Part shown: positions 1 through 64,000 of the stretch, one piece after another | Position numbering within the stretch: the first letter of the stretch is position 1 | Layout of the letters: each line of letters begins with the position of its first letter | Assembly: GCF_005083345.1 (NCBI RefSeq) | Contig: NZ_CP034888.1 | Location: 209,380-273,379 of the forward strand | Origin: Buchnera aphidicola (Aphis nasturtii) | GTDB taxonomy: Bacteria > Pseudomonadota > Gammaproteobacteria > Enterobacterales > Enterobacteriaceae | Reading direction: 5' to 3' | DNA length: 64,000 nt | Made by a program: the position numbers and the translations under genes | Notes under the pieces: model-generated | The model's database searches: none | The model's input: the letters and a program-made list of their open reading frames with translations, nothing else | What the model was told of the DNA's origin: nothing

Positions 1-72
1 TATAATATCAGCTACACATAAAAATTTTTTTGCATTAGCTAATGAAGTGCCACCGAATTTTAATAGTTTCAT
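1..72 (-). CDS. thrA: Bifunctional aspartokinase I / homoserine dehydrogenase I, 5' end only
   Basis: Only the first 24 codons lie in the window; the gene runs off the left edge. The ATG is at 72-70 and the peptide opens with KFGGTSLANAKKF, the ATP/aspartate-binding start of the aspartokinase domain (KFGGTS). ThrA catalyses the first and third steps of threonine synthesis from aspartate, an essential amino acid supplied to the aphid. The lysC product begins similarly, but KFGGTSLANA together with hpt as next neighbour fits the Buchnera order thrC-thrB-thrA / hpt. No thr leader peptide or attenuator was recognised upstream. Identity is inferred from a short stretch plus context. Confidence 0.82.
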   Translation of the reverse strand, partial: MKLLKFGGTSLANAKKFLCVADII

Positions 73-753
73 ATTTTATGAATCCTTAAATTTATTTCAT
101 AAAAAATTTATATTATTTATAATAAATTTTTATTAAAATATATTACTCATAAATTATATACGAGTTCATTTATAACAAATTAGAATAGTTACTCTATTGA
201 GATAAGATTGTAAATAGATATTAATATTCTTGTGTAATACCTTGAAAGGTAAAATTAATAAATGTTTTTAAAGTAATTTAATTATTTTATTAGGCAGTTT
301 TTAATAAGAATTAGATTTGTAATTGAAAATATATTTAAATTTTTTTATTATTAGTATAACTTATATGTTATTAATTTTATCATAAATTTAGTTTATTTTT
401 TTTAAATAATATTAGATGAAATAATTTATTATTAGAAATTTTTTTATATTTATAAAATTATTTTAAATTATAAAATTTTTTATTAAAATATTTATGTTGA
501 TATTTTAAAAAATATATATTTTAAGATATAAAATGAAATAAAAAATAATTATATGTAGTATTTAATTAGTATTACAATAATTTTTTATAAAATAATAATT
601 ATTATTGTAATGTTTAAAGAAATAAAGATTTGAATTTTTAATTTCACATTAAAAAAATTATTTTTGATATATTCTTTTTTCTTTTAATACAGATCAATTA
701 GATCATTTTTAGTATAATAAAATGTAATTTAAATTAAAAATTTAGTTAATATT
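73..753. other. 681-bp gene-free divergent spacer between thrA and hpt
   Basis: No open frame of useful length or residual protein similarity is visible on either strand, and base composition is almost pure A+T. It must contain the promoters for thrA (minus) and hpt (plus); a TATAAT at 713-718 is a possible -10 for hpt, but no convincing -35 accompanies it. The one structured element seen is the inverted repeat at 571-611. The spacer is probably the residue of genes lost since divergence from enteric relatives. Confidence 0.6.
571..611. repeat. Inverted repeat with 11-bp perfect arms
   Basis: ATTACAATAAT at 571-581 is matched by its reverse complement at 601-611, with a 19-nt loop. There is no T-run directly after either arm, so it is not a standard intrinsic terminator. 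In DNA this AT-rich an 11-bp match is only modestly unlikely by chance. Confidence 0.45.
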
Positions 754-1287
754 ATGAAACATACTATTAAAGTTATTTTTTCTGAAAAAGAGTTAAATGT
801 ACGTGTTCGTGAATTAGGAGAAGAAATTACTAGAAAATATAAACATAGTAAAAACAAAATGATATTAATCGCTTTATTACGCGGTTCGTTTGTATTTATA
901 GCAGATTTGTGTCGTAATATTACAATTGAACATGAAGTTGATTTTATGACGACTTCTAGTTATGGACGTGGCATTATATCAAGTGGCGATGTAAAAATTA
1001 TCAAAGATTTAGACGAAGATATTTATAATAAAAATGTATTAATTGTAGAAGATGTCATTGATTCTGGAAAAACTTTAAGTAAAGTATTGGGTATTTTAAA
1101 ATTAAGGAATCCAAAATCTTTATCAATTTGTACACTTTTAGATAAGCCTGAATGTCGTGAAGTAAATATTAATATTGATTTTATAGGTTTTTCTATACCT
1201 GATGAGTTTATAGTAGGTTATGGTATAGATTATGCTCAATGTTATCGTTATTTACCATATATTGGAAAAGTTGTATTTCAGAAATAA
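754..1287 (+). CDS. hpt: Hypoxanthine phosphoribosyltransferase
   Basis: This purine salvage enzyme joins hypoxanthine (or guanine) to PRPP, giving IMP (or GMP). At 177 residues it has family length. The PRPP-binding loop [14 protein letters not shown] lies at about residues 94-107 with its acidic pair, and the [11 protein letters not shown] and [16 protein letters not shown] segments match enteric Hpt closely. The ATG start gives MKHTIKV, matching MKHTVEV in E. coli, where a few residues precede it. It converges on panC with only 9 bp between the stops, so transcripts probably overlap or share a terminator. Salvage matters here because the symbiont exchanges purines with the host; together with guaC it interconverts guanine and hypoxanthine nucleotides. 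Confidence 0.95.
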
Positions 1288-1296
1288 AAGCATTTT

Positions 1297-2154
1297 TTAA
1301 TTTAGTAATATAAATTTTTCATTGTCAATTAAACGAGTATTACCTAACCAAACAGACGCAAGAATGATATTTTTTTTATTTTTTTTAGAAAAAAAATTTA
1401 ATGTTTTTAAATTGTATACATTAAATATATCAACTAGAAATCCTTTTTGTATTAAAGATTGTTTTGCGAAATCAATCGTTTCATGTAATTTATTTCCATT
1501 ATTTTTTATGATAATATTTATTGTTTTTTTTATAGTTTTATACAAAAAAGGCGCTTTCTTAAGTTCTAAATTATTTAAATATCTATTTCTTGAACTAAAA
1601 GCCAATCCATTTTTCAATCGAATTGTAGGCATACTAATTATCTTTATTGGGTAGTTTAATTCTTTAACAAAAGTTTTTATAATTAATAACTGTTGATAAT
1701 CTTTTTCCCCAAAAAATGCAAAGTTTGGCTGTATTAAATTAAACAACTTTCCAATTATTGTTGTTACTCCTGTAAAATGTCCAGGTCGTGATTTTCCTTC
1801 AATAATTTTAGATAATTTAGGTACTTCTATATATGTATGCATGTTTATACTATTTGGATAAATTTCGGGTGTTTCAGGTGCAAATAAAATATCTATTTTT
1901 TCTTTTTTTAATATTAAGTAATCTTCTAAAAAAGTTTGAGGATAGTTTTTTAAGTCTAATGTATTATCAAATTGCATAGGATTAATAAAAATACTTACGA
2001 TAACAATATCTGCATGTTTTTTAGCTAGTAAAATTAATTCTATGTGACCTTTATGTAAATTACCCATCGTAGGTACTAATCCTAATGTTTTTCCTTTTTT
2101 CTTAAAAAATTGAATTTTTTTATATAAACAATCTATTGTTTTTATTATATACAT
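1297..2154 (-). CDS. panC: Pantothenate synthetase (pantoate-beta-alanine ligase)
   Basis: It condenses pantoate with beta-alanine using ATP, the last step to pantothenate (vitamin B5). At 285 residues it has full length. The HIGH-type nucleotide motif is PTMGNLHKGH (about 29-38), followed by FINPMQF, GKSRPGHFTGV (pantoate pocket, about 120-130), FGEKDYQQ (about 150) and the KMSKS-like SSRNRYL (about 187). It lies 30 bp downstream of panB on the same strand, the usual panB-panC pair; panD is not in the window, so beta-alanine must come from elsewhere. Pantothenate synthesis is one of the symbiont's vitamin roles. Confidence 0.96.
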   Translation of the reverse strand: MYIIKTIDCLYKKIQFFKKKGKTLGLVPTMGNLHKGHIELILLAKKHADIVIVSIFINPMQFDNTLDLKNYPQTFLEDYLILKKEKIDILFAPETPEIYPNSINMHTYIEVPKLSKIIEGKSRPGHFTGVTTIIGKLFNLIQPNFAFFGEKDYQQLLIIKTFVKELNYPIKIISMPTIRLKNGLAFSSRNRYLNNLELKKAPFLYKTIKKTINIIIKNNGNKLHETIDFAKQSLIQKGFLVDIFNVYNLKTLNFFSKKNKKNIILASVWLGNTRLIDNEKFILLN

Positions 2155-2184
2155 AATAGTCCTATTTAATGATATTTGAATTTT

Positions 2185-2976
2185 TCAAAAACTATATTTT
2201 TTATTAGGAAAAATACCGTTTTTTACTGCATTAATATATGCTTTAATTGCATTTTGAATACTACCGTTATTTGAAAGAAAATTTTTTGTAAATTTTAATT
2301 TTTTCCCTTCAGTAATTCCTAATAGATCTTGCATTACCAATATTTGTCCGTCGGTTTGATTTCCAGCTCCTATTCCAATAACTGGAATAGATAATCTTTC
2401 AGTAATTTCTTTTGATAGTTTTGCAGGAATACACTCTAATACCAGCATTTTAATTCCCGCTTCTTCAAGTAATAAAGCGTCTTCTATTATTTTATTTGCA
2501 TCTTTTTTAGTTTTTCCTTGAATTTTATATCCACTTAAATAATCTATATATTGCGGAGTAAGTCCTATATGTCCACATACTAGTATTGAATTGCGAGATA
2601 GTTCTTGAATAATATGAATTAAATTTTTTCCGCCTTCTATTTTAATCATATTAGCACCAGATTGAATTATTTTAGAGGTATTTTTTAATGCTTGATTAAT
2701 GTCATAATAAGACATGAATGGCAAATCAGATATTAAGAAAACATTAGGCGCGCCTTTTCTGACTGCTTTTGTATGGTATTCAATATTTTTAACTGTTACA
2801 GGTATTGTTGAGTTATGTCCTTGAATTGTCATACCGAGAGAGTCGCCTACAAGTATAACTGGAATGCCTTCATTCGCAAATAATTTAGCAAAGCTAAAAT
2901 CGTAAGCTGTAATTGCAGCAAATTTATTTTTTTTATTTTTCCAGTTTTGTAATGTAGAAATATTAATATATTCCAT
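2185..2976 (-). CDS. panB: 3-methyl-2-oxobutanoate hydroxymethyltransferase (ketopantoate hydroxymethyltransferase)
   Basis: This is the first committed step to pantothenate: it transfers a hydroxymethyl group from methylene-tetrahydrofolate to 2-oxoisovalerate, an intermediate of the valine pathway to which ilvIH in this window also contributes. At 263 residues it has family length (264 in E. coli). Conserved features are ITAYDFSFA (about 22-30), the metal-binding aspartates in VGDSLGM (about 43-49) and SDLPFMSY (about 83-90), KIEGGK (about 112-117) and the catalytic glutamate in LECIP (about 179-183). It is the first gene of the panB-panC pair and follows dksA after 101 bp. Confidence 0.96.
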
Positions 2977-3025
2977 ATTAGACCTAATTATTGAAAAGTT
3001 AATGTTTAAATATAAATTAATTGAA

Positions 3026-3065
3026 AGGATACTCGAGATAATTTAATATATCAATCGAATATCCT
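3026..3065 (-). terminator. Probable intrinsic terminator after dksA
   Basis: AGGATACTCGA at 3026-3036 pairs with TCGAATATCCT at 3055-3065 (11-bp arms, one internal mismatch). It lies 12 bp past the dksA stop in the direction of transcription and runs into moderately T-rich sequence. It would separate dksA from panB. Confidence 0.5.
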
Positions 3066-3077
3066 AATCTATATGTA

Positions 3078-3533
3078 TTAACCAGCCATTTGTTTTTCTC
3101 TAATTTCTGCTAATGTTTTACAATCAATACATAAACTTGCAGTTGGTCTGGCTTCTAAACGACGTATTCCAATTTCAATTCCACAAGAATTACAATAACC
3201 AAAATCATTATTTTTTATTTTTTTTAAAGTCATTTCAATTTTTTTAATTAATTTTCGACTTCTATCTCGATTCCGTAATTCTAAACTAAATTCTTCTTCT
3301 TGTGCAGCTCGATCAATTGGATCTGGAAAATTAGTCGATTTATCTTGTATATAGAGTAGAGTATGATTGACTTCAAATTTTAGTTGATTTTTCCATGTTT
3401 CAAGAATTGTTTTGAAATGTAACATTTGACTTTCATTCATATATTGTTCATCTATTTTTTTTTGATAAGGGCTTAATCCAGCAATAGAAAGAACATTTAA
3501 AGAAGATTTTTTTTTTTGTTTTTCTTTTTCCAT
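3078..3533 (-). CDS. dksA: RNA polymerase-binding transcription factor DksA
   Basis: DksA enters the RNA polymerase secondary channel and, with ppGpp, adjusts rRNA and amino acid promoter activity. At 151 residues it has family length. The coiled-coil tip carries the DPIDRA motif (DxxDxA, about 71-76) followed by AQEEEF; the zinc finger near the C-terminus is CNSC...CIDC (about 114-138). The N-terminal lysine run is coded by an A11 tract (plus strand T11 at 3507-3517) that is in frame, a useful control for the broken tracts elsewhere. It is one of the few global transcription regulators in the window. It diverges from truA across a 266-bp spacer that must hold both promoters. Confidence 0.97.
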
Positions 3534-3799
3534 AGTTTTTTCCTATTAAAAAAATTCATATCAAATTTAAAAGATATTATTCTTTAGAATAATAAATATG
3601 TATTATAAATAATTTATAAACATTTTATATGTAATATATTTATTTTTTATAAATAATTTTTATCAGTACAATATTTTATTATAAAATTATTTAATCCTAA
3701 TTTTAACACAAACTTTAATTAAATATCTTTTTATAAAACTATAGATTTATAAATTGAAACTTGGTCTAACTACTTACCTATAAATAAGGATGATTTTAA

Positions 3800-4612
3800 A
3801 TGATAGAGAAAGAAGTAAAAAAATTTGCTTTAGGAGTTGAATATCATGGAGAATATTATCATGGTTGGCAACGTCAAAAAAACTATTCTTCTGTTCAAGA
3901 GGAAATAGAACGATGTTTATCTAAAATCGCAAATCATAAAGTTAACGTTATTTGCGCTGGAAGAACTGATTCCGGTGTTCATAGTATAGGGCAAGTAATT
4001 CACTTCAAAACTACTTCTATAAGAAGTCAGTACGCTTGGACAGTAGGGGTAAACACTTATTTATCTAAAAATATTTCAATAAAATGGGTTAAAGAAGTTC
4101 CTATTCATTTTCATGCACGTCATAGTGCTATTAGACGAACTTATCGCTACCTAATATATAATGATATTTGTCGTTCTAGTATTTTATATAAACAATCGAG
4201 TCATATTCATAAAAAGTTAAATATTTCTAAAATGTACTCTGAAGCACAGCATTTACTAGGTAATCATGATTTTTCTTCCTTTCAAGCATTAGGATGTCAA
4301 TCATATTCAGCTCGAAGGGAAATCACAAAAATAAATGTTTATCGTATTCATCATTTCGTTGTTATTGATATTACAGCAAATTCTTTTCTTTATCACATGG
4401 TGCGTAATATTGTTGGTTCTTTAGTTCAAATTAACTCTATAAATAAAGAAAATATTATGAAAAATTTATTGAAAAAAAAAAATAGAAGTTATGCAGGTCC
4501 TACCGCTCCAGCTAAGGGTTTATATTTATTATCTGTTCAGTATCCAGCATGTTTTAACTTACCAAAATCTGAAGATATTTTATTAAAACAAAATAATAAT
4601 TTTTTTAGATAA
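3800..4612 (+). CDS. truA: tRNA pseudouridine(38-40) synthase
   Basis: It converts uridines 38-40 of the anticodon stem-loop to pseudouridine. At 270 residues it matches E. coli TruA. The catalytic aspartate lies in [13 protein letters not shown] (about 54-66); YHGWQRQ (about 20-26) and the C-terminal [16 protein letters not shown]-binding region (about 196-208) are also conserved. The ATG start is supported by TAAGGA ending about 11 bp upstream. It is followed by the mrcB remains rather than by a co-transcribed partner. Confidence 0.97.
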
Positions 4613-4695
4613 AATACACTTTAAGAATTTATTTAAATTTTTAAATAAAATATAATTTTTCTAAATAAAAAATTTTTATATCAATAAGGTCTTAA

Positions 4696-6731
4696 ATGTA
4701 TATGAATAAAAAAAATAAAATTATTAGAAAAAGTTTTTATTCTAATATTAATTTTAATAATTTTTTATGTTGTTTTTATATATGAAGATTCATTATGTAA
4801 TTAATGACAAGGTATAGTATTTTCCTGCTTAAACATATAGTCAAATAATAAACTTATAACTAGACAGTTTATTTTCTCAAAAAGAAATTGAAATTTTTTA
4901 TAAGTACAATGTGTAAAAAAATTAATAAAATTATGCTTCCTGAAGAATATAAAAGATAAGATAAAAGTATAAAACTTATACACTGGTCTTTTAATTCATA
5001 GATATTCATGAAAGTGAACTTCATATAAAATTAGCTTTTAATAGAAATTTTTATTAAAAATTCAAAACATTGAAAATTGTCGTGATTTTAATTTGTTTCG
5101 ATTAGAACCAAAGTTCATTAGTATGCTAAAATCTTTTAAAAAACCTATTTTTCTTTCTTGATCTAAATATCCTATGATTTTAATTAAAACATTATTAATA
5201 ATTGAAGATAGAAAGTTTTACAAGCATGATAGCATTAATATATCATCTTATTATAGTCTTATTAGTTAATATTATGGAAGGTAAAATAATACAAAGAGGT
5301 AGCAAGCTTAATCTACAGTTAGTTAAAATTTTTTTTTAAAACATGCTTGTTTAGTATGGAGAAAAATAAATGAAATGTATATAACGTTGATTTTAGATTG
5401 GTTTTATAAAAAAATCGTTTTTTAGAATTATATTTTAATAAAGTTTATTTGGAGCAAGCTGGTAATGAACAGATTGGAGGTTTTTCACTCGCTAGTTTTT
5501 GTTATTTTAGCCGACCAATTGATAAATTAAATTTAGATCAATATGCTTTATTAGTAGCTATGGTTAAAGGCTCTTCTTTATGTAATCAAGGTTCAATTGA
5601 AAAAAAATTATTTAAAATTATCGCAAAAACCTTTAAAAATTCATTCTAAAGGGTTTATAATTTCAGATAATCTAAATTTTTTACAATTTCTTCAGAAGCA
5701 GGTCAAAGAAAAATTAAGAGATAAAGCTACAAGATTAGAAATTTTTAAAATATTTACTACTTTAGACTCTGTATCTCAAAACACTATTGAAAAATTTGTT
5801 TCAGTAAGTATATCTGAATTAAAAAAACAAAAAAAATTAAAATATTTAGAAATTGAAACGATTGTACTAGATAAATTCAATGGTGAAATTAATGCTCTTA
5901 ATTAGTGTTACTTATCCAATATTTTATTATTATAATCGTGTTTCAAAAGCTTGTCGTTTTATTGGTTCTTTTTATAAACCCGTTATTTACTTAAAAGATT
6001 TATCTAATCTAAAAAAATATCATTTAAATAGTTGGATATCCAATTATCTCATTTCAATTAAATTAGAAAATGGTGCATATTGGATTACTAAAAATAACAA
6101 TCATCAGTTTAATAGATGAGTAATACTTTTAGTATCATTAAATAGTTCTATAAATATATCTATAGTTAGTTTAAGCATTGATATAGGTTTAAATTTATTA
6201 ATAGAATATTGGATTTATTTGTATATTTTCAGAAAATATTTAAACTGTTTTCCTTCAATGTCATTAAGATCAATTAATTTGATATTTATTGAAATTGCTC
6301 AATTTTTTCAAGTAATTTCAAATGAATGCTATCAAGCATTATTATCTTTAGTAAGATTTGTTATTTCTGATAACAGGGAAATATTATATTAAAATTTACC
6401 ACAATTTAAAAAAATATTTTTTTCTGAATCAGAATACTTGATAGTATATGCTATTCAAAAGGTTTTAAACTCTGGAATATCTAAATCCTTAGGTACTTTA
6501 TTTAACGAGTTATGTTTATCTGAAAAAACTGGAATTACTAATAATTTAGTAAATAGTTGGTTCGTAGAAGCAGATAAAAAACAAATTGTAGTTACTTGGA
6601 TAGGACAAGATTATAATAAATCTTCGAGATTATATGGACTTTTTGGAGCAATGCAAGTTTATCAAAAATATCTTGAATATCAACACCCGACTCCGTTAAT
6701 ATTAAATTCTCCAAAAAACATCCGTATATGA
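4696..6731 (+). pseudogene. mrcB: Remains of bifunctional penicillin-binding protein 1B (transglycosylase/transpeptidase)
   Basis: Several short open stretches in changing frames, read in order, align along E. coli PBP1B. They are: a membrane-anchor-like N-terminus from ATG 4696; a glycosyltransferase segment with IEDRKFYKHD (5201-5230, matching TEDRHFYEHD); GFSLASFCYFSRPIDKLNLD (from 5479); FKIFTTLDSVSQ and ELKKQKKLKYLE; a transpeptidase SxxK relic GSFYKP (5964-5981); and EKTGITNNLVNSWF, in which KTGT has become KTGI (6525-6536). Stops and frameshifts are numerous and spread throughout, so slippage could not rescue it. Weak similarity (NNNGKLFYKT) may continue to about 6800. It keeps the truA-mrcB-secA order of better preserved Buchnera genomes. 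Sequence past it to 7000 is featureless. Confidence 0.93.
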
Positions 6732-7000
6732 ATAATAATGGAAAATTATTTTATAAAACAATGATGAATATAAAGAATATATACTAATGGTTTTCAAATA
6801 CTCAAAATTTATATAATAACAATATAGAAGATAATTTTAAAAAAATAGTAAATATAAAAAGAATTTTTTATATGAATTTAATTTTAATCTTTTAAATTAA
6901 TATATTTAAAATTTAATAGATATTTGAAAATACATTTATTCATTAAAAATTATATAAAAATTATTAAATTTAAATAAAAATATAATTTGAGAATTATAAT

Positions 7001-9619
7001 ATGTTAATTAAATTTTTAAAGAAAATTTTTGGAAATTATAATGATCGTATTTTAAAAAAATACAATAAAATTGTTTCTGAAATTAATTATTTAGAAAAAA
7101 CCTTTGAAAAGTTTTCAGATATACAGCTTAAAGAAAATACAAAATTATTTCAATCTCGATTAAAAAAAGGAGAACATTTAAACAATTTATTAGTAGAATC
7201 TTTTGCTACAGTTAGAGAAGCAAGTAAACGTGTTTTTAATATGCGTCATTTTGATGTTCAAGTTCTTGGGGGGATAGTTTTAAATAAACAATGTATTGCA
7301 GAAATGCGAACAGGAGAAGGAAAGACTTTAACATCTACCCTTCCTGCATATTTAAATGCTTTACCTGGAAAAGGTGTGCATATAGTTACAATGAATGATT
7401 ATTTAGCAGAACGAGATGCTAAAAAAAATACTCCATTATTTGAATTTCTTGGACTATCAGTGGGATTAAATTTATCTGATATGTCTTTTTCTGAAAAAAA
7501 ATATGCTTATTCTTGTGATATTACTTATGGAACAAACAATGAATATGGATTTGATTATTTACGTGATAATATGATTTTTTGTAATGAAGAGAGAGTACAG
7601 CGTCAATTATATTACGCGTTAATAGACGAAGTAGATTCGATTTTAATAGATGAAGCTAGGACACCTTTAATTATCTCAGGTCCTTCAGAAGATAGTTCTT
7701 TTTTATATAAAGAAATTAATAAAATAGTACCTTTTTTAATTTCTCAAAAAAAAGAAGATTCTGATGATTTTCAAGGGCAAGGTCATTTTTCAGTAGATGA
7801 AAAATTAAAACAAATTTACTTAACTGAAAGAGGGTTAATTAAAATTGAAAAATTATTAATTCATAAGAAATTAATGAAAAAGAATGAATCATTATACTCT
7901 TCTAATAATATTATATTAATGCATCACGTTATATCAGCTTTACGTGCTCATCAATTATTTATTCGAGATGTAGACTATCTTGTAAAAAATAATAATGTAA
8001 TAATTGTTGATGAACATACAGGTAGAACTATGCCGGGAAGAAGATGGTCGGATGGTTTGCATCAAGCAATAGAAGCTAAAGAACAAGTCAATATAAAAAA
8101 TGAAAATCAAACTTTAGCATCGATTACATTTCAAAATTATTTTCGTTTATATAATAAAATAGCAGGTATGACAGGTACTGCAGAAACAGAAGCATTCGAA
8201 TTTAGTTCTATTTATAATTTAGATACAATTGTTATACCTACGAATAAACCCATGATTAGGAAAGATATGCCTGATTTAGTATATATGACCGAGAAAGAAA
8301 AAATATATGCTATTTTAAAAGACATTCAGAATTGCATTAAAAATAATCAACCAGTTTTAGTTGGAACAGTATCTATTGAAAAATCAGAAGTGATCTCAAA
8401 AAGATTAAAAGAGTTAAATATTAAACATAGTGTTTTAAATGCAAAATTTCATGCGAAAGAGGCTGAAATTATAGCTCAAGCTGGAAAATCTAAGTCAGTT
8501 ACCATTGCTACTAATATGGCCGGAAGAGGTACGGATATAGTTTTAGGTGGCAGTATAAATTTGGAATTAAATAACAAAATATCTTTAAAAGAAATTACAA
8601 TGATTCAAAGGAAATGGAAAAAAGAACACGATTTAGTTGTATCATCTGGAGGTCTTCATATTATTGGAACTGAACGTCATGAATCGCGCCGTATTGATAA
8701 TCAATTAAGAGGACGATCAGGTCGGCAAGGAGATAGTGGCTCTTCTCGTTTTTATTTGTCCATGGAAGACTCATTAATGAGGATTTTTATCTCCGAAAAA
8801 ATTATTAATATGATGCGTAAATTAGGTCTTTCTGAGAATGAAGCTATCGAACATCCTTGGGTTACTAAAGCAATTGAAAATGCTCAAAAAAAAGTAGAAA
8901 ATAGAAATTTTGATATTAGAAAGCAATTACTAGAATATGATGATGTATATAATGAACAACGTCGAATCATTTATGCTCAACGTAATAAATTAATTAATTC
9001 AAAAAATATAAAAAAAATTATTAATGATATTTTAATAGATGTATTGAATTTGACTGTAAAAAAATACATCAATAAAAAAATTGAAAAAGATAGCTGGAAA
9101 ACTTTAGAGCTAGAAAATAAATTAAAAGTTGAATTTAATATATATGTATCAATTTTAGATTGGATAAAAAAAGATTTTAATTTAACTATAGATAACATTA
9201 TAGATCGAATTATTAATATTGCACAAAAAAATTATGAAGACAAAGAAGTTTTAATAGGAAATTCTAATATGAGAATTGTAGAAAAATCTATTATGTTGCA
9301 AACATTAGATGATCTTTGGAAAGAGCATTTATCAGCTATGAATTATTTAAGACAAGGAATTCATCTACGTGGTTACGCACAAAAAGATCCTAAACAAGAA
9401 TATAAAAGAGAATCTTTTGATATGTTTTCTAGCATGTTAGGATTACTTAAATATGAAGTTATATCTTTTCTTAGCAAATTAAATGTATCTTCTACAAAAA
9501 AATATTTTAATTTTAAAGATAATTTAGATAAATCATTGAATAATATTAAAATTGGAAGGAACACGTTATGTTTTTGTGGTTCTAAAAAAAAATATAAATA
9601 TTGTCATGGTATTATATAA
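7001..9619 (+). CDS. secA: Preprotein translocase ATPase SecA
   Basis: SecA drives export of unfolded preproteins (for example BamA and HtrA encoded here) through SecYEG. At 872 residues it is slightly shorter than the 901 of E. coli. Walker A is MRTGEGKTL (102-110) and the DEAD-type box is DEVD (209-212). Then come the preprotein cross-linking domain, the [11 protein letters not shown] segment (about 387), the second ATPase half with [13 protein letters not shown] (about 506-518) and [16 protein letters not shown] (about 565-580). The C-terminal zinc motif [14 protein letters not shown] is kept. The regulator secM and lpxC, its neighbours in E. coli, are absent; mutT follows after 42 bp, as in enteric bacteria. 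Confidence 0.98.
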
Positions 9620-9661
9620 TTATATATTTTAAATATATTATTTTTAACTTACATTATATTT

Positions 9662-10044
9662 ATGACTTATAAAAAAATAGCAATTGGAATTATTATAAAA
9701 AAAAAAAAATTTATATTACTAAAGCAAATAAAATTAAATACAAGAAAAACATTTGGGAATTTCCAGGTGGAAAGGTAAAAGAAAATGAAAATGTTATATG
9801 CGGATTAAGACGTGAATTATTAGAAGAAGTGGGTATAAAAATATTAAAGTTTAATTTTTTTCAAGTTAAAAAAATTTTTTATAAAAAAATTAAATTATAT
9901 TTTTTTTTAATAACAAAGTGGAAAGGTAAAGCATGTAGCCAAGAAGGATATAATTACAGTTGGGTTGATTTAAAAAAAATAAAATTTAAAAAATTTCCAA
10001 ATGCTAATTTTACTATAATAAAAAAATTAAATAGCATTAAGTAA
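9662..10044 (+). CDS. mutT: 8-oxo-dGTP diphosphatase MutT, frameshifted at a poly(A) tract
   Basis: MutT hydrolyses 8-oxo-dGTP and so prevents A:T to C:G transversions. From ATG 9662 the frame reads MTYKKIAIGIIIKKKK, then hits an A13 run (9697-9709). The family sequence continues in the next frame as IYITKANK...WEFPGGKVKENENVICGLRRELLEEVGI, which includes a complete Nudix box, to the stop at 10044. Without correction the first frame stops soon after the tract. One added A (14) or two fewer (11) gives an intact 127-residue protein (129 in E. coli). Apart from the tract nothing looks degraded, so it is either rescued by slippage, newly broken, or miscalled. Convergent with coaE (13 bp apart). 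Confidence 0.85.
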
Positions 10045-10057
10045 AAATTAACATTAA

Positions 10058-10711
10058 TTAGTATAATTTAGTTAAATAATTTTTTTTAAAAATTTTTTTT
10101 TTGAATTTATATTTACTAAATAAATATGTATAAAAATTATTTAAATAATAAACGTATGTATCTAATATTTTTATATTTTTATTCTTATTAAAAATAATAT
10201 CATCTGAAATTAAAATTCTTTTATTTCTTCTAGTTTGTTGATAAATTATTTTTTTTGCTTGATATCGACTAATTTTATCTCGTATTATTATACGTTGTAT
10301 TTGAATTTTTTCAGGTGTATCAACTAATAGAATTCGATCTGCTATTGTATTTAGTTTTTTTTCAATTAGCAATGGAACAACCCATAGGCACCAAATTGCG
10401 TTTACTAATTTTATTTGTTTTTTACTCTCTTTATAAATTTCAGGAATTAACATATTTTCTAACCATAATTTTATTTGCTTATCATTAAAAACGTACTTTC
10501 TAAGTAATTTCCGGTTTATTGAATGATTTGAATTTAATATGCTATTTCCAAATTTTTTTTTAATAGAATTAAATATTTCTATGTTTTTTTCTACTATTTT
10601 TTTTCCGATAATATCAGTATCAATAACATTTACACCTATTTTTTTAAAGCTATTAGAAATAGTAGTTTTTCCGCTACCAATGCCTCCAGTAAGTGCTACA
10701 ATATAAGTCAT
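10058..10711 (-). CDS. coaE: Dephospho-CoA kinase
   Basis: It phosphorylates the 3'-hydroxyl of dephospho-CoA, the last step of coenzyme A synthesis. At 217 residues it is near the 206 of E. coli, with a lysine-rich, poorly conserved C-terminal extension. The P-loop is GGIGSGKTT (9-17), followed by NVIDTDIIGKKI (about 29-40, substrate aspartate) and a LLVDTPEKIQIQRIIIRD segment (about 128-145). The window also holds panB and panC at the start of the same pathway. In E. coli coaE lies beside guaC; here they are divergent with 152 bp between them, which must contain both promoters. Confidence 0.94.
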   Translation of the reverse strand: MTYIVALTGGIGSGKTTISNSFKKIGVNVIDTDIIGKKIVEKNIEIFNSIKKKFGNSILNSNHSINRKLLRKYVFNDKQIKLWLENMLIPEIYKESKKQIKLVNAIWCLWVVPLLIEKKLNTIADRILLVDTPEKIQIQRIIIRDKISRYQAKKIIYQQTRRNKRILISDDIIFNKNKNIKILDTYVYYLNNFYTYLFSKYKFKKKIFKKNYLTKLY

Positions 10712-10863
10712 AATTATTTTTTATTTAAGATTATTTAAACATATAAAATATTTATTATCTTAATTAAAATATATAGTATTTCAATAACAATATTTAATAA
10801 ATTTAAAAAATATGTCTATTTTATATATTTTTTATTTTCATATTATTTTAGGAAATTAATTAT

Positions 10864-11913
10864 ATGCGTATAGAAGAAGATATTAAGCTAGGTTTTAAAG
10901 ATGTTTTAATTAGACCAAAGAGATCTACTTTAAAAAGTCGATCTGAAGTTGATCTTGTTCGTCCTTTTACTTTTAAATATTCTGATAATAAATGGTCTGG
11001 TATCCCGATTATTGCTGCCAATATGGATACTATTGGAACATTTGATATGGCTTTATCTTTATCAAATTTTCACATTTTAACTGCAATACATAAATATTAT
11101 TCTTTTGATGAATGGAAAGTTTTTATCAATAAATCTACAGAACAAACATTAGAACATGTTATTGTATCTATCGGAACATCTGATTTAGATTTTTTAAAAA
11201 TTCAAAAAATTTTATTATTATCCTCTCAATTAAAATATATTTGTATTGATGTTGCTAATGGTTATTCAGAATATTTTGTTTCTTTTTTAAAAAAAGTAAG
11301 AGATATGTTTCCTAATAAAATTATTTGTGCTGGAAATGTTGTTACTGGAGAAATGGTTGAAGAACTAATTTTATCTGGAGCTGATATAGTTAAAGTTGGT
11401 ATCGGGCCAGGTTCAGTTTGTACTACAAGAGTTAAAACAGGTGTAGGTTATCCTCAACTTTCGGCTATTATAGAATGCGCAGATGCGGCACATGGATTAA
11501 ATGGCCAAATTATTAGTGATGGTGGTTGTATTGTTTCTGGAGATATAGCAAAAGCTTTCGGAGGTGGTGCGGATTTTGTGATGTTAGGCGGTATGTTATC
11601 AGGTCATTATGAATGCGCAGGAAAAGTTATTAAAGAAAATTTAAAAAAATTTATGTTATTTTATGGCATGAGTTCTATTTCAGCAATGAAACGTTATACT
11701 GGTAAAATTAGAGGATATCGAGCTTCAGAAGGTAAAACAGTGAAGATACCTTTTCGGGGCAATGTCGATATAACTATACGTGACATTTTAGGCGGACTTA
11801 GATCTGCTTGCACTTATGTAGGCGCTCAAAAGTTAAAAGAGTTAACTAAAAGAACTACTTTTATAAGAGTAGGAGAACAAGAAAACTGTGTTTTTAATAA
11901 TTTTACATATTGA
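10864..11913 (+). CDS. guaC: GMP reductase
   Basis: It reduces GMP to IMP with NADPH, letting guanine nucleotides feed the adenine branch. At 349 residues it matches E. coli (347). The fold is that of IMP dehydrogenase: [19 protein letters not shown] near the N-terminus, AANMDTIGT (about 51-59), and the catalytic cysteine loop [18 protein letters not shown] (about 181-198), followed by [20 protein letters not shown] (phosphate site, about 219-238). IMP dehydrogenase was considered, but length, lack of a CBS domain and the enteric GMP reductase pattern favour GuaC. A strong terminator follows. Confidence 0.96.
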
Positions 11914-11951
11914 GATAAATTATATATTATTTTAAAAAATTCAAAAATAAT

Positions 11952-12000
11952 AAAATCAATAAAATTAATTATTATATAGTTGATTTTATTGATTTTTTTT
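11952..12000 (+). terminator. Rho-independent terminator of guaC
   Basis: The left arm AAAATCAATAAAATTAA (11952-11968) pairs with TTGATTTTATTGATTTT (11980-11996), 17 bp with one G-T wobble and an 11-nt loop, and the stem runs straight into a T8 tract (11993-12000). It lies 38 bp after the guaC stop and isolates guaC from aceE. Confidence 0.85.
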
Positions 12001-12143
12001 AGAAATTAATAATTAATTATTTTATAAAATAGACAAGAAATTTTATTTAAAATATTTAATTCTATATCAAGTAATAATTAACTTAATATTTTGAATTTAA
12101 TTTAAATTTTATAATTAAAAATAATATATAAGGAACTTGTACC

Positions 12144-14807
12144 ATGTCAGAAAATTTTTATGATGACGTGGATCCAATTGAAACTAATGATTGGATGCAA
12201 TCAATTGAATCTGTTATTAAAAAAGATGGTATTAAAAGAGCTCGTTTTTTAATTGAAAAAGTTTTACAACAATCTAAAATAAATAAATCAAATTTTTTTA
12301 AATGTTTTTTTACTAGTAATTATGTTAATACAATTAATGATGAAGATGAAGTTGAATATCCTGGTGATTTAATTCTAGAAAAAAAAATTCGTTCCGCTAT
12401 TCGTTGGAATGCTATTATGATGGTATTGCGTGCATCAAAAAAAAACTTAGAATTAGGTGGTCATTTATCTTCTTTTCAATCATCAGCAACTATATATGAA
12501 GTGTGTTTCAATCATTTTTTTCGTGCTAGAAACGATTATGATGGGGGTGATTTAGTTTATTTTCAAGGTCATATTTCTCCTGGAATTTATGCACGATCGT
12601 TTTTAGAAGGTCGTTTATCTATTAAGCAAATCGATAATTTTAGACAAGAAGTTGATGGTAATGGGTTATCTTCTTATCCTCATCCTAAATTAATGCCTAA
12701 TTTTTGGCAATTTCCGACTGTTTCTATGGGGCTCGGTCCTCTTTTTTCTATTTATCAAGCTAAATTTTTAAAATATCTTCATAATCGAGATTTAAAAAAT
12801 ACTTCAAAACAAACAGTTTATGCTTTTTTAGGTGATGGTGAAATGGATGAACCAGAATCTAAAGGAGCTATCTCTATTGCAGTTCGAGAAAAGTTAGATA
12901 ATTTAATTTTTATAATAAATTGTAATTTGCAAAGATTAGATGGTCCAGTTATAGGAAATGGTAAAATTGTAAATGAATTAGAAAGTTTTTTTTATGGAGC
13001 TGGATGGAAAGTAATTAAAGTAATATGGGGCGGGAAATGGGATATTTTGTTAAAAAAAGATAAAACTGGGAAGTTAATTCAATTAATGAATGAAACAATA
13101 GATGGTGATTATCAAACATTAAAATCCAAAAATGGTGCTTATGTTAGAAAACATTTTTTTGGAAAATATAAAGAAACGCTAGAATTAGTTAAAAATATGA
13201 CAGATGAAGAGATATGGAATTTAAATCGAGGCGGTCATGATCCTAAAAAAATGTTTAATGCAATAATAAAAGCCAAAGAAACTAAAGGAAAACCTACAGT
13301 TATTTTAGCACATACTATAAAGGGTTATGGTATGGGCATGATTGCAGAAGGTAAAAATATTGCACATCAGATAAAAAAAATAAATATTAATGGAATTATG
13401 TATATCAGAAATCGTTTTCATATTCCTATATCTGATGAGGAAGTAGAAAAATTACCTTATATTACTTTTAAAAAAAATTCTAAAGAATATTGCTATATGC
13501 AATATCAAAGAAAAAAGTTAGGTGGTTATATTCCATTTCGTTTATCTAGATTTACTAAGCCATTAAATCTTCCAAATTTAATAGATTTTCAGTCATTGTT
13601 AGAAGAACAAAACAAACATATTTCTACTACGATAGCTTTTATTCGTGTTTTGAATTTAATTTTAAAAAATGATTCCATCAAACATTTAATTGTTCCTATT
13701 ATTGCTGATGAAGCACGTACATTTGGAATGGAAGGCTTGTTTAGAAAAATTGGAATTTATAGTTCTGATGGACAAAAATATATTCCCCAAGATCGTGAAC
13801 AATTAGCATATTATAAAGAAGAAAAAAAAGGACAAATATTGCAAGAAGGAATTAATGAATTAGGAGCTGCTTCATCTTGGCTTGCTGCTGCAACTTCTTA
13901 TAGTACTAATAATTTTCCTATGATTCCTTTCTATATTTATTATTCAATATTTGGTTTTCAACGAATTGGTGATCTTTTTTGGGCTGCAGGCGATCAACAA
14001 GCAAGAGGTTTTTTAATTGGAGGGACATCAGGAAGAACAACTTTAAATGGAGAAGGTTTACAACATGAAGATGGTCATAGTCATATACAAGCTTTAACAA
14101 TACCAAATTGTATTTCTTATGATCCTGCTTTTGCTTATGAGGTCGCAGTTATTATACAAGATGGTCTAAGAAGAATGTATGGCCCACTTCAAGAAAATAT
14201 ATATTACTATATCACCACGATCAATGAAAATTACTATATGCCAGCTATGCCCAAGGGTGTGGAACAAGGAATTTGTAAGGGAATTTATAAATTAAAAACA
14301 TTAAATTCTACTGGATTAAAAGTACAATTAATGGGTTCTGGAGCTATTTTACGGTGTGTATGTGAAGCTGCCGAGATTTTATCTAATGATTATTCTATCA
14401 CTACTGATATTTATAGTGTGACTTCTTTTACAGAATTAGCTAGAGATGGAGAAGAATGTATCAGATGGAATATGTTGCATCCAAAAAAAGAAAAGAAAAT
14501 TGCTTATATAAACAAAATTATGAATTCAGCTCCTGCTGTTGCTGCTACCGATTATATGAAATTATTTGCAGAGCAAGTCCGTAATTATATTCCTTCAAAG
14601 GAATATTATGTGCTAGGTACAGATGGTTTTGGGCGATCAGATAGTCGTGAAAAATTACGTAATCACTTTGAAGTTAGCGCTCATTATATTGTATTAGCTT
14701 CTTTAAGTTTATTAGTTAAATTGAATCAGATAAATCAAGAGGTGGTAGAAGATGCAATTATTAAATTTAATATTAATGCGGATAAAATTAATCCGCGTTT
14801 AGCTTAA
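12144..14807 (+). CDS. aceE: Pyruvate dehydrogenase E1 component
   Basis: This thiamine diphosphate enzyme decarboxylates pyruvate and acetylates the lipoyl group of AceF. At 887 residues it equals E. coli AceE. The TPP/Mg motif is GDGEMDEPE (230-238) with NCNLQ (259-263); the pyrimidine domain includes ADEARTFGMEGLFRKIG, and GGTSGRTTLNGEGLQHEDGH is the catalytic histidine region. AAGGA at about 12131-12135 is a good Shine-Dalgarno 8 bp before the ATG. It heads aceE-aceF-lpd. The PdhR regulator gene that precedes it in E. coli is absent, so control is probably constitutive. The 143 bp between the guaC terminator and aceE must hold the promoter, but no box stands out. Confidence 0.98.
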   Translation: MSENFYDDVDPIETNDWMQSIESVIKKDGIKRARFLIEKVLQQSKINKSNFFKCFFTSNYVNTINDEDEVEYPGDLILEKKIRSAIRWNAIMMVLRASKKNLELGGHLSSFQSSATIYEVCFNHFFRARNDYDGGDLVYFQGHISPGIYARSFLEGRLSIKQIDNFRQEVDGNGLSSYPHPKLMPNFWQFPTVSMGLGPLFSIYQAKFLKYLHNRDLKNTSKQTVYAFLGDGEMDEPESKGAISIAVREKLDNLIFIINCNLQRLDGPVIGNGKIVNELESFFYGAGWKVIKVIWGGKWDILLKKDKTGKLIQLMNETIDGDYQTLKSKNGAYVRKHFFGKYKETLELVKNMTDEEIWNLNRGGHDPKKMFNAIIKAKETKGKPTVILAHTIKGYGMGMIAEGKNIAHQIKKININGIMYIRNRFHIPISDEEVEKLPYITFKKNSKEYCYMQYQRKKLGGYIPFRLSRFTKPLNLPNLIDFQSLLEEQNKHISTTIAFIRVLNLILKNDSIKHLIVPIIADEARTFGMEGLFRKIGIYSSDGQKYIPQDREQLAYYKEEKKGQILQEGINELGAASSWLAAATSYSTNNFPMIPFYIYYSIFGFQRIGDLFWAAGDQQARGFLIGGTSGRTTLNGEGLQHEDGHSHIQALTIPNCISYDPAFAYEVAVIIQDGLRRMYGPLQENIYYYITTINENYYMPAMPKGVEQGICKGIYKLKTLNSTGLKVQLMGSGAILRCVCEAAEILSNDYSITTDIYSVTSFTELARDGEECIRWNMLHPKKEKKIAYINKIMNSAPAVAATDYMKLFAEQVRNYIPSKEYYVLGTDGFGRSDSREKLRNHFEVSAHYIVLASLSLLVKLNQINQEVVEDAIIKFNINADKINPRLA

Positions 14808-14820
14808 GGAGTGAGATAAA

Positions 14821-15984
14821 GTGCATATTGAAGTTAAAATGCCTGATATTGGTTTAGATCAAGTAGAAGTAATAGAAATCTTAGTTAAATTAAATGAAGA
14901 AGTTCAAATAGAACAAGGATTAATAACTGTTGAAGGCGAAAAATCTTCTATGGAAATACCGTCTCCAATATCCGGAGTGGTAAAAGAAATCAACGTAAAA
15001 ATTGGAGATAAAGTTTCTACTAATGCTATTATAATGATTTTTACAACTAATGAAAAAAATCCTAATAATCAAAAAAAAGACGACATTGATATTCTTAATA
15101 TTAAAACATCAACTATTAATACTGAAAAAAATATAGTACATGCAACACCATCAATTAGGAGATTAGCGCGTGAATTAAATATTAATTTAAGTGATATTTT
15201 AGGTTCTGGTAGAAAAAATCGCATTTTAAAAAATGATCTTGAATTATATACAAAAAATGTTTGTCATGATAGACATCAATTAAAAGTAGAAACAATTGAA
15301 ATCAATCATTTACAAAAGATTGTTGGAAATAATTTGTATAATAATTGGATAAATATACCTCATGTAACACAATTTGAAGAGGTAAATATCACTACATTAG
15401 AAGAATTTCGTAAGCATTATAATACAGAAGAATGTAAAAAAAATATTCATCATAGCAATATTACTATATTAATTTTCATTATTAAAGCAGTATCGCGAGC
15501 ATTATTGGAATTTCCGATTTTTAATAGCTCTTTATCTGTAGATAAAAAAACAATTATTTTTAAAAAATATATTAATATTGGAATTGCTGTAGATGTTTCA
15601 AATGGTTTACTTGTTCCAGTATTAAAAAATGTTGATAAAAAAAGTATTATTAATTTATCGTCTGAATTAATATCACTTTCTGAAAAAGCACGTAAAAATA
15701 AATTAGATAAATTAGATATGAAAAACAGTTGCTTCACAATTTCAAATTTAGGAGGTATTGGTGGAAATTGGTTTACGCCAATTATTAATTCTCCTGAGGT
15801 TGCAATTCTGGGAGTTTCAAAAGCAGTTATTAAACCAGTCTGGGATGGTAAAATATTTATTCCATCTTTGATATTACCTTTATCGTTATCTTATGATCAT
15901 CGTGTTATTAATGGAGCAGACGCAGCTCGTTTTATTTGTTTTCTCAAGAAATTATTATCTGATATACGATTTTTAGTTATGTAA
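14821..15984 (+). CDS. aceF: Dihydrolipoyllysine acetyltransferase (pyruvate dehydrogenase E2), single lipoyl domain
   Basis: AceF carries the swinging lipoyl arm and transfers acetyl groups to CoA, forming the core of pyruvate dehydrogenase. At 387 residues it is far shorter than the 630 of E. coli because only one lipoyl domain remains instead of three: lipoyl lysine at 41 in VEGEKSSMEIPSP, E1/E3-binding domain at about 108-140 (ATPSIRRLAREL...), then the catalytic domain with His360 in YDHRVINGADAARF. Start is GTG at 14821, preceded by TTAAGGAGTGAG, a strong ribosome site that decides it. It follows aceE by 13 bp. One-domain E2 is functional in other bacteria and is the form known from Buchnera. 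Confidence 0.97.
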   Translation: MHIEVKMPDIGLDQVEVIEILVKLNEEVQIEQGLITVEGEKSSMEIPSPISGVVKEINVKIGDKVSTNAIIMIFTTNEKNPNNQKKDDIDILNIKTSTINTEKNIVHATPSIRRLARELNINLSDILGSGRKNRILKNDLELYTKNVCHDRHQLKVETIEINHLQKIVGNNLYNNWINIPHVTQFEEVNITTLEEFRKHYNTEECKKNIHHSNITILIFIIKAVSRALLEFPIFNSSLSVDKKTIIFKKYINIGIAVDVSNGLLVPVLKNVDKKSIINLSSELISLSEKARKNKLDKLDMKNSCFTISNLGGIGGNWFTPIINSPEVAILGVSKAVIKPVWDGKIFIPSLILPLSLSYDHRVINGADAARFICFLKKLLSDIRFLVM

Positions 15985-16035
15985 TTTTATATTGATCAAA
16001 CATCTTTTATAAAATTAATCATTAAAGAGGTTTTC

Positions 16036-17460
16036 ATGCATCAAAAAATTCAAGCAGAAGTAGTAGTTTTAGGATCAGGACCTGCTGGTTATTCTGCGGC
16101 TTTTCGGTGTTCTGATTTAGGTTTAGAGACTGTTTTAATAGAACGTTATGAAAATTTAGGAGGTGTTTGCTTAAATGCAGGATGTATTCCTTCAAAATCT
16201 TTATTACATATAGCAAAAGTAATAAAAAATGCAAATGATTTATCTAAAGCAGGAGTATTTTTTAATAAACCTTCTATTGATATTAAAAAAATTCAAGATT
16301 GGCAAAAACATATCATTAATAAACTTACAAATGGTTTATATAATATAAGTAAAAAAAGAAATATAAGATTTATTCAAGGGACGGCTTATTTTGAAAATGA
16401 TCATAATATTATTGTAGAAAATAATAAAAATCAATTTGAAGTATCTTTTAAATATGCTATTGTTGCCACTGGTTCTCATTCAATTAAAATACCTTCATTA
16501 CCAGCACAAGATTATAGAATTTGGGATTCTACAGATGCTTTGTCATTGAACAATATTCCTAATCGTTTTTTAATTATAGGAGGAGGAATTATTGGTTTAG
16601 AAATGGCAACAATATACAGCGCGTTAGGATCCAAGGTAGATATTGTAGATCGTTTTAATGTTTTTCTTCCTGCAGTAGATCAAGATGTGTCTGAAATGTA
16701 TATTAAATCGATTAATAAAAGATTTAATTTGTTTTTAAATACTCAGGTTAAAAATATTGAATCTAACGAAAATGGTTTAATTGTTTCTACAGAAGGTAAT
16801 AATCAAAGTTATAATATTTGCTATGATAATGTTTTAGTTGCAGTAGGACGTAATCCTAATACTAAAAATTTAGCATTAGATAAAATTGGAGTGAAATTAA
16901 ATGATTTTGGTTTTATTGAAGTAAATAACCAACTTAGAACTAACATATCTAATATTTATGCAATTGGTGATGTTATAGGTTTTCCTATGTTAGCTCATAA
17001 AGCTATTCATGAGTCACATATTGTTGCTGAAGTAATTTCTGGTAAAAATCATTATTATGAACCTAAGGTAATACCTTCTGTAGCTTATACTGATCCTGAA
17101 ATTGCTTGGGTAGGTTTTAATGAAAAAGATGCTATAAAATCAAATATTGATTACGAAGCTTCTGTTTTTCCTTGGAATTCTTCTGGAAGAGCAAATGCTT
17201 CAAATTGCACAACAGGTATGACAAAGTTAATCTTTAATAAAAAAAATAAACAACTAATTGGAGGGGCTATAGTAGGTGAAAATGCTGGAGAATTGATTAA
17301 TGAAATTACATTAGCAATTGAAATGGGATGCGATGTAGAAGATCTTTCCCTTACTATTCATGCTCATCCAACCTTAAGCGAATCAATTTGTTTAGCATCG
17401 GAGATTTTCCAAGGTACAATAACAGATTTATTAAATTTAAAAAAAAATACTTTTACATAA
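16036..17460 (+). CDS. lpd: Dihydrolipoamide dehydrogenase (E3)
   Basis: This flavoprotein reoxidises the lipoyl groups of pyruvate dehydrogenase (and 2-oxoglutarate dehydrogenase, if present) with NAD. At 474 residues it equals E. coli. It shows the FAD-binding VLGSGPAGYSAA (11-22), the redox disulphide GGVCLNAGC (Cys45/Cys50), the NAD motif IIGGGIIGLEMA (about 179-190), the second FAD site YAIGDVIGFPMLAHKA (about 310-325) and the catalytic His444/Glu449 in HAHPTLSE. The ribosome site AAAGAGG precedes the ATG. It is the last gene of aceE-aceF-lpd, 51 bp after aceF. Its stop codon TAA forms the outermost three bases of the long inverted repeat that follows. Confidence 0.98.
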   Translation: MHQKIQAEVVVLGSGPAGYSAAFRCSDLGLETVLIERYENLGGVCLNAGCIPSKSLLHIAKVIKNANDLSKAGVFFNKPSIDIKKIQDWQKHIINKLTNGLYNISKKRNIRFIQGTAYFENDHNIIVENNKNQFEVSFKYAIVATGSHSIKIPSLPAQDYRIWDSTDALSLNNIPNRFLIIGGGIIGLEMATIYSALGSKVDIVDRFNVFLPAVDQDVSEMYIKSINKRFNLFLNTQVKNIESNENGLIVSTEGNNQSYNICYDNVLVAVGRNPNTKNLALDKIGVKLNDFGFIEVNNQLRTNISNIYAIGDVIGFPMLAHKAIHESHIVAEVISGKNHYYEPKVIPSVAYTDPEIAWVGFNEKDAIKSNIDYEASVFPWNSSGRANASNCTTGMTKLIFNKKNKQLIGGAIVGENAGELINEITLAIEMGCDVEDLSLTIHAHPTLSESICLASEIFQGTITDLLNLKKNTFT

Positions 17461-17552
17461 TATTTAATATAATTCTTTTAGAACAAGAAAAGATTATAGA
17501 AATTATATTTCTATAATCTTTTCTTGTTCTAAAAGAATTATATTAAATATTA
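17458..17552. terminator. Perfect 46-bp inverted repeat, probable bidirectional terminator between lpd and speD
   Basis: The left arm 17458-17503 and right arm 17507-17552 are exact reverse complements at all 46 positions, with the 3-base centre TAT. The repeat begins at the lpd stop codon and ends 32 bp short of the speD stop (17585), so it can end transcription from both convergent genes. Its inner part contains AAAAGATTATAGAAAT and complement; base composition is mixed rather than simple repeat. This is far longer than an ordinary terminator stem. Role inferred from position; perfection checked base by base. Confidence 0.9.
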
Positions 17553-17584
17553 ATTTTTTAGAAATATATAAAATTATATAAATT

Positions 17585-18391
17585 TTATATCGATTCTATC
17601 ATTGGAATGTTTCTACCATGATATATTTCTCTCATTTCTTTCCATAATAAATCCACAATATACGAAGACTCTTTTTTTGACAAATCTTGTACATTAATAT
17701 TAAATAAATAATTTTGTAAATTAAATTCCTTTAATAACATTCGAGTATGAAAAATATTTTCTTGGTATACATTTACATCAACCATTTCATACATAGATTT
17801 GATTTTATTAGACATAAAGTTTTGAATAGAGTTGATTTTGTGATCAATAAAATGCTTAATTCCATCGATATCTCTGGTGAACCCCCTAACTCGATATTCA
17901 ATTGTCACTATATCTGATTCTAACTGATTTATAAGATAATTTAATGCGTTAAGTGGAGATATGATCCCACAGGTTGAAACTTCAATATCTGCTCGAAAAG
18001 TACAAATCCCACTTTGAGGATGACTTTCGGGATATGTATGGACACAAATATGACTTTTGTCTAGATGAGCTAAAACAGAAGATGAAATAATATTTTTATT
18101 TTTTTTTTCAACGTCGACTGTATCTAAAGTTATTGGTTCCTCACATACTAATATAGTCACACTAGCGCCTTGTGGATCATAATCTTGATGAAATATATTT
18201 AGCACATTAGCACCAATAATTGAACATGTTTTTTTCAATATTTTTGTCAATCGGATAGCATTATATTGTTCATCAATATATGCAATATAGCTATTTCTTG
18301 AGTTATTAGTATTTGCATAACAAATATCATAGATACAAAAACTTAGGCTTTTTGTTAAATTATTAAAGCCATATAATTTTAGTTTTTGCAA
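17585..18391 (-). CDS. speD: S-adenosylmethionine decarboxylase proenzyme
   Basis: It makes decarboxylated S-adenosylmethionine, the aminopropyl donor for SpeE. At 268 residues it matches the enteric family (264). The proenzyme self-cleaves at Lys112-Ser113 in [14 protein letters not shown] to give the pyruvoyl cofactor; the cleavage serine and surrounding residues are intact. The later [20 protein letters not shown] segment (about 127-146) is also typical. It is the distal gene of speE-speD, 27 bp after speE, in the same order as enteric bacteria. Spermidine is the major polyamine of Buchnera, and its putrescine substrate must come from the host or elsewhere, since no ornithine or arginine decarboxylase is seen here. 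Confidence 0.96.
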
Positions 18392-18418
18392 TTTAATTAC
18401 TCTCCTATGAAAGGATTT

Positions 18419-19279
18419 CTAACTTTCATTTAACATATTAATTATATATTGAGGCAAAGCAAAACTGCTTATATGTGTTTGAGGGTTATAGTAGTTAAAA
18501 ATTAATTTTGTTTTTTTTATACGAGATTTCAATTGTTCAATATGAGTTAAACGTAGTTTTATATTATCAGAGCCCCATGCAAACATCATTGTTCCTCCAT
18601 AATAACTGGGAATTGCTGCTTGATAAAAACTAGTATCATAAAAATATTTTTTTAAATTTTTATAAGTTGAAACAATTTCATCTTTTTGAAAAAAAGAAAT
18701 ACCATTTTGTGCCACAAAAATTCCATTTTTTTTAAGAATTTTTTTACAATATAAATAAAACTCTGAAATAAATAAATTTTTCCCAGGTCCAATTGGATCT
18801 GTGGAATCAGATATAATTAAGTCAAATTTATTAGTAGTTTTTTTGACAAAATGCAATCCATCATCAATGATGAGCTTTAAACGAGGGTCTTCATATGCAT
18901 TATTACTATGTTTAGGGAAGTATTTTTTACATAAATTAATAATATTAATATCAATTTCTACCATCGTAATATTATTAATATTTTTATGCCTACATAGTTC
19001 TCGTAATATACCTCCATCACCTCCACCTATTATTAATACATCTTTTATGTCTCCATGAGAAAATATAGGTATATGACTTAACATTTCATGATATATGAAT
19101 TCATCTTTTTCTGTTGTTTGTACAATATCATCTATTGTCATCATTTTACCCATAACTGAATTATTAAATATTTTAATGTCATGGTGTTTATTTTTTTCTT
19201 GATATAACATTTTATCAATTAAAAAATATTGTCCAAGATGACAATGAAGTTTTTCATGCCATATTTTGTTATTAATCAT
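18419..19279 (-). CDS. speE: Spermidine synthase
   Basis: It transfers an aminopropyl group from decarboxylated S-adenosylmethionine to putrescine. I choose the ATG at 19279 rather than the in-frame ATG at 19348: it gives MINNKIWHEKLH, matching the enteric start (KQWHETLH), has AAGGG about 11 bp upstream, and yields 286 residues (288 in E. coli). Features are GQYFLIDKMLY, the binding loop IIGGGDGGILRE (about 82-93), VQTTEKDEFIYHEM and the catalytic aspartate in SDSTDPIGPG (about 157-166). It is the promoter-proximal gene of speE-speD; the 207 bp upstream, before mtn, are AT-rich without a clear feature. Confidence 0.95.
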   Translation of the reverse strand: MINNKIWHEKLHCHLGQYFLIDKMLYQEKNKHHDIKIFNNSVMGKMMTIDDIVQTTEKDEFIYHEMLSHIPIFSHGDIKDVLIIGGGDGGILRELCRHKNINNITMVEIDINIINLCKKYFPKHSNNAYEDPRLKLIIDDGLHFVKKTTNKFDLIISDSTDPIGPGKNLFISEFYLYCKKILKKNGIFVAQNGISFFQKDEIVSTYKNLKKYFYDTSFYQAAIPSYYGGTMMFAWGSDNIKLRLTHIEQLKSRIKKTKLIFNYYNPQTHISSFALPQYIINMLNES

Positions 19280-19486
19280 GGTATTTTTTACCCTTAAATA
19301 TATTAATAATAAATTATTTAGTAATTGATTTTGAGTGTATTGAAACAATAGAGTTTGCTTTTAGATTTTTTAAAGAAGGATAATGATTTTTGTTAAATAT
19401 TTTAAATATTGTATAATTATTTTTTTTTATTCAAAAATATTTAAATTTAATAAAGATTATCAAAAATATTAAAATAATTCTATTAT

Positions 19487-20203
19487 TTATTCAATAGATT
19501 CATAAAATTGTGTATTTTCTAATATTAATTGAACTAAATTAAAAGATTGTAATGATGCAAGAGATATATTTTTGTTAAAATTTGATGTAGCTTGCGTATC
19601 AGATAGATCAGATATTGACTTGACAACAATTAATGGAATATTAAATTGATAACATACTTGAGCTATTGCTGTAGACTCCATTTCTACTGCGATCGCATAA
19701 GAAAATTGTAATTTTAATTTGTTAATAAAGTTTTCTCCTCTAACAAATGAATCTCCGGTAATAAGTAAACCTGTAGCAAATTTAAAGTTGAATTTTATAG
19801 CAGTTTCTATAAGAACATGATATAAATTTTTATTTATTTTAAAAGTTTTTGGGTATTGAGGTATTTGACCTCTAGCATATCCAAAATTTATTAAATTTAC
19901 ATCATAATAACATAACTTATTAGGAATTATAATATCTCCTATTTTTAACTCAGGATGTAAACTTCCTGCTGAACCGCTATTGATAATAATATTAATTTTA
20001 AAGAAATTTATAAGTATCATAGCTGCAATACTGGCTGAAACTTTGCCAATACCTGATTTTATTAAAAAAATATTATTTTTTTTAAATTTTCCTATATAAA
20101 TTTGAAATTGTCCAATATTTTTTACTTGTTTATCAATTATAACTTTTTTAAATATTTTAATTTCTTGATCTATAGCGCCAATAATTCCAATATTTATATT
20201 CAT
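19487..20203 (-). CDS. mtn: 5'-methylthioadenosine / S-adenosylhomocysteine nucleosidase
   Basis: It removes adenine from methylthioadenosine, the by-product of SpeE, and from S-adenosylhomocysteine from methylation reactions, preventing product inhibition. At 238 residues it is near the 232 of E. coli (Pfs/MtnN). The catalytic residues are present: Glu14 in IGAIDQE, the glutamates of VEMESTAIAQV (about 179-189) and the aspartate in KSISDLSD (about 201-208). INSGSAGSLHPELKIGDI is the typical phosphate-site segment. It lies 27 bp after erpA and upstream of speE-speD on the same strand, so its product clears waste from its neighbours' pathway. Confidence 0.95.
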   Translation of the reverse strand: MNINIGIIGAIDQEIKIFKKVIIDKQVKNIGQFQIYIGKFKKNNIFLIKSGIGKVSASIAAMILINFFKINIIINSGSAGSLHPELKIGDIIIPNKLCYYDVNLINFGYARGQIPQYPKTFKINKNLYHVLIETAIKFNFKFATGLLITGDSFVRGENFINKLKLQFSYAIAVEMESTAIAQVCYQFNIPLIVVKSISDLSDTQATSNFNKNISLASLQSFNLVQLILENTQFYESIE

Positions 20204-20230
20204 ATTAATTATTTTTAATTATTTAATTTT

Positions 20231-20581
20231 TTATATATTAAACGATGATCCACATCCGCATGTATTTTTTGCGTTTGGATTATACACTATAAACTTTGAT
20301 CCTTCGAAATTTTCTATATAATCTATTTTACCACCATTTAAATATTGTAAACTAATAGGGTCTACAATTAAAGAAACATCTCCTTCGTTAATTAATATAT
20401 CGTCTTGATTTATTTTATCATCTAAAACAAATTGATATTGAAACCCACTACATCCGCCTCCAAGAATATATATTCTTAATTTTAAGTGTTTATTTGTTTT
20501 AGTTAAAGTAAGGTGTTTAATTTTTTTAATTGCATTTTTTGTTAATTTAATATGATTATTAATAATGTGTTTCACTTTCAA
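20231..20581 (-). CDS. erpA: A-type iron-sulfur carrier ErpA
   Basis: It receives iron-sulfur clusters from a scaffold and passes them to target enzymes; in E. coli it is needed for the IspG/IspH isoprenoid enzymes, which act after Dxr in this window. At 116 residues it has family length. The three cluster cysteines are Cys44 ([11 protein letters not shown]) and Cys108 and Cys110 (NTCGCGSSF). IscA has the same cysteine pattern, but the enteric YadR-like sequence and place point to ErpA. It begins the erpA-mtn pair, and a perfect dyad lies 33 bp upstream of its ATG. Confidence 0.92.
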
Positions 20582-20613
20582 TATATTCTCGAAATATTTA
20601 GATATTGTTTAAA

Positions 20614-20632
20614 ATAAGATATCATATCTTAT
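20614..20632. repeat. Perfect 19-bp dyad upstream of erpA
   Basis: ATAAGATAT and its exact reverse complement ATATCTTAT flank a single central base. It lies 33-51 bp before the erpA start, where an operator or promoter would be expected. The centre is too tight for an ordinary RNA hairpin unless the inner pairs open. No known regulator can be assigned; IscR controls erpA in E. coli, but its site is not recognisable here. Chance occurrence in AT-rich DNA is possible. Confidence 0.4.
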
Positions 20633-20689
20633 CATGAAATAAATAATTTAAAGAAATGAATATAGATTAAGTATAAATAATTTATTTAA

Positions 20690-20725
20690 TCCTTGCGCCG
20701 ATAGATTATTTTTTTATTGGCGCAG
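20690..20725 (-). terminator. Probable intrinsic terminator after ftsZ
   Basis: CCTTGCGCCGATA (20690-20702) pairs with TATTGGCGCAGG (20714-20725) with one bulged base and one wobble, including the GC-rich core TGCGCC/GGCGCA. Such GC content stands out sharply in this spacer. It is 84 bp past the ftsZ stop in the direction of transcription and would end the division cluster before erpA. The T-run behind it is poor. Confidence 0.65.
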
Positions 20726-20809
20726 GTTAATTATATAATAAAAAATATAGAAAAATAATATAACTGAACTATATTTTATAGTTAAATTTTTTATTTTTCA
20801 TTTGAAAAA

Positions 20810-21964
20810 TTAATCAGATCTTTTTCTAAGAAATGCAGGGATATCTAAATATTCTGGTTCTTTACGTTTTATTTGCTCTTTTTCTTTAATTTCATTTTTT
20901 ATATGTTTTTTATCTAATATTGTAGATGACGTATTTAAATATTGATAACGATAATCCATTAATGTTTCTTTAGAAGATTTTTGTTTAATTTGATTAATAT
21001 CTGAATATTTTTCCATTCCAATTCCAGTTGCTACTACTGTTACGCGGAGTGTATCATTCATATCAGGATCTAAAGATGTTCCTATAACAACTGTCGCATT
21101 ATCTGAAGCAAAAGATCTAATAGTATTTCCGACAGTTTCAAATTCATCTAATTTTAAATCAAAACCAGCAGTAATATTAACTAAAACACCTCTGGCTCCT
21201 GATAAATCTATATCTTCTAATAAAGGACTAGATATTGCTATTTCTGCAGCTTCTTCAGCGCGATTTTCTCCAGAAGATATTCCTGTTCCCATCATTGCAT
21301 ATCCCATTTCAACCATCACAGTTCGAACGTCAGCAAAATCTACATTCATAAGACCAGGCCTTGTAATGAGTTCAGCAATACCTTGTACAGCACCTTTTAA
21401 TACATTGTTTGCCGCACCGAAAGCATCTAATAAAGAAATACCCCGACTGAGTACTTTAAGTAATTTATCGTTTGGTATTGTAATTAAGGAATCTACATAT
21501 TTTGATAATTCAATAACTCCTTGATCAGCTACAATCATTCTTTTTTTACCTTCAAAATTAAAAGGTTTTGTTACTACTGCTACAGTTAAAATACCTAATT
21601 CTTTTGCAATTTCCGCTACCACTGGTGCAGCCCCAGTTCCAGTTCCTCCTCCCATTCCAGCAGCTATAAAAACCATATCAGAACCATCTAATGCTGATTT
21701 TAATAGTTCTTTATCTTCTTCTGCTGAATTTCGTCCAATTTCTGGATTTGCTCCAGCTCCTAGTCCTTTAGTAATATTATTTCCTATTTGAATAGTTTGT
21801 CCTACTTCTATTTTTCTTAAAGCTTGGGCATCAGTATTAATAGCAAAAAATTCTACACCTTCAATACGTTCTCTAACCATATATTCTACTGCATTGCCAC
21901 CACCTCCGCCAACTCCAACTACTTTAATTATTGCATTATTACTTAATTCTACAGGTTCAAACAT
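20810..21964 (-). CDS. ftsZ: Cell division GTPase FtsZ
   Basis: FtsZ polymerises into the cytokinetic ring. At 384 residues it equals E. coli (383). The GTPase signature GGGTGTG is at 105-111, preceded by [12 protein letters not shown] (15-26); the T7 loop [13 protein letters not shown] segment [15 protein letters not shown] (about 203-217) is intact. After a lysine-rich linker comes the C-terminal tail [14 protein letters not shown], which in E. coli binds FtsA and ZipA. It is the last gene of the dcw cluster, 49 bp after ftsA. The lpxC gene that follows in E. coli is missing, consistent with no lipid A synthesis. Confidence 0.98.
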
Positions 21965-22013
21965 AATTTAATTCCATTGTCTATCTTGAATTTTAGAGAT
22001 ATATAAAATTGAT

Positions 22014-23270
22014 TTAAAATTCTTTTTTAAACCAATTATTAATTTGTTTAAACCATTTTTCAATAAAAGAACTTTCTTTTTTTATATTTTCAGATTGCAA
22101 GTAAAATTCTTTTCCATAGTGTAATAAGCCCACTACTGTTGAATAATGTGGTTCATTTATATTTTCTGTTAGTCCGGAAATATTTATAGGTTTAGCAATA
22201 CGAACTTTATTTTGAAAAATTTTCTCTGCACATTTTCTTATTAATGAAATAGTTGAAGCACCTCCTGTTAGTACTATACCACTGGATAATTGATTTTTCC
22301 TTCCTTCTTGATAAAGTTTATTTTGTACATAAATAATTCTATTATTAATTAAAGTTAATAGTTCATTATACCTTGATTCAATTACTTCTGAAACGGTATT
22401 AAATTGTAAGTTTTGAAATAAATTTTGATTTTTTTCAGACAGTTCAGTATTACTTAATGAGTCTATATTCGTTTTTAGTGCAGATTCATAATTGATTTTT
22501 ATGATTTCTGAATCAGAATAAGAAGTATTAAATGCATATGCAATATCTTTAGTAACAATATTTCCTGCATATGGAATAACTTGACTATCTTGTATAAATC
22601 CATCGATATATGTAGAAAAATCTATTGTTCCTCCTCCTATATCAATCATACATACACCTAATTTACATTCTTCTTTACTTAACACAGATTTACTAGATGC
22701 AAGACCTGAAAAAATTACTTGATCAACTTTGATATTGCATGTTTCTACTGCTTTAATAATATTTTTAGCTATATTTTGATGACAAGTAATCAAATGAACT
22801 CTTACTTGCATTCTTGTACCTGATAAACCTATTGGATTTTTTATTCCAGACTGTTGATCAATTGAATATTCTTGTGGAATAACATGTAATATGTGATGCT
22901 CATGAAGAATTTTAACTGATTTAGCAGTATGTATTACATTTTCTATATCTTCTTTTGTAACTTCATCTTCAGAAATTGGAACTATTCCAATTTCATTTTG
23001 ACAATTAATGTATTTACTAGATAAAGATAGATATACAGAAGTAATATTACAATTAGCCATAGTTTCAGCTTGATAAATAGATTCTTGTATACATGAAACA
23101 ACTGCATCTAAATTATTAATTCTTCCTTTATCTATTCCTTTTGATTTGCATATTCCTATTCCAATTATGTTTATTTTATTATCTATTGAAATTTCACCTA
23201 CTAAAGTAACTACTTTAGTAGTGCCTACTTCTAGTCCTACTACCAATTTTTTATTTGTTGATATAATCAT
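22014..23270 (-). CDS. ftsA: Cell division protein FtsA
   Basis: This actin-like ATPase tethers FtsZ to the membrane and recruits later division proteins. At 418 residues it is full length (420). It has the phosphate-1 loop VGLEVGTTKVVTLVG (about 10-24), phosphate-2 CMIDIGGGTIDFSTYIDG (about 206-223) and the adenosine motif IVLTGGAS (about 334-341). The C-terminus ends in an amphipathic helix FIEKWFKQINNWFKKEF that provides membrane attachment. ftsQ, immediately upstream in E. coli, is absent (see the spacer at 23271-23624). FtsA and FtsZ are the best-preserved part of the division set here. Confidence 0.97.
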   Translation of the reverse strand: MIISTNKKLVVGLEVGTTKVVTLVGEISIDNKINIIGIGICKSKGIDKGRINNLDAVVSCIQESIYQAETMANCNITSVYLSLSSKYINCQNEIGIVPISEDEVTKEDIENVIHTAKSVKILHEHHILHVIPQEYSIDQQSGIKNPIGLSGTRMQVRVHLITCHQNIAKNIIKAVETCNIKVDQVIFSGLASSKSVLSKEECKLGVCMIDIGGGTIDFSTYIDGFIQDSQVIPYAGNIVTKDIAYAFNTSYSDSEIIKINYESALKTNIDSLSNTELSEKNQNLFQNLQFNTVSEVIESRYNELLTLINNRIIYVQNKLYQEGRKNQLSSGIVLTGGASTISLIRKCAEKIFQNKVRIAKPINISGLTENINEPHYSTVVGLLHYGKEFYLQSENIKKESSFIEKWFKQINNWFKKEF

Positions 23271-23624
23271 TCTTTATTAGCCTATACTATATTTTTTAAA
23301 TTATTAATTTTTTGTTGTAAATTAGGATTTCTAATATTTTATATTATAGTTATTTGACATCAACAATGTTTTTAAAATTGTTTATTTAGACAGAAATAAG
23401 TTTTAAAAATTTATTTTTTAAAAATTATTTTATATAATATTTGTTTAAAAAAAGTAAATTATTTAAATATATAAATATTATTAAATAAAATTTTTAATTT
23501 ATTATACTTTATAAATTATAAAATGTTGTTTTTACATAAGTTTATTAAGTAGTAGCAAACTTTTCATTTTATATAATTTTAATATTTTTAATATATTTTA
23601 AATTATAATATTAATAAGTTTCTA
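23271..23624. other. 354-bp gene-free spacer where enteric bacteria carry ftsQ
   Basis: The dcw order ddlB-ftsQ-ftsA is reduced to ddlB-ftsA. I read the minus strand for FtsQ-like segments (membrane anchor, POTRA, the C-terminal GWAPLP-type tail) and saw none; the stretch is stop-rich and nearly pure A+T, as expected after complete decay. It may hold a promoter for ftsA-ftsZ, but no clear box was found. Confidence 0.7.
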
Positions 23625-24557
23625 TTAACTATTTAATATAATAGTTTTATTTAAAATTTTTAGTACTAGTTCGTCAAATGATATACCTATAGTATTTGCA
23701 GATATTGGAAGTAAACTGCGATGTGTCATCCCGGGAATAGTATTTATCTCTAATAACCAAAATTTATTATTATTATCTAATATTACATCAATTCTACCAC
23801 ATCCGTTACATCCTAACGTACTCCAAGCTTTTTTTACTATTTTTTTTAATTTTTTTTCTTGTTTTAAATTTAATCCACTTGGACATAAATATTTAGTAGA
23901 AGATAATTCATATTTTGAGGAGTAATCATAAAAATTATTTTTTGTGATAATTTGAATAGAAGGTAGTATTTCTTCGCCAAGAATTGATACCGTATATTCT
24001 TTTCCTTTTACGAATTTTTCTACTAAGATATTATTGCTATAATTAAATGCTATTTCAATTGCATTTTTTAATTGATCTTTGAAATAAACTAATGTAATTC
24101 CTATGCTTGATCCTTGATTATTTGGTTTAACTAAAAGAGGGTATTCTAATTTATCAGATTTTTTTATTAAGAAAGCATCTGAATTTTTTAAAAGATCTTT
24201 TTTTTCAATGTATATATCCGGTAATACAGGAAGACCAACAGATTTCCATAGTAATTTAGTTTTTTTCTTATCTAAAGAAATAGAAGATGCCATAATCCCA
24301 CTTCCAGTATAAGGAATATTTAAATATTCTAAAATCCCTTGAATACTACCATCTTCACCTCCTTTTCCATGAAGTGCTATATATGCAATGTTAAACTGTT
24401 GTTGTTTTAATTGCATAATAGGAAAATCACGTGTATCAAATGGATACGCATTAATACCAGATCGAATTAAGCTTTGTAGAATCGCATATCCTGATGCTAT
24501 TGATATTTTCCTTTCTGTAGAATTACCGCCTAATAATACTGCTACTTTTTTTTTCAT
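23625..24557 (-). CDS. ddlB: D-alanine-D-alanine ligase B
   Basis: It makes the D-Ala-D-Ala dipeptide that MurF adds to the peptidoglycan stem. At 310 residues it is full length (306 in E. coli). It has the ATP-grasp fold: VLLGGNSTERKIS (about 8-20), the catalytic region HGKGGEDGSIQG (about 63-74), VKPNNQGSSIGI (about 143-154), VEKFVKGKEYTVSILG and the metal-binding LEINTIPGMTHRSLLP near 280. It follows murC by 12 bp. It is intact, while murC and murF, which act before and after it on the same stem peptide, are frame-broken. Confidence 0.97.
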   Translation of the reverse strand: MKKKVAVLLGGNSTERKISIASGYAILQSLIRSGINAYPFDTRDFPIMQLKQQQFNIAYIALHGKGGEDGSIQGILEYLNIPYTGSGIMASSISLDKKKTKLLWKSVGLPVLPDIYIEKKDLLKNSDAFLIKKSDKLEYPLLVKPNNQGSSIGITLVYFKDQLKNAIEIAFNYSNNILVEKFVKGKEYTVSILGEEILPSIQIITKNNFYDYSSKYELSSTKYLCPSGLNLKQEKKLKKIVKKAWSTLGCNGCGRIDVILDNNNKFWLLEINTIPGMTHRSLLPISANTIGISFDELVLKILNKTIILNS

Positions 24558-24569
24558 ATTGTCACTTTT

Positions 24570-26002
24570 TTATTTTTTAATAAAAATTTTATTAGCTATT
24601 TTTGCTATATCTCCAGCACCTTGTATTAAAATAATATCATTTCCGCTTAGATAAGGAATAACTGAATCTAGTATTAATTTATAATGTTTAATTAGAACTA
24701 TATTCATTTCTTTTGTTTTTTTTATATCAATTAACAGTGATTTGCTCTCTGCTCCAGCAATAATATTTTCATTGGCAGAATAAACATTCAATATTAATAG
24801 TGTATCTACTCGGGATAAAATCCTCACAAAATCATTATATAAATTATGTGTTCTTGTGTATCGATGAGGCTGAAAGATCATTATTAAATTTTTTTCAGGC
24901 CAACTAGTTCTTATTGTTTTAATATTTTCAGATAACTCAGTAGGATGATGTCCATAATCATCTATTAACATGATATTTTTTTTTAAAATATTATTTTTTT
25001 TTATTGAGATTTTTCCAAGATATTCAAATCTTCTATAAGTACCTTGAAAATTTTTTAATGATTTTAAAATTATTTGATCAGATATTTTTTGATTTGCAGC
25101 TATTGCTATTGCAGCTGTTGCATTTAAGGCATTATGTTTTCCAGGTATTTTTAAAATCACTTCTAAATTAGATTGATTTTTTCGAACCAAAGTAAAACGA
25201 GAAATAAAATCATTTTGTTGATAGCAAGAAATATGAATTTCAGCATTTTTATTGAATCCGTATGTAATTATTTTACATTTTATTTTTGGCATTATATCTT
25301 GTATAGCAGCATTATCGATGCATAATATAACAGTACCATCTGAGGGAATTATATTTATAAATTTTAAAAATGAATTTTTTAATAAATTAAAATCATTATT
25401 ATAATAATTCATATGATCAGGTTCAATATTTGTTACAATAATATTTTTTGGAGTTAAATAAAGAAACGAACTATCACTTTCGTCTGCTTCTGCGATTAGA
25501 TAATCAGAACATCCTAATTTGGAATAAGAATTAATTGATTTTATTAAGCCACCATTAATAATAGTAGGATCTAATTTATTTTCATTAAATATATCAAAAA
25601 TCATTGCAGTAGTAGTTGTTTTTCCATGTGTACCAGAAATAGCTATTCCAAATTTATCTCGCATTAATATTTGTAACATTTCTGCTCTTAATAATATAGG
25701 AATTTTTTTTTTTTTCCTTCTATAATTTCTTCATTATTTAGTGAAATAGAACTAGATATAACAATTAAATCAATATTTTTAATATTTTTTTTAGAATGAT
25801 TAAAATAAACAATTGCTCCTAATTTTATTAATTTTTTTGTAATTTCAGTTTTCAATATATCTGAACCACTAATTTTATATCCTAATTGTAATAAAATCAA
25901 AGCAATTCCATTCATTCCAGAACCTCCAATACCTATGAAATGAATATTATTAAATGATTTTTTTTTAAAGAAATTATGTGTTTTTATATTTATTGTATTC
26001 AT
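24570..26002 (-). CDS. murC: UDP-N-acetylmuramate-L-alanine ligase, frameshifted at a poly(A) tract
   Basis: MurC adds the first amino acid (L-alanine) to UDP-MurNAc. The N-terminal part from ATG 26002 reads [14 protein letters not shown] (nucleotide motif, about 22-35) and runs to GKKKK, coded by an A13 run (plus strand T13, 25703-25715), then stops at once in that frame. In the next frame the protein continues as [20 protein letters not shown], then [12 protein letters not shown] (Walker A), [10 protein letters not shown] and the ligase C-domain to 24570. An A14 (or A11) tract would give 477 residues, close to the 491 of E. coli. No other damage is visible. Part of the dcw cluster between murG and ddlB. 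The enzyme is normally essential for peptidoglycan. Confidence 0.9.
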
Positions 26003-26026
26003 TTTATATATTTAGTTATCAAGAAT

Positions 26027-27088
26027 TTATTTTTTAGAAATATTTTGAATTATTTTGAAAATTTTTTTTGTAGAGTTTCCAACTCTCAAAGAAAATGCTT
26101 TTTCTGCCATTACGAGTAATTTTTTTCTATTTAAAGAGTTTAATATTTTTAATATTACATTTATATTAAATGCAGATTGATTAATAATTTTTGCAGCACC
26201 ATTATCTTCTAAATCTTGTGCATTTAACAATTGTTGCTGATCTTTATGTGGATATGGTATAAAGATTGCACCGAGTCCTACAGTGGTAATTTCGCTTATG
26301 GTTAATGCACCAGAACGAGATATAATTACATCAGCCCATGTGTACGCAGAAGCTATATCTTCGATAAAAGCGTTAATTATATGTTCATATAATCCGTACT
26401 TTTGATATTTTTTTTTCGTTTTTTCTAGCTCATTTTTCCCTGTTTGATGCCAAATAACAATTTTAGATTTTAAAAAAAATGATATTTTAGGTAAAATACT
26501 GTTAAAAATAGATGCGCCTTGACTTCCTCCAATAATTAATATTCTTAGAGGACCAGATCTATTTTTAAAGCGGTTAATAGGAGCTGGAATGTTTATAATA
26601 TCTTCACGTACTGGATTGCCTACAATTTCAGCGTTAGGTAAAGACCCTGGAAAAGCTTGCATGTTTTTTGTAGATATTTTAGATAGTAATTGGTTTGTAA
26701 GACCTGGGATTTTATTTTGTTCGTGTAAAATAAAAGGAATTTTTGAAGTCCATGCTGCTATTCCTCCAGGTCCAGATACATACCCTCCCATACCTAATAT
26801 AATATTTGGTAAATAACTATTGATAATTTTTTTAATTTTCCAATAAGATTTAAATATATGTATTGGAGCAGAAATTAAAGTTTTTAAATTAGCGTTTCTT
26901 AATCCATTTATTTGAATGAAATGAATTTTAATATTATGTTTAGGCACAATATCTGATTCTATTTTATTTCTTGTTCCTATCCAGTTCACATTCCATCCAT
27001 GTTTAATTAAGTATCTTGCTATAGTAATAGCTGGAAATACATGTCCACCACTACCACCTGCTATAATTATAATTTTTTTGGAACTCAT
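26027..27088 (-). CDS. murG: UDP-GlcNAc:lipid I N-acetylglucosaminyltransferase
   Basis: MurG turns lipid I into lipid II on the inner face of the membrane. At 353 residues it equals E. coli (355). It has the glycine-rich G-loop [12 protein letters not shown] (about 9-20), [14 protein letters not shown] (about 99-112), [11 protein letters not shown], a third glycine loop [12 protein letters not shown] (about 188-199) and the UDP-GlcNAc site [10 protein letters not shown] (about 261-270). Its ATG overlaps the ftsW stop by four bases (ATGA), indicating translational coupling. Intact, in contrast to its neighbours ftsW and murC. Confidence 0.97.
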
Positions 27089-28240
27089 TTATAATTTTCC
27101 TTAGGTAAAGCTTGATTTTCACTTAATCTTGATTCAAAATCAATTCGTAATAAAATACAAATAGCTATTAAATTAACAATTAAGCTTGAACCTCCATAGC
27201 TAATTAATGGTAAAGTTAAACCTTTAGTTGGCAATATTCCAGTCACCGCTCCAATGTTAATTAGTGTTTGAAAACTAAACCATAAACCAATAGAACAAGC
27301 TAAAAAACCTGAAAAAATTTCTTTTTTTTCTAAAGATTTTTGCCCAATATACATGGCTCGAAAAGAAATAATAAAAATAGTTAATAATATTAAAAAACAG
27401 CCTATATAACCTAATTCTTCTCCTATAATAGAAAATATAAAATCACTATGAGCTTCGGGTAAATAATTTAGTTTTTGTATTGAATTTCCTAAGCCTTGTC
27501 CAAAAAAATGACCTCTTCCCAAAGCTATCAATGATTGTGTTAATTGGTATCCATTTCCAAATGGATCTTTCCAAGGATTCCAAAATGATAATACTCTATT
27601 AATGCGATATGGTTTTATTAAGATTAAGAATATTATTATTAGTGAAACTATAATAATAATTGAAAAAAATTGTTTTATTTTTGCCCCGGAAAGAAATAAA
27701 ATTGATAAAGTAGTAAGAAATAAAACAACTACCGTTCCCAAATCAGGCTCTGCTAATAAAAGAACTGATTGCAAAGTAATAATACACATGGGTTTAAAAA
27801 ATCCCCAAAAATTATTATGTACCTCTTTAATTTTTCTTGAAAGGTAATTAGAAATGTAAAGAAAAGAAGAAATTTTACATATTTCAGAGGGTTGTATATG
27901 CAATATACCTATGTTGATCCATCTATAAGATCCATGTACTGATTTGCCTAGTAAAAGTACAAAAATAAGTAGTGAAGTTGAAAATATTAATATAAAATTA
28001 CTATATTTTTTCCAAAAAATAACAGGGATTCGTAAAATGAATAAAGATAATAAAAATATTAGAGCAAAGTAAAACACTTCCCTTTTTGCAAAAAAAAATG
28101 GATCTTTATATAAACTTTGTCCTATAGGTATAGATGTAGATATTACCATGATTAATCCAGTAATACATAAAGCTAAAGTTAACCATACTAGTAATCTATC
28201 ATATAATATAATATTTTTTTTTTATTTTTTTTGAAAACAT
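27085..28240 (-). CDS. ftsW: Peptidoglycan glycosyltransferase / lipid II polymerase FtsW, start region frameshifted
   Basis: FtsW is the SEDS-family polymerase of septal peptidoglycan, partnered with FtsI. The longest plain open frame starts at 28149 and lacks the first membrane helix. Directly upstream the same frame reads [20 protein letters not shown], matching the first helix of E. coli FtsW (YDRTLLWLTFGLAAIGFI), but has no start codon and is closed by a TAA. A better start is ATG 28240-28238, which overlaps the murD stop (TAATG); it joins the helix only if the A10 run (plus T10, 28214-28223) is read as 9 or 12. That gives 384 residues. Later motifs [14 protein letters not shown] and [14 protein letters not shown] are intact. 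Confidence 0.85.
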
Positions 28241-29556
28241 TAACTTATTTCCTTTGATAATTTTATAAAAAGATTACCTCTTTCTTCGAAGTTTTTAAAT
28301 TGATCTGTACTACTACATCCTGGAGATAAAAGCACTACATCACTTGGTTTAACTTTTTTAGAAATTAAGATCATTGCATCTGTTAAATATCGAACATAAA
28401 TAGATTTTTTTTTACATATTTTAGATATACTCATACCGTCTTTACCAAAACAATAAATTTTAACTTTTAATTTTTCTAAATAATTTTTTAGAATATTAAA
28501 ATCAGCGGATTTTTTATTTCCTCCTAATAATAACCATATTGTTCCTTGAGTTTGGATATTTTCTAAAGCTGTTTTAGTACTATTAACATTAGTGGATTTT
28601 GAATCATTAATCCAGGATATATTATTATGTTGATGTACTATTTGAAATCGATGTGGTAAATTTACAAACTTTCTAAGTACGTCTTTAGTTATATTTCTAG
28701 GAAAGCCCATTATATCTGAAATTGCTAGAGCAACTAAAGCATTTTCATAATTATGATATCCATATAATAATGTTTTTGATGTATCAATTATTTTCTCTTT
28801 TCTACAGTATAAAAAATGTTTTCCTGTTATGTGTTTGATATAATAATCACTATCATCTGTACCAAAGGTAATATATTTTTTTTGTTTATTTTTAAAAAAA
28901 TAAATTTTTTCTTTTAAATTTACTAAGCATATTTCTGAGTTTTTATAAATAGATAATTTAATTTGTTTATACTGTTTAAATCCATTGGGATATCGATCTA
29001 AATGATCTTCATTAATATTTAGTACTACAGATATTTTTGATTTCAAGCTAAATATATTTTCAAGTTGGAAACTAGATAATTCTAGTATATACAAATCAGC
29101 TTTTTTTTCTAATATATTTAATACTGGAAATCCAATATTTCCTATTAGATAGGCTTTATATCCTGATTTTTTTGCAATTTTTTTCACCATTGTAGCTACA
29201 GTACTTTTTCCATTAGTACCTGTAATAGAAATAATTGGAGATTTTGTTTCTCTAGCAAATAATTCAATATCACTAATTATTTCAATACCCAACATTCGTG
29301 CTTCCATTAAAATAGGTTTAAACGAAGATATTCCGGGGCTAATAATAATTAGATCTGATTCCAAAATCCATTTTTTTTCTAAACCTCCTAATTTATATTT
29401 AATATTTTTAGGAATTTTATTTAAATAATCAGGTTTTTTAGATTCATCAATTATTTTGGGAATTGCACCTTTTTTTAAAAAAAAATTAATACAAGATATG
29501 CCAGTTAAACCTATACCTAAAATTAATATTTTTTTTTCCGAATACTTATATGGCAT
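28240..29556 (-). CDS. murD: UDP-N-acetylmuramoyl-L-alanine-D-glutamate ligase
   Basis: MurD adds D-glutamate to UDP-MurNAc-L-Ala. At 438 residues it equals E. coli. It shows an N-terminal Rossmann segment ILGIGLTGISCINFF (about 12-26), Walker A SITGTNGKSTVATM (about 112-125), the LELSSFQLE segment (about 157-165), NINEDHLDRY (about 181-190) and the C-domain HRFQIVHQHNNISWINDSKS (about 300-319). It overlaps mraY by 11 bp at its start, and its stop codon shares a base with the proposed ftsW start. All frames are intact. Confidence 0.97.
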   Translation of the reverse strand: MPYKYSEKKILILGIGLTGISCINFFLKKGAIPKIIDESKKPDYLNKIPKNIKYKLGGLEKKWILESDLIIISPGISSFKPILMEARMLGIEIISDIELFARETKSPIISITGTNGKSTVATMVKKIAKKSGYKAYLIGNIGFPVLNILEKKADLYILELSSFQLENIFSLKSKISVVLNINEDHLDRYPNGFKQYKQIKLSIYKNSEICLVNLKEKIYFFKNKQKKYITFGTDDSDYYIKHITGKHFLYCRKEKIIDTSKTLLYGYHNYENALVALAISDIMGFPRNITKDVLRKFVNLPHRFQIVHQHNNISWINDSKSTNVNSTKTALENIQTQGTIWLLLGGNKKSADFNILKNYLEKLKVKIYCFGKDGMSISKICKKKSIYVRYLTDAMILISKKVKPSDVVLLSPGCSSTDQFKNFEERGNLFIKLSKEIS

Positions 29557-30622
29557 TATGTACCCTTAAAGATATAATTCCTATTAATAACAATATAAAG
29601 GATATTATCCAAAATCTAATAGTAATTAAAGTTTCTGATAATCCCTTTACTTCGTAATGGTGATGAATTGGAGCCATTTTAAATATTCTTTTTTTTCTAA
29701 TTTTAAAATAAATAATCTGTAATATTACAGACATAGTTTCAAAAACGAAAACTCCACCCATTATCATTAATAATAATTCTTGATGTAATAATATAGATAT
29801 CATTCCTAATGCACCTCCTAGTGATAAAGATCCAACATCACCCATAAATATTTGAGCTGGATAAGTATTAAACCATAAAAAACCTAGTCCAGAACCAATA
29901 ATTGATGCGCATAAAACACTTAATTCATTGGCTTGTTTAGAATAAAAAATATTTATATAATTACATAAATGAATTTCAGAACTACAAAAAGCAATTAAAC
30001 CTAATCCAAATGATATAAAAATTACTGGCATTATTGCTAGCCCATCTAATCCATCTGTTAAATTTACGCTATTACTTGTACCTACAATAACAAGATAAGA
30101 TAAAAATATATAAAAATAATTCATTTTTATAAGGATTTGACTATAAAAAGGAATTATCAATTCAATATAAATATTGCTTTCTTTATTGAATTGCATAATA
30201 AAAATGATTAATATAGCAATTATTGACAAACAAAAAAATTTATATGATATTTTTAATCCATTTGAATTTTTAAACTTAATTTTTTGATAATCATCTAAAA
30301 ACCCGATTAAACCATATCCTAATATAATAGTAAGAACATACCAAATGTATTTATTATATAAATCACAATAAAAAAAAATAGATAAACATATTGATATAAT
30401 AATTAATATTCCTCCCATCGTAGGAGTTTGGTTTTTATTAAAATGACCTATAGGTCCATTTATTCTTATAATCTGGAATGTTTGTAATTTTTTTAAATAA
30501 GATATAACATATGGCCCAAGAAATAAATTTATAAAAAATGATGTTAGTAAACTAAATATTATTCGGTAGGAAATAAAATTAAATATTTTACAATTTAAGT
30601 ATTTATTAATTAGAAATATCAT
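29546..30622 (-). CDS. mraY: Phospho-N-acetylmuramoyl-pentapeptide transferase
   Basis: MraY links phospho-MurNAc-pentapeptide to undecaprenyl phosphate, making lipid I. At 358 residues (360 in E. coli) it has the expected set of about ten membrane segments. Conserved catalytic loops are QTPTMGGILI (about 65-74), FLDDYQK (about 107-113, aspartate pair), NSVNLTDGLDGLA (about 183-195), FMGDVGSLSLGG (about 259-270) and the MAPIHHHYEVKG histidine motif (about 315-326). It overlaps murF upstream by 17 bp and murD downstream by 11 bp. The lipid carrier is made by UppS, encoded at 48167. Confidence 0.97.
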   Translation of the reverse strand: MIFLINKYLNCKIFNFISYRIIFSLLTSFFINLFLGPYVISYLKKLQTFQIIRINGPIGHFNKNQTPTMGGILIIISICLSIFFYCDLYNKYIWYVLTIILGYGLIGFLDDYQKIKFKNSNGLKISYKFFCLSIIAILIIFIMQFNKESNIYIELIIPFYSQILIKMNYFYIFLSYLVIVGTSNSVNLTDGLDGLAIMPVIFISFGLGLIAFCSSEIHLCNYINIFYSKQANELSVLCASIIGSGLGFLWFNTYPAQIFMGDVGSLSLGGALGMISILLHQELLLMIMGGVFVFETMSVILQIIYFKIRKKRIFKMAPIHHHYEVKGLSETLITIRFWIISFILLLIGIISLRVHNAI

Positions 30623-31987
30623 TTTTTTTATACTCTTTTATTAAATATTTGACAATTGTTTCCATTTGCATATTACGTGAGCCTTTGATTAAAATCGTAC
30701 TTGTGTTTTTTTTTGAAATTTTTTCTTTTAATTTTTTCTCTAATATATGTTTATATTTTTCTGAAAAATGTTTTCCATTTTTACATATTTTAAAAATTTC
30801 ACGACTATACTTACCTAAACTGAAAATATGATCAATATTTGATAAATTAGCAATATTACCTATAATTTTATGATATAAAATGCTTTTTTCACCTAATTCC
30901 GCCATATCTCCTACGACTAATATTTTATAACCTGGCATTTTTTCTAAAACTTTAATTGCTATGATCATAGAAGCCACATTTGAGTTATATGTATCATTAA
31001 TTAAAATTTTATTTTTACTTAACTTAATTGGCTCTAATCTTCCTGGAATAATAGGAGATTCTGATAATCCAATTTGAATTTGTTTTAATGGTATATGAAC
31101 CGAAAATGCAAGAGCACTAGCAGCTAGAGCGTTAGATATATTTTGATACCCTAAATATGGTAATACAATTTTTATTTTTCCGCATGGTGTATGCATAATA
31201 AAAGATGTTTGGTTTGAGTGAATTTCAATATTAGTAGCAAAGAAATTACTTTCTTTTTTTTTTCGATAGAAAAATACAATATTTTTTTATTTTGAATTTT
31301 TTTTTTCCATTGTGAAAGGTGATGGCTATCTAAATTAATAATTACTGTGCTTTTATTTTTTAAATAAGATAATATTTCTGATTTTTCTTTTGATATACCT
31401 AGTAATGATTTAAAACCTTTTAAATGCGCATAATAAATATTGTTTATTAACGCGATATTTGGTTGAGAGATTTTTGAAACGTAACGAATTTCACCAGGAT
31501 TATTAGCTCCTAGTTCAATTAATCCATATTTATCTGTTTTTTTTAATCTTAATAAAGTAATAGGTACTCCTATATGATTGTTTTCGTTATTCGTTGTATA
31601 TATTATATGGTGTTGTTTTTTAAGTATAGAAGCAGTCATTTCTTTCACCGAAGTCTTTCCACAAGATCCAGTAATAGCTAATATTTTTGGGTCTACTATA
31701 TTTCGAATCCAAGTAGCAATTTGCCCCAAAGCAATAGTAGTATTTTCAACTATAATATAAGAAATAAAAGATATAATTTTTCGATTAGTGATAATTGCAG
31801 TGCATCCTTTTTGCAAGGCTTCTTCGATAAATATATGTGCATCAAATTTATTGCCTTGTAATGCAATAAATAGGGTATTTGATATGATTTTTTTACTATT
31901 TATGCTAATATTATCTATTATAATGTTTTTTCCATATAATAAACCATTTGTAATACTAGCAATTTTTTTTAACGAAATAGGAATCAT
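30606..31987 (-). CDS. murF: UDP-N-acetylmuramoyl-tripeptide-D-alanyl-D-alanine ligase, frameshifted at a poly(A) tract
   Basis: MurF adds D-Ala-D-Ala to the stem peptide. From ATG 31987 it reads the Mur N-domain, Walker A ITGSCGKTSVKEMT (about 105-118) and the central domain to FSIEKKK. That lysine run is coded by an A10 run (plus T10, 31254-31263); the frame then drifts into unrelated sequence and stops. In the next frame the family sequence resumes as ESNFFATNIEIHSNQTSFIM (matching SDFTATNIHVTSHGTEFTL in E. coli), then GRLEPIKLSKNKILINDTYN and ILIKGSRNMQME to 30606. An A11 (or A8) tract would give 460 residues (452 in E. coli). A second A10 tract in the same gene (31297-31306) is in frame. 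It overlaps murE by 32 bp. Confidence 0.9.
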
Positions 31988-33479
31988 GTTTTTTTTCCAA
32001 TAAATTTAAAACTATTGCTTGATCTGAATAGTAAATATTCTGATTACCAATTATTTGATAATTTTCATGTCCTTTACCAGCAATAAAAATTATATCGTTA
32101 GCATTTGATCGAAAAAAAACATAAGAAATAGCTTTTTTTCTATTGGGGATAATTATTATTTTTTCTTTTTTTATACATCCAGTGATAATTTCTTTAATTA
32201 TTGTATTTGGATTTTCATTTCTAGGATTATCATTAGTAATGATCACTTTATCTGCTATTTTTTCTGCAATCTTCCCCATTACAGGGCGTTTTTTTTTGTC
32301 TCTTTCTCCTCCACATCCAAATATACACCATATTTTTTTTTTAGAATATTGTAATTTAATAGCATCTAGTGCTTTTTTTAAAGCATCAGGAGTATGAGCA
32401 TAATCTATAATACAAATTGGTTTTCTAATAAAATCAAATTTTTGCATACGCCCGTATATTGGTTTAAGTTTTATAGATGTTTTAATAAGAGCAGATAATT
32501 TATAATTCATTTCTAACATACATGCTAGTGATAATAATAAATTTTCTACGTTAAAACTTCCTATTAAACAACTAGATAAAACGCCTTTTCCCCAGCTAGA
32601 TTCAAATGTTATATCAGTTTTTTTACTATCAATTTTGATAGAAATAGCATTTATCCATTTTGTAGCATATTTTTTTTGTCTAGAATCTTGAATTGTAACT
32701 GCAACTGTATATTTATCAGAAAATTTTTTTAACCAATTTTGTGCATATTTATCGTTAGCATTTAATATTATTTTGTTTACTTTATGATCAGTAAAAAGTG
32801 AAAGTTTAGCTAATTCGTATTTTTGCATATTTTCATGATAATCTAAATGATCTTGTGTTAAATTAGTAAATATTGCAGTATGAAATAAGATATTTTTAAC
32901 GCGATTTTGGACTAAACCATGTGACGAAACTTCCATGGTAACTAATTTGACTTTATTTAATACTGAATGTAAAAAAGATTGTATATCGATAGCTGATGAA
33001 GTTGTATTAATTGCAGGTTTTAAGAAGTTATGTAAACCATTTCCAAGAGTTCCCATTGTTGCAATTTTATTTCCTAATAATTCATTCCATTGATTAATTA
33101 GTTGTGCCACTGTAGTTTTTCCGTTTGTCCCGGTAATTCCAATTACTTTTAATCGGCTACTTGGTTTATGATAAAATCTTTCAGCTAAAATTGAAAGTTT
33201 TTTAGAAATGTTAAAAAAAGATATTATCGGAATATTATTAATATAATTTATTTTTCCATGTTGTTTTTTTTTTGTAGTTTCAGATAATATTGCTGCTACT
33301 TTTCTAGAAATCGCGTGAAAAATAAAACTATGCCCATCTTTTCTTTTTCCTTTTACGGCTATAAAGACATCTTTATTAGATATTAATTTTCTACTATCTA
33401 GAACTAGATTATTAATATTTATTTTTGGAAGATTTTTAATCCAAGGTGACAAAAAATGTTTTAAGTTATTTTCTTTCAT
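31956..33479 (-). CDS. murE: UDP-N-acetylmuramoyl-tripeptide synthetase (meso-diaminopimelate-adding)
   Basis: MurE adds meso-diaminopimelate as the third stem residue; DapD, encoded at 41844, lies on the pathway that makes it. At 507 residues it is near the 495 of E. coli. Walker A is GITGTNGKTTVAQL (about 114-127). Substrate choice is shown by DNPRNENP (about 415-422), the DNPR motif typical of enzymes that use meso-diaminopimelate rather than lysine. Two A10 tracts (plus T10 at 32333-32342 and 33264-33273) are both in frame, which argues against a general undercall of every long tract. It lies 24 bp after ftsI. Confidence 0.97.
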   Translation of the reverse strand: MKENNLKHFLSPWIKNLPKININNLVLDSRKLISNKDVFIAVKGKRKDGHSFIFHAISRKVAAILSETTKKKQHGKINYINNIPIISFFNISKKLSILAERFYHKPSSRLKVIGITGTNGKTTVAQLINQWNELLGNKIATMGTLGNGLHNFLKPAINTTSSAIDIQSFLHSVLNKVKLVTMEVSSHGLVQNRVKNILFHTAIFTNLTQDHLDYHENMQKYELAKLSLFTDHKVNKIILNANDKYAQNWLKKFSDKYTVAVTIQDSRQKKYATKWINAISIKIDSKKTDITFESSWGKGVLSSCLIGSFNVENLLLSLACMLEMNYKLSALIKTSIKLKPIYGRMQKFDFIRKPICIIDYAHTPDALKKALDAIKLQYSKKKIWCIFGCGGERDKKKRPVMGKIAEKIADKVIITNDNPRNENPNTIIKEIITGCIKKEKIIIIPNRKKAISYVFFRSNANDIIFIAGKGHENYQIIGNQNIYYSDQAIVLNLLEKKHDSYFVKKNC

Positions 33480-33503
33480 TAAATTTTATTTTTAATTTAT
33501 TTT

Positions 33504-35213
33504 TTATAAATTATCTGGTTTAATTTTCATTGTTTTTAATACTGATACCATTATCTTACTGAACACTGGAGCAGAAACCGCACCGCCATAATATTGATTG
33601 CCTTGTGGATTATCAATAACAATAATTAAAGCAAATTTTGGGTTTTTAGCTGGAGCAACACCTGCAGTATAGGCTATATATTTTTTAATGTAACATCCAT
33701 GAATACCAACTTTTTTTGCTGTTCCTGTTTTAATAGCAATACGATATTTTTGTGCATCTATTTGATTAATATTTTCATCTGGTTCTACAGTTTTTTCCAT
33801 CATATTAAGCACTTTTTTTACATATTTTTGAGGGAAAATTCTTTTTTCGTATAATGGATGATTAATTTTAATAATAGATAATGGTTTATAAATTCCATAA
33901 CTTCCTATTGTTGTATATAATCTAGCTAATTGCAGTGGTGTGACCATTAATCCATATCCAAAAGAAAAAGTTGCTTTTTCTAAATTTGATAAATTTTTCT
34001 TTTTAGGTAACAAGCCTTTGTGCTCTCCAATTAATCCCAAATTAGTTTTCTGACCTAATCCAAATTTCAAATATGCATTAATTAAATTTTTACTTTTCAT
34101 AGCAAGTGCAATTTTTGATACACCAACATTGCTAGATTTTTTTAATATTCCGGAAATATCTAATTTTTCATGATACGAAACATCTTTAATTTGATGCTTT
34201 TGAATAAAAAAAGGCTTGGTATTTATTACGGAATTTTCTTTGATAATACCTTCTTTTAATGCTTCCATAATAACTATTGGTTTAACTGTAGAGCCTGGTT
34301 CAAAAATATCTGAAATCGCTCGGTTTCTAAAATTTTTTGAAATTATGTATTGTTTTTCATTTGGATTATATGCAGGACTAGTTGCCATTGACAATATTTC
34401 TCCAGTTTTGATATCAATTAAAACAGCAATTCCAAAATCTGCTTTATTTTTATTTACACCTTCACATAATTTTTCATAAGTAATAGTTTGTAGTTCTTTG
34501 TTAATGCTTAATATTAAATTTTTAGAATTAGATTTGTGAATTAGAGATTCATTTTCAATTACATGACCTTGGTTATCTTTTCTTATTTTTCTTTTACCTG
34601 GTTTTCCTGTTAAGTCATTATTAAAACTTTTTTCAACACCTTCTATACCTTCGTCATCTATATTATTAAATCCAATAAGTTGTGCAGCGATTTTTCCAGA
34701 AGGATAATAACGTTTTGCTTCTTCCGTTAAATATATACCAGGTAGTTTTAGTTTTTTAATGTATTCACCAACTTCAGGAGTGATTTGACGTACTAAATAA
34801 ATAAATTTTAAATTTTTATTAAAATTTGCATGAAAAACAATTTTTTTTAATGGAATAGAAAGAACATTAGATAATGCTTTCCATCTTATACTATTTTCAA
34901 TATCTATATCGTTTTGAATCATACTAGGATCTATAAATACTGCATTTACTGGAACGGTAACAGCTAATGGATATCCAAGTCGATCATTAATAATCCCCCT
35001 AGTATTTATTACAGGTTGTATTCTTAATGTTCTACGATCTCCTTCATATGAAAGTTTTTTAGAATCAATTACTTGAAGAAATATCATACGTGATGTTAAG
35101 ATAATCAAAAATGATAAAACAATAATACATAATGCTATAAAACGCCAATTTATATAATTTTTTTTTCTTATGTTGTTTTTTTTAAATAATTTTATATTTT
35201 TTTTGATGTACAT
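33504..35213 (-). CDS. ftsI: Peptidoglycan D,D-transpeptidase FtsI (PBP3)
   Basis: FtsI cross-links septal peptidoglycan with FtsW. At 569 residues it is near the 588 of E. coli. It has a basic cytoplasmic tail, one membrane anchor (about 24-46), the pedestal domain with [14 protein letters not shown] (about 72-85), and a transpeptidase domain with all three active-site motifs: SxxK in FEPGSTVKP (about 304-312), SSN in [10 protein letters not shown] (about 357-366) and KTGT in IKTGTAKK (about 491-498). With mrcB destroyed, FtsI is the only transpeptidase gene left in this window. The 95 bp between the corrected ftsL stop and ftsI hold nothing notable. Confidence 0.97.
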
Positions 35214-35308
35214 TTTATAATTATCTTATTTTAAAATTTTTAAAAAATTTAATTCAATGTATATTTTATTAAAATAGTTGTTAATTTAAAATAATTAAAT
35301 ATTTTTTA

Positions 35309-35556
35309 CTAATTAATTATAGGCATGGAAAGAGTATTTTTTTCAATAATTAAATTTCTCCATTCATCATTTTTTTTTTTTCTTCTATACGTAATTTTTC
35401 TTGTTCAGTAATCAACATTCTAGTTTTATAGACTATTATGACAATAGAATTAGCAGACAATATTATTGCAAACAAGAGGATTAAGTGTATTTTTGCATAT
35501 AAAAGAAAATCATTTTTAATGATGATTGGTAAATCATAGTGTTGTTTTTTATTCAT
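35309..35556 (-). CDS. ftsL: Cell division protein FtsL, frameshifted at a poly(A) tract and C-terminally short
   Basis: FtsL is a small bitopic protein that, with FtsB and FtsQ, signals to FtsWI. The plain frame (35556-35350) gives 68 residues: a short tail, one membrane helix (about 20-43) and the start of a coiled coil ending in KKKMMNGEI. An A12 run (plus T12, 35370-35381) precedes that end. With 13 A's the next frame reads [20 protein letters not shown] and stops at 35309; the [12 protein letters not shown] part matches EWRNLILEENAL of E. coli FtsL, so the short end is a frameshift product. Even corrected (82 residues) it lacks the last third of the 121-residue enteric protein. It overlaps rsmH by 8 bp. 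Confidence 0.85.
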
Positions 35557-36493
35557 ATTTTTTTAACTCTGCTGTACGTAATATAGCACTTCGAGATTTA
35601 GGATTTTTTTGAATTTCTTCATAAGTTGGTAACATTCGATTTATAATTTTTAATTTGCAAATTTTAAGTTTTTCTATTTCTTTTTCTGTTATAGGCATAC
35701 CGTAAGGAATTTTCGCTCTCATACTATGTTTGAGCATAAATTTTTTAATTATTCTATCTTCTAATGAGTGGAAACTAATGACTGTTATACGTCCACCTGG
35801 TTTTAATATTTTTAACGATTCTTCTAATGCATTACTTATTTCTTCTAATTCTTGATTAATATAAATCCGGATTGCTTGAAATGTTCGTCTAGCTGGATGT
35901 TTAAAAATATTTTTTTTTGGTATTGCTTTTTTGATAATATTTACTAATTCTAAAGTTTCTGTTATTTTTTTTTTTCTATTATAATCTTTAATTGCATATG
36001 CAATTTTTTTTGCAAAACGTTCTTCTCCAAAATTTTTTAAAACGAAAATAATTTTTTCAGCACTTGCTTGAACAATCCAATTAGATGCTGTAATACCACA
36101 AGTTTGATTCATTCGCATGTCTAGAGGTCCATTTTGTTTAAACGAAAAACCTCTTTTATAATCTAATATTTGTGATGAAGATACTCCTAAATCAAATAAT
36201 ATTCCATCTACTTTTCTAATAATCTTGTTGGATTTAGCATAATTTAAAATTTTTGAAAAATTGTCATGAATTATAGAAAAACGTTTATCTTTAATTTTAT
36301 TCCCTATTAATATAGAATTTAAATCTTTATCAATAGCATATAATTTTCCATCTTTTCCTAGTTTTTTTAAAATTTCAATCGCATGCCCACCCATTCCAAA
36401 TGTACTATCAATGTAAATGCCGTTTTCTTGAATTTTTAATGATTTAATTAGTTCTTTTTTCATCACAGGAATGTGTTTTATATTTTGATTCAT
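35549..36493 (-). CDS. rsmH: 16S rRNA (cytosine(1402)-N(4))-methyltransferase
   Basis: RsmH (MraW) methylates C1402 in the decoding centre of 16S rRNA, whose gene is at the end of this window. The open frame extends to 36556, but the ATG at 36493 is chosen: it gives [11 protein letters not shown], matching the family start, yields 314 residues (313 in E. coli), and leaves the upstream terminator hairpin (36524-36560) outside the gene. The SAM-binding segment [14 protein letters not shown] (about 30-43), FDLGVSSSQ and [15 protein letters not shown] (about 208-222) are conserved. It opens the dcw cluster; mraZ, which precedes it in E. coli, is absent. Confidence 0.95.
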
Positions 36494-36523
36494 AGTGAAA
36501 TTGTTAAGATATAAATGAAATAG

Positions 36524-36560
36524 AAACATGGTCACTTTATATTTTAAAATGACCATGTTT
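36524..36560 (-). terminator. Probable terminator after ilvIH
   Basis: AAACATGGTCA (36524-36534) and TGACCATGTTT (36550-36560) are perfect 11-bp complements around a 15-nt loop, 41 bp past the ilvH stop and 30 bp before the rsmH start. On the minus strand the stem is followed by TTCTATTTC, only partly T-rich. It separates the isoleucine-valine operon from the cell wall cluster. The T-run on the plus side is better, but no plus-strand gene needs it. Confidence 0.6.
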
Positions 36561-36601
36561 TTGATAAATAATAAAATTTTTATAAATATATTTGATTTAC
36601 A

Positions 36602-37075
36602 TTATCCTCGAGAAATTCCTACTATTCCAGAACGAGTCATTTCGATAATTTCAGATATATTTCTAATTATTTTAAGAAAAGAATCTAATTTTTTTGTCGT
36701 TCCTGAAAGTTGTAATACGTATGTGGTTGATGTAACGTCTACAATCTGTCCTCGAAAAACTTCAGTAATATGTTTAATATCATTTTTGCAGTTATTTGTT
36801 TGCACTTTTATTAACATAATTTCACGTTCTATGTGAGATTTTTGTTCAATTTTAATAACTCTTAAGACATCAATTAATTTATGTAGTTGTTTTTCAATTT
36901 GTTCAATAGATTTTTCATTGCCCACTGTTTGTATAGTCATTTTTGATAAAGACGAGTCTTCTGTAGGCGCTACTGTAACTGTTTCGATATTATAACCTCT
37001 TTGCGAAAAAAGTCCTATCACACGTGATAATGCACCTGATTCATTTTCTAAGAGAATAGATAAAATACTTCGCAT
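36602..37075 (-). CDS. ilvH: Acetolactate synthase III small (regulatory) subunit
   Basis: IlvH binds the IlvI catalytic subunit, activates it and confers valine feedback in enteric bacteria. I choose the ATG at 37075 over the in-frame 37111: it gives [16 protein letters not shown], aligning with the E. coli start, and leaves 8 bp after the ilvI stop instead of an overlap. Length is 157 residues (163 in E. coli). The N-terminal ACT domain [20 protein letters not shown] (about 8-27) and the [19 protein letters not shown] segment are conserved. The C-terminal half ends [10 protein letters not shown], slightly shortened. Confidence 0.95.
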
Positions 37076-37083
37076 ATTTTTTA

Positions 37084-38799
37084 TTAAAAAACCTCTTTTT
37101 TCCTTAACCACATTTCATTCATACCTCCTCCTTGAATTTGCATAGGATAAACGTGCTCAGAATTGTCTATTTGAATATCTAAAAAAACTAAATTTCCTTC
37201 AGATAGTTTTTTTAATGCTAATATTAGTGTTTTTTCTAATTCTTCTGTTTTATCTATACGTAACCCAATATGTCCATATGATTCGACTAATTTTACGAAA
37301 TCTGGAAGTGAATCCATATATGAATGAGAATGTCTTCCAGAATAAATCATATCTTGCCACTGTTTGACCATACCTAAAGAAGAATTATTTAAATTGAGTA
37401 TTAAAACAGATAAATTGTATTGTTTTGCAGTTGATAATTCTTGAATATTCATTTGAATGCTACCATCGCCTGTAATACAAATTACAGTGGCTTTAGGCAT
37501 TGCTAATTTCACACCTAGTGCTGCGGGTAATCCAAATCCCATTGTACCTAGTCCTCCGGAATTAATCCAATGTCTAGGTTTATTAAATTTATAATATAAT
37601 GCTGCGAACATTTGATGCTGACCAACATCGGAAGTAATAAAACATTTGCCTTTAGTTAATTTAAAAATAGTTTGAATAACATTTTGAGGTTTTATTTTGG
37701 TGTTATTTGTATTATATTCCAAACTTTTTGTTTGTCTCCATTCCTTAATAATGTTCCACCATTTTTCTAAAGAGTAAATTTTTTTTTCTTTTTTTATTAG
37801 TTTTATTAATTCTTTTAAAACGTATTTTGCATCACCTACTATTGGTATGTTTGCTGGAACAGTTTTAGAAATAGATGTAGGGTCAATATCAATATGTAAA
37901 ATAGTAGCATTTGGGCAATATTTTTTTAGATTGTTTGTTGTTCGATCATCAAATCGTACTCCTATAGCAAAAATAACATCAGAATTATGCATTGCCATAT
38001 TAGCTTCGTAGGTACCGTGCATACCTAACATAGAAATACTTTGAGGATGACTCCCTGGAAAAGCTCCTAATCCCATTAAAGATGTTGTAACAGGACAATG
38101 AGTTTTTTCTGCAAATTCTAATAATTCATCGCTGCTGTTAGAGCTGATTACTCCTCCACCTGCGTAAATCACAGGTTGTTTTGCTTGTAATAATATGCTT
38201 AGTGCTTTTTTAATTTGTTTTATATGGCCTTTAGTAGTCGGTTTATAAGATCTTATATGTATATTTTCAGGCCATATAAATTCAGTTTTACTTTTTTGTT
38301 TTAAAATATCTTTAGGTAAATCAATAACTACTGGACCCGGACGTCCTGTAGATGCTATCCAGAAAGCTTTTTTAAAAATCATAGGTATATCTTCAGTGTT
38401 TTTAACTAAAAAACTATGTTTTACTATTGGTCGAGAAATCCCAATCATATCGCATTCTTGAAATGCATCATATCCAATTAAAGATGATGCTACCTGACCT
38501 GAAATTACTATCATTGGAATTGAGTCCATATAAGCTGTAGCAATTCCAGTAATTGCATTAGTAGCACCTGGACCAGAAGTTACTAATACTACACCTATGT
38601 TACCAGTAGATCTTGCATATCCATCAGCCATATGAGTTGCTGCTTGCTCATGTCTTACTAAAATATGTTCAATTCCACCAACAGTTTTTAGAGCATCATA
38701 AATATCTAGTACCGCACCACCAGGATAACCAAATATATGTTGTATTCCCTGATTAATTAATGATCTAATAACCATTTCGGCTCCTGATAATATTTCCAT
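37084..38799 (-). CDS. ilvI: Acetolactate synthase III large (catalytic) subunit
   Basis: This TPP enzyme makes acetolactate and acetohydroxybutyrate for valine, leucine and isoleucine, essential amino acids for the aphid; the pathway's 2-oxoisovalerate also feeds PanB. At 571 residues it is full length (574). It has [14 protein letters not shown] (about 24-37), the catalytic glutamate in [16 protein letters not shown] (about 48-63) and the TPP-binding GDGSIQMN...LNLNN (about 437-467). The ribosome site TGGAGGAA, 6 bp before the ATG, is an unusually strong Shine-Dalgarno for this genome. The 238-bp upstream spacer shows no leader peptide or attenuator that I could recognise. Confidence 0.97.
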
Positions 38800-39037
38800 T
38801 TTTTCCTCCAGGATGCTATTTTATTAGGTTTATTCCTAGTTTTTATTTGTAGTTTATCCTGATAGTTTATCTAAATAAAGTAAGAATAGTGTAATTTAAA
38901 AAATTATAAAAAATTAAAAAGGATGTCAATTAATATTAATTAGTTTTTTTATTATTACAAATATATTAAATATTATCAATAAATTGAAATAAATTAAATA
39001 ATTATATATTTTATTAAAATTATTCTTTTGGAATTCT

Positions 39038-40075
39038 TTATTTTAAAATTAAAAATTTTTTAAATTGAGGTGAAACCCATGTAAAAAAACTATTTTTTTC
39101 TTTAGTTATTAAACAAACAGCTAAATTTTCATTTATAGATAATTTTTTAGCTTTTTTAAAACCTAATAAAATCAGTCCAGTATCCCAACTATCTGCTTCT
39201 AATGCAGTAGCAGATATAACGCTGACAGATACTAAATTATTCTTGATAGGAATGCCATTTTCAGGATTAATAATATGTGAAATATTTTTACCATGAATAC
39301 TATAATAATTAAGATAAGTTCCAGATGTGCTAATAGATTTATTTTTGAGATAAATAAGTAATTGAATTGATTGTTTTTTATCGGTAGGTTTTTGAATTGC
39401 AATAATTTTTGGCTTTATTTTATTATCCATTTTTACTAAAACTGTACCTCCTATTGAAATCATATAATTTTTAATTCCATTTTTTTTTAGTATACACGAT
39501 AAGTGATCGACAGCGAATCCTTCACCTAATGTAGAAAGATTTATTTTCATACCATCTAAATTTTTCTTTAAATATACTCCATATAAGTTATTGATAATTT
39601 GTAAATGCTGAATACCTGAAAGATTTATATTTTTTTTTATTATATTTATTGAAGGGTAATTATGAGGTTTTTTTTGAGTTCCAAATCCCCATATATTTAT
39701 TAAAGTTCCAATAGTTATATCTAATTTTCCAGTGGTTTTCTCATGCATAGTTAGCGCTGTTAAAATAATTTTTAAAAATTTTTTATTAATTTTTAATAAT
39801 TTATGTTTTTTTAATTGATTGAATTTATAAACTAAAGATTGTTTTTTCCAAGGAGACAAAAATTCTTCATCTGTATCGAGATTTCTTTGTATTAATATTT
39901 TTAAATTTTTTATATTTTTTATTTTCATATTGGGAATTTTTACTTGCCAGTATGTTCCCATTGTTTTTCCTTTTAATTCTATTATTTTTTTTATTTTTTC
40001 ATTTGTATCTTGATGTGTAATGTAAAAAAATATTAAAAAACATAAAAAGATATTTATTATCTTACTGAATATCAT
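39038..40075 (-). CDS. apbE: FAD:protein FMN transferase
   Basis: ApbE attaches FMN covalently to a threonine of partner proteins; in bacteria with an Rnf complex the targets are RnfD and RnfG, which is the likely role here (inference; rnf genes are not in the window). At 345 residues it has family length (351 in E. coli). GKTMGTYWQVKIP opens the catalytic domain (about 36-48), NLSTLGEGFAVDHLS is the flavin site (about 179-193), SIGGTVLVKM follows, and the metal site is ALEADSWDTGLILLGF (about 302-317). The N-terminus is hydrophobic, but I see no clear lipobox cysteine at the usual place. It stands alone, divergent from htrA. Confidence 0.9.
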   Translation of the reverse strand: MIFSKIINIFLCFLIFFYITHQDTNEKIKKIIELKGKTMGTYWQVKIPNMKIKNIKNLKILIQRNLDTDEEFLSPWKKQSLVYKFNQLKKHKLLKINKKFLKIILTALTMHEKTTGKLDITIGTLINIWGFGTQKKPHNYPSINIIKKNINLSGIQHLQIINNLYGVYLKKNLDGMKINLSTLGEGFAVDHLSCILKKNGIKNYMISIGGTVLVKMDNKIKPKIIAIQKPTDKKQSIQLLIYLKNKSISTSGTYLNYYSIHGKNISHIINPENGIPIKNNLVSVSVISATALEADSWDTGLILLGFKKAKKLSINENLAVCLITKEKNSFFTWVSPQFKKFLILK

Positions 40076-40366
40076 AAATATAAAACCATTATTTTTAACT
40101 AAAAAAAATATTATATAGAAAATATATTTTGTATAAAAATTTTTTTATAAATATTTATATAAAAAAATAAATATGAAGCAATAAATATTTATAACGTTAT
40201 AATTTTTCAATTATTTATTAAAGTATTTTTTTTGTTTATCTGATAAGGATCGATGGAGTTAATAAATTATGAAGTGTATACTGAAATTTTATTTTAATTA
40301 AAATTTTTTAGATTTTTAATCGTTTTATCTATTTAAGATTAGATTGTAATGTATGAGACATAAATA

Positions 40367-41797
40367 ATGAAAAGAATAAATATAGTATTATGCCAAACAG
40401 TATTTATTTTCAATCTATTATTAATCCTAGGAATGTCTTGGGGAAATAAAAATTTCAGTCCTAATAATAATTCCTCTGTACCTGTTATTCCTAGTTTAGC
40501 GCCTATGTTGGAAAAAGTTATGCCGTCAGTAATAAGTATTAATATTGAAGGAAGTACTATAATTCATACTTCTCGTTTACCTCATCAATTTCAACCTTTT
40601 TTTGGTGATAATTCTCCTTTTTGTCAAAAGAATTCACCGTTTCATAATTCTCCTTTTTGTCGTTCTAATCCAAATTCTGATAGTGCCAATGAAAAGTTTC
40701 GTGCATTAGGATCAGGTGTTATTATTGACGCTGAAAAAGGATATGCTGTAACTAACAATCATGTTGTAGAAAATGCTAATACAATACAAGCTCAGTTAAG
40801 TGATGGACGTCGTTATGAAGCTTATGTAATTGGGAAAGATGCACGTTCTGATATTGCTTTAATACAATTAAAAAACGCAAAAAATTTAAGCGCAATCAAA
40901 ATTGCAGATTCTGATAACTTAAGAGTAGGCGATTATACTGTAGCTATTGGTAATCCATATGGTCTTGGTGAAACTGTTACGTCTGGTATTATTTCTGCTT
41001 TGGGAAGAAGTGGGCTAAACATTGAACATTACGAAAATTTTATTCAAACTGATGCAGCTATTAACAGGGGTAATTCAGGAGGGGCTTTAGTTAATTTAAA
41101 CGGTGAGTTAATCGGAATCAATACTGCAATATTAGCCCCAGATGGTGGTAATATAGGCATTGGCTTTGCTATTCCTGGAAATATGGTTAAAAATCTTACA
41201 GCTCAAATGGCTCAATTTGGACAAGTAAGACGAGGTGAGTTAGGTATAATAGGAATGGAATTGAATTCTGATTTAGCAAAAATAATGAAAATTAATGCTC
41301 ATAAAGGTGCTTTTGTCAGTCAGGTATTACCTGATTCTTCTGCATTTCAAGCAGGTATTAAAGCTGGAGATATTATTATATCTCTAAATAAAAAACCTAT
41401 TTCTAGTTTTGCAGCATTACGTGCTGAAATTGGATCGTTACCAGTTACTACAAAAATGACATTAGGAATATTTAGAGATAGTCAAATTAAATATATATTT
41501 GTTGAATTAAAGCCTTCTATTAAACATAACATGAATTTTGGAGATATTTATATAGGTATCGAAGGTGCTAATTTATCTAATCATTTAGATAAACAAAAAG
41601 GTGTAAAAGTAGAAAATGTTAAAGTAAATAGTCCAGCTGCAAAGATTGGTTTTAAACAGGATGATATTATTATAGAAGTGAATCAAAATTTAATAAATAA
41701 CTTAGATGACTTAAAACGAGCATTAGATAGCAAATCAAGTGTATTAGTTTTTAGAGTAAAAAGAGGAGTAAATAATATTTACTTAGTAAGTGAATAG
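40367..41797 (+). CDS. htrA: Periplasmic serine endoprotease DegP/HtrA
   Basis: This periplasmic protease and chaperone clears misfolded envelope proteins, such as BamA clients. At 476 residues it matches E. coli DegP. It has a signal peptide (about 1-25), a protease domain with catalytic triad His132 (TNNHVV), Asp162 (RSDIAL) and Ser237 (RGNSGGALV), and two PDZ domains (from about 280 and 380). The LA loop keeps the DegP cysteine pair Cys86/Cys98 (SPFCQKNSPFHNSPFC), a disulphide in E. coli. The 291-bp divergent spacer shared with apbE is AT-rich; I could not identify a sigma-E or heat-shock promoter. A strong terminator follows. Confidence 0.97.
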   Translation: MKRINIVLCQTVFIFNLLLILGMSWGNKNFSPNNNSSVPVIPSLAPMLEKVMPSVISINIEGSTIIHTSRLPHQFQPFFGDNSPFCQKNSPFHNSPFCRSNPNSDSANEKFRALGSGVIIDAEKGYAVTNNHVVENANTIQAQLSDGRRYEAYVIGKDARSDIALIQLKNAKNLSAIKIADSDNLRVGDYTVAIGNPYGLGETVTSGIISALGRSGLNIEHYENFIQTDAAINRGNSGGALVNLNGELIGINTAILAPDGGNIGIGFAIPGNMVKNLTAQMAQFGQVRRGELGIIGMELNSDLAKIMKINAHKGAFVSQVLPDSSAFQAGIKAGDIIISLNKKPISSFAALRAEIGSLPVTTKMTLGIFRDSQIKYIFVELKPSIKHNMNFGDIYIGIEGANLSNHLDKQKGVKVENVKVNSPAAKIGFKQDDIIIEVNQNLINNLDDLKRALDSKSSVLVFRVKRGVNNIYLVSE

Positions 41798-41811
41798 TCT
41801 ATTATATAATT

Positions 41812-41837
41812 CCGCCCGAACTTAAAAGATCGGGCGG
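41812..41837. terminator. Intrinsic terminator between convergent htrA and dapD
   Basis: CCGCCCGA (41812-41819) and TCGGGCGG (41830-41837) form a perfect 8-bp stem with seven G-C pairs and a 10-nt loop, followed by TTTCTATTATTTT on the plus strand and flanked by AT-rich DNA on the other side. It lies 14 bp after the htrA stop and 6 bp before the dapD stop, so it can serve both genes. Its GC content is striking in this genome and implies selection. Confidence 0.9.
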
Positions 41838-41843
41838 TTTCTA

Positions 41844-42668
41844 TTATTTTAAATCACGTAATAATTGATTAATTTCTACTTTACTTGTTGTTTTGTGGTC
41901 AACTTTTTTAACAATAATTGCAGAGTACAAATTATATTTTCCATTTTTTGATGGCATACTCCCTGAAACTACAACAGAATTAGCAGGAATTTTTCCATAA
42001 GAAATTTCTCCTGTTTCTCTATTGTAAATTTTAGTGCTTTGCCCGATAAAAACTCCCATAGATATTACGGACCCTTGTTCTACAATTACTCCTTCTACAA
42101 TTTCAGAACGAGCACCAATAAAACAATTATCTTCAATGATAGTAGGGTTATTTTGCAAAGGTTCTAGCACACCTCCTATACCTACCCCCCCAGATAAATG
42201 TACATTTTTTCCAATTTGTGCACATGACCCTACGGTCGCCCATGTATCTATCATAGTTCCTTGATCTATATATGCACCTATATTTACATATGATGGCATA
42301 ATTACTGCATTATAATTAATAAAAGAACCATATCGAACAGTAGCTGGTGGTACTATGCGAACTTTATCTTGTTCAAAATTTTTTGTGGTATATTTGTTAT
42401 ATTTTAGTGGAATTTTATCGTAATAATTAGTATTTTCGCATAAAAAAATATTATTTTTTGTAAAATATATATATAATAAAATCGCTTTTTTTAACCATTG
42501 ATGAGTAATCCATACATTATCTTTTTTTTCTGAGACACGTACCTCTCCTTTATTCAATAAGCTGATTATATAATTTATAGTTTCATAAGTTTCTGTTTTA
42601 ATATTTTTAAAATTAATTTCATTTTTATATTCATAAGCATTTTCAATTATTTTTTTAAATTTTTTCAT
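41844..42668 (-). CDS. dapD: 2,3,4,5-tetrahydropyridine-2,6-dicarboxylate N-succinyltransferase
   Basis: It succinylates tetrahydrodipicolinate on the route to meso-diaminopimelate and lysine, serving both peptidoglycan (MurE substrate) and lysine supply to the host. At 274 residues it equals E. coli. The C-terminal half is a left-handed beta helix with hexapeptide repeats: [20 protein letters not shown] (about 124-143), [20 protein letters not shown] and [20 protein letters not shown]. It probably forms a transcription unit with map, 61 bp upstream on the same strand. Confidence 0.97.
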
Positions 42669-42729
42669 TCTAAATCAACCTAATTTATTATATTTAATTT
42701 ATATTTATAAAAACACAGATTTTGTTTTA

Positions 42730-43512
42730 TTAATTATTCAAACTAGGAAGTATTTTTTCTTGTTGTTGCCATGTTAAAATATCGCATCCATAATCTGTTA
42801 CTAATATAGTATGCTCATATTGCGCAGATAATGAATGGTCTTTTGTTTTTACAGTCCAACCATCTTTCATGCATTTTACTTCTGATTTTCCTGTATTTAC
42901 CATAGGTTCAATAGTAAAAATCATTCCTTTTTTTAAAATTATTTTATTGTTATTTTTATAATGTAATACATGCGGTTCTTCGTGAAATGAAGATCCAATA
43001 CCATGTCCGCAATATTCTTTTACAACTGAAAAACCGTTACTTTCAACGTAGTTTTCAATTTTTTCTCCAATTTTAAATAGTGGTATTCCTGGTTTTATTA
43101 AATTTAAAGATGCATAAAGACTTTCTTGTGTTACTTTGCATAAACGTTTAGATAAGATGCTTGGTTTTCCTACAAAAAACATTTTTGAAGTATCTGCATA
43201 ATAATTATTTTTAATAACGGTAACATCAATATTAACTATGTCTCCTATTTTTAAAATTTCATTTTTATCTGGAATACCGTGACATACAACATCATTGACA
43301 GAAATACAGACAGATTTTGGAAAACCATGATACCCTAAACATGCTGGAATAGCGTCATTTTGTTTAATAAAATTATGACAAATATTATTTAATTCCTCTG
43401 TACTGGTATTTGGTTGAACATATTCTTCAATCATTTCCAGTACTTTAGCAGCTAATTTTCCAGAAATTCTCATTTTTTCTATTTCTAATTCGTTTTTTAT
43501 CATACAATTCAT
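42730..43512 (-). CDS. map: Methionine aminopeptidase
   Basis: It removes the initiator methionine from nascent proteins. The frame is open to 43545, but the ATG at 43512 gives MNCMIKNELEIEKMRISGKL, aligning with the E. coli start (IEKMRVAGRL), and 260 residues (264 in E. coli). The metal ligands fit the family: aspartates in NIDVTVIKNNYYADTSKMF (about 95-113), histidine in GHGIGSSFHEEPHV (about 167-180), glutamate in TIEPMV (about 201-206) and the final glutamate in YEHTILVTD (about 234-242). It diverges from rpsB across a 287-bp spacer, the same arrangement as in enteric bacteria. Confidence 0.96.
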   Translation of the reverse strand: MNCMIKNELEIEKMRISGKLAAKVLEMIEEYVQPNTSTEELNNICHNFIKQNDAIPACLGYHGFPKSVCISVNDVVCHGIPDKNEILKIGDIVNIDVTVIKNNYYADTSKMFFVGKPSILSKRLCKVTQESLYASLNLIKPGIPLFKIGEKIENYVESNGFSVVKEYCGHGIGSSFHEEPHVLHYKNNNKIILKKGMIFTIEPMVNTGKSEVKCMKDGWTVKTKDHSLSAQYEHTILVTDYGCDILTWQQQEKILPSLNN

Positions 43513-43799
43513 AATATTTAACCAATTTAGATGTATTAAATTCATTTATTTAAATTATAGTTTATAAAATTTGGTTATAAAAATTTTTGTTTTCTATTTA
43601 ATTGTTTTAATTTAAAAAAGTAAAATACATTTATAATTATTACTGATCTTAAAGATTGAAGTATGATATATTTATTCGATTTATTAAATATATTTAATAT
43701 GATATAAAAAATAAAAATATTTATCCTTTTTACATTAAAAGTTGTAAGATTATTCATCTTATTAAATGTTTATTTTTAAAATTTTTTCAAGGAGTTGTT

Positions 43800-44531
43800 A
43801 TGAACATAGTTTCAATGAGAGATATGTTAAAAGCAGGAGTACATTTTGGACATCAAACTCGGTATTGGAATCCAAAAATGAAACCATTTATTTTTGGCTC
43901 TAAAAATAAAGTACATATTATTAATTTAGAAAAAACTCTCCCAATGTTGCATTTTGCTTTATTAGAGTTAAAAAAAATATCTTTTAAAAAAGGAAAAATA
44001 TTATTTGTTGGTACAAAGAGAGCTGCTAGTAGAAAAATCAAAGAAACAGCAATAAATTGCAATCAATTTTATGTTAATCAACGTTGGTTAGGAGGTATGC
44101 TGACTAATTGGAAAACGGTACGTCAGTCTATTAAGCGTTTAAAAGATTTAGAGATGGAATCTAAAGATGGAACTTTTTTAAAGCTTACCAAAAAAGAAGC
44201 ATTAATACGAACACGAGAATTATCTAAATTAGAAAACAGTTTAGGTGGCATAAAAAACATGGGAGGTCTTCCGGATTGTTTATTTGTTATCGATGCTGCT
44301 CATGAACATATTGCAATTCAAGAAGCAAATAACTTAGGTATTCCTGTTTTTGCTGTCGTAGACACTAATTCTAATCCTGATGGTGTTGATTATATAATAC
44401 CTGGAAATGATGATGCAATTAGATCTGTGGCATTATATTTAAAAGCCGTTACAATGAGTATTTGTGAAATAGATTCTGAAAATTCATTAACGACAGGACT
44501 AATAAATTCGAAAGAAAATATACATATTTAA
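43800..44531 (+). CDS. rpsB: 30S ribosomal protein S2
   Basis: S2 is a late-assembling small-subunit protein on the back of the 30S head-body junction. At 243 residues it is full length (241). It has [22 protein letters not shown] (start), [15 protein letters not shown] (about 31-45), [13 protein letters not shown] (about 91-103) and the signature [20 protein letters not shown] (about 166-185). AAGGAG lies 7 bp before the ATG, a strong ribosome site. It heads rpsB-tsf-pyrH-frr. In E. coli S2 represses its own operon through the leader; the AT-rich leader here shows no clear counterpart. Confidence 0.98.
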
Positions 44532-44551
44532 TAAATATGTATTTATTTTTT
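44520..44551 (+). terminator. Hairpin overlapping the rpsB stop, possible rpsB-tsf attenuator
   Basis: ATACATATTTA (44520-44530) and TAAATATGTAT (44532-44542) are perfect 11-bp complements around one base, and TTATTTTTT follows. The rpsB stop (44529-44531) is inside the stem, so terminating ribosomes would disrupt it. E. coli also has attenuation between rpsB and tsf. Two or three inner pairs must open to form a loop. Confidence 0.5.
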
Positions 44552-44573
44552 AAAAATTAAAGAGATTATATTT

Positions 44574-45377
44574 ATGACTGAAATCACTGCTGAATTAGTG
44601 AAACAATTAAGATTGCGTACAGGTATTGGTTTGATGGAATGTAAACGAGCATTAATCGAAGAAAATGGAGATATTGAATTATCAATTGATAATTTAAGAA
44701 AATCGGGGAAAATGCAAGCTTTAAAAAAATTAAAAAATACCACAAATCAAGGTTTAATATTTTCCAATGTTCAAAAGAATATTGGAGCTATAGTCGAGTT
44801 AAATTGTCAAACTGATTTTGTAGCGAAAGATAATTTATTTATTTCATTAGGAAACGAAATAATATTAACGGCACTCTCTAAGAGAATCAAAAAGATTTGT
44901 GACATTAATAATTATTTTAAAACAAAAATAACAGAATTAATTATTAAATTTGGTGAAAACATTAAAATTAATCGATTTTGCATGATTGAGGGTGATAATA
45001 TAGGTTCTTATGTACATGCAGGTCGTATTGGTGTATTAGTAAACGCTAATAATTTAAGTAAAGATATCTTAAAAAATATTGCCATGCACATAGCTGCAAG
45101 TAAACCTGAATACATTAATCCTAATGAAGTACCTAAATCTATTTTCGAAAGAGAGTATAATATTCAACTTGAATTAATAAAAAATTATAAAAAATCTACT
45201 TATATATTACAAAAAATAGTAGATGGCCGTATGAACAAATTTATCAATGATATTTCACTTGTCGGTCAAAATTTTATAATGAATCCAAATAAAACAGTTG
45301 GTCAAGTATTAAACGAAAATAATGGAACTATTATTGCTTTTATTAGGTTTGAAATTGGAGAAAATGTCAACAAATAA
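44574..45377 (+). CDS. tsf: Elongation factor Ts
   Basis: EF-Ts exchanges GDP for GTP on EF-Tu. At 267 residues it is a little shorter than the 283 of E. coli. The N-terminal UBA-like domain has [20 protein letters not shown] (about 8-27), followed by the EF-Tu-contacting [10 protein letters not shown] (about 78-87; TDFV motif), then the coiled-coil region. AAAGAG precedes the ATG. It follows rpsB by 42 bp and is followed by a terminator-like hairpin. The lysine- and asparagine-rich core reflects genome-wide AT pressure. Confidence 0.97.
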
Positions 45378-45384
45378 AAATATT

Positions 45385-45408
45385 AATTATATAGTAATAT
45401 AATTTTTT
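45385..45408 (+). terminator. Probable intrinsic terminator after tsf
   Basis: AATTATAT (45385-45392) pairs with ATATAATT (45397-45404) around an AGTA loop, with a T6 run at 45403-45408. It lies 8 bp after the tsf stop and would end the rpsB-tsf transcript. The stem is pure A-T, so it may be partial. Confidence 0.55.
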
Positions 45409-45459
45409 AAATAAAATTTTTTATTTTTAAATATTTAAAATATATTCGGATCAAAAAAA

Positions 45460-46185
45460 ATGTCTACCAATACAAAATTTATATACCCCCGTATTTTATT
45501 AAAAATAAGTGGAGAAGTATTACAAGGAGTGAATAAATTTGGTATTGATGTGAATTCTTTAAAAAAAATAGCTAAAGAAATAAAATTAGTATTAAATATC
45601 GGTGTTCAAGTAGGTTTAGTTATTGGCAGTGGAAATTTATTTCGTGGAGCAACTTTGTCTGAAATTGGTATAAATAGAATAGCTTCCGATCATATTGGTA
45701 TATTATCAACGATTATTAATAGCTTAGCAATGCATGATATAATGCACTATTATTCTGTTCGGTCTTATGTCATGTCAGCTATATCAATGAATGGTATATG
45801 CGAGACTTATACTTATAAACGCGCAATCAAACTTTTGTGTAATAATTATGTGGTAATTTTTGCTGCTGGCATAGGTAATCCTTTATTTACTACTGATTCT
45901 GCAGCCTGCTTGCGTGGAATCGAAACACAATCAAATATTATTTTGAAAGGAACAAAAGTCGATGGAGTTTACTCTAAAGACCCAAATAAGTATTCTAATG
46001 CAATTCTTTATAAAAAGTTGACGTATAGAGATGTACTTAGAAAAGAATTAAAAGTTATGGATGTATCTGCTTTTTCTTTGGCTAGAGATCATAATTTGCC
46101 AATTCGAGTTTTTAACATTAATAAACCTAACTCTTTATATCGTATTGTCACAGGATATGATGAAGGTACTATTATTACTAAATAA
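45460..46185 (+). CDS. pyrH: Uridylate kinase
   Basis: UMP kinase makes UDP for RNA, DNA and UDP-sugar (peptidoglycan) synthesis. At 241 residues it equals E. coli. It belongs to the amino acid kinase fold: RILLKISGEVLQG (about 11-23), VIGSGNLFRGA (about 54-64), GNPLFTTDSAACLRGIE (about 139-155), KGTKVDGVYSKDPNK (about 166-180) and LKVMDVSAFSLARDHNLPI (about 195-213). The ribosome site is weak (only an A-rich stretch before ATG). It lies 82 bp after tsf, keeping the enteric rpsB-tsf-pyrH-frr order. Confidence 0.97.
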   Translation: MSTNTKFIYPRILLKISGEVLQGVNKFGIDVNSLKKIAKEIKLVLNIGVQVGLVIGSGNLFRGATLSEIGINRIASDHIGILSTIINSLAMHDIMHYYSVRSYVMSAISMNGICETYTYKRAIKLLCNNYVVIFAAGIGNPLFTTDSAACLRGIETQSNIILKGTKVDGVYSKDPNKYSNAILYKKLTYRDVLRKELKVMDVSAFSLARDHNLPIRVFNINKPNSLYRIVTGYDEGTIITK

Positions 46186-46286
46186 AATATATCAATATGT
46201 TTGAAATTATCATAAATTTTTAGATCAATGTAAAATATCTTATTAAGAATAAATTTAATAATATAATATATCCTATAGGTAAATAT

Positions 46287-46844
46287 GTGATTAACCAGCT
46301 TTATATTACAATCAATCAAAAAATGAAAGTCTATATTAAAAACTTTCAAATTCAAGTAAATAATATTAGAACTGGAAGAGCTTCTCCAGAGTTACTTAAT
46401 AATATATATGTTGAGTATTTCGGATCTAAAGTCCCACTACGTCAAATATCTAACATAGTCGTAGAAGATTATCATACCCTTAAAATAAATATATTTGACA
46501 GTGCTAATACATCTTTAGTTAATAAAGCTATTTTAAATTCAAATCTTGATTTAAATCCAGTGATACATGGAAAGGATATTATTGTACCAATACCAGGATT
46601 AACAGAAGAAAGAAGAAAAAATCTTATTAAAATCGTTAGAAGTGATGCAGAAAATACTCGTATTTACATACGAAATCTCCGAAGGGATGCGAATGAAAAA
46701 ATTAAAGCTTATTTAAAAAATAAAATTATTGGCGAAGATCAAGAATACAGCTCATACAACAAAATCCAAAAAATGACAGATATGTACATCAAGGAAATAG
46801 AAAATATCTTAATTTTAAAAGAAAAAGAACTTATGCAATTTTGA
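46287..46844 (+). CDS. frr: Ribosome recycling factor
   Basis: Frr splits post-termination ribosomes together with EF-G. At 185 residues it equals E. coli. Start is GTG at 46287: the nearby ATG at 46285 runs directly into TGA, and the GTG gives MINQLYITINQKM in register with the family. Signature segments are NNIRTGRASPELLNNIYVEY (about 28-47), IPGLTEERRKNLIKIVR (about 103-119) and IRNLRRDANEKIKA (about 129-142, hinge and domain I). It is 101 bp after pyrH and 67 bp before dxr. Confidence 0.97.
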   Translation: MINQLYITINQKMKVYIKNFQIQVNNIRTGRASPELLNNIYVEYFGSKVPLRQISNIVVEDYHTLKINIFDSANTSLVNKAILNSNLDLNPVIHGKDIIVPIPGLTEERRKNLIKIVRSDAENTRIYIRNLRRDANEKIKAYLKNKIIGEDQEYSSYNKIQKMTDMYIKEIENILILKEKELMQF

Positions 46845-46911
46845 TTTCAAAAAAAAGTAATGTTTATATCTTACATTATAAATAAAAACGTTTTTATAAT
46901 AAAAAATTTTT

Positions 46912-48108
46912 ATGAAAAAAATAACAATTTTAGGTTCGACTGGTTCAATTGGAAATAATACAATATCTATTATTAAAAAACATCCTGATTTATTTAAAAT
47001 AATTGCATTAGTTGCAAATAAAAATGTCTCTATAATGTTAGAGCAATGTAAATGTTTTTCTCCTAATTGGGTTGCTATGAAAAATGAAAAATCTGCAGAT
47101 ATACTGAGAATAAAGTTAAAAGAGAAAAAAATTAAAACACAGGTTTTATCTGGAAAAAAAGCAATTTGTGCATTAGCTGCTTTAGAAGAGAATGATTGTG
47201 TAGTATCTGCCATTGTTGGAATGGCAGGTTTATTACCTACTTTATCGGCTATATACGCTGGAAAAACAATTTTACTAGCCAATAAAGAATCTCTTATTAC
47301 TTGCGGTTATATATTTATGAATGCTTTGTCTTCGCATAAAGCTAAAATCATTCCTATTGATAGTGAACATAATGCTATTTTTCAAGTTTTACCTCAATTT
47401 TTGCAAAATAATTTAGGAAAAGTTAATCTAAAAAAAAATGGAGTTAAATCTATTATTTTAACTGGATCAGGTGGTCCATTATATAATTTAAAAAAGAAAG
47501 ATTTACGTTTTGTTACACCTAAACAAACATGTATCCATCCAAATTGGTCTATGGGAAAAAAAATATCAGTAGATTCTTCAACTATGATGAACAAAGGCTT
47601 GGAATACGCTGAAGCACGGTGGTTATTTAACGCTTCAGCTAATGAAATTGATATTGTAATTCACCCCCAATCAATTGTTCATTCTATGGTAGAATATATC
47701 GATGGATCAGTTCTAGCTCAACTTTCACTTCCAGATATGAAAGTTGCGATTTCATATGCAATGGCATTTCCTAAGCGTATTGTATCTGGATCTAATTTTT
47801 TAAATTTGAAAAAATTAAAGAATTTAAATTTTTTTGAACCAGATTTTCTACAATTTCCATGTTTAAAACTAGCAATTGACGCATTTTCTTCTGGTCAATC
47901 AGCTATGACAGTTTTAAATGCTGCTAATGAGGTTTCTGTATCTGCTTTTTTGAGTTCAAGAATTAAATTTAATGAAATTTTTCAAATAAATAGTGATATT
48001 TTAATGTCTTCTTCTTTTTTAGAGCCTACTTCTGTTGAAGAAATTTTAGAAATTGATAAAAAAACTAGAATAAAAACAGAAAAAAAAATATTATCTTTAG
48101 CACATTAA
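46912..48108 (+). CDS. dxr: 1-deoxy-D-xylulose 5-phosphate reductoisomerase
   Basis: Dxr makes methylerythritol 4-phosphate, the first committed step of the isoprenoid pathway that feeds UppS next door. At 398 residues it equals E. coli. The NADPH-binding motif is ILGSTGSIGNNT (about 4-15), the metal and substrate site DSEHNAIFQ (about 149-157), GSGGPLYN (about 185-192) and the flexible loop around HPNWSMGKKISVDSSTMMNK (about 207-226). It keeps the enteric order frr-dxr-uppS. Frames are clean despite many A7-A8 tracts. Confidence 0.97.
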   Translation: MKKITILGSTGSIGNNTISIIKKHPDLFKIIALVANKNVSIMLEQCKCFSPNWVAMKNEKSADILRIKLKEKKIKTQVLSGKKAICALAALEENDCVVSAIVGMAGLLPTLSAIYAGKTILLANKESLITCGYIFMNALSSHKAKIIPIDSEHNAIFQVLPQFLQNNLGKVNLKKNGVKSIILTGSGGPLYNLKKKDLRFVTPKQTCIHPNWSMGKKISVDSSTMMNKGLEYAEARWLFNASANEIDIVIHPQSIVHSMVEYIDGSVLAQLSLPDMKVAISYAMAFPKRIVSGSNFLNLKKLKNLNFFEPDFLQFPCLKLAIDAFSSGQSAMTVLNAANEVSVSAFLSSRIKFNEIFQINSDILMSSSFLEPTSVEEILEIDKKTRIKTEKKILSLAH

Positions 48109-48166
48109 AAAATTAATAATGTTTTTTATTTTAAATAATTTTATTTTAAAAGAGAAAATATATGTA

Positions 48167-48913
48167 ATGTTATATAAGTACATTCCATCTGGAGTAAAGT
48201 TTAAAAGAAAAATACCCCGTCATATTGCCATTATTATGGACGGAAATGGAAGATGGGCGAAAAACAAAGGGAAAATACGTATTTTTGGTCATAAAGCAGG
48301 TTTTAATGCAGTTAAAAAAACAGTTAAATTTGCTATTCAAAATAAAATAGAAATATTAACGTTATATACTTTTAGCACTGAAAATTGGAAACGTCCGAAA
48401 CTTGAAATTACATCTTTACTTAAATTATTTTTATTTGCATTAAAAAATGAGATGCAACATTTAAATAAATATAATATTCGCCTCAAAGTCATTGGTGATA
48501 TAACTTCTTTTAATAAAGAATTGCAATCTTACATTGATCATGCAGAAAAAATAACTTCAAATAATAATGGTTTAATTTTAAATATTGCTGCGAATTATGG
48601 TGGTAAATGGGATATAGTAGAGGGTGTAAAAAAAATAGTTACTGATGTGCAAAAAGGATTTCTATGTATTAATCAAATTAAAGAAGAAATATTTTCTCAA
48701 TATTTATGTACCAATAGTTTGTTGCCAGTAGATTTAGTAATTAGAACTGGAGGTGAAAAAAGAATTAGTAATTTTCTATTATGGCAAATAGCATATTCTG
48801 AATTATATTTTACTGACGTTCTTTGGCCGGACTTTAATGAATTTATATTTCAAAATGCAATTAACTTTTTTAGTAGTCGAAAACGTCGTTTTGGGAAAAT
48901 TATTAAAAATTAA
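48167..48913 (+). CDS. uppS: Undecaprenyl diphosphate synthase
   Basis: UppS elongates farnesyl diphosphate to the C55 carrier used by MraY and MurG. The frame is open from an ATG at 48119, but the ATG at 48167 is preferred: it gives 248 residues (253 in E. coli) with a short poorly conserved leader before RHIAIIMDGNGRWA (catalytic aspartate, about 18-31). GHKAGFNAVKK, TLYTFSTENW (about 64-73) and the C-terminal DLVIRTGGEKRISNFLLWQ (about 190-208) are conserved. It is followed directly by bamA; cdsA and rseP, which lie between them in E. coli, are missing. Confidence 0.94.
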   Translation: MLYKYIPSGVKFKRKIPRHIAIIMDGNGRWAKNKGKIRIFGHKAGFNAVKKTVKFAIQNKIEILTLYTFSTENWKRPKLEITSLLKLFLFALKNEMQHLNKYNIRLKVIGDITSFNKELQSYIDHAEKITSNNNGLILNIAANYGGKWDIVEGVKKIVTDVQKGFLCINQIKEEIFSQYLCTNSLLPVDLVIRTGGEKRISNFLLWQIAYSELYFTDVLWPDFNEFIFQNAINFFSSRKRRFGKIIKN

Positions 48914-49062
48914 AGACATTTTTAATATTATCTAAATTTTATAAATATTTTTTTGATAATCATTAGTATTATTAAAATTTTATTTTTTATTTCTTAATTT
49001 CTTTTAGATTGTATATCATAAATATACAAAGTATTAGATCTATTGCAGGAAAAATTGCAATA

Positions 49063-51501
49063 ATGTTAATTAAAAAATTTTTTATACTTTTTTTAATGTT
49101 TTTTAGTATGAATATTTATTCAAAAAATGTATGGACTATAAAAAACATTGAATTTCAAGGGTTAAGATATTTTTCAAAAGAAAAAGCATTAAAAAATATT
49201 TTATTTAATGTTGGTAGTGAAATATCTAAAAATGATATTCAAAAAATTATTAAGTCTTTATTTAAAACCGGTAAATTTGAAGATATTAAAGCATTTTTTT
49301 CAGAAAAAACACTGATCTTTAAAATAATAGAACGACCTTTAATTTGTGATATCAAAATTTTAGGCAATCATATAATTAAAAATACTGTTGTTAATAAATA
49401 TCTTAATCAATTAGGTATTAAAGTCGGTAAACAATATAATCCATATTTAAAAAATATATTTATGCAAAATATAAAAAATTTTTATCACCATATTGGAAGA
49501 TACCAAGCAAAACTTAAATTATTAATAACTTTTTCTTCAAATAATAGAATTCATCTAAAAATATTGATTGATGAAGGAAAGTTACTACAAATAAATAGTA
49601 TTAAAATTATTGGAAATAAAAATTTTTCTCGAGATAAAATAATTTCTTTATTTCAATTGCAAGATTATAAACCTTGGTGGAATTTTTTAGAAAAGCATGT
49701 TTATTATTCTGATCAATTAGAAAAAGATTTAAATAATTTAAATAAATTTTATTTAAGTAAAGGATATTATTATTTTCATATAGATAAAAAAACAGTTAGT
49801 TTTTTAAAAGGACAAAATAAAGTAGATATTACTTTATACATTTCTGAAGGAAATAAATATAAAATTAATTGTTTTTTTGTTAATGGTAATGTATTCCAGT
49901 ATTATGAAAAAATTAAAAGTCTTATTAACCTTAATAATAATGAATTTTATAATAAAGAAAAAATTGATTTAATAGTTCAAAAAATTAAGTATTTTTTATC
50001 TGAAAATGGATATATTAACTCTCAAATTTCAATTGATCCTAAAATAAATTTTCGAGACAAAACTATAATTTTAAATTTTAATATAAATATCAATCAACGT
50101 TATTTTGTGAATAAAATATCTTTTAGAGGAAATGAGTTAACTCAAGATATAGTTTTACGTCGTGAAATAAAACAAATGGAAGGTAAATGGTTTAATTTAA
50201 AATTAGTTGATTTAGGTAAAACATCATTAGAAAAAATAAAATATCTTCATGATGTTGAAATTATAAAAGATTTTTTACATAGTAAACATAATGCAGTTGA
50301 TATTACCTATGTATTAAAAGAACATCCTACTGGAACTGTGAACTTCGGATTAGGTTATGGTAAAGATAGTGGGTTAAGTTTTAATGCTTCTATTTCAAAA
50401 GATAATTTATTTGGATCTGGAAATTCTTTTAAAACTAGTATTATTAAAAATGATAATCAAAAATATTTAGATCTATTGCTTACATATCCATATTTTTTTG
50501 ATAATGGTACAAATTTAAATACTAGATTATTTTATAATGACTTTAAATACCATCTGGATGATATGTCAAATCTTACGAAGAAAACAGTTGGATTTGAAAG
50601 TGATTTAAGTTTTTTAATTAATGATTTTAATAGATTTAATATAGGTTTTGGATATACGCGTAATAGTTTAGTTAATAAAAATAGTATCATTAATAAAAAA
50701 GATTCAATTCACCGCGTTGATAAAAAAAATTTTTTAAGTGATAAAACTGAAATAATTAATGATCAATTTTTAGAAAATAGTTTAGTCAATGATTTTACTT
50801 TAAATTATTCATTTCTACATAATACTTTAAAAGATTTTTATTTTCCTATTTCCGGTAATCAAACTTATTTGAGCGGAAAAAACACTATTCCTGGTTCTGA
50901 TAACAATTTTTATAAATTTTTACTAGATACTGAACAATATATACCCCTAGATGAAACAAATAAATTTATATTTTTAGCTCATTTTAGAGCTGGTTTTGGA
51001 GATAGTTTCAATCAAGAAAAATTACCTTTTTATGAAAATTTTCATTCAAATAATTCAAATAATATTCGTGGGTTCCGTGTTAATACCATTGGTCCAAAAA
51101 AAAGTTACACTATTAAAAATGTAAAAGAATGTCTTGGATATAAAAATAATAATTCTTGTGAGTCTTTAGATGCAATTGGTGGAAATGCTATGGTTATTGC
51201 TAATTTAGAATTAATTGTACCAATTCCATTTTTTAAAGAAGAGTATACAAATGTTCTTAGGTCTTCATTTTTTTTAGATGCTGGTAATATTTGGGATACT
51301 CGATTCATACAAAAAAAAGATACTTCTAGTTTAAAGTTTTTAGATTTTTCTAATTTAAAAGATATTTACGCTTCAATTGGTTTTGCTTTGCAATGGTTTT
51401 CCCCTATTGGTCCATTAACATTTTCTTATGCTTATCCTATTCAAAAAAATGAAAATAATCAGTTAGAAGCATTTCAATTTAACATTGGTAAAAATTGGTA
51501 A
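49063..51501 (+). CDS. bamA: Outer membrane protein assembly factor BamA
   Basis: BamA inserts beta-barrel proteins into the outer membrane. The frame can be read from a TTG at 49009, but the ATG at 49063 gives a normal signal peptide ([21 protein letters not shown]) and 812 residues (810 in E. coli). Five POTRA repeats (about 25-420) are followed by the barrel, with the Omp85 motif [13 protein letters not shown] (conserved RGF, about 662-674), [14 protein letters not shown] and a C-terminal QFNIGKNW (final aromatic residue). A barrel assembly factor is kept even though no lipid A genes lie between bamA and dnaE, where E. coli has lpxD, lpxA and lpxB. Confidence 0.95.
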
Positions 51502-51569
51502 TTAAATTTAATTTAATCGAATAAAATATATATTTAATTCCTAAAAATATTTTTTAAAAGGCAAATATT

Positions 51570-52031
51570 TTGAATTATAATTATAATATTTTATATATAA
51601 AAAAAATTTTGAAAATTTTACCACATCGGTATCCTTTATTATTAATTGATAGAATTTTAGATTTTAAAATATTTCATTATTTAAAAGCATTAAAAAATTG
51701 CACGATAAATGAACCTTTTTTTCAGGGGCATTTTTTAAAAGATCCTGTTTTTCCAGGTGTTTTAATTATTGAAGCTATGACTCAAGCAGCTGCTATTTTA
51801 ATATATAAGAGCATAAAAGGAAGTTTAAATATAAATAAATTATATCATTTTGTTGGAATTGAAAATGCGAGATTTAAAAAAAATATTATTCCTGGAGATC
51901 AGATATTTATTGAAGTATTTTATTTAGAAAATAAAAGAAATTTAATTAAATTTAAAGTCATTGCAATAGTAAATAATAAAAATATTTGTCATGCTACTAT
52001 TCTTTTTTATAAAAAAAACAATATTAAGTAA
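51570..52031 (+). CDS. fabZ: (3R)-hydroxyacyl-[acyl carrier protein] dehydratase
   Basis: FabZ dehydrates 3-hydroxyacyl-ACP in the fatty acid elongation cycle. At 153 residues it equals the family (151). Start is TTG at 51570, with AAAAGGCAA about 8 bp upstream; no ATG fits before the conserved KILPHRYPLLLIDRILDF (about 15-32). The catalytic histidine is in FFQGHFLKDPVFPGVLIIEA (about 51-70), whose last residues include the catalytic glutamate, followed by MTQAAAIL. In E. coli it lies among lpxD, lpxA and lpxB; only fabZ survives here, between bamA and dnaE. Confidence 0.95.
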   Translation: MNYNYNILYIKKILKILPHRYPLLLIDRILDFKIFHYLKALKNCTINEPFFQGHFLKDPVFPGVLIIEAMTQAAAILIYKSIKGSLNINKLYHFVGIENARFKKNIIPGDQIFIEVFYLENKRNLIKFKVIAIVNNKNICHATILFYKKNNIK

Positions 52032-52059
52032 AATGTTTTATATTAAATTTGGAATATAA

Positions 52060-55000
52060 ATGAGTGTACCAAAATTTGTTCATCTTCATGTGCATAGTGA
52101 TTATTCGATATTTGATGGACTATCTAAACCGGAGGATCTAGTAAAAAAAGCTATTTCTTTAAGAATGATGGCTTTAGCAATTACAGATTTTAGTAATTTA
52201 TATGGTGTAATAAAATTTTATAACTCTGCACATAAATTAGGATTAAAACCTATTATTGGTGCGACAGTAAAATTTATTTCAGAATTTATAAAGAATGATT
52301 TAGTAGAGTTAACTATATTAGCTGCAAATCAAGAAGGATATAAAAATTTAATTTCATTAATTTCTCGCGCTTATACAAAAGGATATATTAATAATAAATG
52401 TGTAACAATAGAAAAAAAATGGCTTGCAGAGCACAATAGCGGACTAATATTACTTTCTGGAGGATGCCAAGGTGAAATTGGAAAAATTTTATTGCGTAGT
52501 CAGTCTTTATGTATATCGTCTTGTTTGAAATTTTATGAAACATATTTTCCTTCTTCTTATTATTTAGAGTTAATACGAACAGGTAGAAAAGATGAAGAAA
52601 AATATTTACATCTAGCTGTAGATTTATCTTATTCTAAGAGTATTCCAGTAGTTGCAACAAATGATGTTTGTTTTTTAAAAGAAGAAGATTATAAAATTCA
52701 TAAAATTAGAATTGCAATTCATGAAGGGGAAATCTTAAAAAATTCTAAAATTCAAAGTAACTATAGTAAACATCAATTTTTAAAAAGTGAAGAAGAAATA
52801 TTTAATCTTTTTTCTGATATTCCTGAAGCATTAGCTAACAGCGTAGAAATCGCAATACGTTGTAATGTTTTTATATCTTCTGGTAAGTATTTTTTGCCTC
52901 AGTTTCCGACAGGTGAAACAAGAGCTAAAGATTATTTAATTACACAAGCTAAAAAAGGATTAAAACAACGTTTAAAAGCATGTTTTTCTAATGTTAAAAT
53001 AGATAGTAAAATTTACTTAAAATATCAAAATCGTTTAACTATGGAATTAGATATAATAAATAAAATGGGTTTTCCTAGTTATTTTTTAATTGTTATGGAA
53101 TTTATACAATGGGCAAAAAATAATAATATTCCAGTTGGACCTGGTCGAGGTTCAGGAGCAGGATCATTAGTTGCATATGCATTAAATATAACAGAAATAG
53201 ACCCTTTATTATTTAATTTATTGTTTGAACGTTTTTTAAATCCAGAACGCATTTCTTTGCCTGATTTTGATATTGATTTTTGTATGGAAAAAAGAGATAA
53301 AGTAATCGAACATGTTGCAGATAGATATGGTAGAAATGCAGTAGCTCAAATTATTACTTTTGGAACAATGACTGCAAAAGCTGTAATTAGAGATGTAGGT
53401 AGAGTTTTAGGTTATCCTTACGGATTTATTAATAATTTATCTAAGTTAGTACCTTTAGATCCAGGAATAACACTTGATGAAGCTTTTTCTAAAAAATCTG
53501 AATTATATAATCTTTATCAAAATGATGAAGATGTAAAAAAACTAATTGATATCTCTAAAAAATTAGAAGGAGTTAATAGAAATATTGGAAAACATGCCGG
53601 TGGTGTTGTTATTTCTCCTACTAAAATTACTGATTTTTGTCCATTATATTGCGACGAAAATGGGAAAAATCCTATAACTCAATTTGACAAAGATGATATT
53701 GAGTATGTTGGTTTATTAAAGTTTGATTTTCTTGGTTTACGTACATTAACAACTATTAGTTGTACGTTAAATATGATTAACGCAAAGTTATTTCCAGATA
53801 AAAAAGAAATTAACATTAACTCTATTTCTTTAGATGATAAAAAATGTTTTGATTTGCTAAAACAATGTAAAACTACAGCTATTTTTCAATTAGAATCTTA
53901 TGGAATGAAAGATTTAATCAAAAGATTAAAACCAGATTGTTTTGAAGATATTATTGCGCTTTTAGCGCTTTTTAGACCTGGACCATTACAATCAGGAATG
54001 GTGGATAATTTTATAAATCGAAAACATGGACATGAAAAAATTTCATATCCTGACAACAAATGGCAACATGTACTTTTAAAACCGGTGTTAGAATCAACTT
54101 ATGGAATTATTTTATATCAAGAACAAGTGATGCAAATCGCTCAAATTTTAGCAGGTTATACTTTAGGAAAAGCTGATATTTTAAGACGAGCCATGAGTAA
54201 AAAAAATGCACAAGATATGGCAAACCAAAGAAAAGCTTTTTTAGAAGGATCTAAAAAAAATGGTATTAACATTAAATTAGCAATAAAAATTTTTGATTTA
54301 TTAGAAAAATTTGCAGGATATGGATTTAATAAATCGCATTCTGTAGCTTATGCTTTAGTGTCTTATCAAACATTGTGGCTAAAGACATATTATCCTTCAC
54401 AATTTATAGCTTCTACTATGAATTCCGATATAGATAATATAGAAAAAATTATAACTTTAGTACATGAGGCATTTAATATGAAATTAAATATTATCCCGCC
54501 TAATATCAACTTAAGTAAATATGAATTTTACGTTGATAATTTTAATAATATAATTTACGGTCTTGGAGCTATAAAAGGAATAGGTGAAAATTCAATAAAA
54601 AGTATCATTGAGGAAAGAGAAAAAAATGGTTTATTTCATGATTTGTTTGATTTATGTACACGCTCTGATCCTAATAAAATCAATCGAAGGATATTAGAAA
54701 AATTAATTATGTCTGGCAGTTTAGATTCTATTAATAAAAATAGAAATGATTTGCTTAATTTAATTGAAGATGCTATTAAAGTTGCCAAAGAACATATAAA
54801 AATTAAAAATAATCGACAAGCCAGTCTTTTTGGTGGATTTCAAAATGAATTACATATGATAAAAAAAAATCATTTATCTCAATCATTGTATTCTGAATAT
54901 GATCAATTAAAAAATGAATATCAAGTCTTAGGTTTCTATCTCACAGCACATCCTATCGATCAGTACAAAGAAGAATTACAATACTATGTAGATAATTTAC

Positions 55001-55524
55001 AAAGTTCGATATTAAAATCTAGCAATAATAATCAAATATTTTTCGGAGTAGTAATTTCAATTAAAATAAAAATGACAAAAAATAAAAATAAAATAGTTAT
55101 ATTAGTATTAGACAATTATACGAGTCGTCTAGAAGTGATAGTTTTCAAGAAAATATTTAATACATTTGAAAAACTAATTAAATTAAATGAAATTTTAATA
55201 ATCAGAGGGATGATAGAACCAACTAAAAATTCAAAACTAATAGCATATGATATTATAAATTTAGTGTTAGCAAGAGAAAAATATGTTAAAAAATTAATTA
55301 TTATGTTTTCGAAAAAAAAAGATAAATTTTTCTTAGAAAAACTATATCAATTATTAGAAAAACAAGATAAAGGAAGTATTTTCGTTGATGTCTTTTTTAA
55401 AGAAATGCAGTCTTCTTTAAATTTAATAACAAAAATGAATTTTAATATTACTATTAATAATGAATTTTTACATGAGTTAAAATGTTTAGTTGGAACAAAT
55501 AATATAAAATTAAAATTTTATTAA
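52060..55524 (+). CDS. dnaE: DNA polymerase III alpha subunit
   Basis: This is the replicative polymerase. At 1154 residues it is full length (1160). An N-terminal PHP domain starts HLHVHSDYSIFDG (8-20); the palm has GPGRGSGAGSLVAYAL (about 364-379) and the catalytic aspartates in LPDFDIDFCMEKRDKV (about 400-415), with the third near QFDKDDIEYVGLLKFDFLG (about 543-561). Then come the fingers (ESTYGIILYQEQVMQIAQ), the tandem HhH (GLGAIKGIGENSI), the beta-binding region and a diverged OB domain. It follows fabZ by 28 bp and converges on proS with 8 bp between the stops. Confidence 0.98.
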   Translation: MSVPKFVHLHVHSDYSIFDGLSKPEDLVKKAISLRMMALAITDFSNLYGVIKFYNSAHKLGLKPIIGATVKFISEFIKNDLVELTILAANQEGYKNLISLISRAYTKGYINNKCVTIEKKWLAEHNSGLILLSGGCQGEIGKILLRSQSLCISSCLKFYETYFPSSYYLELIRTGRKDEEKYLHLAVDLSYSKSIPVVATNDVCFLKEEDYKIHKIRIAIHEGEILKNSKIQSNYSKHQFLKSEEEIFNLFSDIPEALANSVEIAIRCNVFISSGKYFLPQFPTGETRAKDYLITQAKKGLKQRLKACFSNVKIDSKIYLKYQNRLTMELDIINKMGFPSYFLIVMEFIQWAKNNNIPVGPGRGSGAGSLVAYALNITEIDPLLFNLLFERFLNPERISLPDFDIDFCMEKRDKVIEHVADRYGRNAVAQIITFGTMTAKAVIRDVGRVLGYPYGFINNLSKLVPLDPGITLDEAFSKKSELYNLYQNDEDVKKLIDISKKLEGVNRNIGKHAGGVVISPTKITDFCPLYCDENGKNPITQFDKDDIEYVGLLKFDFLGLRTLTTISCTLNMINAKLFPDKKEININSISLDDKKCFDLLKQCKTTAIFQLESYGMKDLIKRLKPDCFEDIIALLALFRPGPLQSGMVDNFINRKHGHEKISYPDNKWQHVLLKPVLESTYGIILYQEQVMQIAQILAGYTLGKADILRRAMSKKNAQDMANQRKAFLEGSKKNGINIKLAIKIFDLLEKFAGYGFNKSHSVAYALVSYQTLWLKTYYPSQFIASTMNSDIDNIEKIITLVHEAFNMKLNIIPPNINLSKYEFYVDNFNNIIYGLGAIKGIGENSIKSIIEEREKNGLFHDLFDLCTRSDPNKINRRILEKLIMSGSLDSINKNRNDLLNLIEDAIKVAKEHIKIKNNRQASLFGGFQNELHMIKKNHLSQSLYSEYDQLKNEYQVLGFYLTAHPIDQYKEELQYYVDNLQSSILKSSNNNQIFFGVVISIKIKMTKNKNKIVILVLDNYTSRLEVIVFKKIFNTFEKLIKLNEILIIRGMIEPTKNSKLIAYDIINLVLAREKYVKKLIIMFSKKKDKFFLEKLYQLLEKQDKGSIFVDVFFKEMQSSLNLITKMNFNITINNEFLHELKCLVGTNNIKLKFY

Positions 55525-55532
55525 ATTATTTT

Positions 55533-57245
55533 TTAATGCTTTAATTTTTGTTTCAGAAAAAAAATAATATCTTTTATATTAATAAGAATATTTGCTTTGC
55601 TTTTTCTTTCTCGGTATTCAATTTTCTCTTCATTGATATAACGCTGACTAATAATAATTTGATGTGGAATACCAATTAAATCTATTTCATTAAACATGAT
55701 ACCTGGTCTTTTATCTCGGTCATCTAAAATTACATCTATTTTTTCATTTTTAATTATTTCATATAGTTCTTCTGTAATTTTTTTGATTTTTTTACAATTA
55801 TTTATATTAACAGGTAAAATAGCTACTTCAAAAGGAGAAATACAATTCGGCCAAATGATACCTTTATTATCATGATTTTGCTCGATTATAGAAGCAATAA
55901 CCCGTGTTATTCCAATCCCATAACATCCCATATGCAAATTTTTTTGTTGTCCAAACTTGTCTTTGACTAATGTATTCATTTTTTTAGAATATTCTGTTTC
56001 TAACTGGAATATATGTCCAATTTCAATACTTTTTTTAATCTCTAAAGATTGTAATCCATCTGGTCCTACATCGTTCTTTGTAATATTTCTAATATCAACA
56101 ATAGTTGGAATAGGAATGTCTATATTCCAGTTTACATTAATAAAAAATTTTTCATTAATATTTGCTCCAATAGTAAAATTTTTCATATAATATACTGAAA
56201 CATCAGCAAATATTGGGATATTTAAGTTTAAAGGTCCTAAAAATTTTTTTTTGACACCTATTAATTTAATTGTTTCTTCTTCATTAATAAATTGTAATGG
56301 TTTTGAAAAAATATTCATTTTTTCTATTTTAAATAAATTTAATTCATGTTCTTCACGTATTAATAAAGCTGCAAATGAAGAATCTTGATTTTTATCTATT
56401 CGAATTAAAATAGTTTTTATTAAGTTTCGAATAGGATATTGAATTTCATGAATGTTTTTAATAGATTTTATACTTTTAATTATATTATGAATATTTTTAT
56501 TGTATTTTTTAAAAAAATTAATAGACTCTATTGATTGAGCTGTATTGATATTAGAAGAATATGATGTATTTTTTGAGAATACTATTGTGTCTTCGCCATT
56601 ATCAGATAAGGCTTGAAATTCATGAGAAATTTTACCACCCATTGATCCGGAATCAGCATTAACTACTCGAAATTGAAGGTTCATTTGGTTAAATATACTA
56701 ATATAACTTTGATAAAAGTTATCATAAGTTTTTTGTAGGCAATCTTTACTCATATGAAAAGAATAGGCATCTTTCATAGTAAATTCACGTGCTCTAATAA
56801 TTCCAAATCGTGGTCGTATTTCATCTCTAAATTTAGTTTGAATTTGATATACGATTAATGGTAGTTCTTGATATGAACGGATTTCATTTCCAATCAAATA
56901 AGTCACAACTTCTTCATTAGTTGGACCTAATATAAATTTTTGATTACGTCGATCAAAAAATTGTAATAATTCTTTTCCATATATGTTTAAACGACCACTT
57001 TTTTCCCATAGTTTTTTAGGTTGTATGATAGGCATAGAAATTTCTAAAGCATTTATTTTTTTCATTTCACGAGCGATAATTTGATTTACTTTTTTTAGTA
57101 TCTTTAAACCTGTTGGAAGCCAAATATATAAACCTGAAGATAATTTTCTGATCATTCCACTTCTAAGCATAAGTTGATGACTAATTATTTTCGTATCATG
57201 AGGAATTTCTTTTAAAGTTAGTAGTAAGTATTGGCTTGCTCGCAT
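55533..57245 (-). CDS. proS: Prolyl-tRNA synthetase
   Basis: A class II synthetase that charges tRNA-Pro. At 570 residues it equals E. coli (572), including the internal editing domain (about 225-405), which many reduced genomes lose. Motif 1 lies around GLYIWLPTGLKILKKV (about 38-53), motif 2 in KFRDEIRPRFGIIRAREFTMKDAYSF (about 137-162) and motif 3 in MGCYGIGITRVIASIIEQ (about 440-457), followed by the anticodon-binding domain (CISPFEVAILPVN onwards). It is a single-gene unit, divergent from flhB across a spacer holding a perfect 20-bp palindrome. Confidence 0.97.
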   Translation of the reverse strand: MRASQYLLLTLKEIPHDTKIISHQLMLRSGMIRKLSSGLYIWLPTGLKILKKVNQIIAREMKKINALEISMPIIQPKKLWEKSGRLNIYGKELLQFFDRRNQKFILGPTNEEVVTYLIGNEIRSYQELPLIVYQIQTKFRDEIRPRFGIIRAREFTMKDAYSFHMSKDCLQKTYDNFYQSYISIFNQMNLQFRVVNADSGSMGGKISHEFQALSDNGEDTIVFSKNTSYSSNINTAQSIESINFFKKYNKNIHNIIKSIKSIKNIHEIQYPIRNLIKTILIRIDKNQDSSFAALLIREEHELNLFKIEKMNIFSKPLQFINEEETIKLIGVKKKFLGPLNLNIPIFADVSVYYMKNFTIGANINEKFFINVNWNIDIPIPTIVDIRNITKNDVGPDGLQSLEIKKSIEIGHIFQLETEYSKKMNTLVKDKFGQQKNLHMGCYGIGITRVIASIIEQNHDNKGIIWPNCISPFEVAILPVNINNCKKIKKITEELYEIIKNEKIDVILDDRDKRPGIMFNEIDLIGIPHQIIISQRYINEEKIEYRERKSKANILINIKDIIFFLKQKLKH

Positions 57246-57314
57246 ATATTAAGATCTCAATAAAAATAAAAAGTTATTTAAAAATTAAAACATTTATTTT
57301 AATTATCAATACTA

Positions 57315-57334
57315 ATTCTATTATATAATAGAAT
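57315..57334. promoter_or_regulatory. Perfect 20-bp palindrome with TATAAT on both strands, between proS and flhB
   Basis: ATTCTATTATATAATAGAAT equals its own reverse complement. It lies in the 229-bp divergent spacer, 70 bp before proS and 140 bp before flhB, and contains a TATAAT in each direction (plus at 57324-57329). It may be a shared divergent promoter core or an operator. No clear -35 was found for either direction, so promoter activity is a guess. Confidence 0.4.
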
Positions 57335-57474
57335 ATTTTATAAGATATTTTTAATACTTTTAAATTTTAAGCATTAATTAGGTTGTATTAATAAAATATT
57401 CAAATGAATGTATTATGTTTTTTCTATTAATTCCTTATTAAATAAAACAATTATAATGGTTAAAAATATTTACA

Positions 57475-58626
57475 ATGAATCGTGATATGCATGAAGAAAA
57501 AACTGAACAACCAACTGAGCATCATATTAAAAAATCTCGAAAAAAAGGAAAAACAAGATATTCTCGAGAGTTAAATTCTTTGTTAATTTTAATAGTTGGA
57601 TTGTTAAATTTATGGTGGTTTGGAGATTTAATTGTACTTGAATTTAAAAAGATTTTATCTAATAGTTTTCACTTTAATAATAATATTATTTTTAATAAGC
57701 AAAACATTTTATTAAATATCTTTGTTTCTTTAAAAAAAATTTTTATTATTTTTACTCCATTTTTAGGATCTTTATTTTTTATAATTATAATACCTGCTAT
57801 TTTTTTTAGTGGTATTCAATTTAATTTAAAATCATTGAAATTTAATTTAAAAAAATTAAATTTAATAAACGGATTAAAAAGAATTTTTTCTTTAAAAATA
57901 TTCTTTGAGTGTTTTAAAAACATGTTAAAGTTGATTTTTATTGGAATTATAGTTTTATGGTACTTGTGGTTGCATTTTACTGAAATATTATTTTTTAACA
58001 TTAAAGATATTTTTTCTGCTTTTTCCTTTGGATTTGATACTATTATTCGTTGTTGTATTTTAACAATATTAGGATTAGTTCCAATTGTCGTATTTGATAT
58101 TTTTTGGAATCAGTTTCAACACTATAAACAATTAAAAATGACTCATCAACAAATTAAAGATGAATTCAAAGAACAAGAAGGTAATCCACATTTAAAAGTT
58201 AGAATTCGCCGTCAAATGAAAGAAAATTTTCGAAGAAGAATGATTTTAAATATTCCTAAATCTGATGTCGTTATCACTAATCCCATGCATTATTCTGTAG
58301 CACTTAGATATGATGAAACAAAAATGAATGCCCCTAAAGTAATAGCAAAAGGTATAGGTAATTTAGCTGTTCAAATACAGAATGTTGCTAACAAAAATGA
58401 TATTCCTATAATTTCTGCACCTGCATTAGCTCGCTCATTATATCGTTATGCAGAAATAGGACAATATATTCCTGGTCCTCTTTATAAAGCTGTTGCTGAA
58501 GTTTTAGCTTGGGTCTGGAAAGTAAGGAAATGGAAAAAAGAAGGTGGAATTTTTCCAGAAAAACCAAAAAACATATTCGTTCCATCAGAATTAAATTTTA
58601 CAGGGGAAAGAGAAAGTAATGGTTAA
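57475..58626 (+). CDS. flhB: Flagellar type III export protein FlhB
   Basis: FlhB is the export-gate protein that switches the flagellar secretion system from rod/hook to late substrates. At 383 residues it equals E. coli (382). It has an N-terminal EEKTEQPTEHHIKKSRKKGK tail, four membrane segments (about 35-215) and a cytoplasmic domain. The self-cleavage motif, normally NPTH, reads NPMH in VVITNPMHYSVALRYDE (about 266-282). The asparagine and proline that take part in cleavage are kept. It overlaps flhA by 8 bp. Buchnera keeps hook-basal-body and export genes without a filament, and the complexes are thought to serve export. Confidence 0.96.
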   Translation: MNRDMHEEKTEQPTEHHIKKSRKKGKTRYSRELNSLLILIVGLLNLWWFGDLIVLEFKKILSNSFHFNNNIIFNKQNILLNIFVSLKKIFIIFTPFLGSLFFIIIIPAIFFSGIQFNLKSLKFNLKKLNLINGLKRIFSLKIFFECFKNMLKLIFIGIIVLWYLWLHFTEILFFNIKDIFSAFSFGFDTIIRCCILTILGLVPIVVFDIFWNQFQHYKQLKMTHQQIKDEFKEQEGNPHLKVRIRRQMKENFRRRMILNIPKSDVVITNPMHYSVALRYDETKMNAPKVIAKGIGNLAVQIQNVANKNDIPIISAPALARSLYRYAEIGQYIPGPLYKAVAEVLAWVWKVRKWKKEGGIFPEKPKNIFVPSELNFTGERESNG

Positions 58627-60712
58627 TTTTTCTTCTATTTTTCATATTATAAAAAAGTTTAAAAATACTCAATGGAAGGTATTAGCGGGTCCAATACTGA
58701 TTTTAATTATTTTATCAATGATGGTTTTGCCACTAGCACCCTTTATTTTAGATGTTTTTTTTACCTTTAATATTGCTTTATCAATCATAATTTTACTTGT
58801 TTCTATGTTTACTAGAAAAACTTTAGATTTTGCTGCTTTTCCAACTGTTTTACTATTTTCAACATTATTAAGACTAGCGCTAAATGTTGCATCTACTCGA
58901 GTAATTTTTTTAAATGGACATACAGGAACTTATTCAGCAGGTAGGGTAATTGAATCATTTGGTCATTTTTTAGTAGGTGGAAATTTTGCTATTGGTATAG
59001 TTGTATTTGTAATTTTAGTCATTATTAACTTTATGGTAATTACAAAAGGAGCAGGTAGGATAGCAGAAGTTGGAGCGAGATTTATATTAGATGCTATGCC
59101 TGGAAAACAAATGGCAATTGATGCTGATTTAAATGCAAATTTAATAGGAGAAGCAGAAGCTAAAAAACGTCGATTTCAAATCACACAAGAAGCTGATTTT
59201 TATGGATCTATGGATGGAGCAAGTAAGTTTGTACGAGGAGATGCAATTGCTGGTATTTTAATCATGGTGCTTAATATATGTGGTGGATTAATTATTGGTG
59301 TATTTCAACATAATATGTTATTGACTAAAGCTGCAGAGGTATATACTTTATTAACTATAGGAGATGGCTTAGTTGCTCAAATACCTGCTTTAGTAATTTC
59401 TACTGCTGCTGGTGTAATTGTCACTAGAGTTAGTACTAATCAAAATGTTGGAGAACAAATGATTAGTCAATTATTTTGCAATTCCCAAGTTATCTTATTA
59501 AGCGCTATCGTTTTAGGTATACTTGGTTTAGTTCCTGGAATGCCAAATATAATATTTCTAATATTTACAATTTTTTTATTTTTTCTTGCTTGGAGATTAA
59601 ATCAAAAAAAACATAGTCTTAATAACGATATTGCATCGAATTCTAAAAGCCAATATAAGCCTATTTTAAATTCAACTTCTGAAGCTTCTTGGAATGACGT
59701 TGAACTAGAAGACCCTATAAGAATAGAAATAGGGTTAAATTTAATTCCTATGTTAGATATCAAAAATAATTCTGATTTGTTAGAAAAGATCCGAATTGTT
59801 CGTAAAAAAATTGCTAAAGAAATTGGATTTCTTCCTCCTTTAGTTCATATTAAAAACAACATGAATTTAACTAAAAATGCATATCGTATTTTTATTAAAG
59901 GTATAGAATTAGGTAATGGAGAATGTTCATATAAAAAATTGATGGCAATTTCTACTGGGAAAGAAATAGAATCATTACCGTTTAAGAAAGTTAATGAACC
60001 TGCTTTTGGTTTATCCGGTTATTGGATCGATAAATCATTTAAAATAGAGGCAGAAAAAAAAGGATATTCTGTAGTTGATTCAACCTCTATTATTGCTACA
60101 CATCTCAATTCTCTAATTTCTCAAAATATTAATGAATTATTTGGTCGTTATGAAACTCAGCAATTATTAAATCGAGTAAATTCAGAAATACCTAAGTTAA
60201 CTGAAGATTTAATACCGAATATAATTGATCTTACAACTTTACATAAAATTTTAAAAAATTTAATTGTAGAAAAAGTTCCAATAAGAGATATGCGAACTAT
60301 TTTAGAAACATTATCAGAACATGCTGTTAATCAAAAAGATGCAAATAAGTTAACTAGTATTGTTCGAATATCTTTAAGTAAAGTTATAGTACAGAAATTA
60401 TTTTATAAAAAAAATATTATTGAAATTATCGTTTTGGAATCAAACTTAGAACAATTACTATTAAACAGTGTGAAAGGAGATGAAATTAATATAGAACCAG
60501 GTTTATCTGAAATTTTATTATTAAAAACTAAAGAAGCGATTGAAAAGCAAAAATTAATAACAGCTCCCATTGTTTTGTTAGTGCCTCATGCTTTACGATC
60601 ATTTTTATCTAAATTTTTACGTATACATTTTTCAGAATTAACTGTTTTATCTCAATTTGAAATAAAAGAAACAAATAAAATAAAAGTTACTAATATAATT
60701 GGAAGTGTATAA
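58619..60712 (+). CDS. flhA: Flagellar type III export protein FlhA
   Basis: FlhA forms the nonameric export gate and docking ring of the flagellar secretion system. At 697 residues it is full length (692). It has eight predicted membrane helices (about 18-325) with the FHIPEP-family signature region LRLALNVASTRVIFLNGHTG (about 81-100) and the cytoplasmic loop with GARFILDAMPGKQMAIDADL (about 151-170). The C-terminal docking domain runs from about 360 and includes GNGECSYKKLMAIST and NIIDLTTLHKILKNLI. The ATG lies inside the end of flhB, implying coupled translation. flhE, which follows in E. coli, is absent. Confidence 0.97.
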   Translation: MVNFSSIFHIIKKFKNTQWKVLAGPILILIILSMMVLPLAPFILDVFFTFNIALSIIILLVSMFTRKTLDFAAFPTVLLFSTLLRLALNVASTRVIFLNGHTGTYSAGRVIESFGHFLVGGNFAIGIVVFVILVIINFMVITKGAGRIAEVGARFILDAMPGKQMAIDADLNANLIGEAEAKKRRFQITQEADFYGSMDGASKFVRGDAIAGILIMVLNICGGLIIGVFQHNMLLTKAAEVYTLLTIGDGLVAQIPALVISTAAGVIVTRVSTNQNVGEQMISQLFCNSQVILLSAIVLGILGLVPGMPNIIFLIFTIFLFFLAWRLNQKKHSLNNDIASNSKSQYKPILNSTSEASWNDVELEDPIRIEIGLNLIPMLDIKNNSDLLEKIRIVRKKIAKEIGFLPPLVHIKNNMNLTKNAYRIFIKGIELGNGECSYKKLMAISTGKEIESLPFKKVNEPAFGLSGYWIDKSFKIEAEKKGYSVVDSTSIIATHLNSLISQNINELFGRYETQQLLNRVNSEIPKLTEDLIPNIIDLTTLHKILKNLIVEKVPIRDMRTILETLSEHAVNQKDANKLTSIVRISLSKVIVQKLFYKKNIIEIIVLESNLEQLLLNSVKGDEINIEPGLSEILLLKTKEAIEKQKLITAPIVLLVPHALRSFLSKFLRIHFSELTVLSQFEIKETNKIKVTNIIGSV

Positions 60713-60730
60713 TTTTTTAAAATACAGATT

Positions 60731-60780
60731 GGTGTGGTTTTAAGTGGTACGCTTTATTAGTACTACATTATTTCCTCACC
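60731..60780. terminator. Nested hairpin between convergent flhA and argS
   Basis: The inner stem GTGGTAC/GTACTAC (60744-60750 with 60760-60766, one wobble) sits inside an outer stem GGTGTGG/CCTCACC (60731-60737 with 60774-60780, one mismatch). The segment is clearly richer in G+C than its surroundings and lies between two gene ends, 19 bp after flhA and 31 bp before the argS stop. A terminator for one or both is the simplest reading, but T-runs are not placed in the classical way. Confidence 0.5.
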
Positions 60781-60810
60781 TTACTGATATTTTAAAAAAA
60801 AATTTTATTT

Positions 60811-62553
60811 TTACATTTTTTTTAATATCTTTATCCCTAAAATGTTAAGGCCTTTTTTTAATGTTTTTGCTGTTAAAAAAGATAATTTTAATCTACTTTT
60901 TCGGGTTTTAATTTTTTTAGCAAATAAAATTGAACAATTTTCATAAAAATTTGAAAAATATGTTGCTAATTCATAAAGATAATTACACATAACATGTGGG
61001 GTTCCCTTTTTTTCTATAATTAAGATAATTTCTTCAAATTCTAATATTTTAATTGCTAATTTAATTTCGCTATTGTTAGTTAGATGAATTTTTTCTGAGA
61101 ATTTACGTATTTGTATAGTAGATTTTTTTAAAATAGATATAATTCTTGTATAAGCATATTGTATGTACGGTGATGTATTACCTTCAAAATTTAACATTGT
61201 ATCCCAATCAAATATATAGTTAGTATTTCTATTTTTAGATAAATCAGAGTACTTTACTGCGCTTATTCCTATAATATTTGCTAGCTTGACAAGTTTTTTT
61301 TTAGGTAAATTAGGTTTTTTTTGATAGATTAAATCTTTAGCCCTATTTATTGCTTCGTCAAGCAGTTCAGTAAGTTTAATAGTATTTCCATCGCGTGTTT
61401 TAAAAGGACGTTTATTTTTTGATAACATCATTCCGAATGTATGATGTTCGAATAATAAGTCTTGAGGTATATAATCAGCTTTTCTACAAATAGTCCATAT
61501 TTGGAGTAAATGTTGGTGTTGACGAGCATCTGTATAATATATTATGCGATTAGCGTGTAATTTTTCATATCGATATTTTAGACATGCAATATCGGTAGTT
61601 GAATATAAAAAAGCTTTATCTTTTTTTTGAATAACTACTCCCATAGGCTCTCCGAGTTTATTTTTAAATTCATTTAAAAAAATCATAGTAGCTCCGTTTT
61701 TTTCTATAGCTATTTTTTTTTCTTTAAGATCTTTTATAATATCTGAAAGCATGTCGCTATATAAACTTTCTCCCATCGTATGTTGTTTTTTCAATGTAAT
61801 ATTCAGTTTTTCATATATTTTATAATTATGATTCATTGTGATCTTAACTAGTTTTTTCCAAGTAGAATAACATTGATCATCTCCACTTTGTAGCTTCACT
61901 ACATATTTTCTTGATTCTTTTTCAAAATCTTTATCTAAATCACATTTTTCTTTTGATTTACAATAAAAATTTTCAATTTCTTTTAAAGAAATAAGGTTTT
62001 CTTTTAATTTTTTTTCTAACTTTTTATATTTTAAATATGCGAGTAACATTCCAAATTGAGTACCCCAATCTCCAATATGATTAGCTCTAATTACATGGTG
62101 TCCTAAAAACTCTAAAGTTCTTACTGTAACATCTCCTATAATTGTAGATCTTAGATGTCCTACATGCATTTCTTTAGCAATATTTGGAGAAGAATAATCT
62201 ACTACTATCGTTTTTCTAGAACTAACATGTTTAACGCATAAACGAGATGAAATAAATAATTTTTCTAATTTCTCTGATAACCATTTTTTTTCAATAAAGA
62301 TATTTATAAATCCTGGATAAGAAAATATAATTTTTTTATATATATTGTTTTTTTCAATAAAAAAAATTATTTTTGTATATAAATTATATGGTTCAATATT
62401 ATTTTTACTAGCTATTTTGATTAAATTATCGACTTGATAATTTCCGAATTCTATTTTTTTTGTAGCAACAATTAATGGTTCATAATAATTTTTAAGGTTT
62501 ATTTTAATTAAAGCTTGTTCAATGTCTTTTTTTATTATATATTTTATATTCAT
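60811..62553 (-). CDS. argS: Arginyl-tRNA synthetase
   Basis: A class I synthetase that charges tRNA-Arg. At 580 residues it equals E. coli (577). It has an N-terminal tRNA D-loop-binding domain (about 1-105), the HIGH-like HVGHLRSTIIGDVTVRTLEF (about 131-150), GDWGTQFGMLLAYL (about 163-176), SKNKRPFKTRDGNTIKLTELL (about 370-390; this family lacks a standard KMSKS) and the C-terminal anticodon-binding helical domain with YIQYAYTRI (about 465-473). It is a single-gene unit. The argS-rrs neighbourhood is that of other Buchnera genomes. Confidence 0.97.
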   Translation of the reverse strand: MNIKYIIKKDIEQALIKINLKNYYEPLIVATKKIEFGNYQVDNLIKIASKNNIEPYNLYTKIIFFIEKNNIYKKIIFSYPGFINIFIEKKWLSEKLEKLFISSRLCVKHVSSRKTIVVDYSSPNIAKEMHVGHLRSTIIGDVTVRTLEFLGHHVIRANHIGDWGTQFGMLLAYLKYKKLEKKLKENLISLKEIENFYCKSKEKCDLDKDFEKESRKYVVKLQSGDDQCYSTWKKLVKITMNHNYKIYEKLNITLKKQHTMGESLYSDMLSDIIKDLKEKKIAIEKNGATMIFLNEFKNKLGEPMGVVIQKKDKAFLYSTTDIACLKYRYEKLHANRIIYYTDARQHQHLLQIWTICRKADYIPQDLLFEHHTFGMMLSKNKRPFKTRDGNTIKLTELLDEAINRAKDLIYQKKPNLPKKKLVKLANIIGISAVKYSDLSKNRNTNYIFDWDTMLNFEGNTSPYIQYAYTRIISILKKSTIQIRKFSEKIHLTNNSEIKLAIKILEFEEIILIIEKKGTPHVMCNYLYELATYFSNFYENCSILFAKKIKTRKSRLKLSFLTAKTLKKGLNILGIKILKKM

Positions 62554-62863
62554 TTGAAACCTTATATTAATTTAAAATTTTAATAATAATTAAAACTATA
62601 ATTAAGACAACTATTATTTTTTTTAAAAATGAAAATAATTGATAAAATAATTTCAATTATAAAAGTATTAAATACTGGTAATATCGTATTTTATAGTTCA
62701 TGATGCTTTATAGTTCATAGTAATCGTATTATAATAAATTTTTCAATAAAATATTAATTTTTTAGATAATTAAAAAATTATTCTTAAAATAAATAGTAAA
62801 TCTTTAAATAATTCTATTTTAATATTAAAAAAAACTAAATTTATAATTAATTTCATTAAAAGG
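62554..62863. other. Gene-free spacer upstream of the 16S rRNA promoter
   Basis: About 310 bp of AT-rich sequence between the argS start and the rRNA promoter. A direct repeat TTTATAGTTCAT occurs twice near 62690-62720 (TTTTATAGTTCATGATGCTTTATAGTTCATAG). No protein-like frame is supported. It must contain the argS promoter on the minus strand and possibly upstream activating sequence for the rRNA promoter. Confidence 0.5.
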
Positions 62864-62892
62864 TTGACAAGATCTAAAAAAAAATGTAATCT
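62864..62892 (+). promoter_or_regulatory. 16S rRNA promoter
   Basis: A consensus -35 TTGACA (62864-62869) is separated by 17 bp from TAATCT (62887-62892), a fair -10. It is the best -35 box seen in the window and lies about 134 bp before the mature 16S start, directly before the antitermination leader. The promoter is placed by sequence and position; the exact start of transcription is unknown. Confidence 0.75.
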
Positions 62893-62918
62893 CTTATTTA
62901 AATCTTTAAAAGTAACAG

Positions 62919-62957
62919 CGCTCTTTAAAAAAATATTAGATAATTTGTGTGGGCACA
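62919..62957 (+). promoter_or_regulatory. rRNA leader antitermination element (boxA region)
   Basis: GCTCTTTAA followed by AATATTAGATAATTTGTGTG and GGCAC matches the E. coli rrn leader (TGCTCTTTAACAATTTATCAGACAATCTGTGTGGGCAC) nearly base for base. boxA recruits the Nus factors that keep polymerase from terminating in rRNA. Its strict conservation in a spacer this AT-rich shows selection. Confidence 0.85.
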
Positions 62958-62993
62958 AAAAATTAAGTACAAATAAAACTTATTTATTTTAAA

Positions 62994-63017
62994 ATCTCTT
63001 AAATTTATTTAAGAGAT
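62994..63017 (+). repeat. Hairpin just before the mature 16S 5' end
   Basis: ATCTCTTAAA (62994-63003) pairs perfectly with TTTAAGAGAT (63008-63017) across a 4-nt loop, ending 8 bp before the mature rRNA start. It is likely part of the precursor leader and may guide 5' end processing. It has no T-run and should not terminate. Confidence 0.6.
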
Positions 63018-63025
63018 CGTTTCAA

Positions 63026-64000
<975 letters not shown>

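Follow-up and report, generated by a model that had tools for sequence, protein, structure and literature searches.

Frame breaks at long A-tracts in murC, murF and ftsL of Buchnera: genes that are probably still read by slippage

The murC, murF and ftsL genes of Buchnera aphidicola (Aphis nasturtii) probably still work: their DNA leaves the reading frame at A-tracts, and slippage would restore it. Each has a single frame break, located at a long A-tract, and is otherwise open; the frame beyond the break, identified by homology, is under purifying selection. Because such breaks recur in relatives and selection beyond them is normal, expression by slippage is more probable than loss of the genes. 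Neither sequencing faults nor recent pseudogene formation is likely since, among 35 species, murF is broken in 29, ftsL in 19 and murC (at the site near residue 98) in 10.

Materials and Methods

The source was a Buchnera window (the whole stretch of DNA that was analysed, 64,000 nucleotides), and the comparison set consisted of 36 Buchnera genomes. Cluster tables cover 35 of the 36, with one species each (G005, which had no murC or murF match, was left out), and the break table covers ten division and wall genes in these 35 genomes. For the window's own genome, 222,648 of 641,028 bases were examined, namely the window and 18 further stretches; two small contigs were left out, and a coding A-tract at an edge (C1:613408) was left out of frame scoring. 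P0001, a contig of 631,301 bases, encodes an identical MurC fragment; as this contig carries no source, it was not taken as a second strain.

Sets for dN/dS exclude G046 and G051 and keep only pairs with dS below 1.3. In the ftsL counts G048 was entered by hand and G008, whose tail was not alignable, was left out. A mutT match was obtained in 29 of 36 genomes, 25 of which were scored (G013, G019, G051 and G017 were left out). The position of a break was assumed to be the longest nearby run, and 33 zones held at least two runs of length five or above. Papers identified by PMC number are cited for the parts of their text that were available.

Results

All five frame breaks described in the first-pass annotation are present (Table 1), those in murC, murF and ftsL being supported by homology and that in mutT by sequence and homology. 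The five genes form a mixed set: mutT is not part of the cluster, and ftsW departs in sense from the other four, which share the −1 sense as had been claimed. In ftsW the frame changes a few codons after the ATG, which is out of frame with a conserved YDR motif; this break is the weakest of the five because the N-terminal tail lacks conservation and the A10 has an A8 beside it. At the N-terminal site of ftsW, nine breaks are −1 and three are +1 (G000, G044, G050); mutT is broken in six of the 25 scored genomes (+1 in five, −1 in one). Both breaks are within the first ~20 codons, and an alternative start codon could serve.

Table 1. Broken genes and their A-tracts in the window (tract lengths in coding sense)
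Feature	Position	Strand	Description
mutT (NUDIX)	9662..10044	+	frame break near N-terminus; NUDIX domain (PF00293) on downstream frame
mutT break tract, A13	9697..9709	+	−1 sense, by sequence and homology
murC	24570..26002	−	two frames: N-domain 25688-26002 (PF01225); middle and C domains 24570-25679 (PF08245, PF02875)
murC break tract, A13	25703..25715	−	residue ~98; −1 sense
ftsW	27085..28240	−	conserved part in one open frame; ATG at 28240 in another
ftsW tract, A10, with A8 just upstream	28214..28223	−	precedes conserved part; +1 sense; start codon uncertain
murF	30606..31987	−	two frames: 31172-31987 and 30606-31196; ATP-binding middle domain holds break
murF break tract, A10, then G	31254..31263	−	residue ~238-245; −1 sense
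ftsL	35309..35553	−	two frames; 35553 is the start of the alignable part, not a set start codon
ftsL break tract, A12	35370..35381	−	residue ~57; −1 sense

Long A-tracts are by no means always broken in this genome. The A10-A11 tracts that had been named as intact are indeed in frame in murE (32333 and 33264) and murF (31297), and likewise in dksA (3507), although the latter was classed as a junction in the refined scoring. The statement that the three longest coding A-tracts are all broken holds within the window but not beyond it: outside, seven of the listed tracts of at least 12 A could be placed by homology, an A13 and an A14 among them, and all seven keep the frame. The count of coding A-tracts by frame, conceived as genome-wide, covered the 222,648 bases examined. 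Of coding tracts of 10 or more, 3/7 are broken in the cluster (without ftsW) versus 3/62 elsewhere, a post hoc comparison (Fisher p = 0.012; with ftsW counted, p = 0.002). The broken tracts outside the cluster belong to mutT, a MIP/glpF-like gene and a CTP_transf_like gene (C1:481380), which is split identically in G010 and was scored as broken. Two other candidate breaks turned out to be the gene junctions FliM/FliN and HscB/HscA.

Across the 35 genomes the ten genes contain 73 breaks, 69 of them in the −1 sense; the p value for this one-sense excess (2e-16) presumes independent tips, which they are not, and counts over related tips overstate significance in general. Nearly all breaks (71/73) have an A-run of at least nine in their zone, the exceptions being a −1 break in murD of G019 (A7 beside T8) and a break in ftsW of G012 (T10). 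With breaks placed at the longest run, as assumed here, the proportion broken was 0/5281 for A5-A8, 8/250 for A9, 26/114 for A10 and 19/46 for A11. Site matters as well as length, given that runs of A10 or longer are broken in 56 of 93 cases at four sites versus 7 of 113 cases at other places in these genes. Parsimony for murF, ftsL and murC together (root 0) gave 16 exits from the −1 state to in-frame and two to +1 (p = 0.001), whereas deletion bias by itself would favour +1. A strict one-sense rule for all genes fails, the balance being 79 to 12 once the N-terminal sites of ftsW (9 to 3) and mutT (1 to 5) are added.

The breaks concentrate at homologous positions. The murF tract has at least nine A in 34 of 35 species, and it is the site of the break in all 29 species with a broken murF, at lengths from A9 to A14; the ftsL tract has at least nine A in 33 of 35. 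By parsimony on the 35 genomes the murF break is old, with six returns to frame, and the broken states of murF and ftsL would both be ancestral here. In murE one site is broken in five of the 35 genomes. All 14 genomes of the Aphidini clade have a broken murF, nine have the murC break near residue 98 and six have a break in murE, at any site.

Selection beyond the breaks resembles that on intact genes. For murF the median dN/dS is 0.256 downstream of the break (351 pairs, both broken) and 0.234 upstream (339 pairs), and the intact comparison genes ftsI, mraW, murG and murD lie at 0.228-0.276 (526-528 pairs). Residues 258-450 of murF show zero stops among the mapped codons of the 35 genomes (165-193 of 193 mapped); apparent stops came from over-extended alignments at the break or lay at the C-terminal end. 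Downstream of the murC break, pN/pS is 0.335 versus 0.354 (within one clade). A conserved C-terminal stretch of ~22 residues follows the ftsL break, and its pN/pS is 0.204 in broken versus 0.234 in in-frame species. The marks of a decaying pseudogene, relaxed constraint and further lesions, were looked for in murF, murC and ftsL and were not encountered.

Discussion

Rescue by slippage, which the first-pass annotation had raised, is well supported on comparative grounds by a site that is the same in most species, by nearly uniform sense and by constraint downstream. We envisage that RNA polymerase would slip once a run reaches about nine A, so that a share of transcripts would gain one extra A or otherwise come back into frame, and that these corrected transcripts would give rise to full-length MurC, MurF and FtsL. 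The breaks are probably old and inherited. The murF and ftsL tracts are near-fixed in the genus, which tolerates the −1 state but hardly ever shows the other out-of-frame state. The passive, shared control of division and wall synthesis put forward in the first-pass annotation would be a further, hypothetical consequence. It is tempting, if rather speculative, to go further: −1 reading of the A-tracts in murF and ftsL might be an ancestral and selected mode of expression, in which site-specific slippage holds MurF and FtsL below their cluster neighbours and to which the Aphidini have added MurC and MurE, so that slippage would serve part of the lipid II pathway. We consider this extension doubtful.

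Full-length proteins could also arise if ribosomes shifted by −1 on the A-run, at a site of the A AAA AAG type; the resulting frame is the one that an inserted A would give. In the window's own genome and in most Aphidini-clade genomes AAG closes the murF run, and the own murF has a slippery heptamer in the zero frame (AAA AAG with A before), as any long A-run offers one. For such a heptamer, however, six A and one G are enough, and only one of the 73 breaks (murD, G019) lies in a zone without an A- or T-run of nine or more. Moreover, a stimulatory fold of the kind expected for dnaX-type programmed −1 frameshifting was not found in the 60 bases 3′ of the murF tract, which fold no better than simple base shuffles (z −0.5 to +1.2; 13 sequences, simple hairpins). 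Ribosomal shifting is thus improbable as the principal route, although it may add to slippage. We favour slippage of RNA polymerase, a molecular step that we infer rather than observe.

Undercalled homopolymers in this genome, which the first-pass annotation had considered, would fit the mostly one-directional breaks and their position at the longest runs of the window. This is disfavoured, and assembly error very unlikely, because the murF break has the same site and sense in 28 of 35 species, including the published chromosomes Ak, Ua and Sg (PMC3164680), and because 61 of 68 A10+ tracts outside the cluster are in frame in the same assembly; a miscall in this strain is possible at the murC A13, the mutT A13 and the ftsL A12. 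That the genes are recent pseudogenes and wall synthesis is being lost might seem natural when Buchnera of most other aphid subfamilies are described as having lost nearly all of the pathway (PMC9116674) and murF has been scored as inactivated several times (PMC3164680). Yet dN/dS beyond the break resembles that of intact genes, murF has no stops there, parsimony returns an old broken state with reversions, and Buchnera of Rhopalosiphum maidis builds a wall despite the scored loss of murC, murE and murF (PMC9116674), all of which makes pseudogenization most unlikely. The two frames might instead encode two cooperating polypeptides, as the murC break near the boundary of the N-terminal and middle domains and the ATG of its second frame would allow. 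However, the murF break near residue 240 cuts the ATP-binding middle domain (105-292), that in ftsL removes the 22-residue tail, and a new start would not demand one shift sense, so that we give this arrangement very little credence.

The 2008 work of Tamas et al. is said to have dealt with murF with the help of immunostaining. As reported in PMC5009743 and PMC3164680, it described the same phenomenon, poly(A) slippage rescue in Buchnera and Blochmannia, the aphid being Rhopalosiphum padi (PMC3164680). Our data differ in covering 35 species, with mostly one sense and the same sites, among them those of ftsL and murC, and in reconstructing an old break. Transcription insertions in Buchnera are located in homopolymer runs in 151 of 157 cases (PMC5574713), and a review gives 12-50% of transcripts as corrected for frameshifted wall genes of aphid symbionts and one ant-symbiont gene (PMC5009743). 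Homopolymer frameshifts in murF were found to recur in 2011, the gene being broken in 5A, Tuc7, Ak, Ua and Sg and intact in Ap Tokyo, with murE and mraY also broken in Sg (PMC3164680). Our table agrees for Ak, Ua, Sg and Ap Tokyo; by contrast, that paper counted four independent inactivations where we reconstruct one old break with returns. Earlier papers already cover rescue by slippage in Buchnera and the recurrence of murF breaks. Our literature search, in which Tamas et al. 2008 was represented by citing papers, did not turn up in print the genus-wide, site-specific pattern of one sense, the break site in ftsL or the link to the Aphidini wall. Blochmannia likewise keeps frameshifts between species without detectable gene decay (Wernegreen et al. 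2010, via PMC4389277 and PMC3017870), in another genus and, as described there, in other genes, and transcriptional frameshifting rescues the interrupted tssM of Citrobacter rodentium (PMC4256274), a single gene in another bacterium.

The breaks bear on what Buchnera is thought capable of. A 2022 study, whose stated methods excluded any coding sequence containing an internal stop or a frameshift, listed Aphidini Buchnera as devoid of murF, murC and/or murE and proposed compensatory mechanisms for the wall of Rhopalosiphum maidis Buchnera (PMC9116674); in a 2023 paper, just 29% of 38 Aphidinae Buchnera are listed with murF (PMC10591338). Here murC, murE and murF are present in the Aphidini-clade genomes, with normal constraint in murF and murC, and we infer that the Rhopalosiphum maidis wall paradox may be linked to the A-tract breaks. 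Annotation pipelines that discard frameshifted genes misstate the capabilities of symbionts.

Results

The genome of Buchnera aphidicola (Aphis nasturtii) comprises 641,028 bases in three contigs, and the window is part of one of these. The first-pass annotation had called five genes broken at A-tracts, and all five breaks were recovered. Against the cluster of G009 (640,681 bases; taken as pea-aphid Tokyo, PMC3164680 Table 1), which served as reference for both genes, the frame changes at A13 in murC and at A10 in murF. The ftsL gene changes frame at A12 relative to the genus member G007, in which it is in frame, mutT does so at A13, and the conserved part of ftsW and its ATG lie in different frames. 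Breaks that one added A in the transcript would mend are termed -1, the opposite +1.

Location of the division/wall cluster and of further broken genes (C1, main contig; L-numbers, stretches of sequence)
Feature	Location	Strand	Details
Division/wall cluster		minus	mraW, ftsL, ftsI, murE, murF, mraY, murD, ftsW, murG, murC
MIP/glpF-like gene	C1:335993-336002 (L061:5994)		A10 break, -1 sense
CTP_transf_like (coaD/nadD-type) gene	C1:481380-481390 (L067:2381)		split at A11; same split in G010

The cluster was compared in 35 genomes, our own and 34 others of the genus, with G005, which has no murC or murF match, left out of 36. The ten genes carry 73 breaks, 69 of them in the -1 sense, and at least one break occurs in 34 of the 35 genomes. 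The murF gene is broken in 29 of 35 genomes, 28 of which are -1 while G051 alone is +1. Broken ftsL was found in 19 of 35, with senses 18 to 1, the one being G048, missed by tblastn, and G008 not being readable. Breaks near residue 98 of murC and residue 174 of murE occur in 10 and 5 of the 35 genomes, respectively. The murF states in the genomes taken as Ak, Ua, Sg and Ap Tokyo agree with PMC3164680, as do the Sg breaks in murE and mraY. The ftsL runs span A9 to A18; the A18, in G009 (L047), is the longest and is out of frame. The G051 cluster (L115; taken as Melanaphis sacchari Buchnera) has six breaks, two of them +1, which points either to decay further advanced than in the other genomes or to more noise in its assembly.

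An A-run of at least 9 lies within the break zone in 71 of 73 cases, the exceptions being murD in G019 (T8 beside A7) and ftsW in G012 (T10). If breaks are assigned to the longest nearby run, which is an assumption (33 zones contain more than one run of at least 5), none of 5281 sense-strand runs of 5 to 8 is broken, and the values are 8/250 for A9, 26/114 for A10 and 19/46 for A11. Run length alone is insufficient to account for the breaks. Runs of at least A10 are broken in 56 of 93 cases at four sites (murF, ftsL, murC, murE) versus 7 of 113 at all others, a difference that shared ancestry inflates; for some species the murF class also takes in another run close by. Among 67 sites in the ten genes with an A-run of at least 9, those of murF (34/35 genomes) and ftsL (33/35) are the most widely kept, and the third is present in 21 genomes. 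No break was found at the ftsI site kept in 21 genomes or at the murG site kept in 19.

Exceptions to the one-sense rule are ftsW and mutT, whose breaks are both close to the start. Based on named members (Aphis glycines, Aphis helianthi, Protaphis terricola, Melanaphis sacchari, Schizaphis graminum), the tree and aphid classification, we take a clade of 14 genomes to be Aphidini. Of its 13 readable genomes, nine have ftsW as -1, three (our own and those of two relatives) as +1, and one has it in frame. In 12 of these 13, A-runs that follow the putative start (28214-28240 of the window) leave its ATG in the wrong frame. Seven of the 36 genomes lack a mutT match; of the 25 readable ones, 19 have the gene in frame, five as +1 and one as -1.

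The scored part of our genome (222,648 bases) contains two more -1 breaks (see table). Coding tracts of A10 or longer are broken in 3 of 7 cases in the cluster versus 3 of 62 elsewhere (p = 0.012; post hoc, ftsW left out); thus, the cluster is enriched but not alone. The main contig has a T16 run without coding homology close to its start (C1:78-93; L054), possibly an assembly end effect.

Taken in its own frame in the broken species, the murF segment of codons 258-450 has a median dN/dS of 0.256 (351 pairs; dS <1.3, G046 and G051 excluded), compared with 0.234 upstream in murF and 0.228 to 0.276 in ftsI, mraW, murG and murD (all such pairs). No stop was found among the mapped codons of this segment in 35 genomes. 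For the ftsL tail and murC, constraint is alike between broken and in-frame species.

Discussion

Slippage rescue in Buchnera was reportedly described by Tamas in 2008. Both such rescue and murF breaks in this genus are already published (PMC3164680, PMC5009743). The ftsL site and the one-sense rule were not found in the literature, nor was a link of the breaks to the 'loss' of murC, murE and murF reported for Aphidini Buchnera (PMC9116674, PMC10591338, as far as accessible); most subscription papers lay outside the search, and the absence of a match therefore does not establish novelty.

On a midpoint-rooted tree of six genes, with states assigned by parsimony and no outgroup, -1 is the sole most-parsimonious root state of murF and ftsL alike, which weakly suggests that the broken state is ancestral in both. 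On this history, murF came back into frame six times and moved to +1 once, whereas ftsL came back seven times, broke anew three times and moved to +1 once. When murF, ftsL and murC (root 0) are added up, 16 exits from -1 lead into frame and two to +1. Deletion bias alone would make changes to +1 commoner than returns to frame, the opposite of what was counted. The rarity of the +1 state is independent of the root inference.

Could the two halves of murF act as separate polypeptides? This is unlikely because the break falls within the ATP-binding domain and severs it. A ribosomal -1 shift would end in the same frame as one added A; it is our second choice because the breaks are tied to runs of at least 9 and no hairpin was found in the 60 bases downstream of the murF tract in 13 sequences. 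We favor slippage of RNA polymerase. According to PMC5574713, 151 of 157 transcription insertions in Buchnera lay within homopolymer runs, most were of one base, and 9-base hybrids were reconstructed. The same paper reports no restored frame, which counts against slippage rescue at the depth it had; in G009, taken as pea-aphid Tokyo, ftsL is out of frame and murF in frame. Slippage would occur on A-runs of about nine or more, nine being roughly the length of the RNA:DNA hybrid, and one extra A in the transcript would regain the frame at -1 sites.
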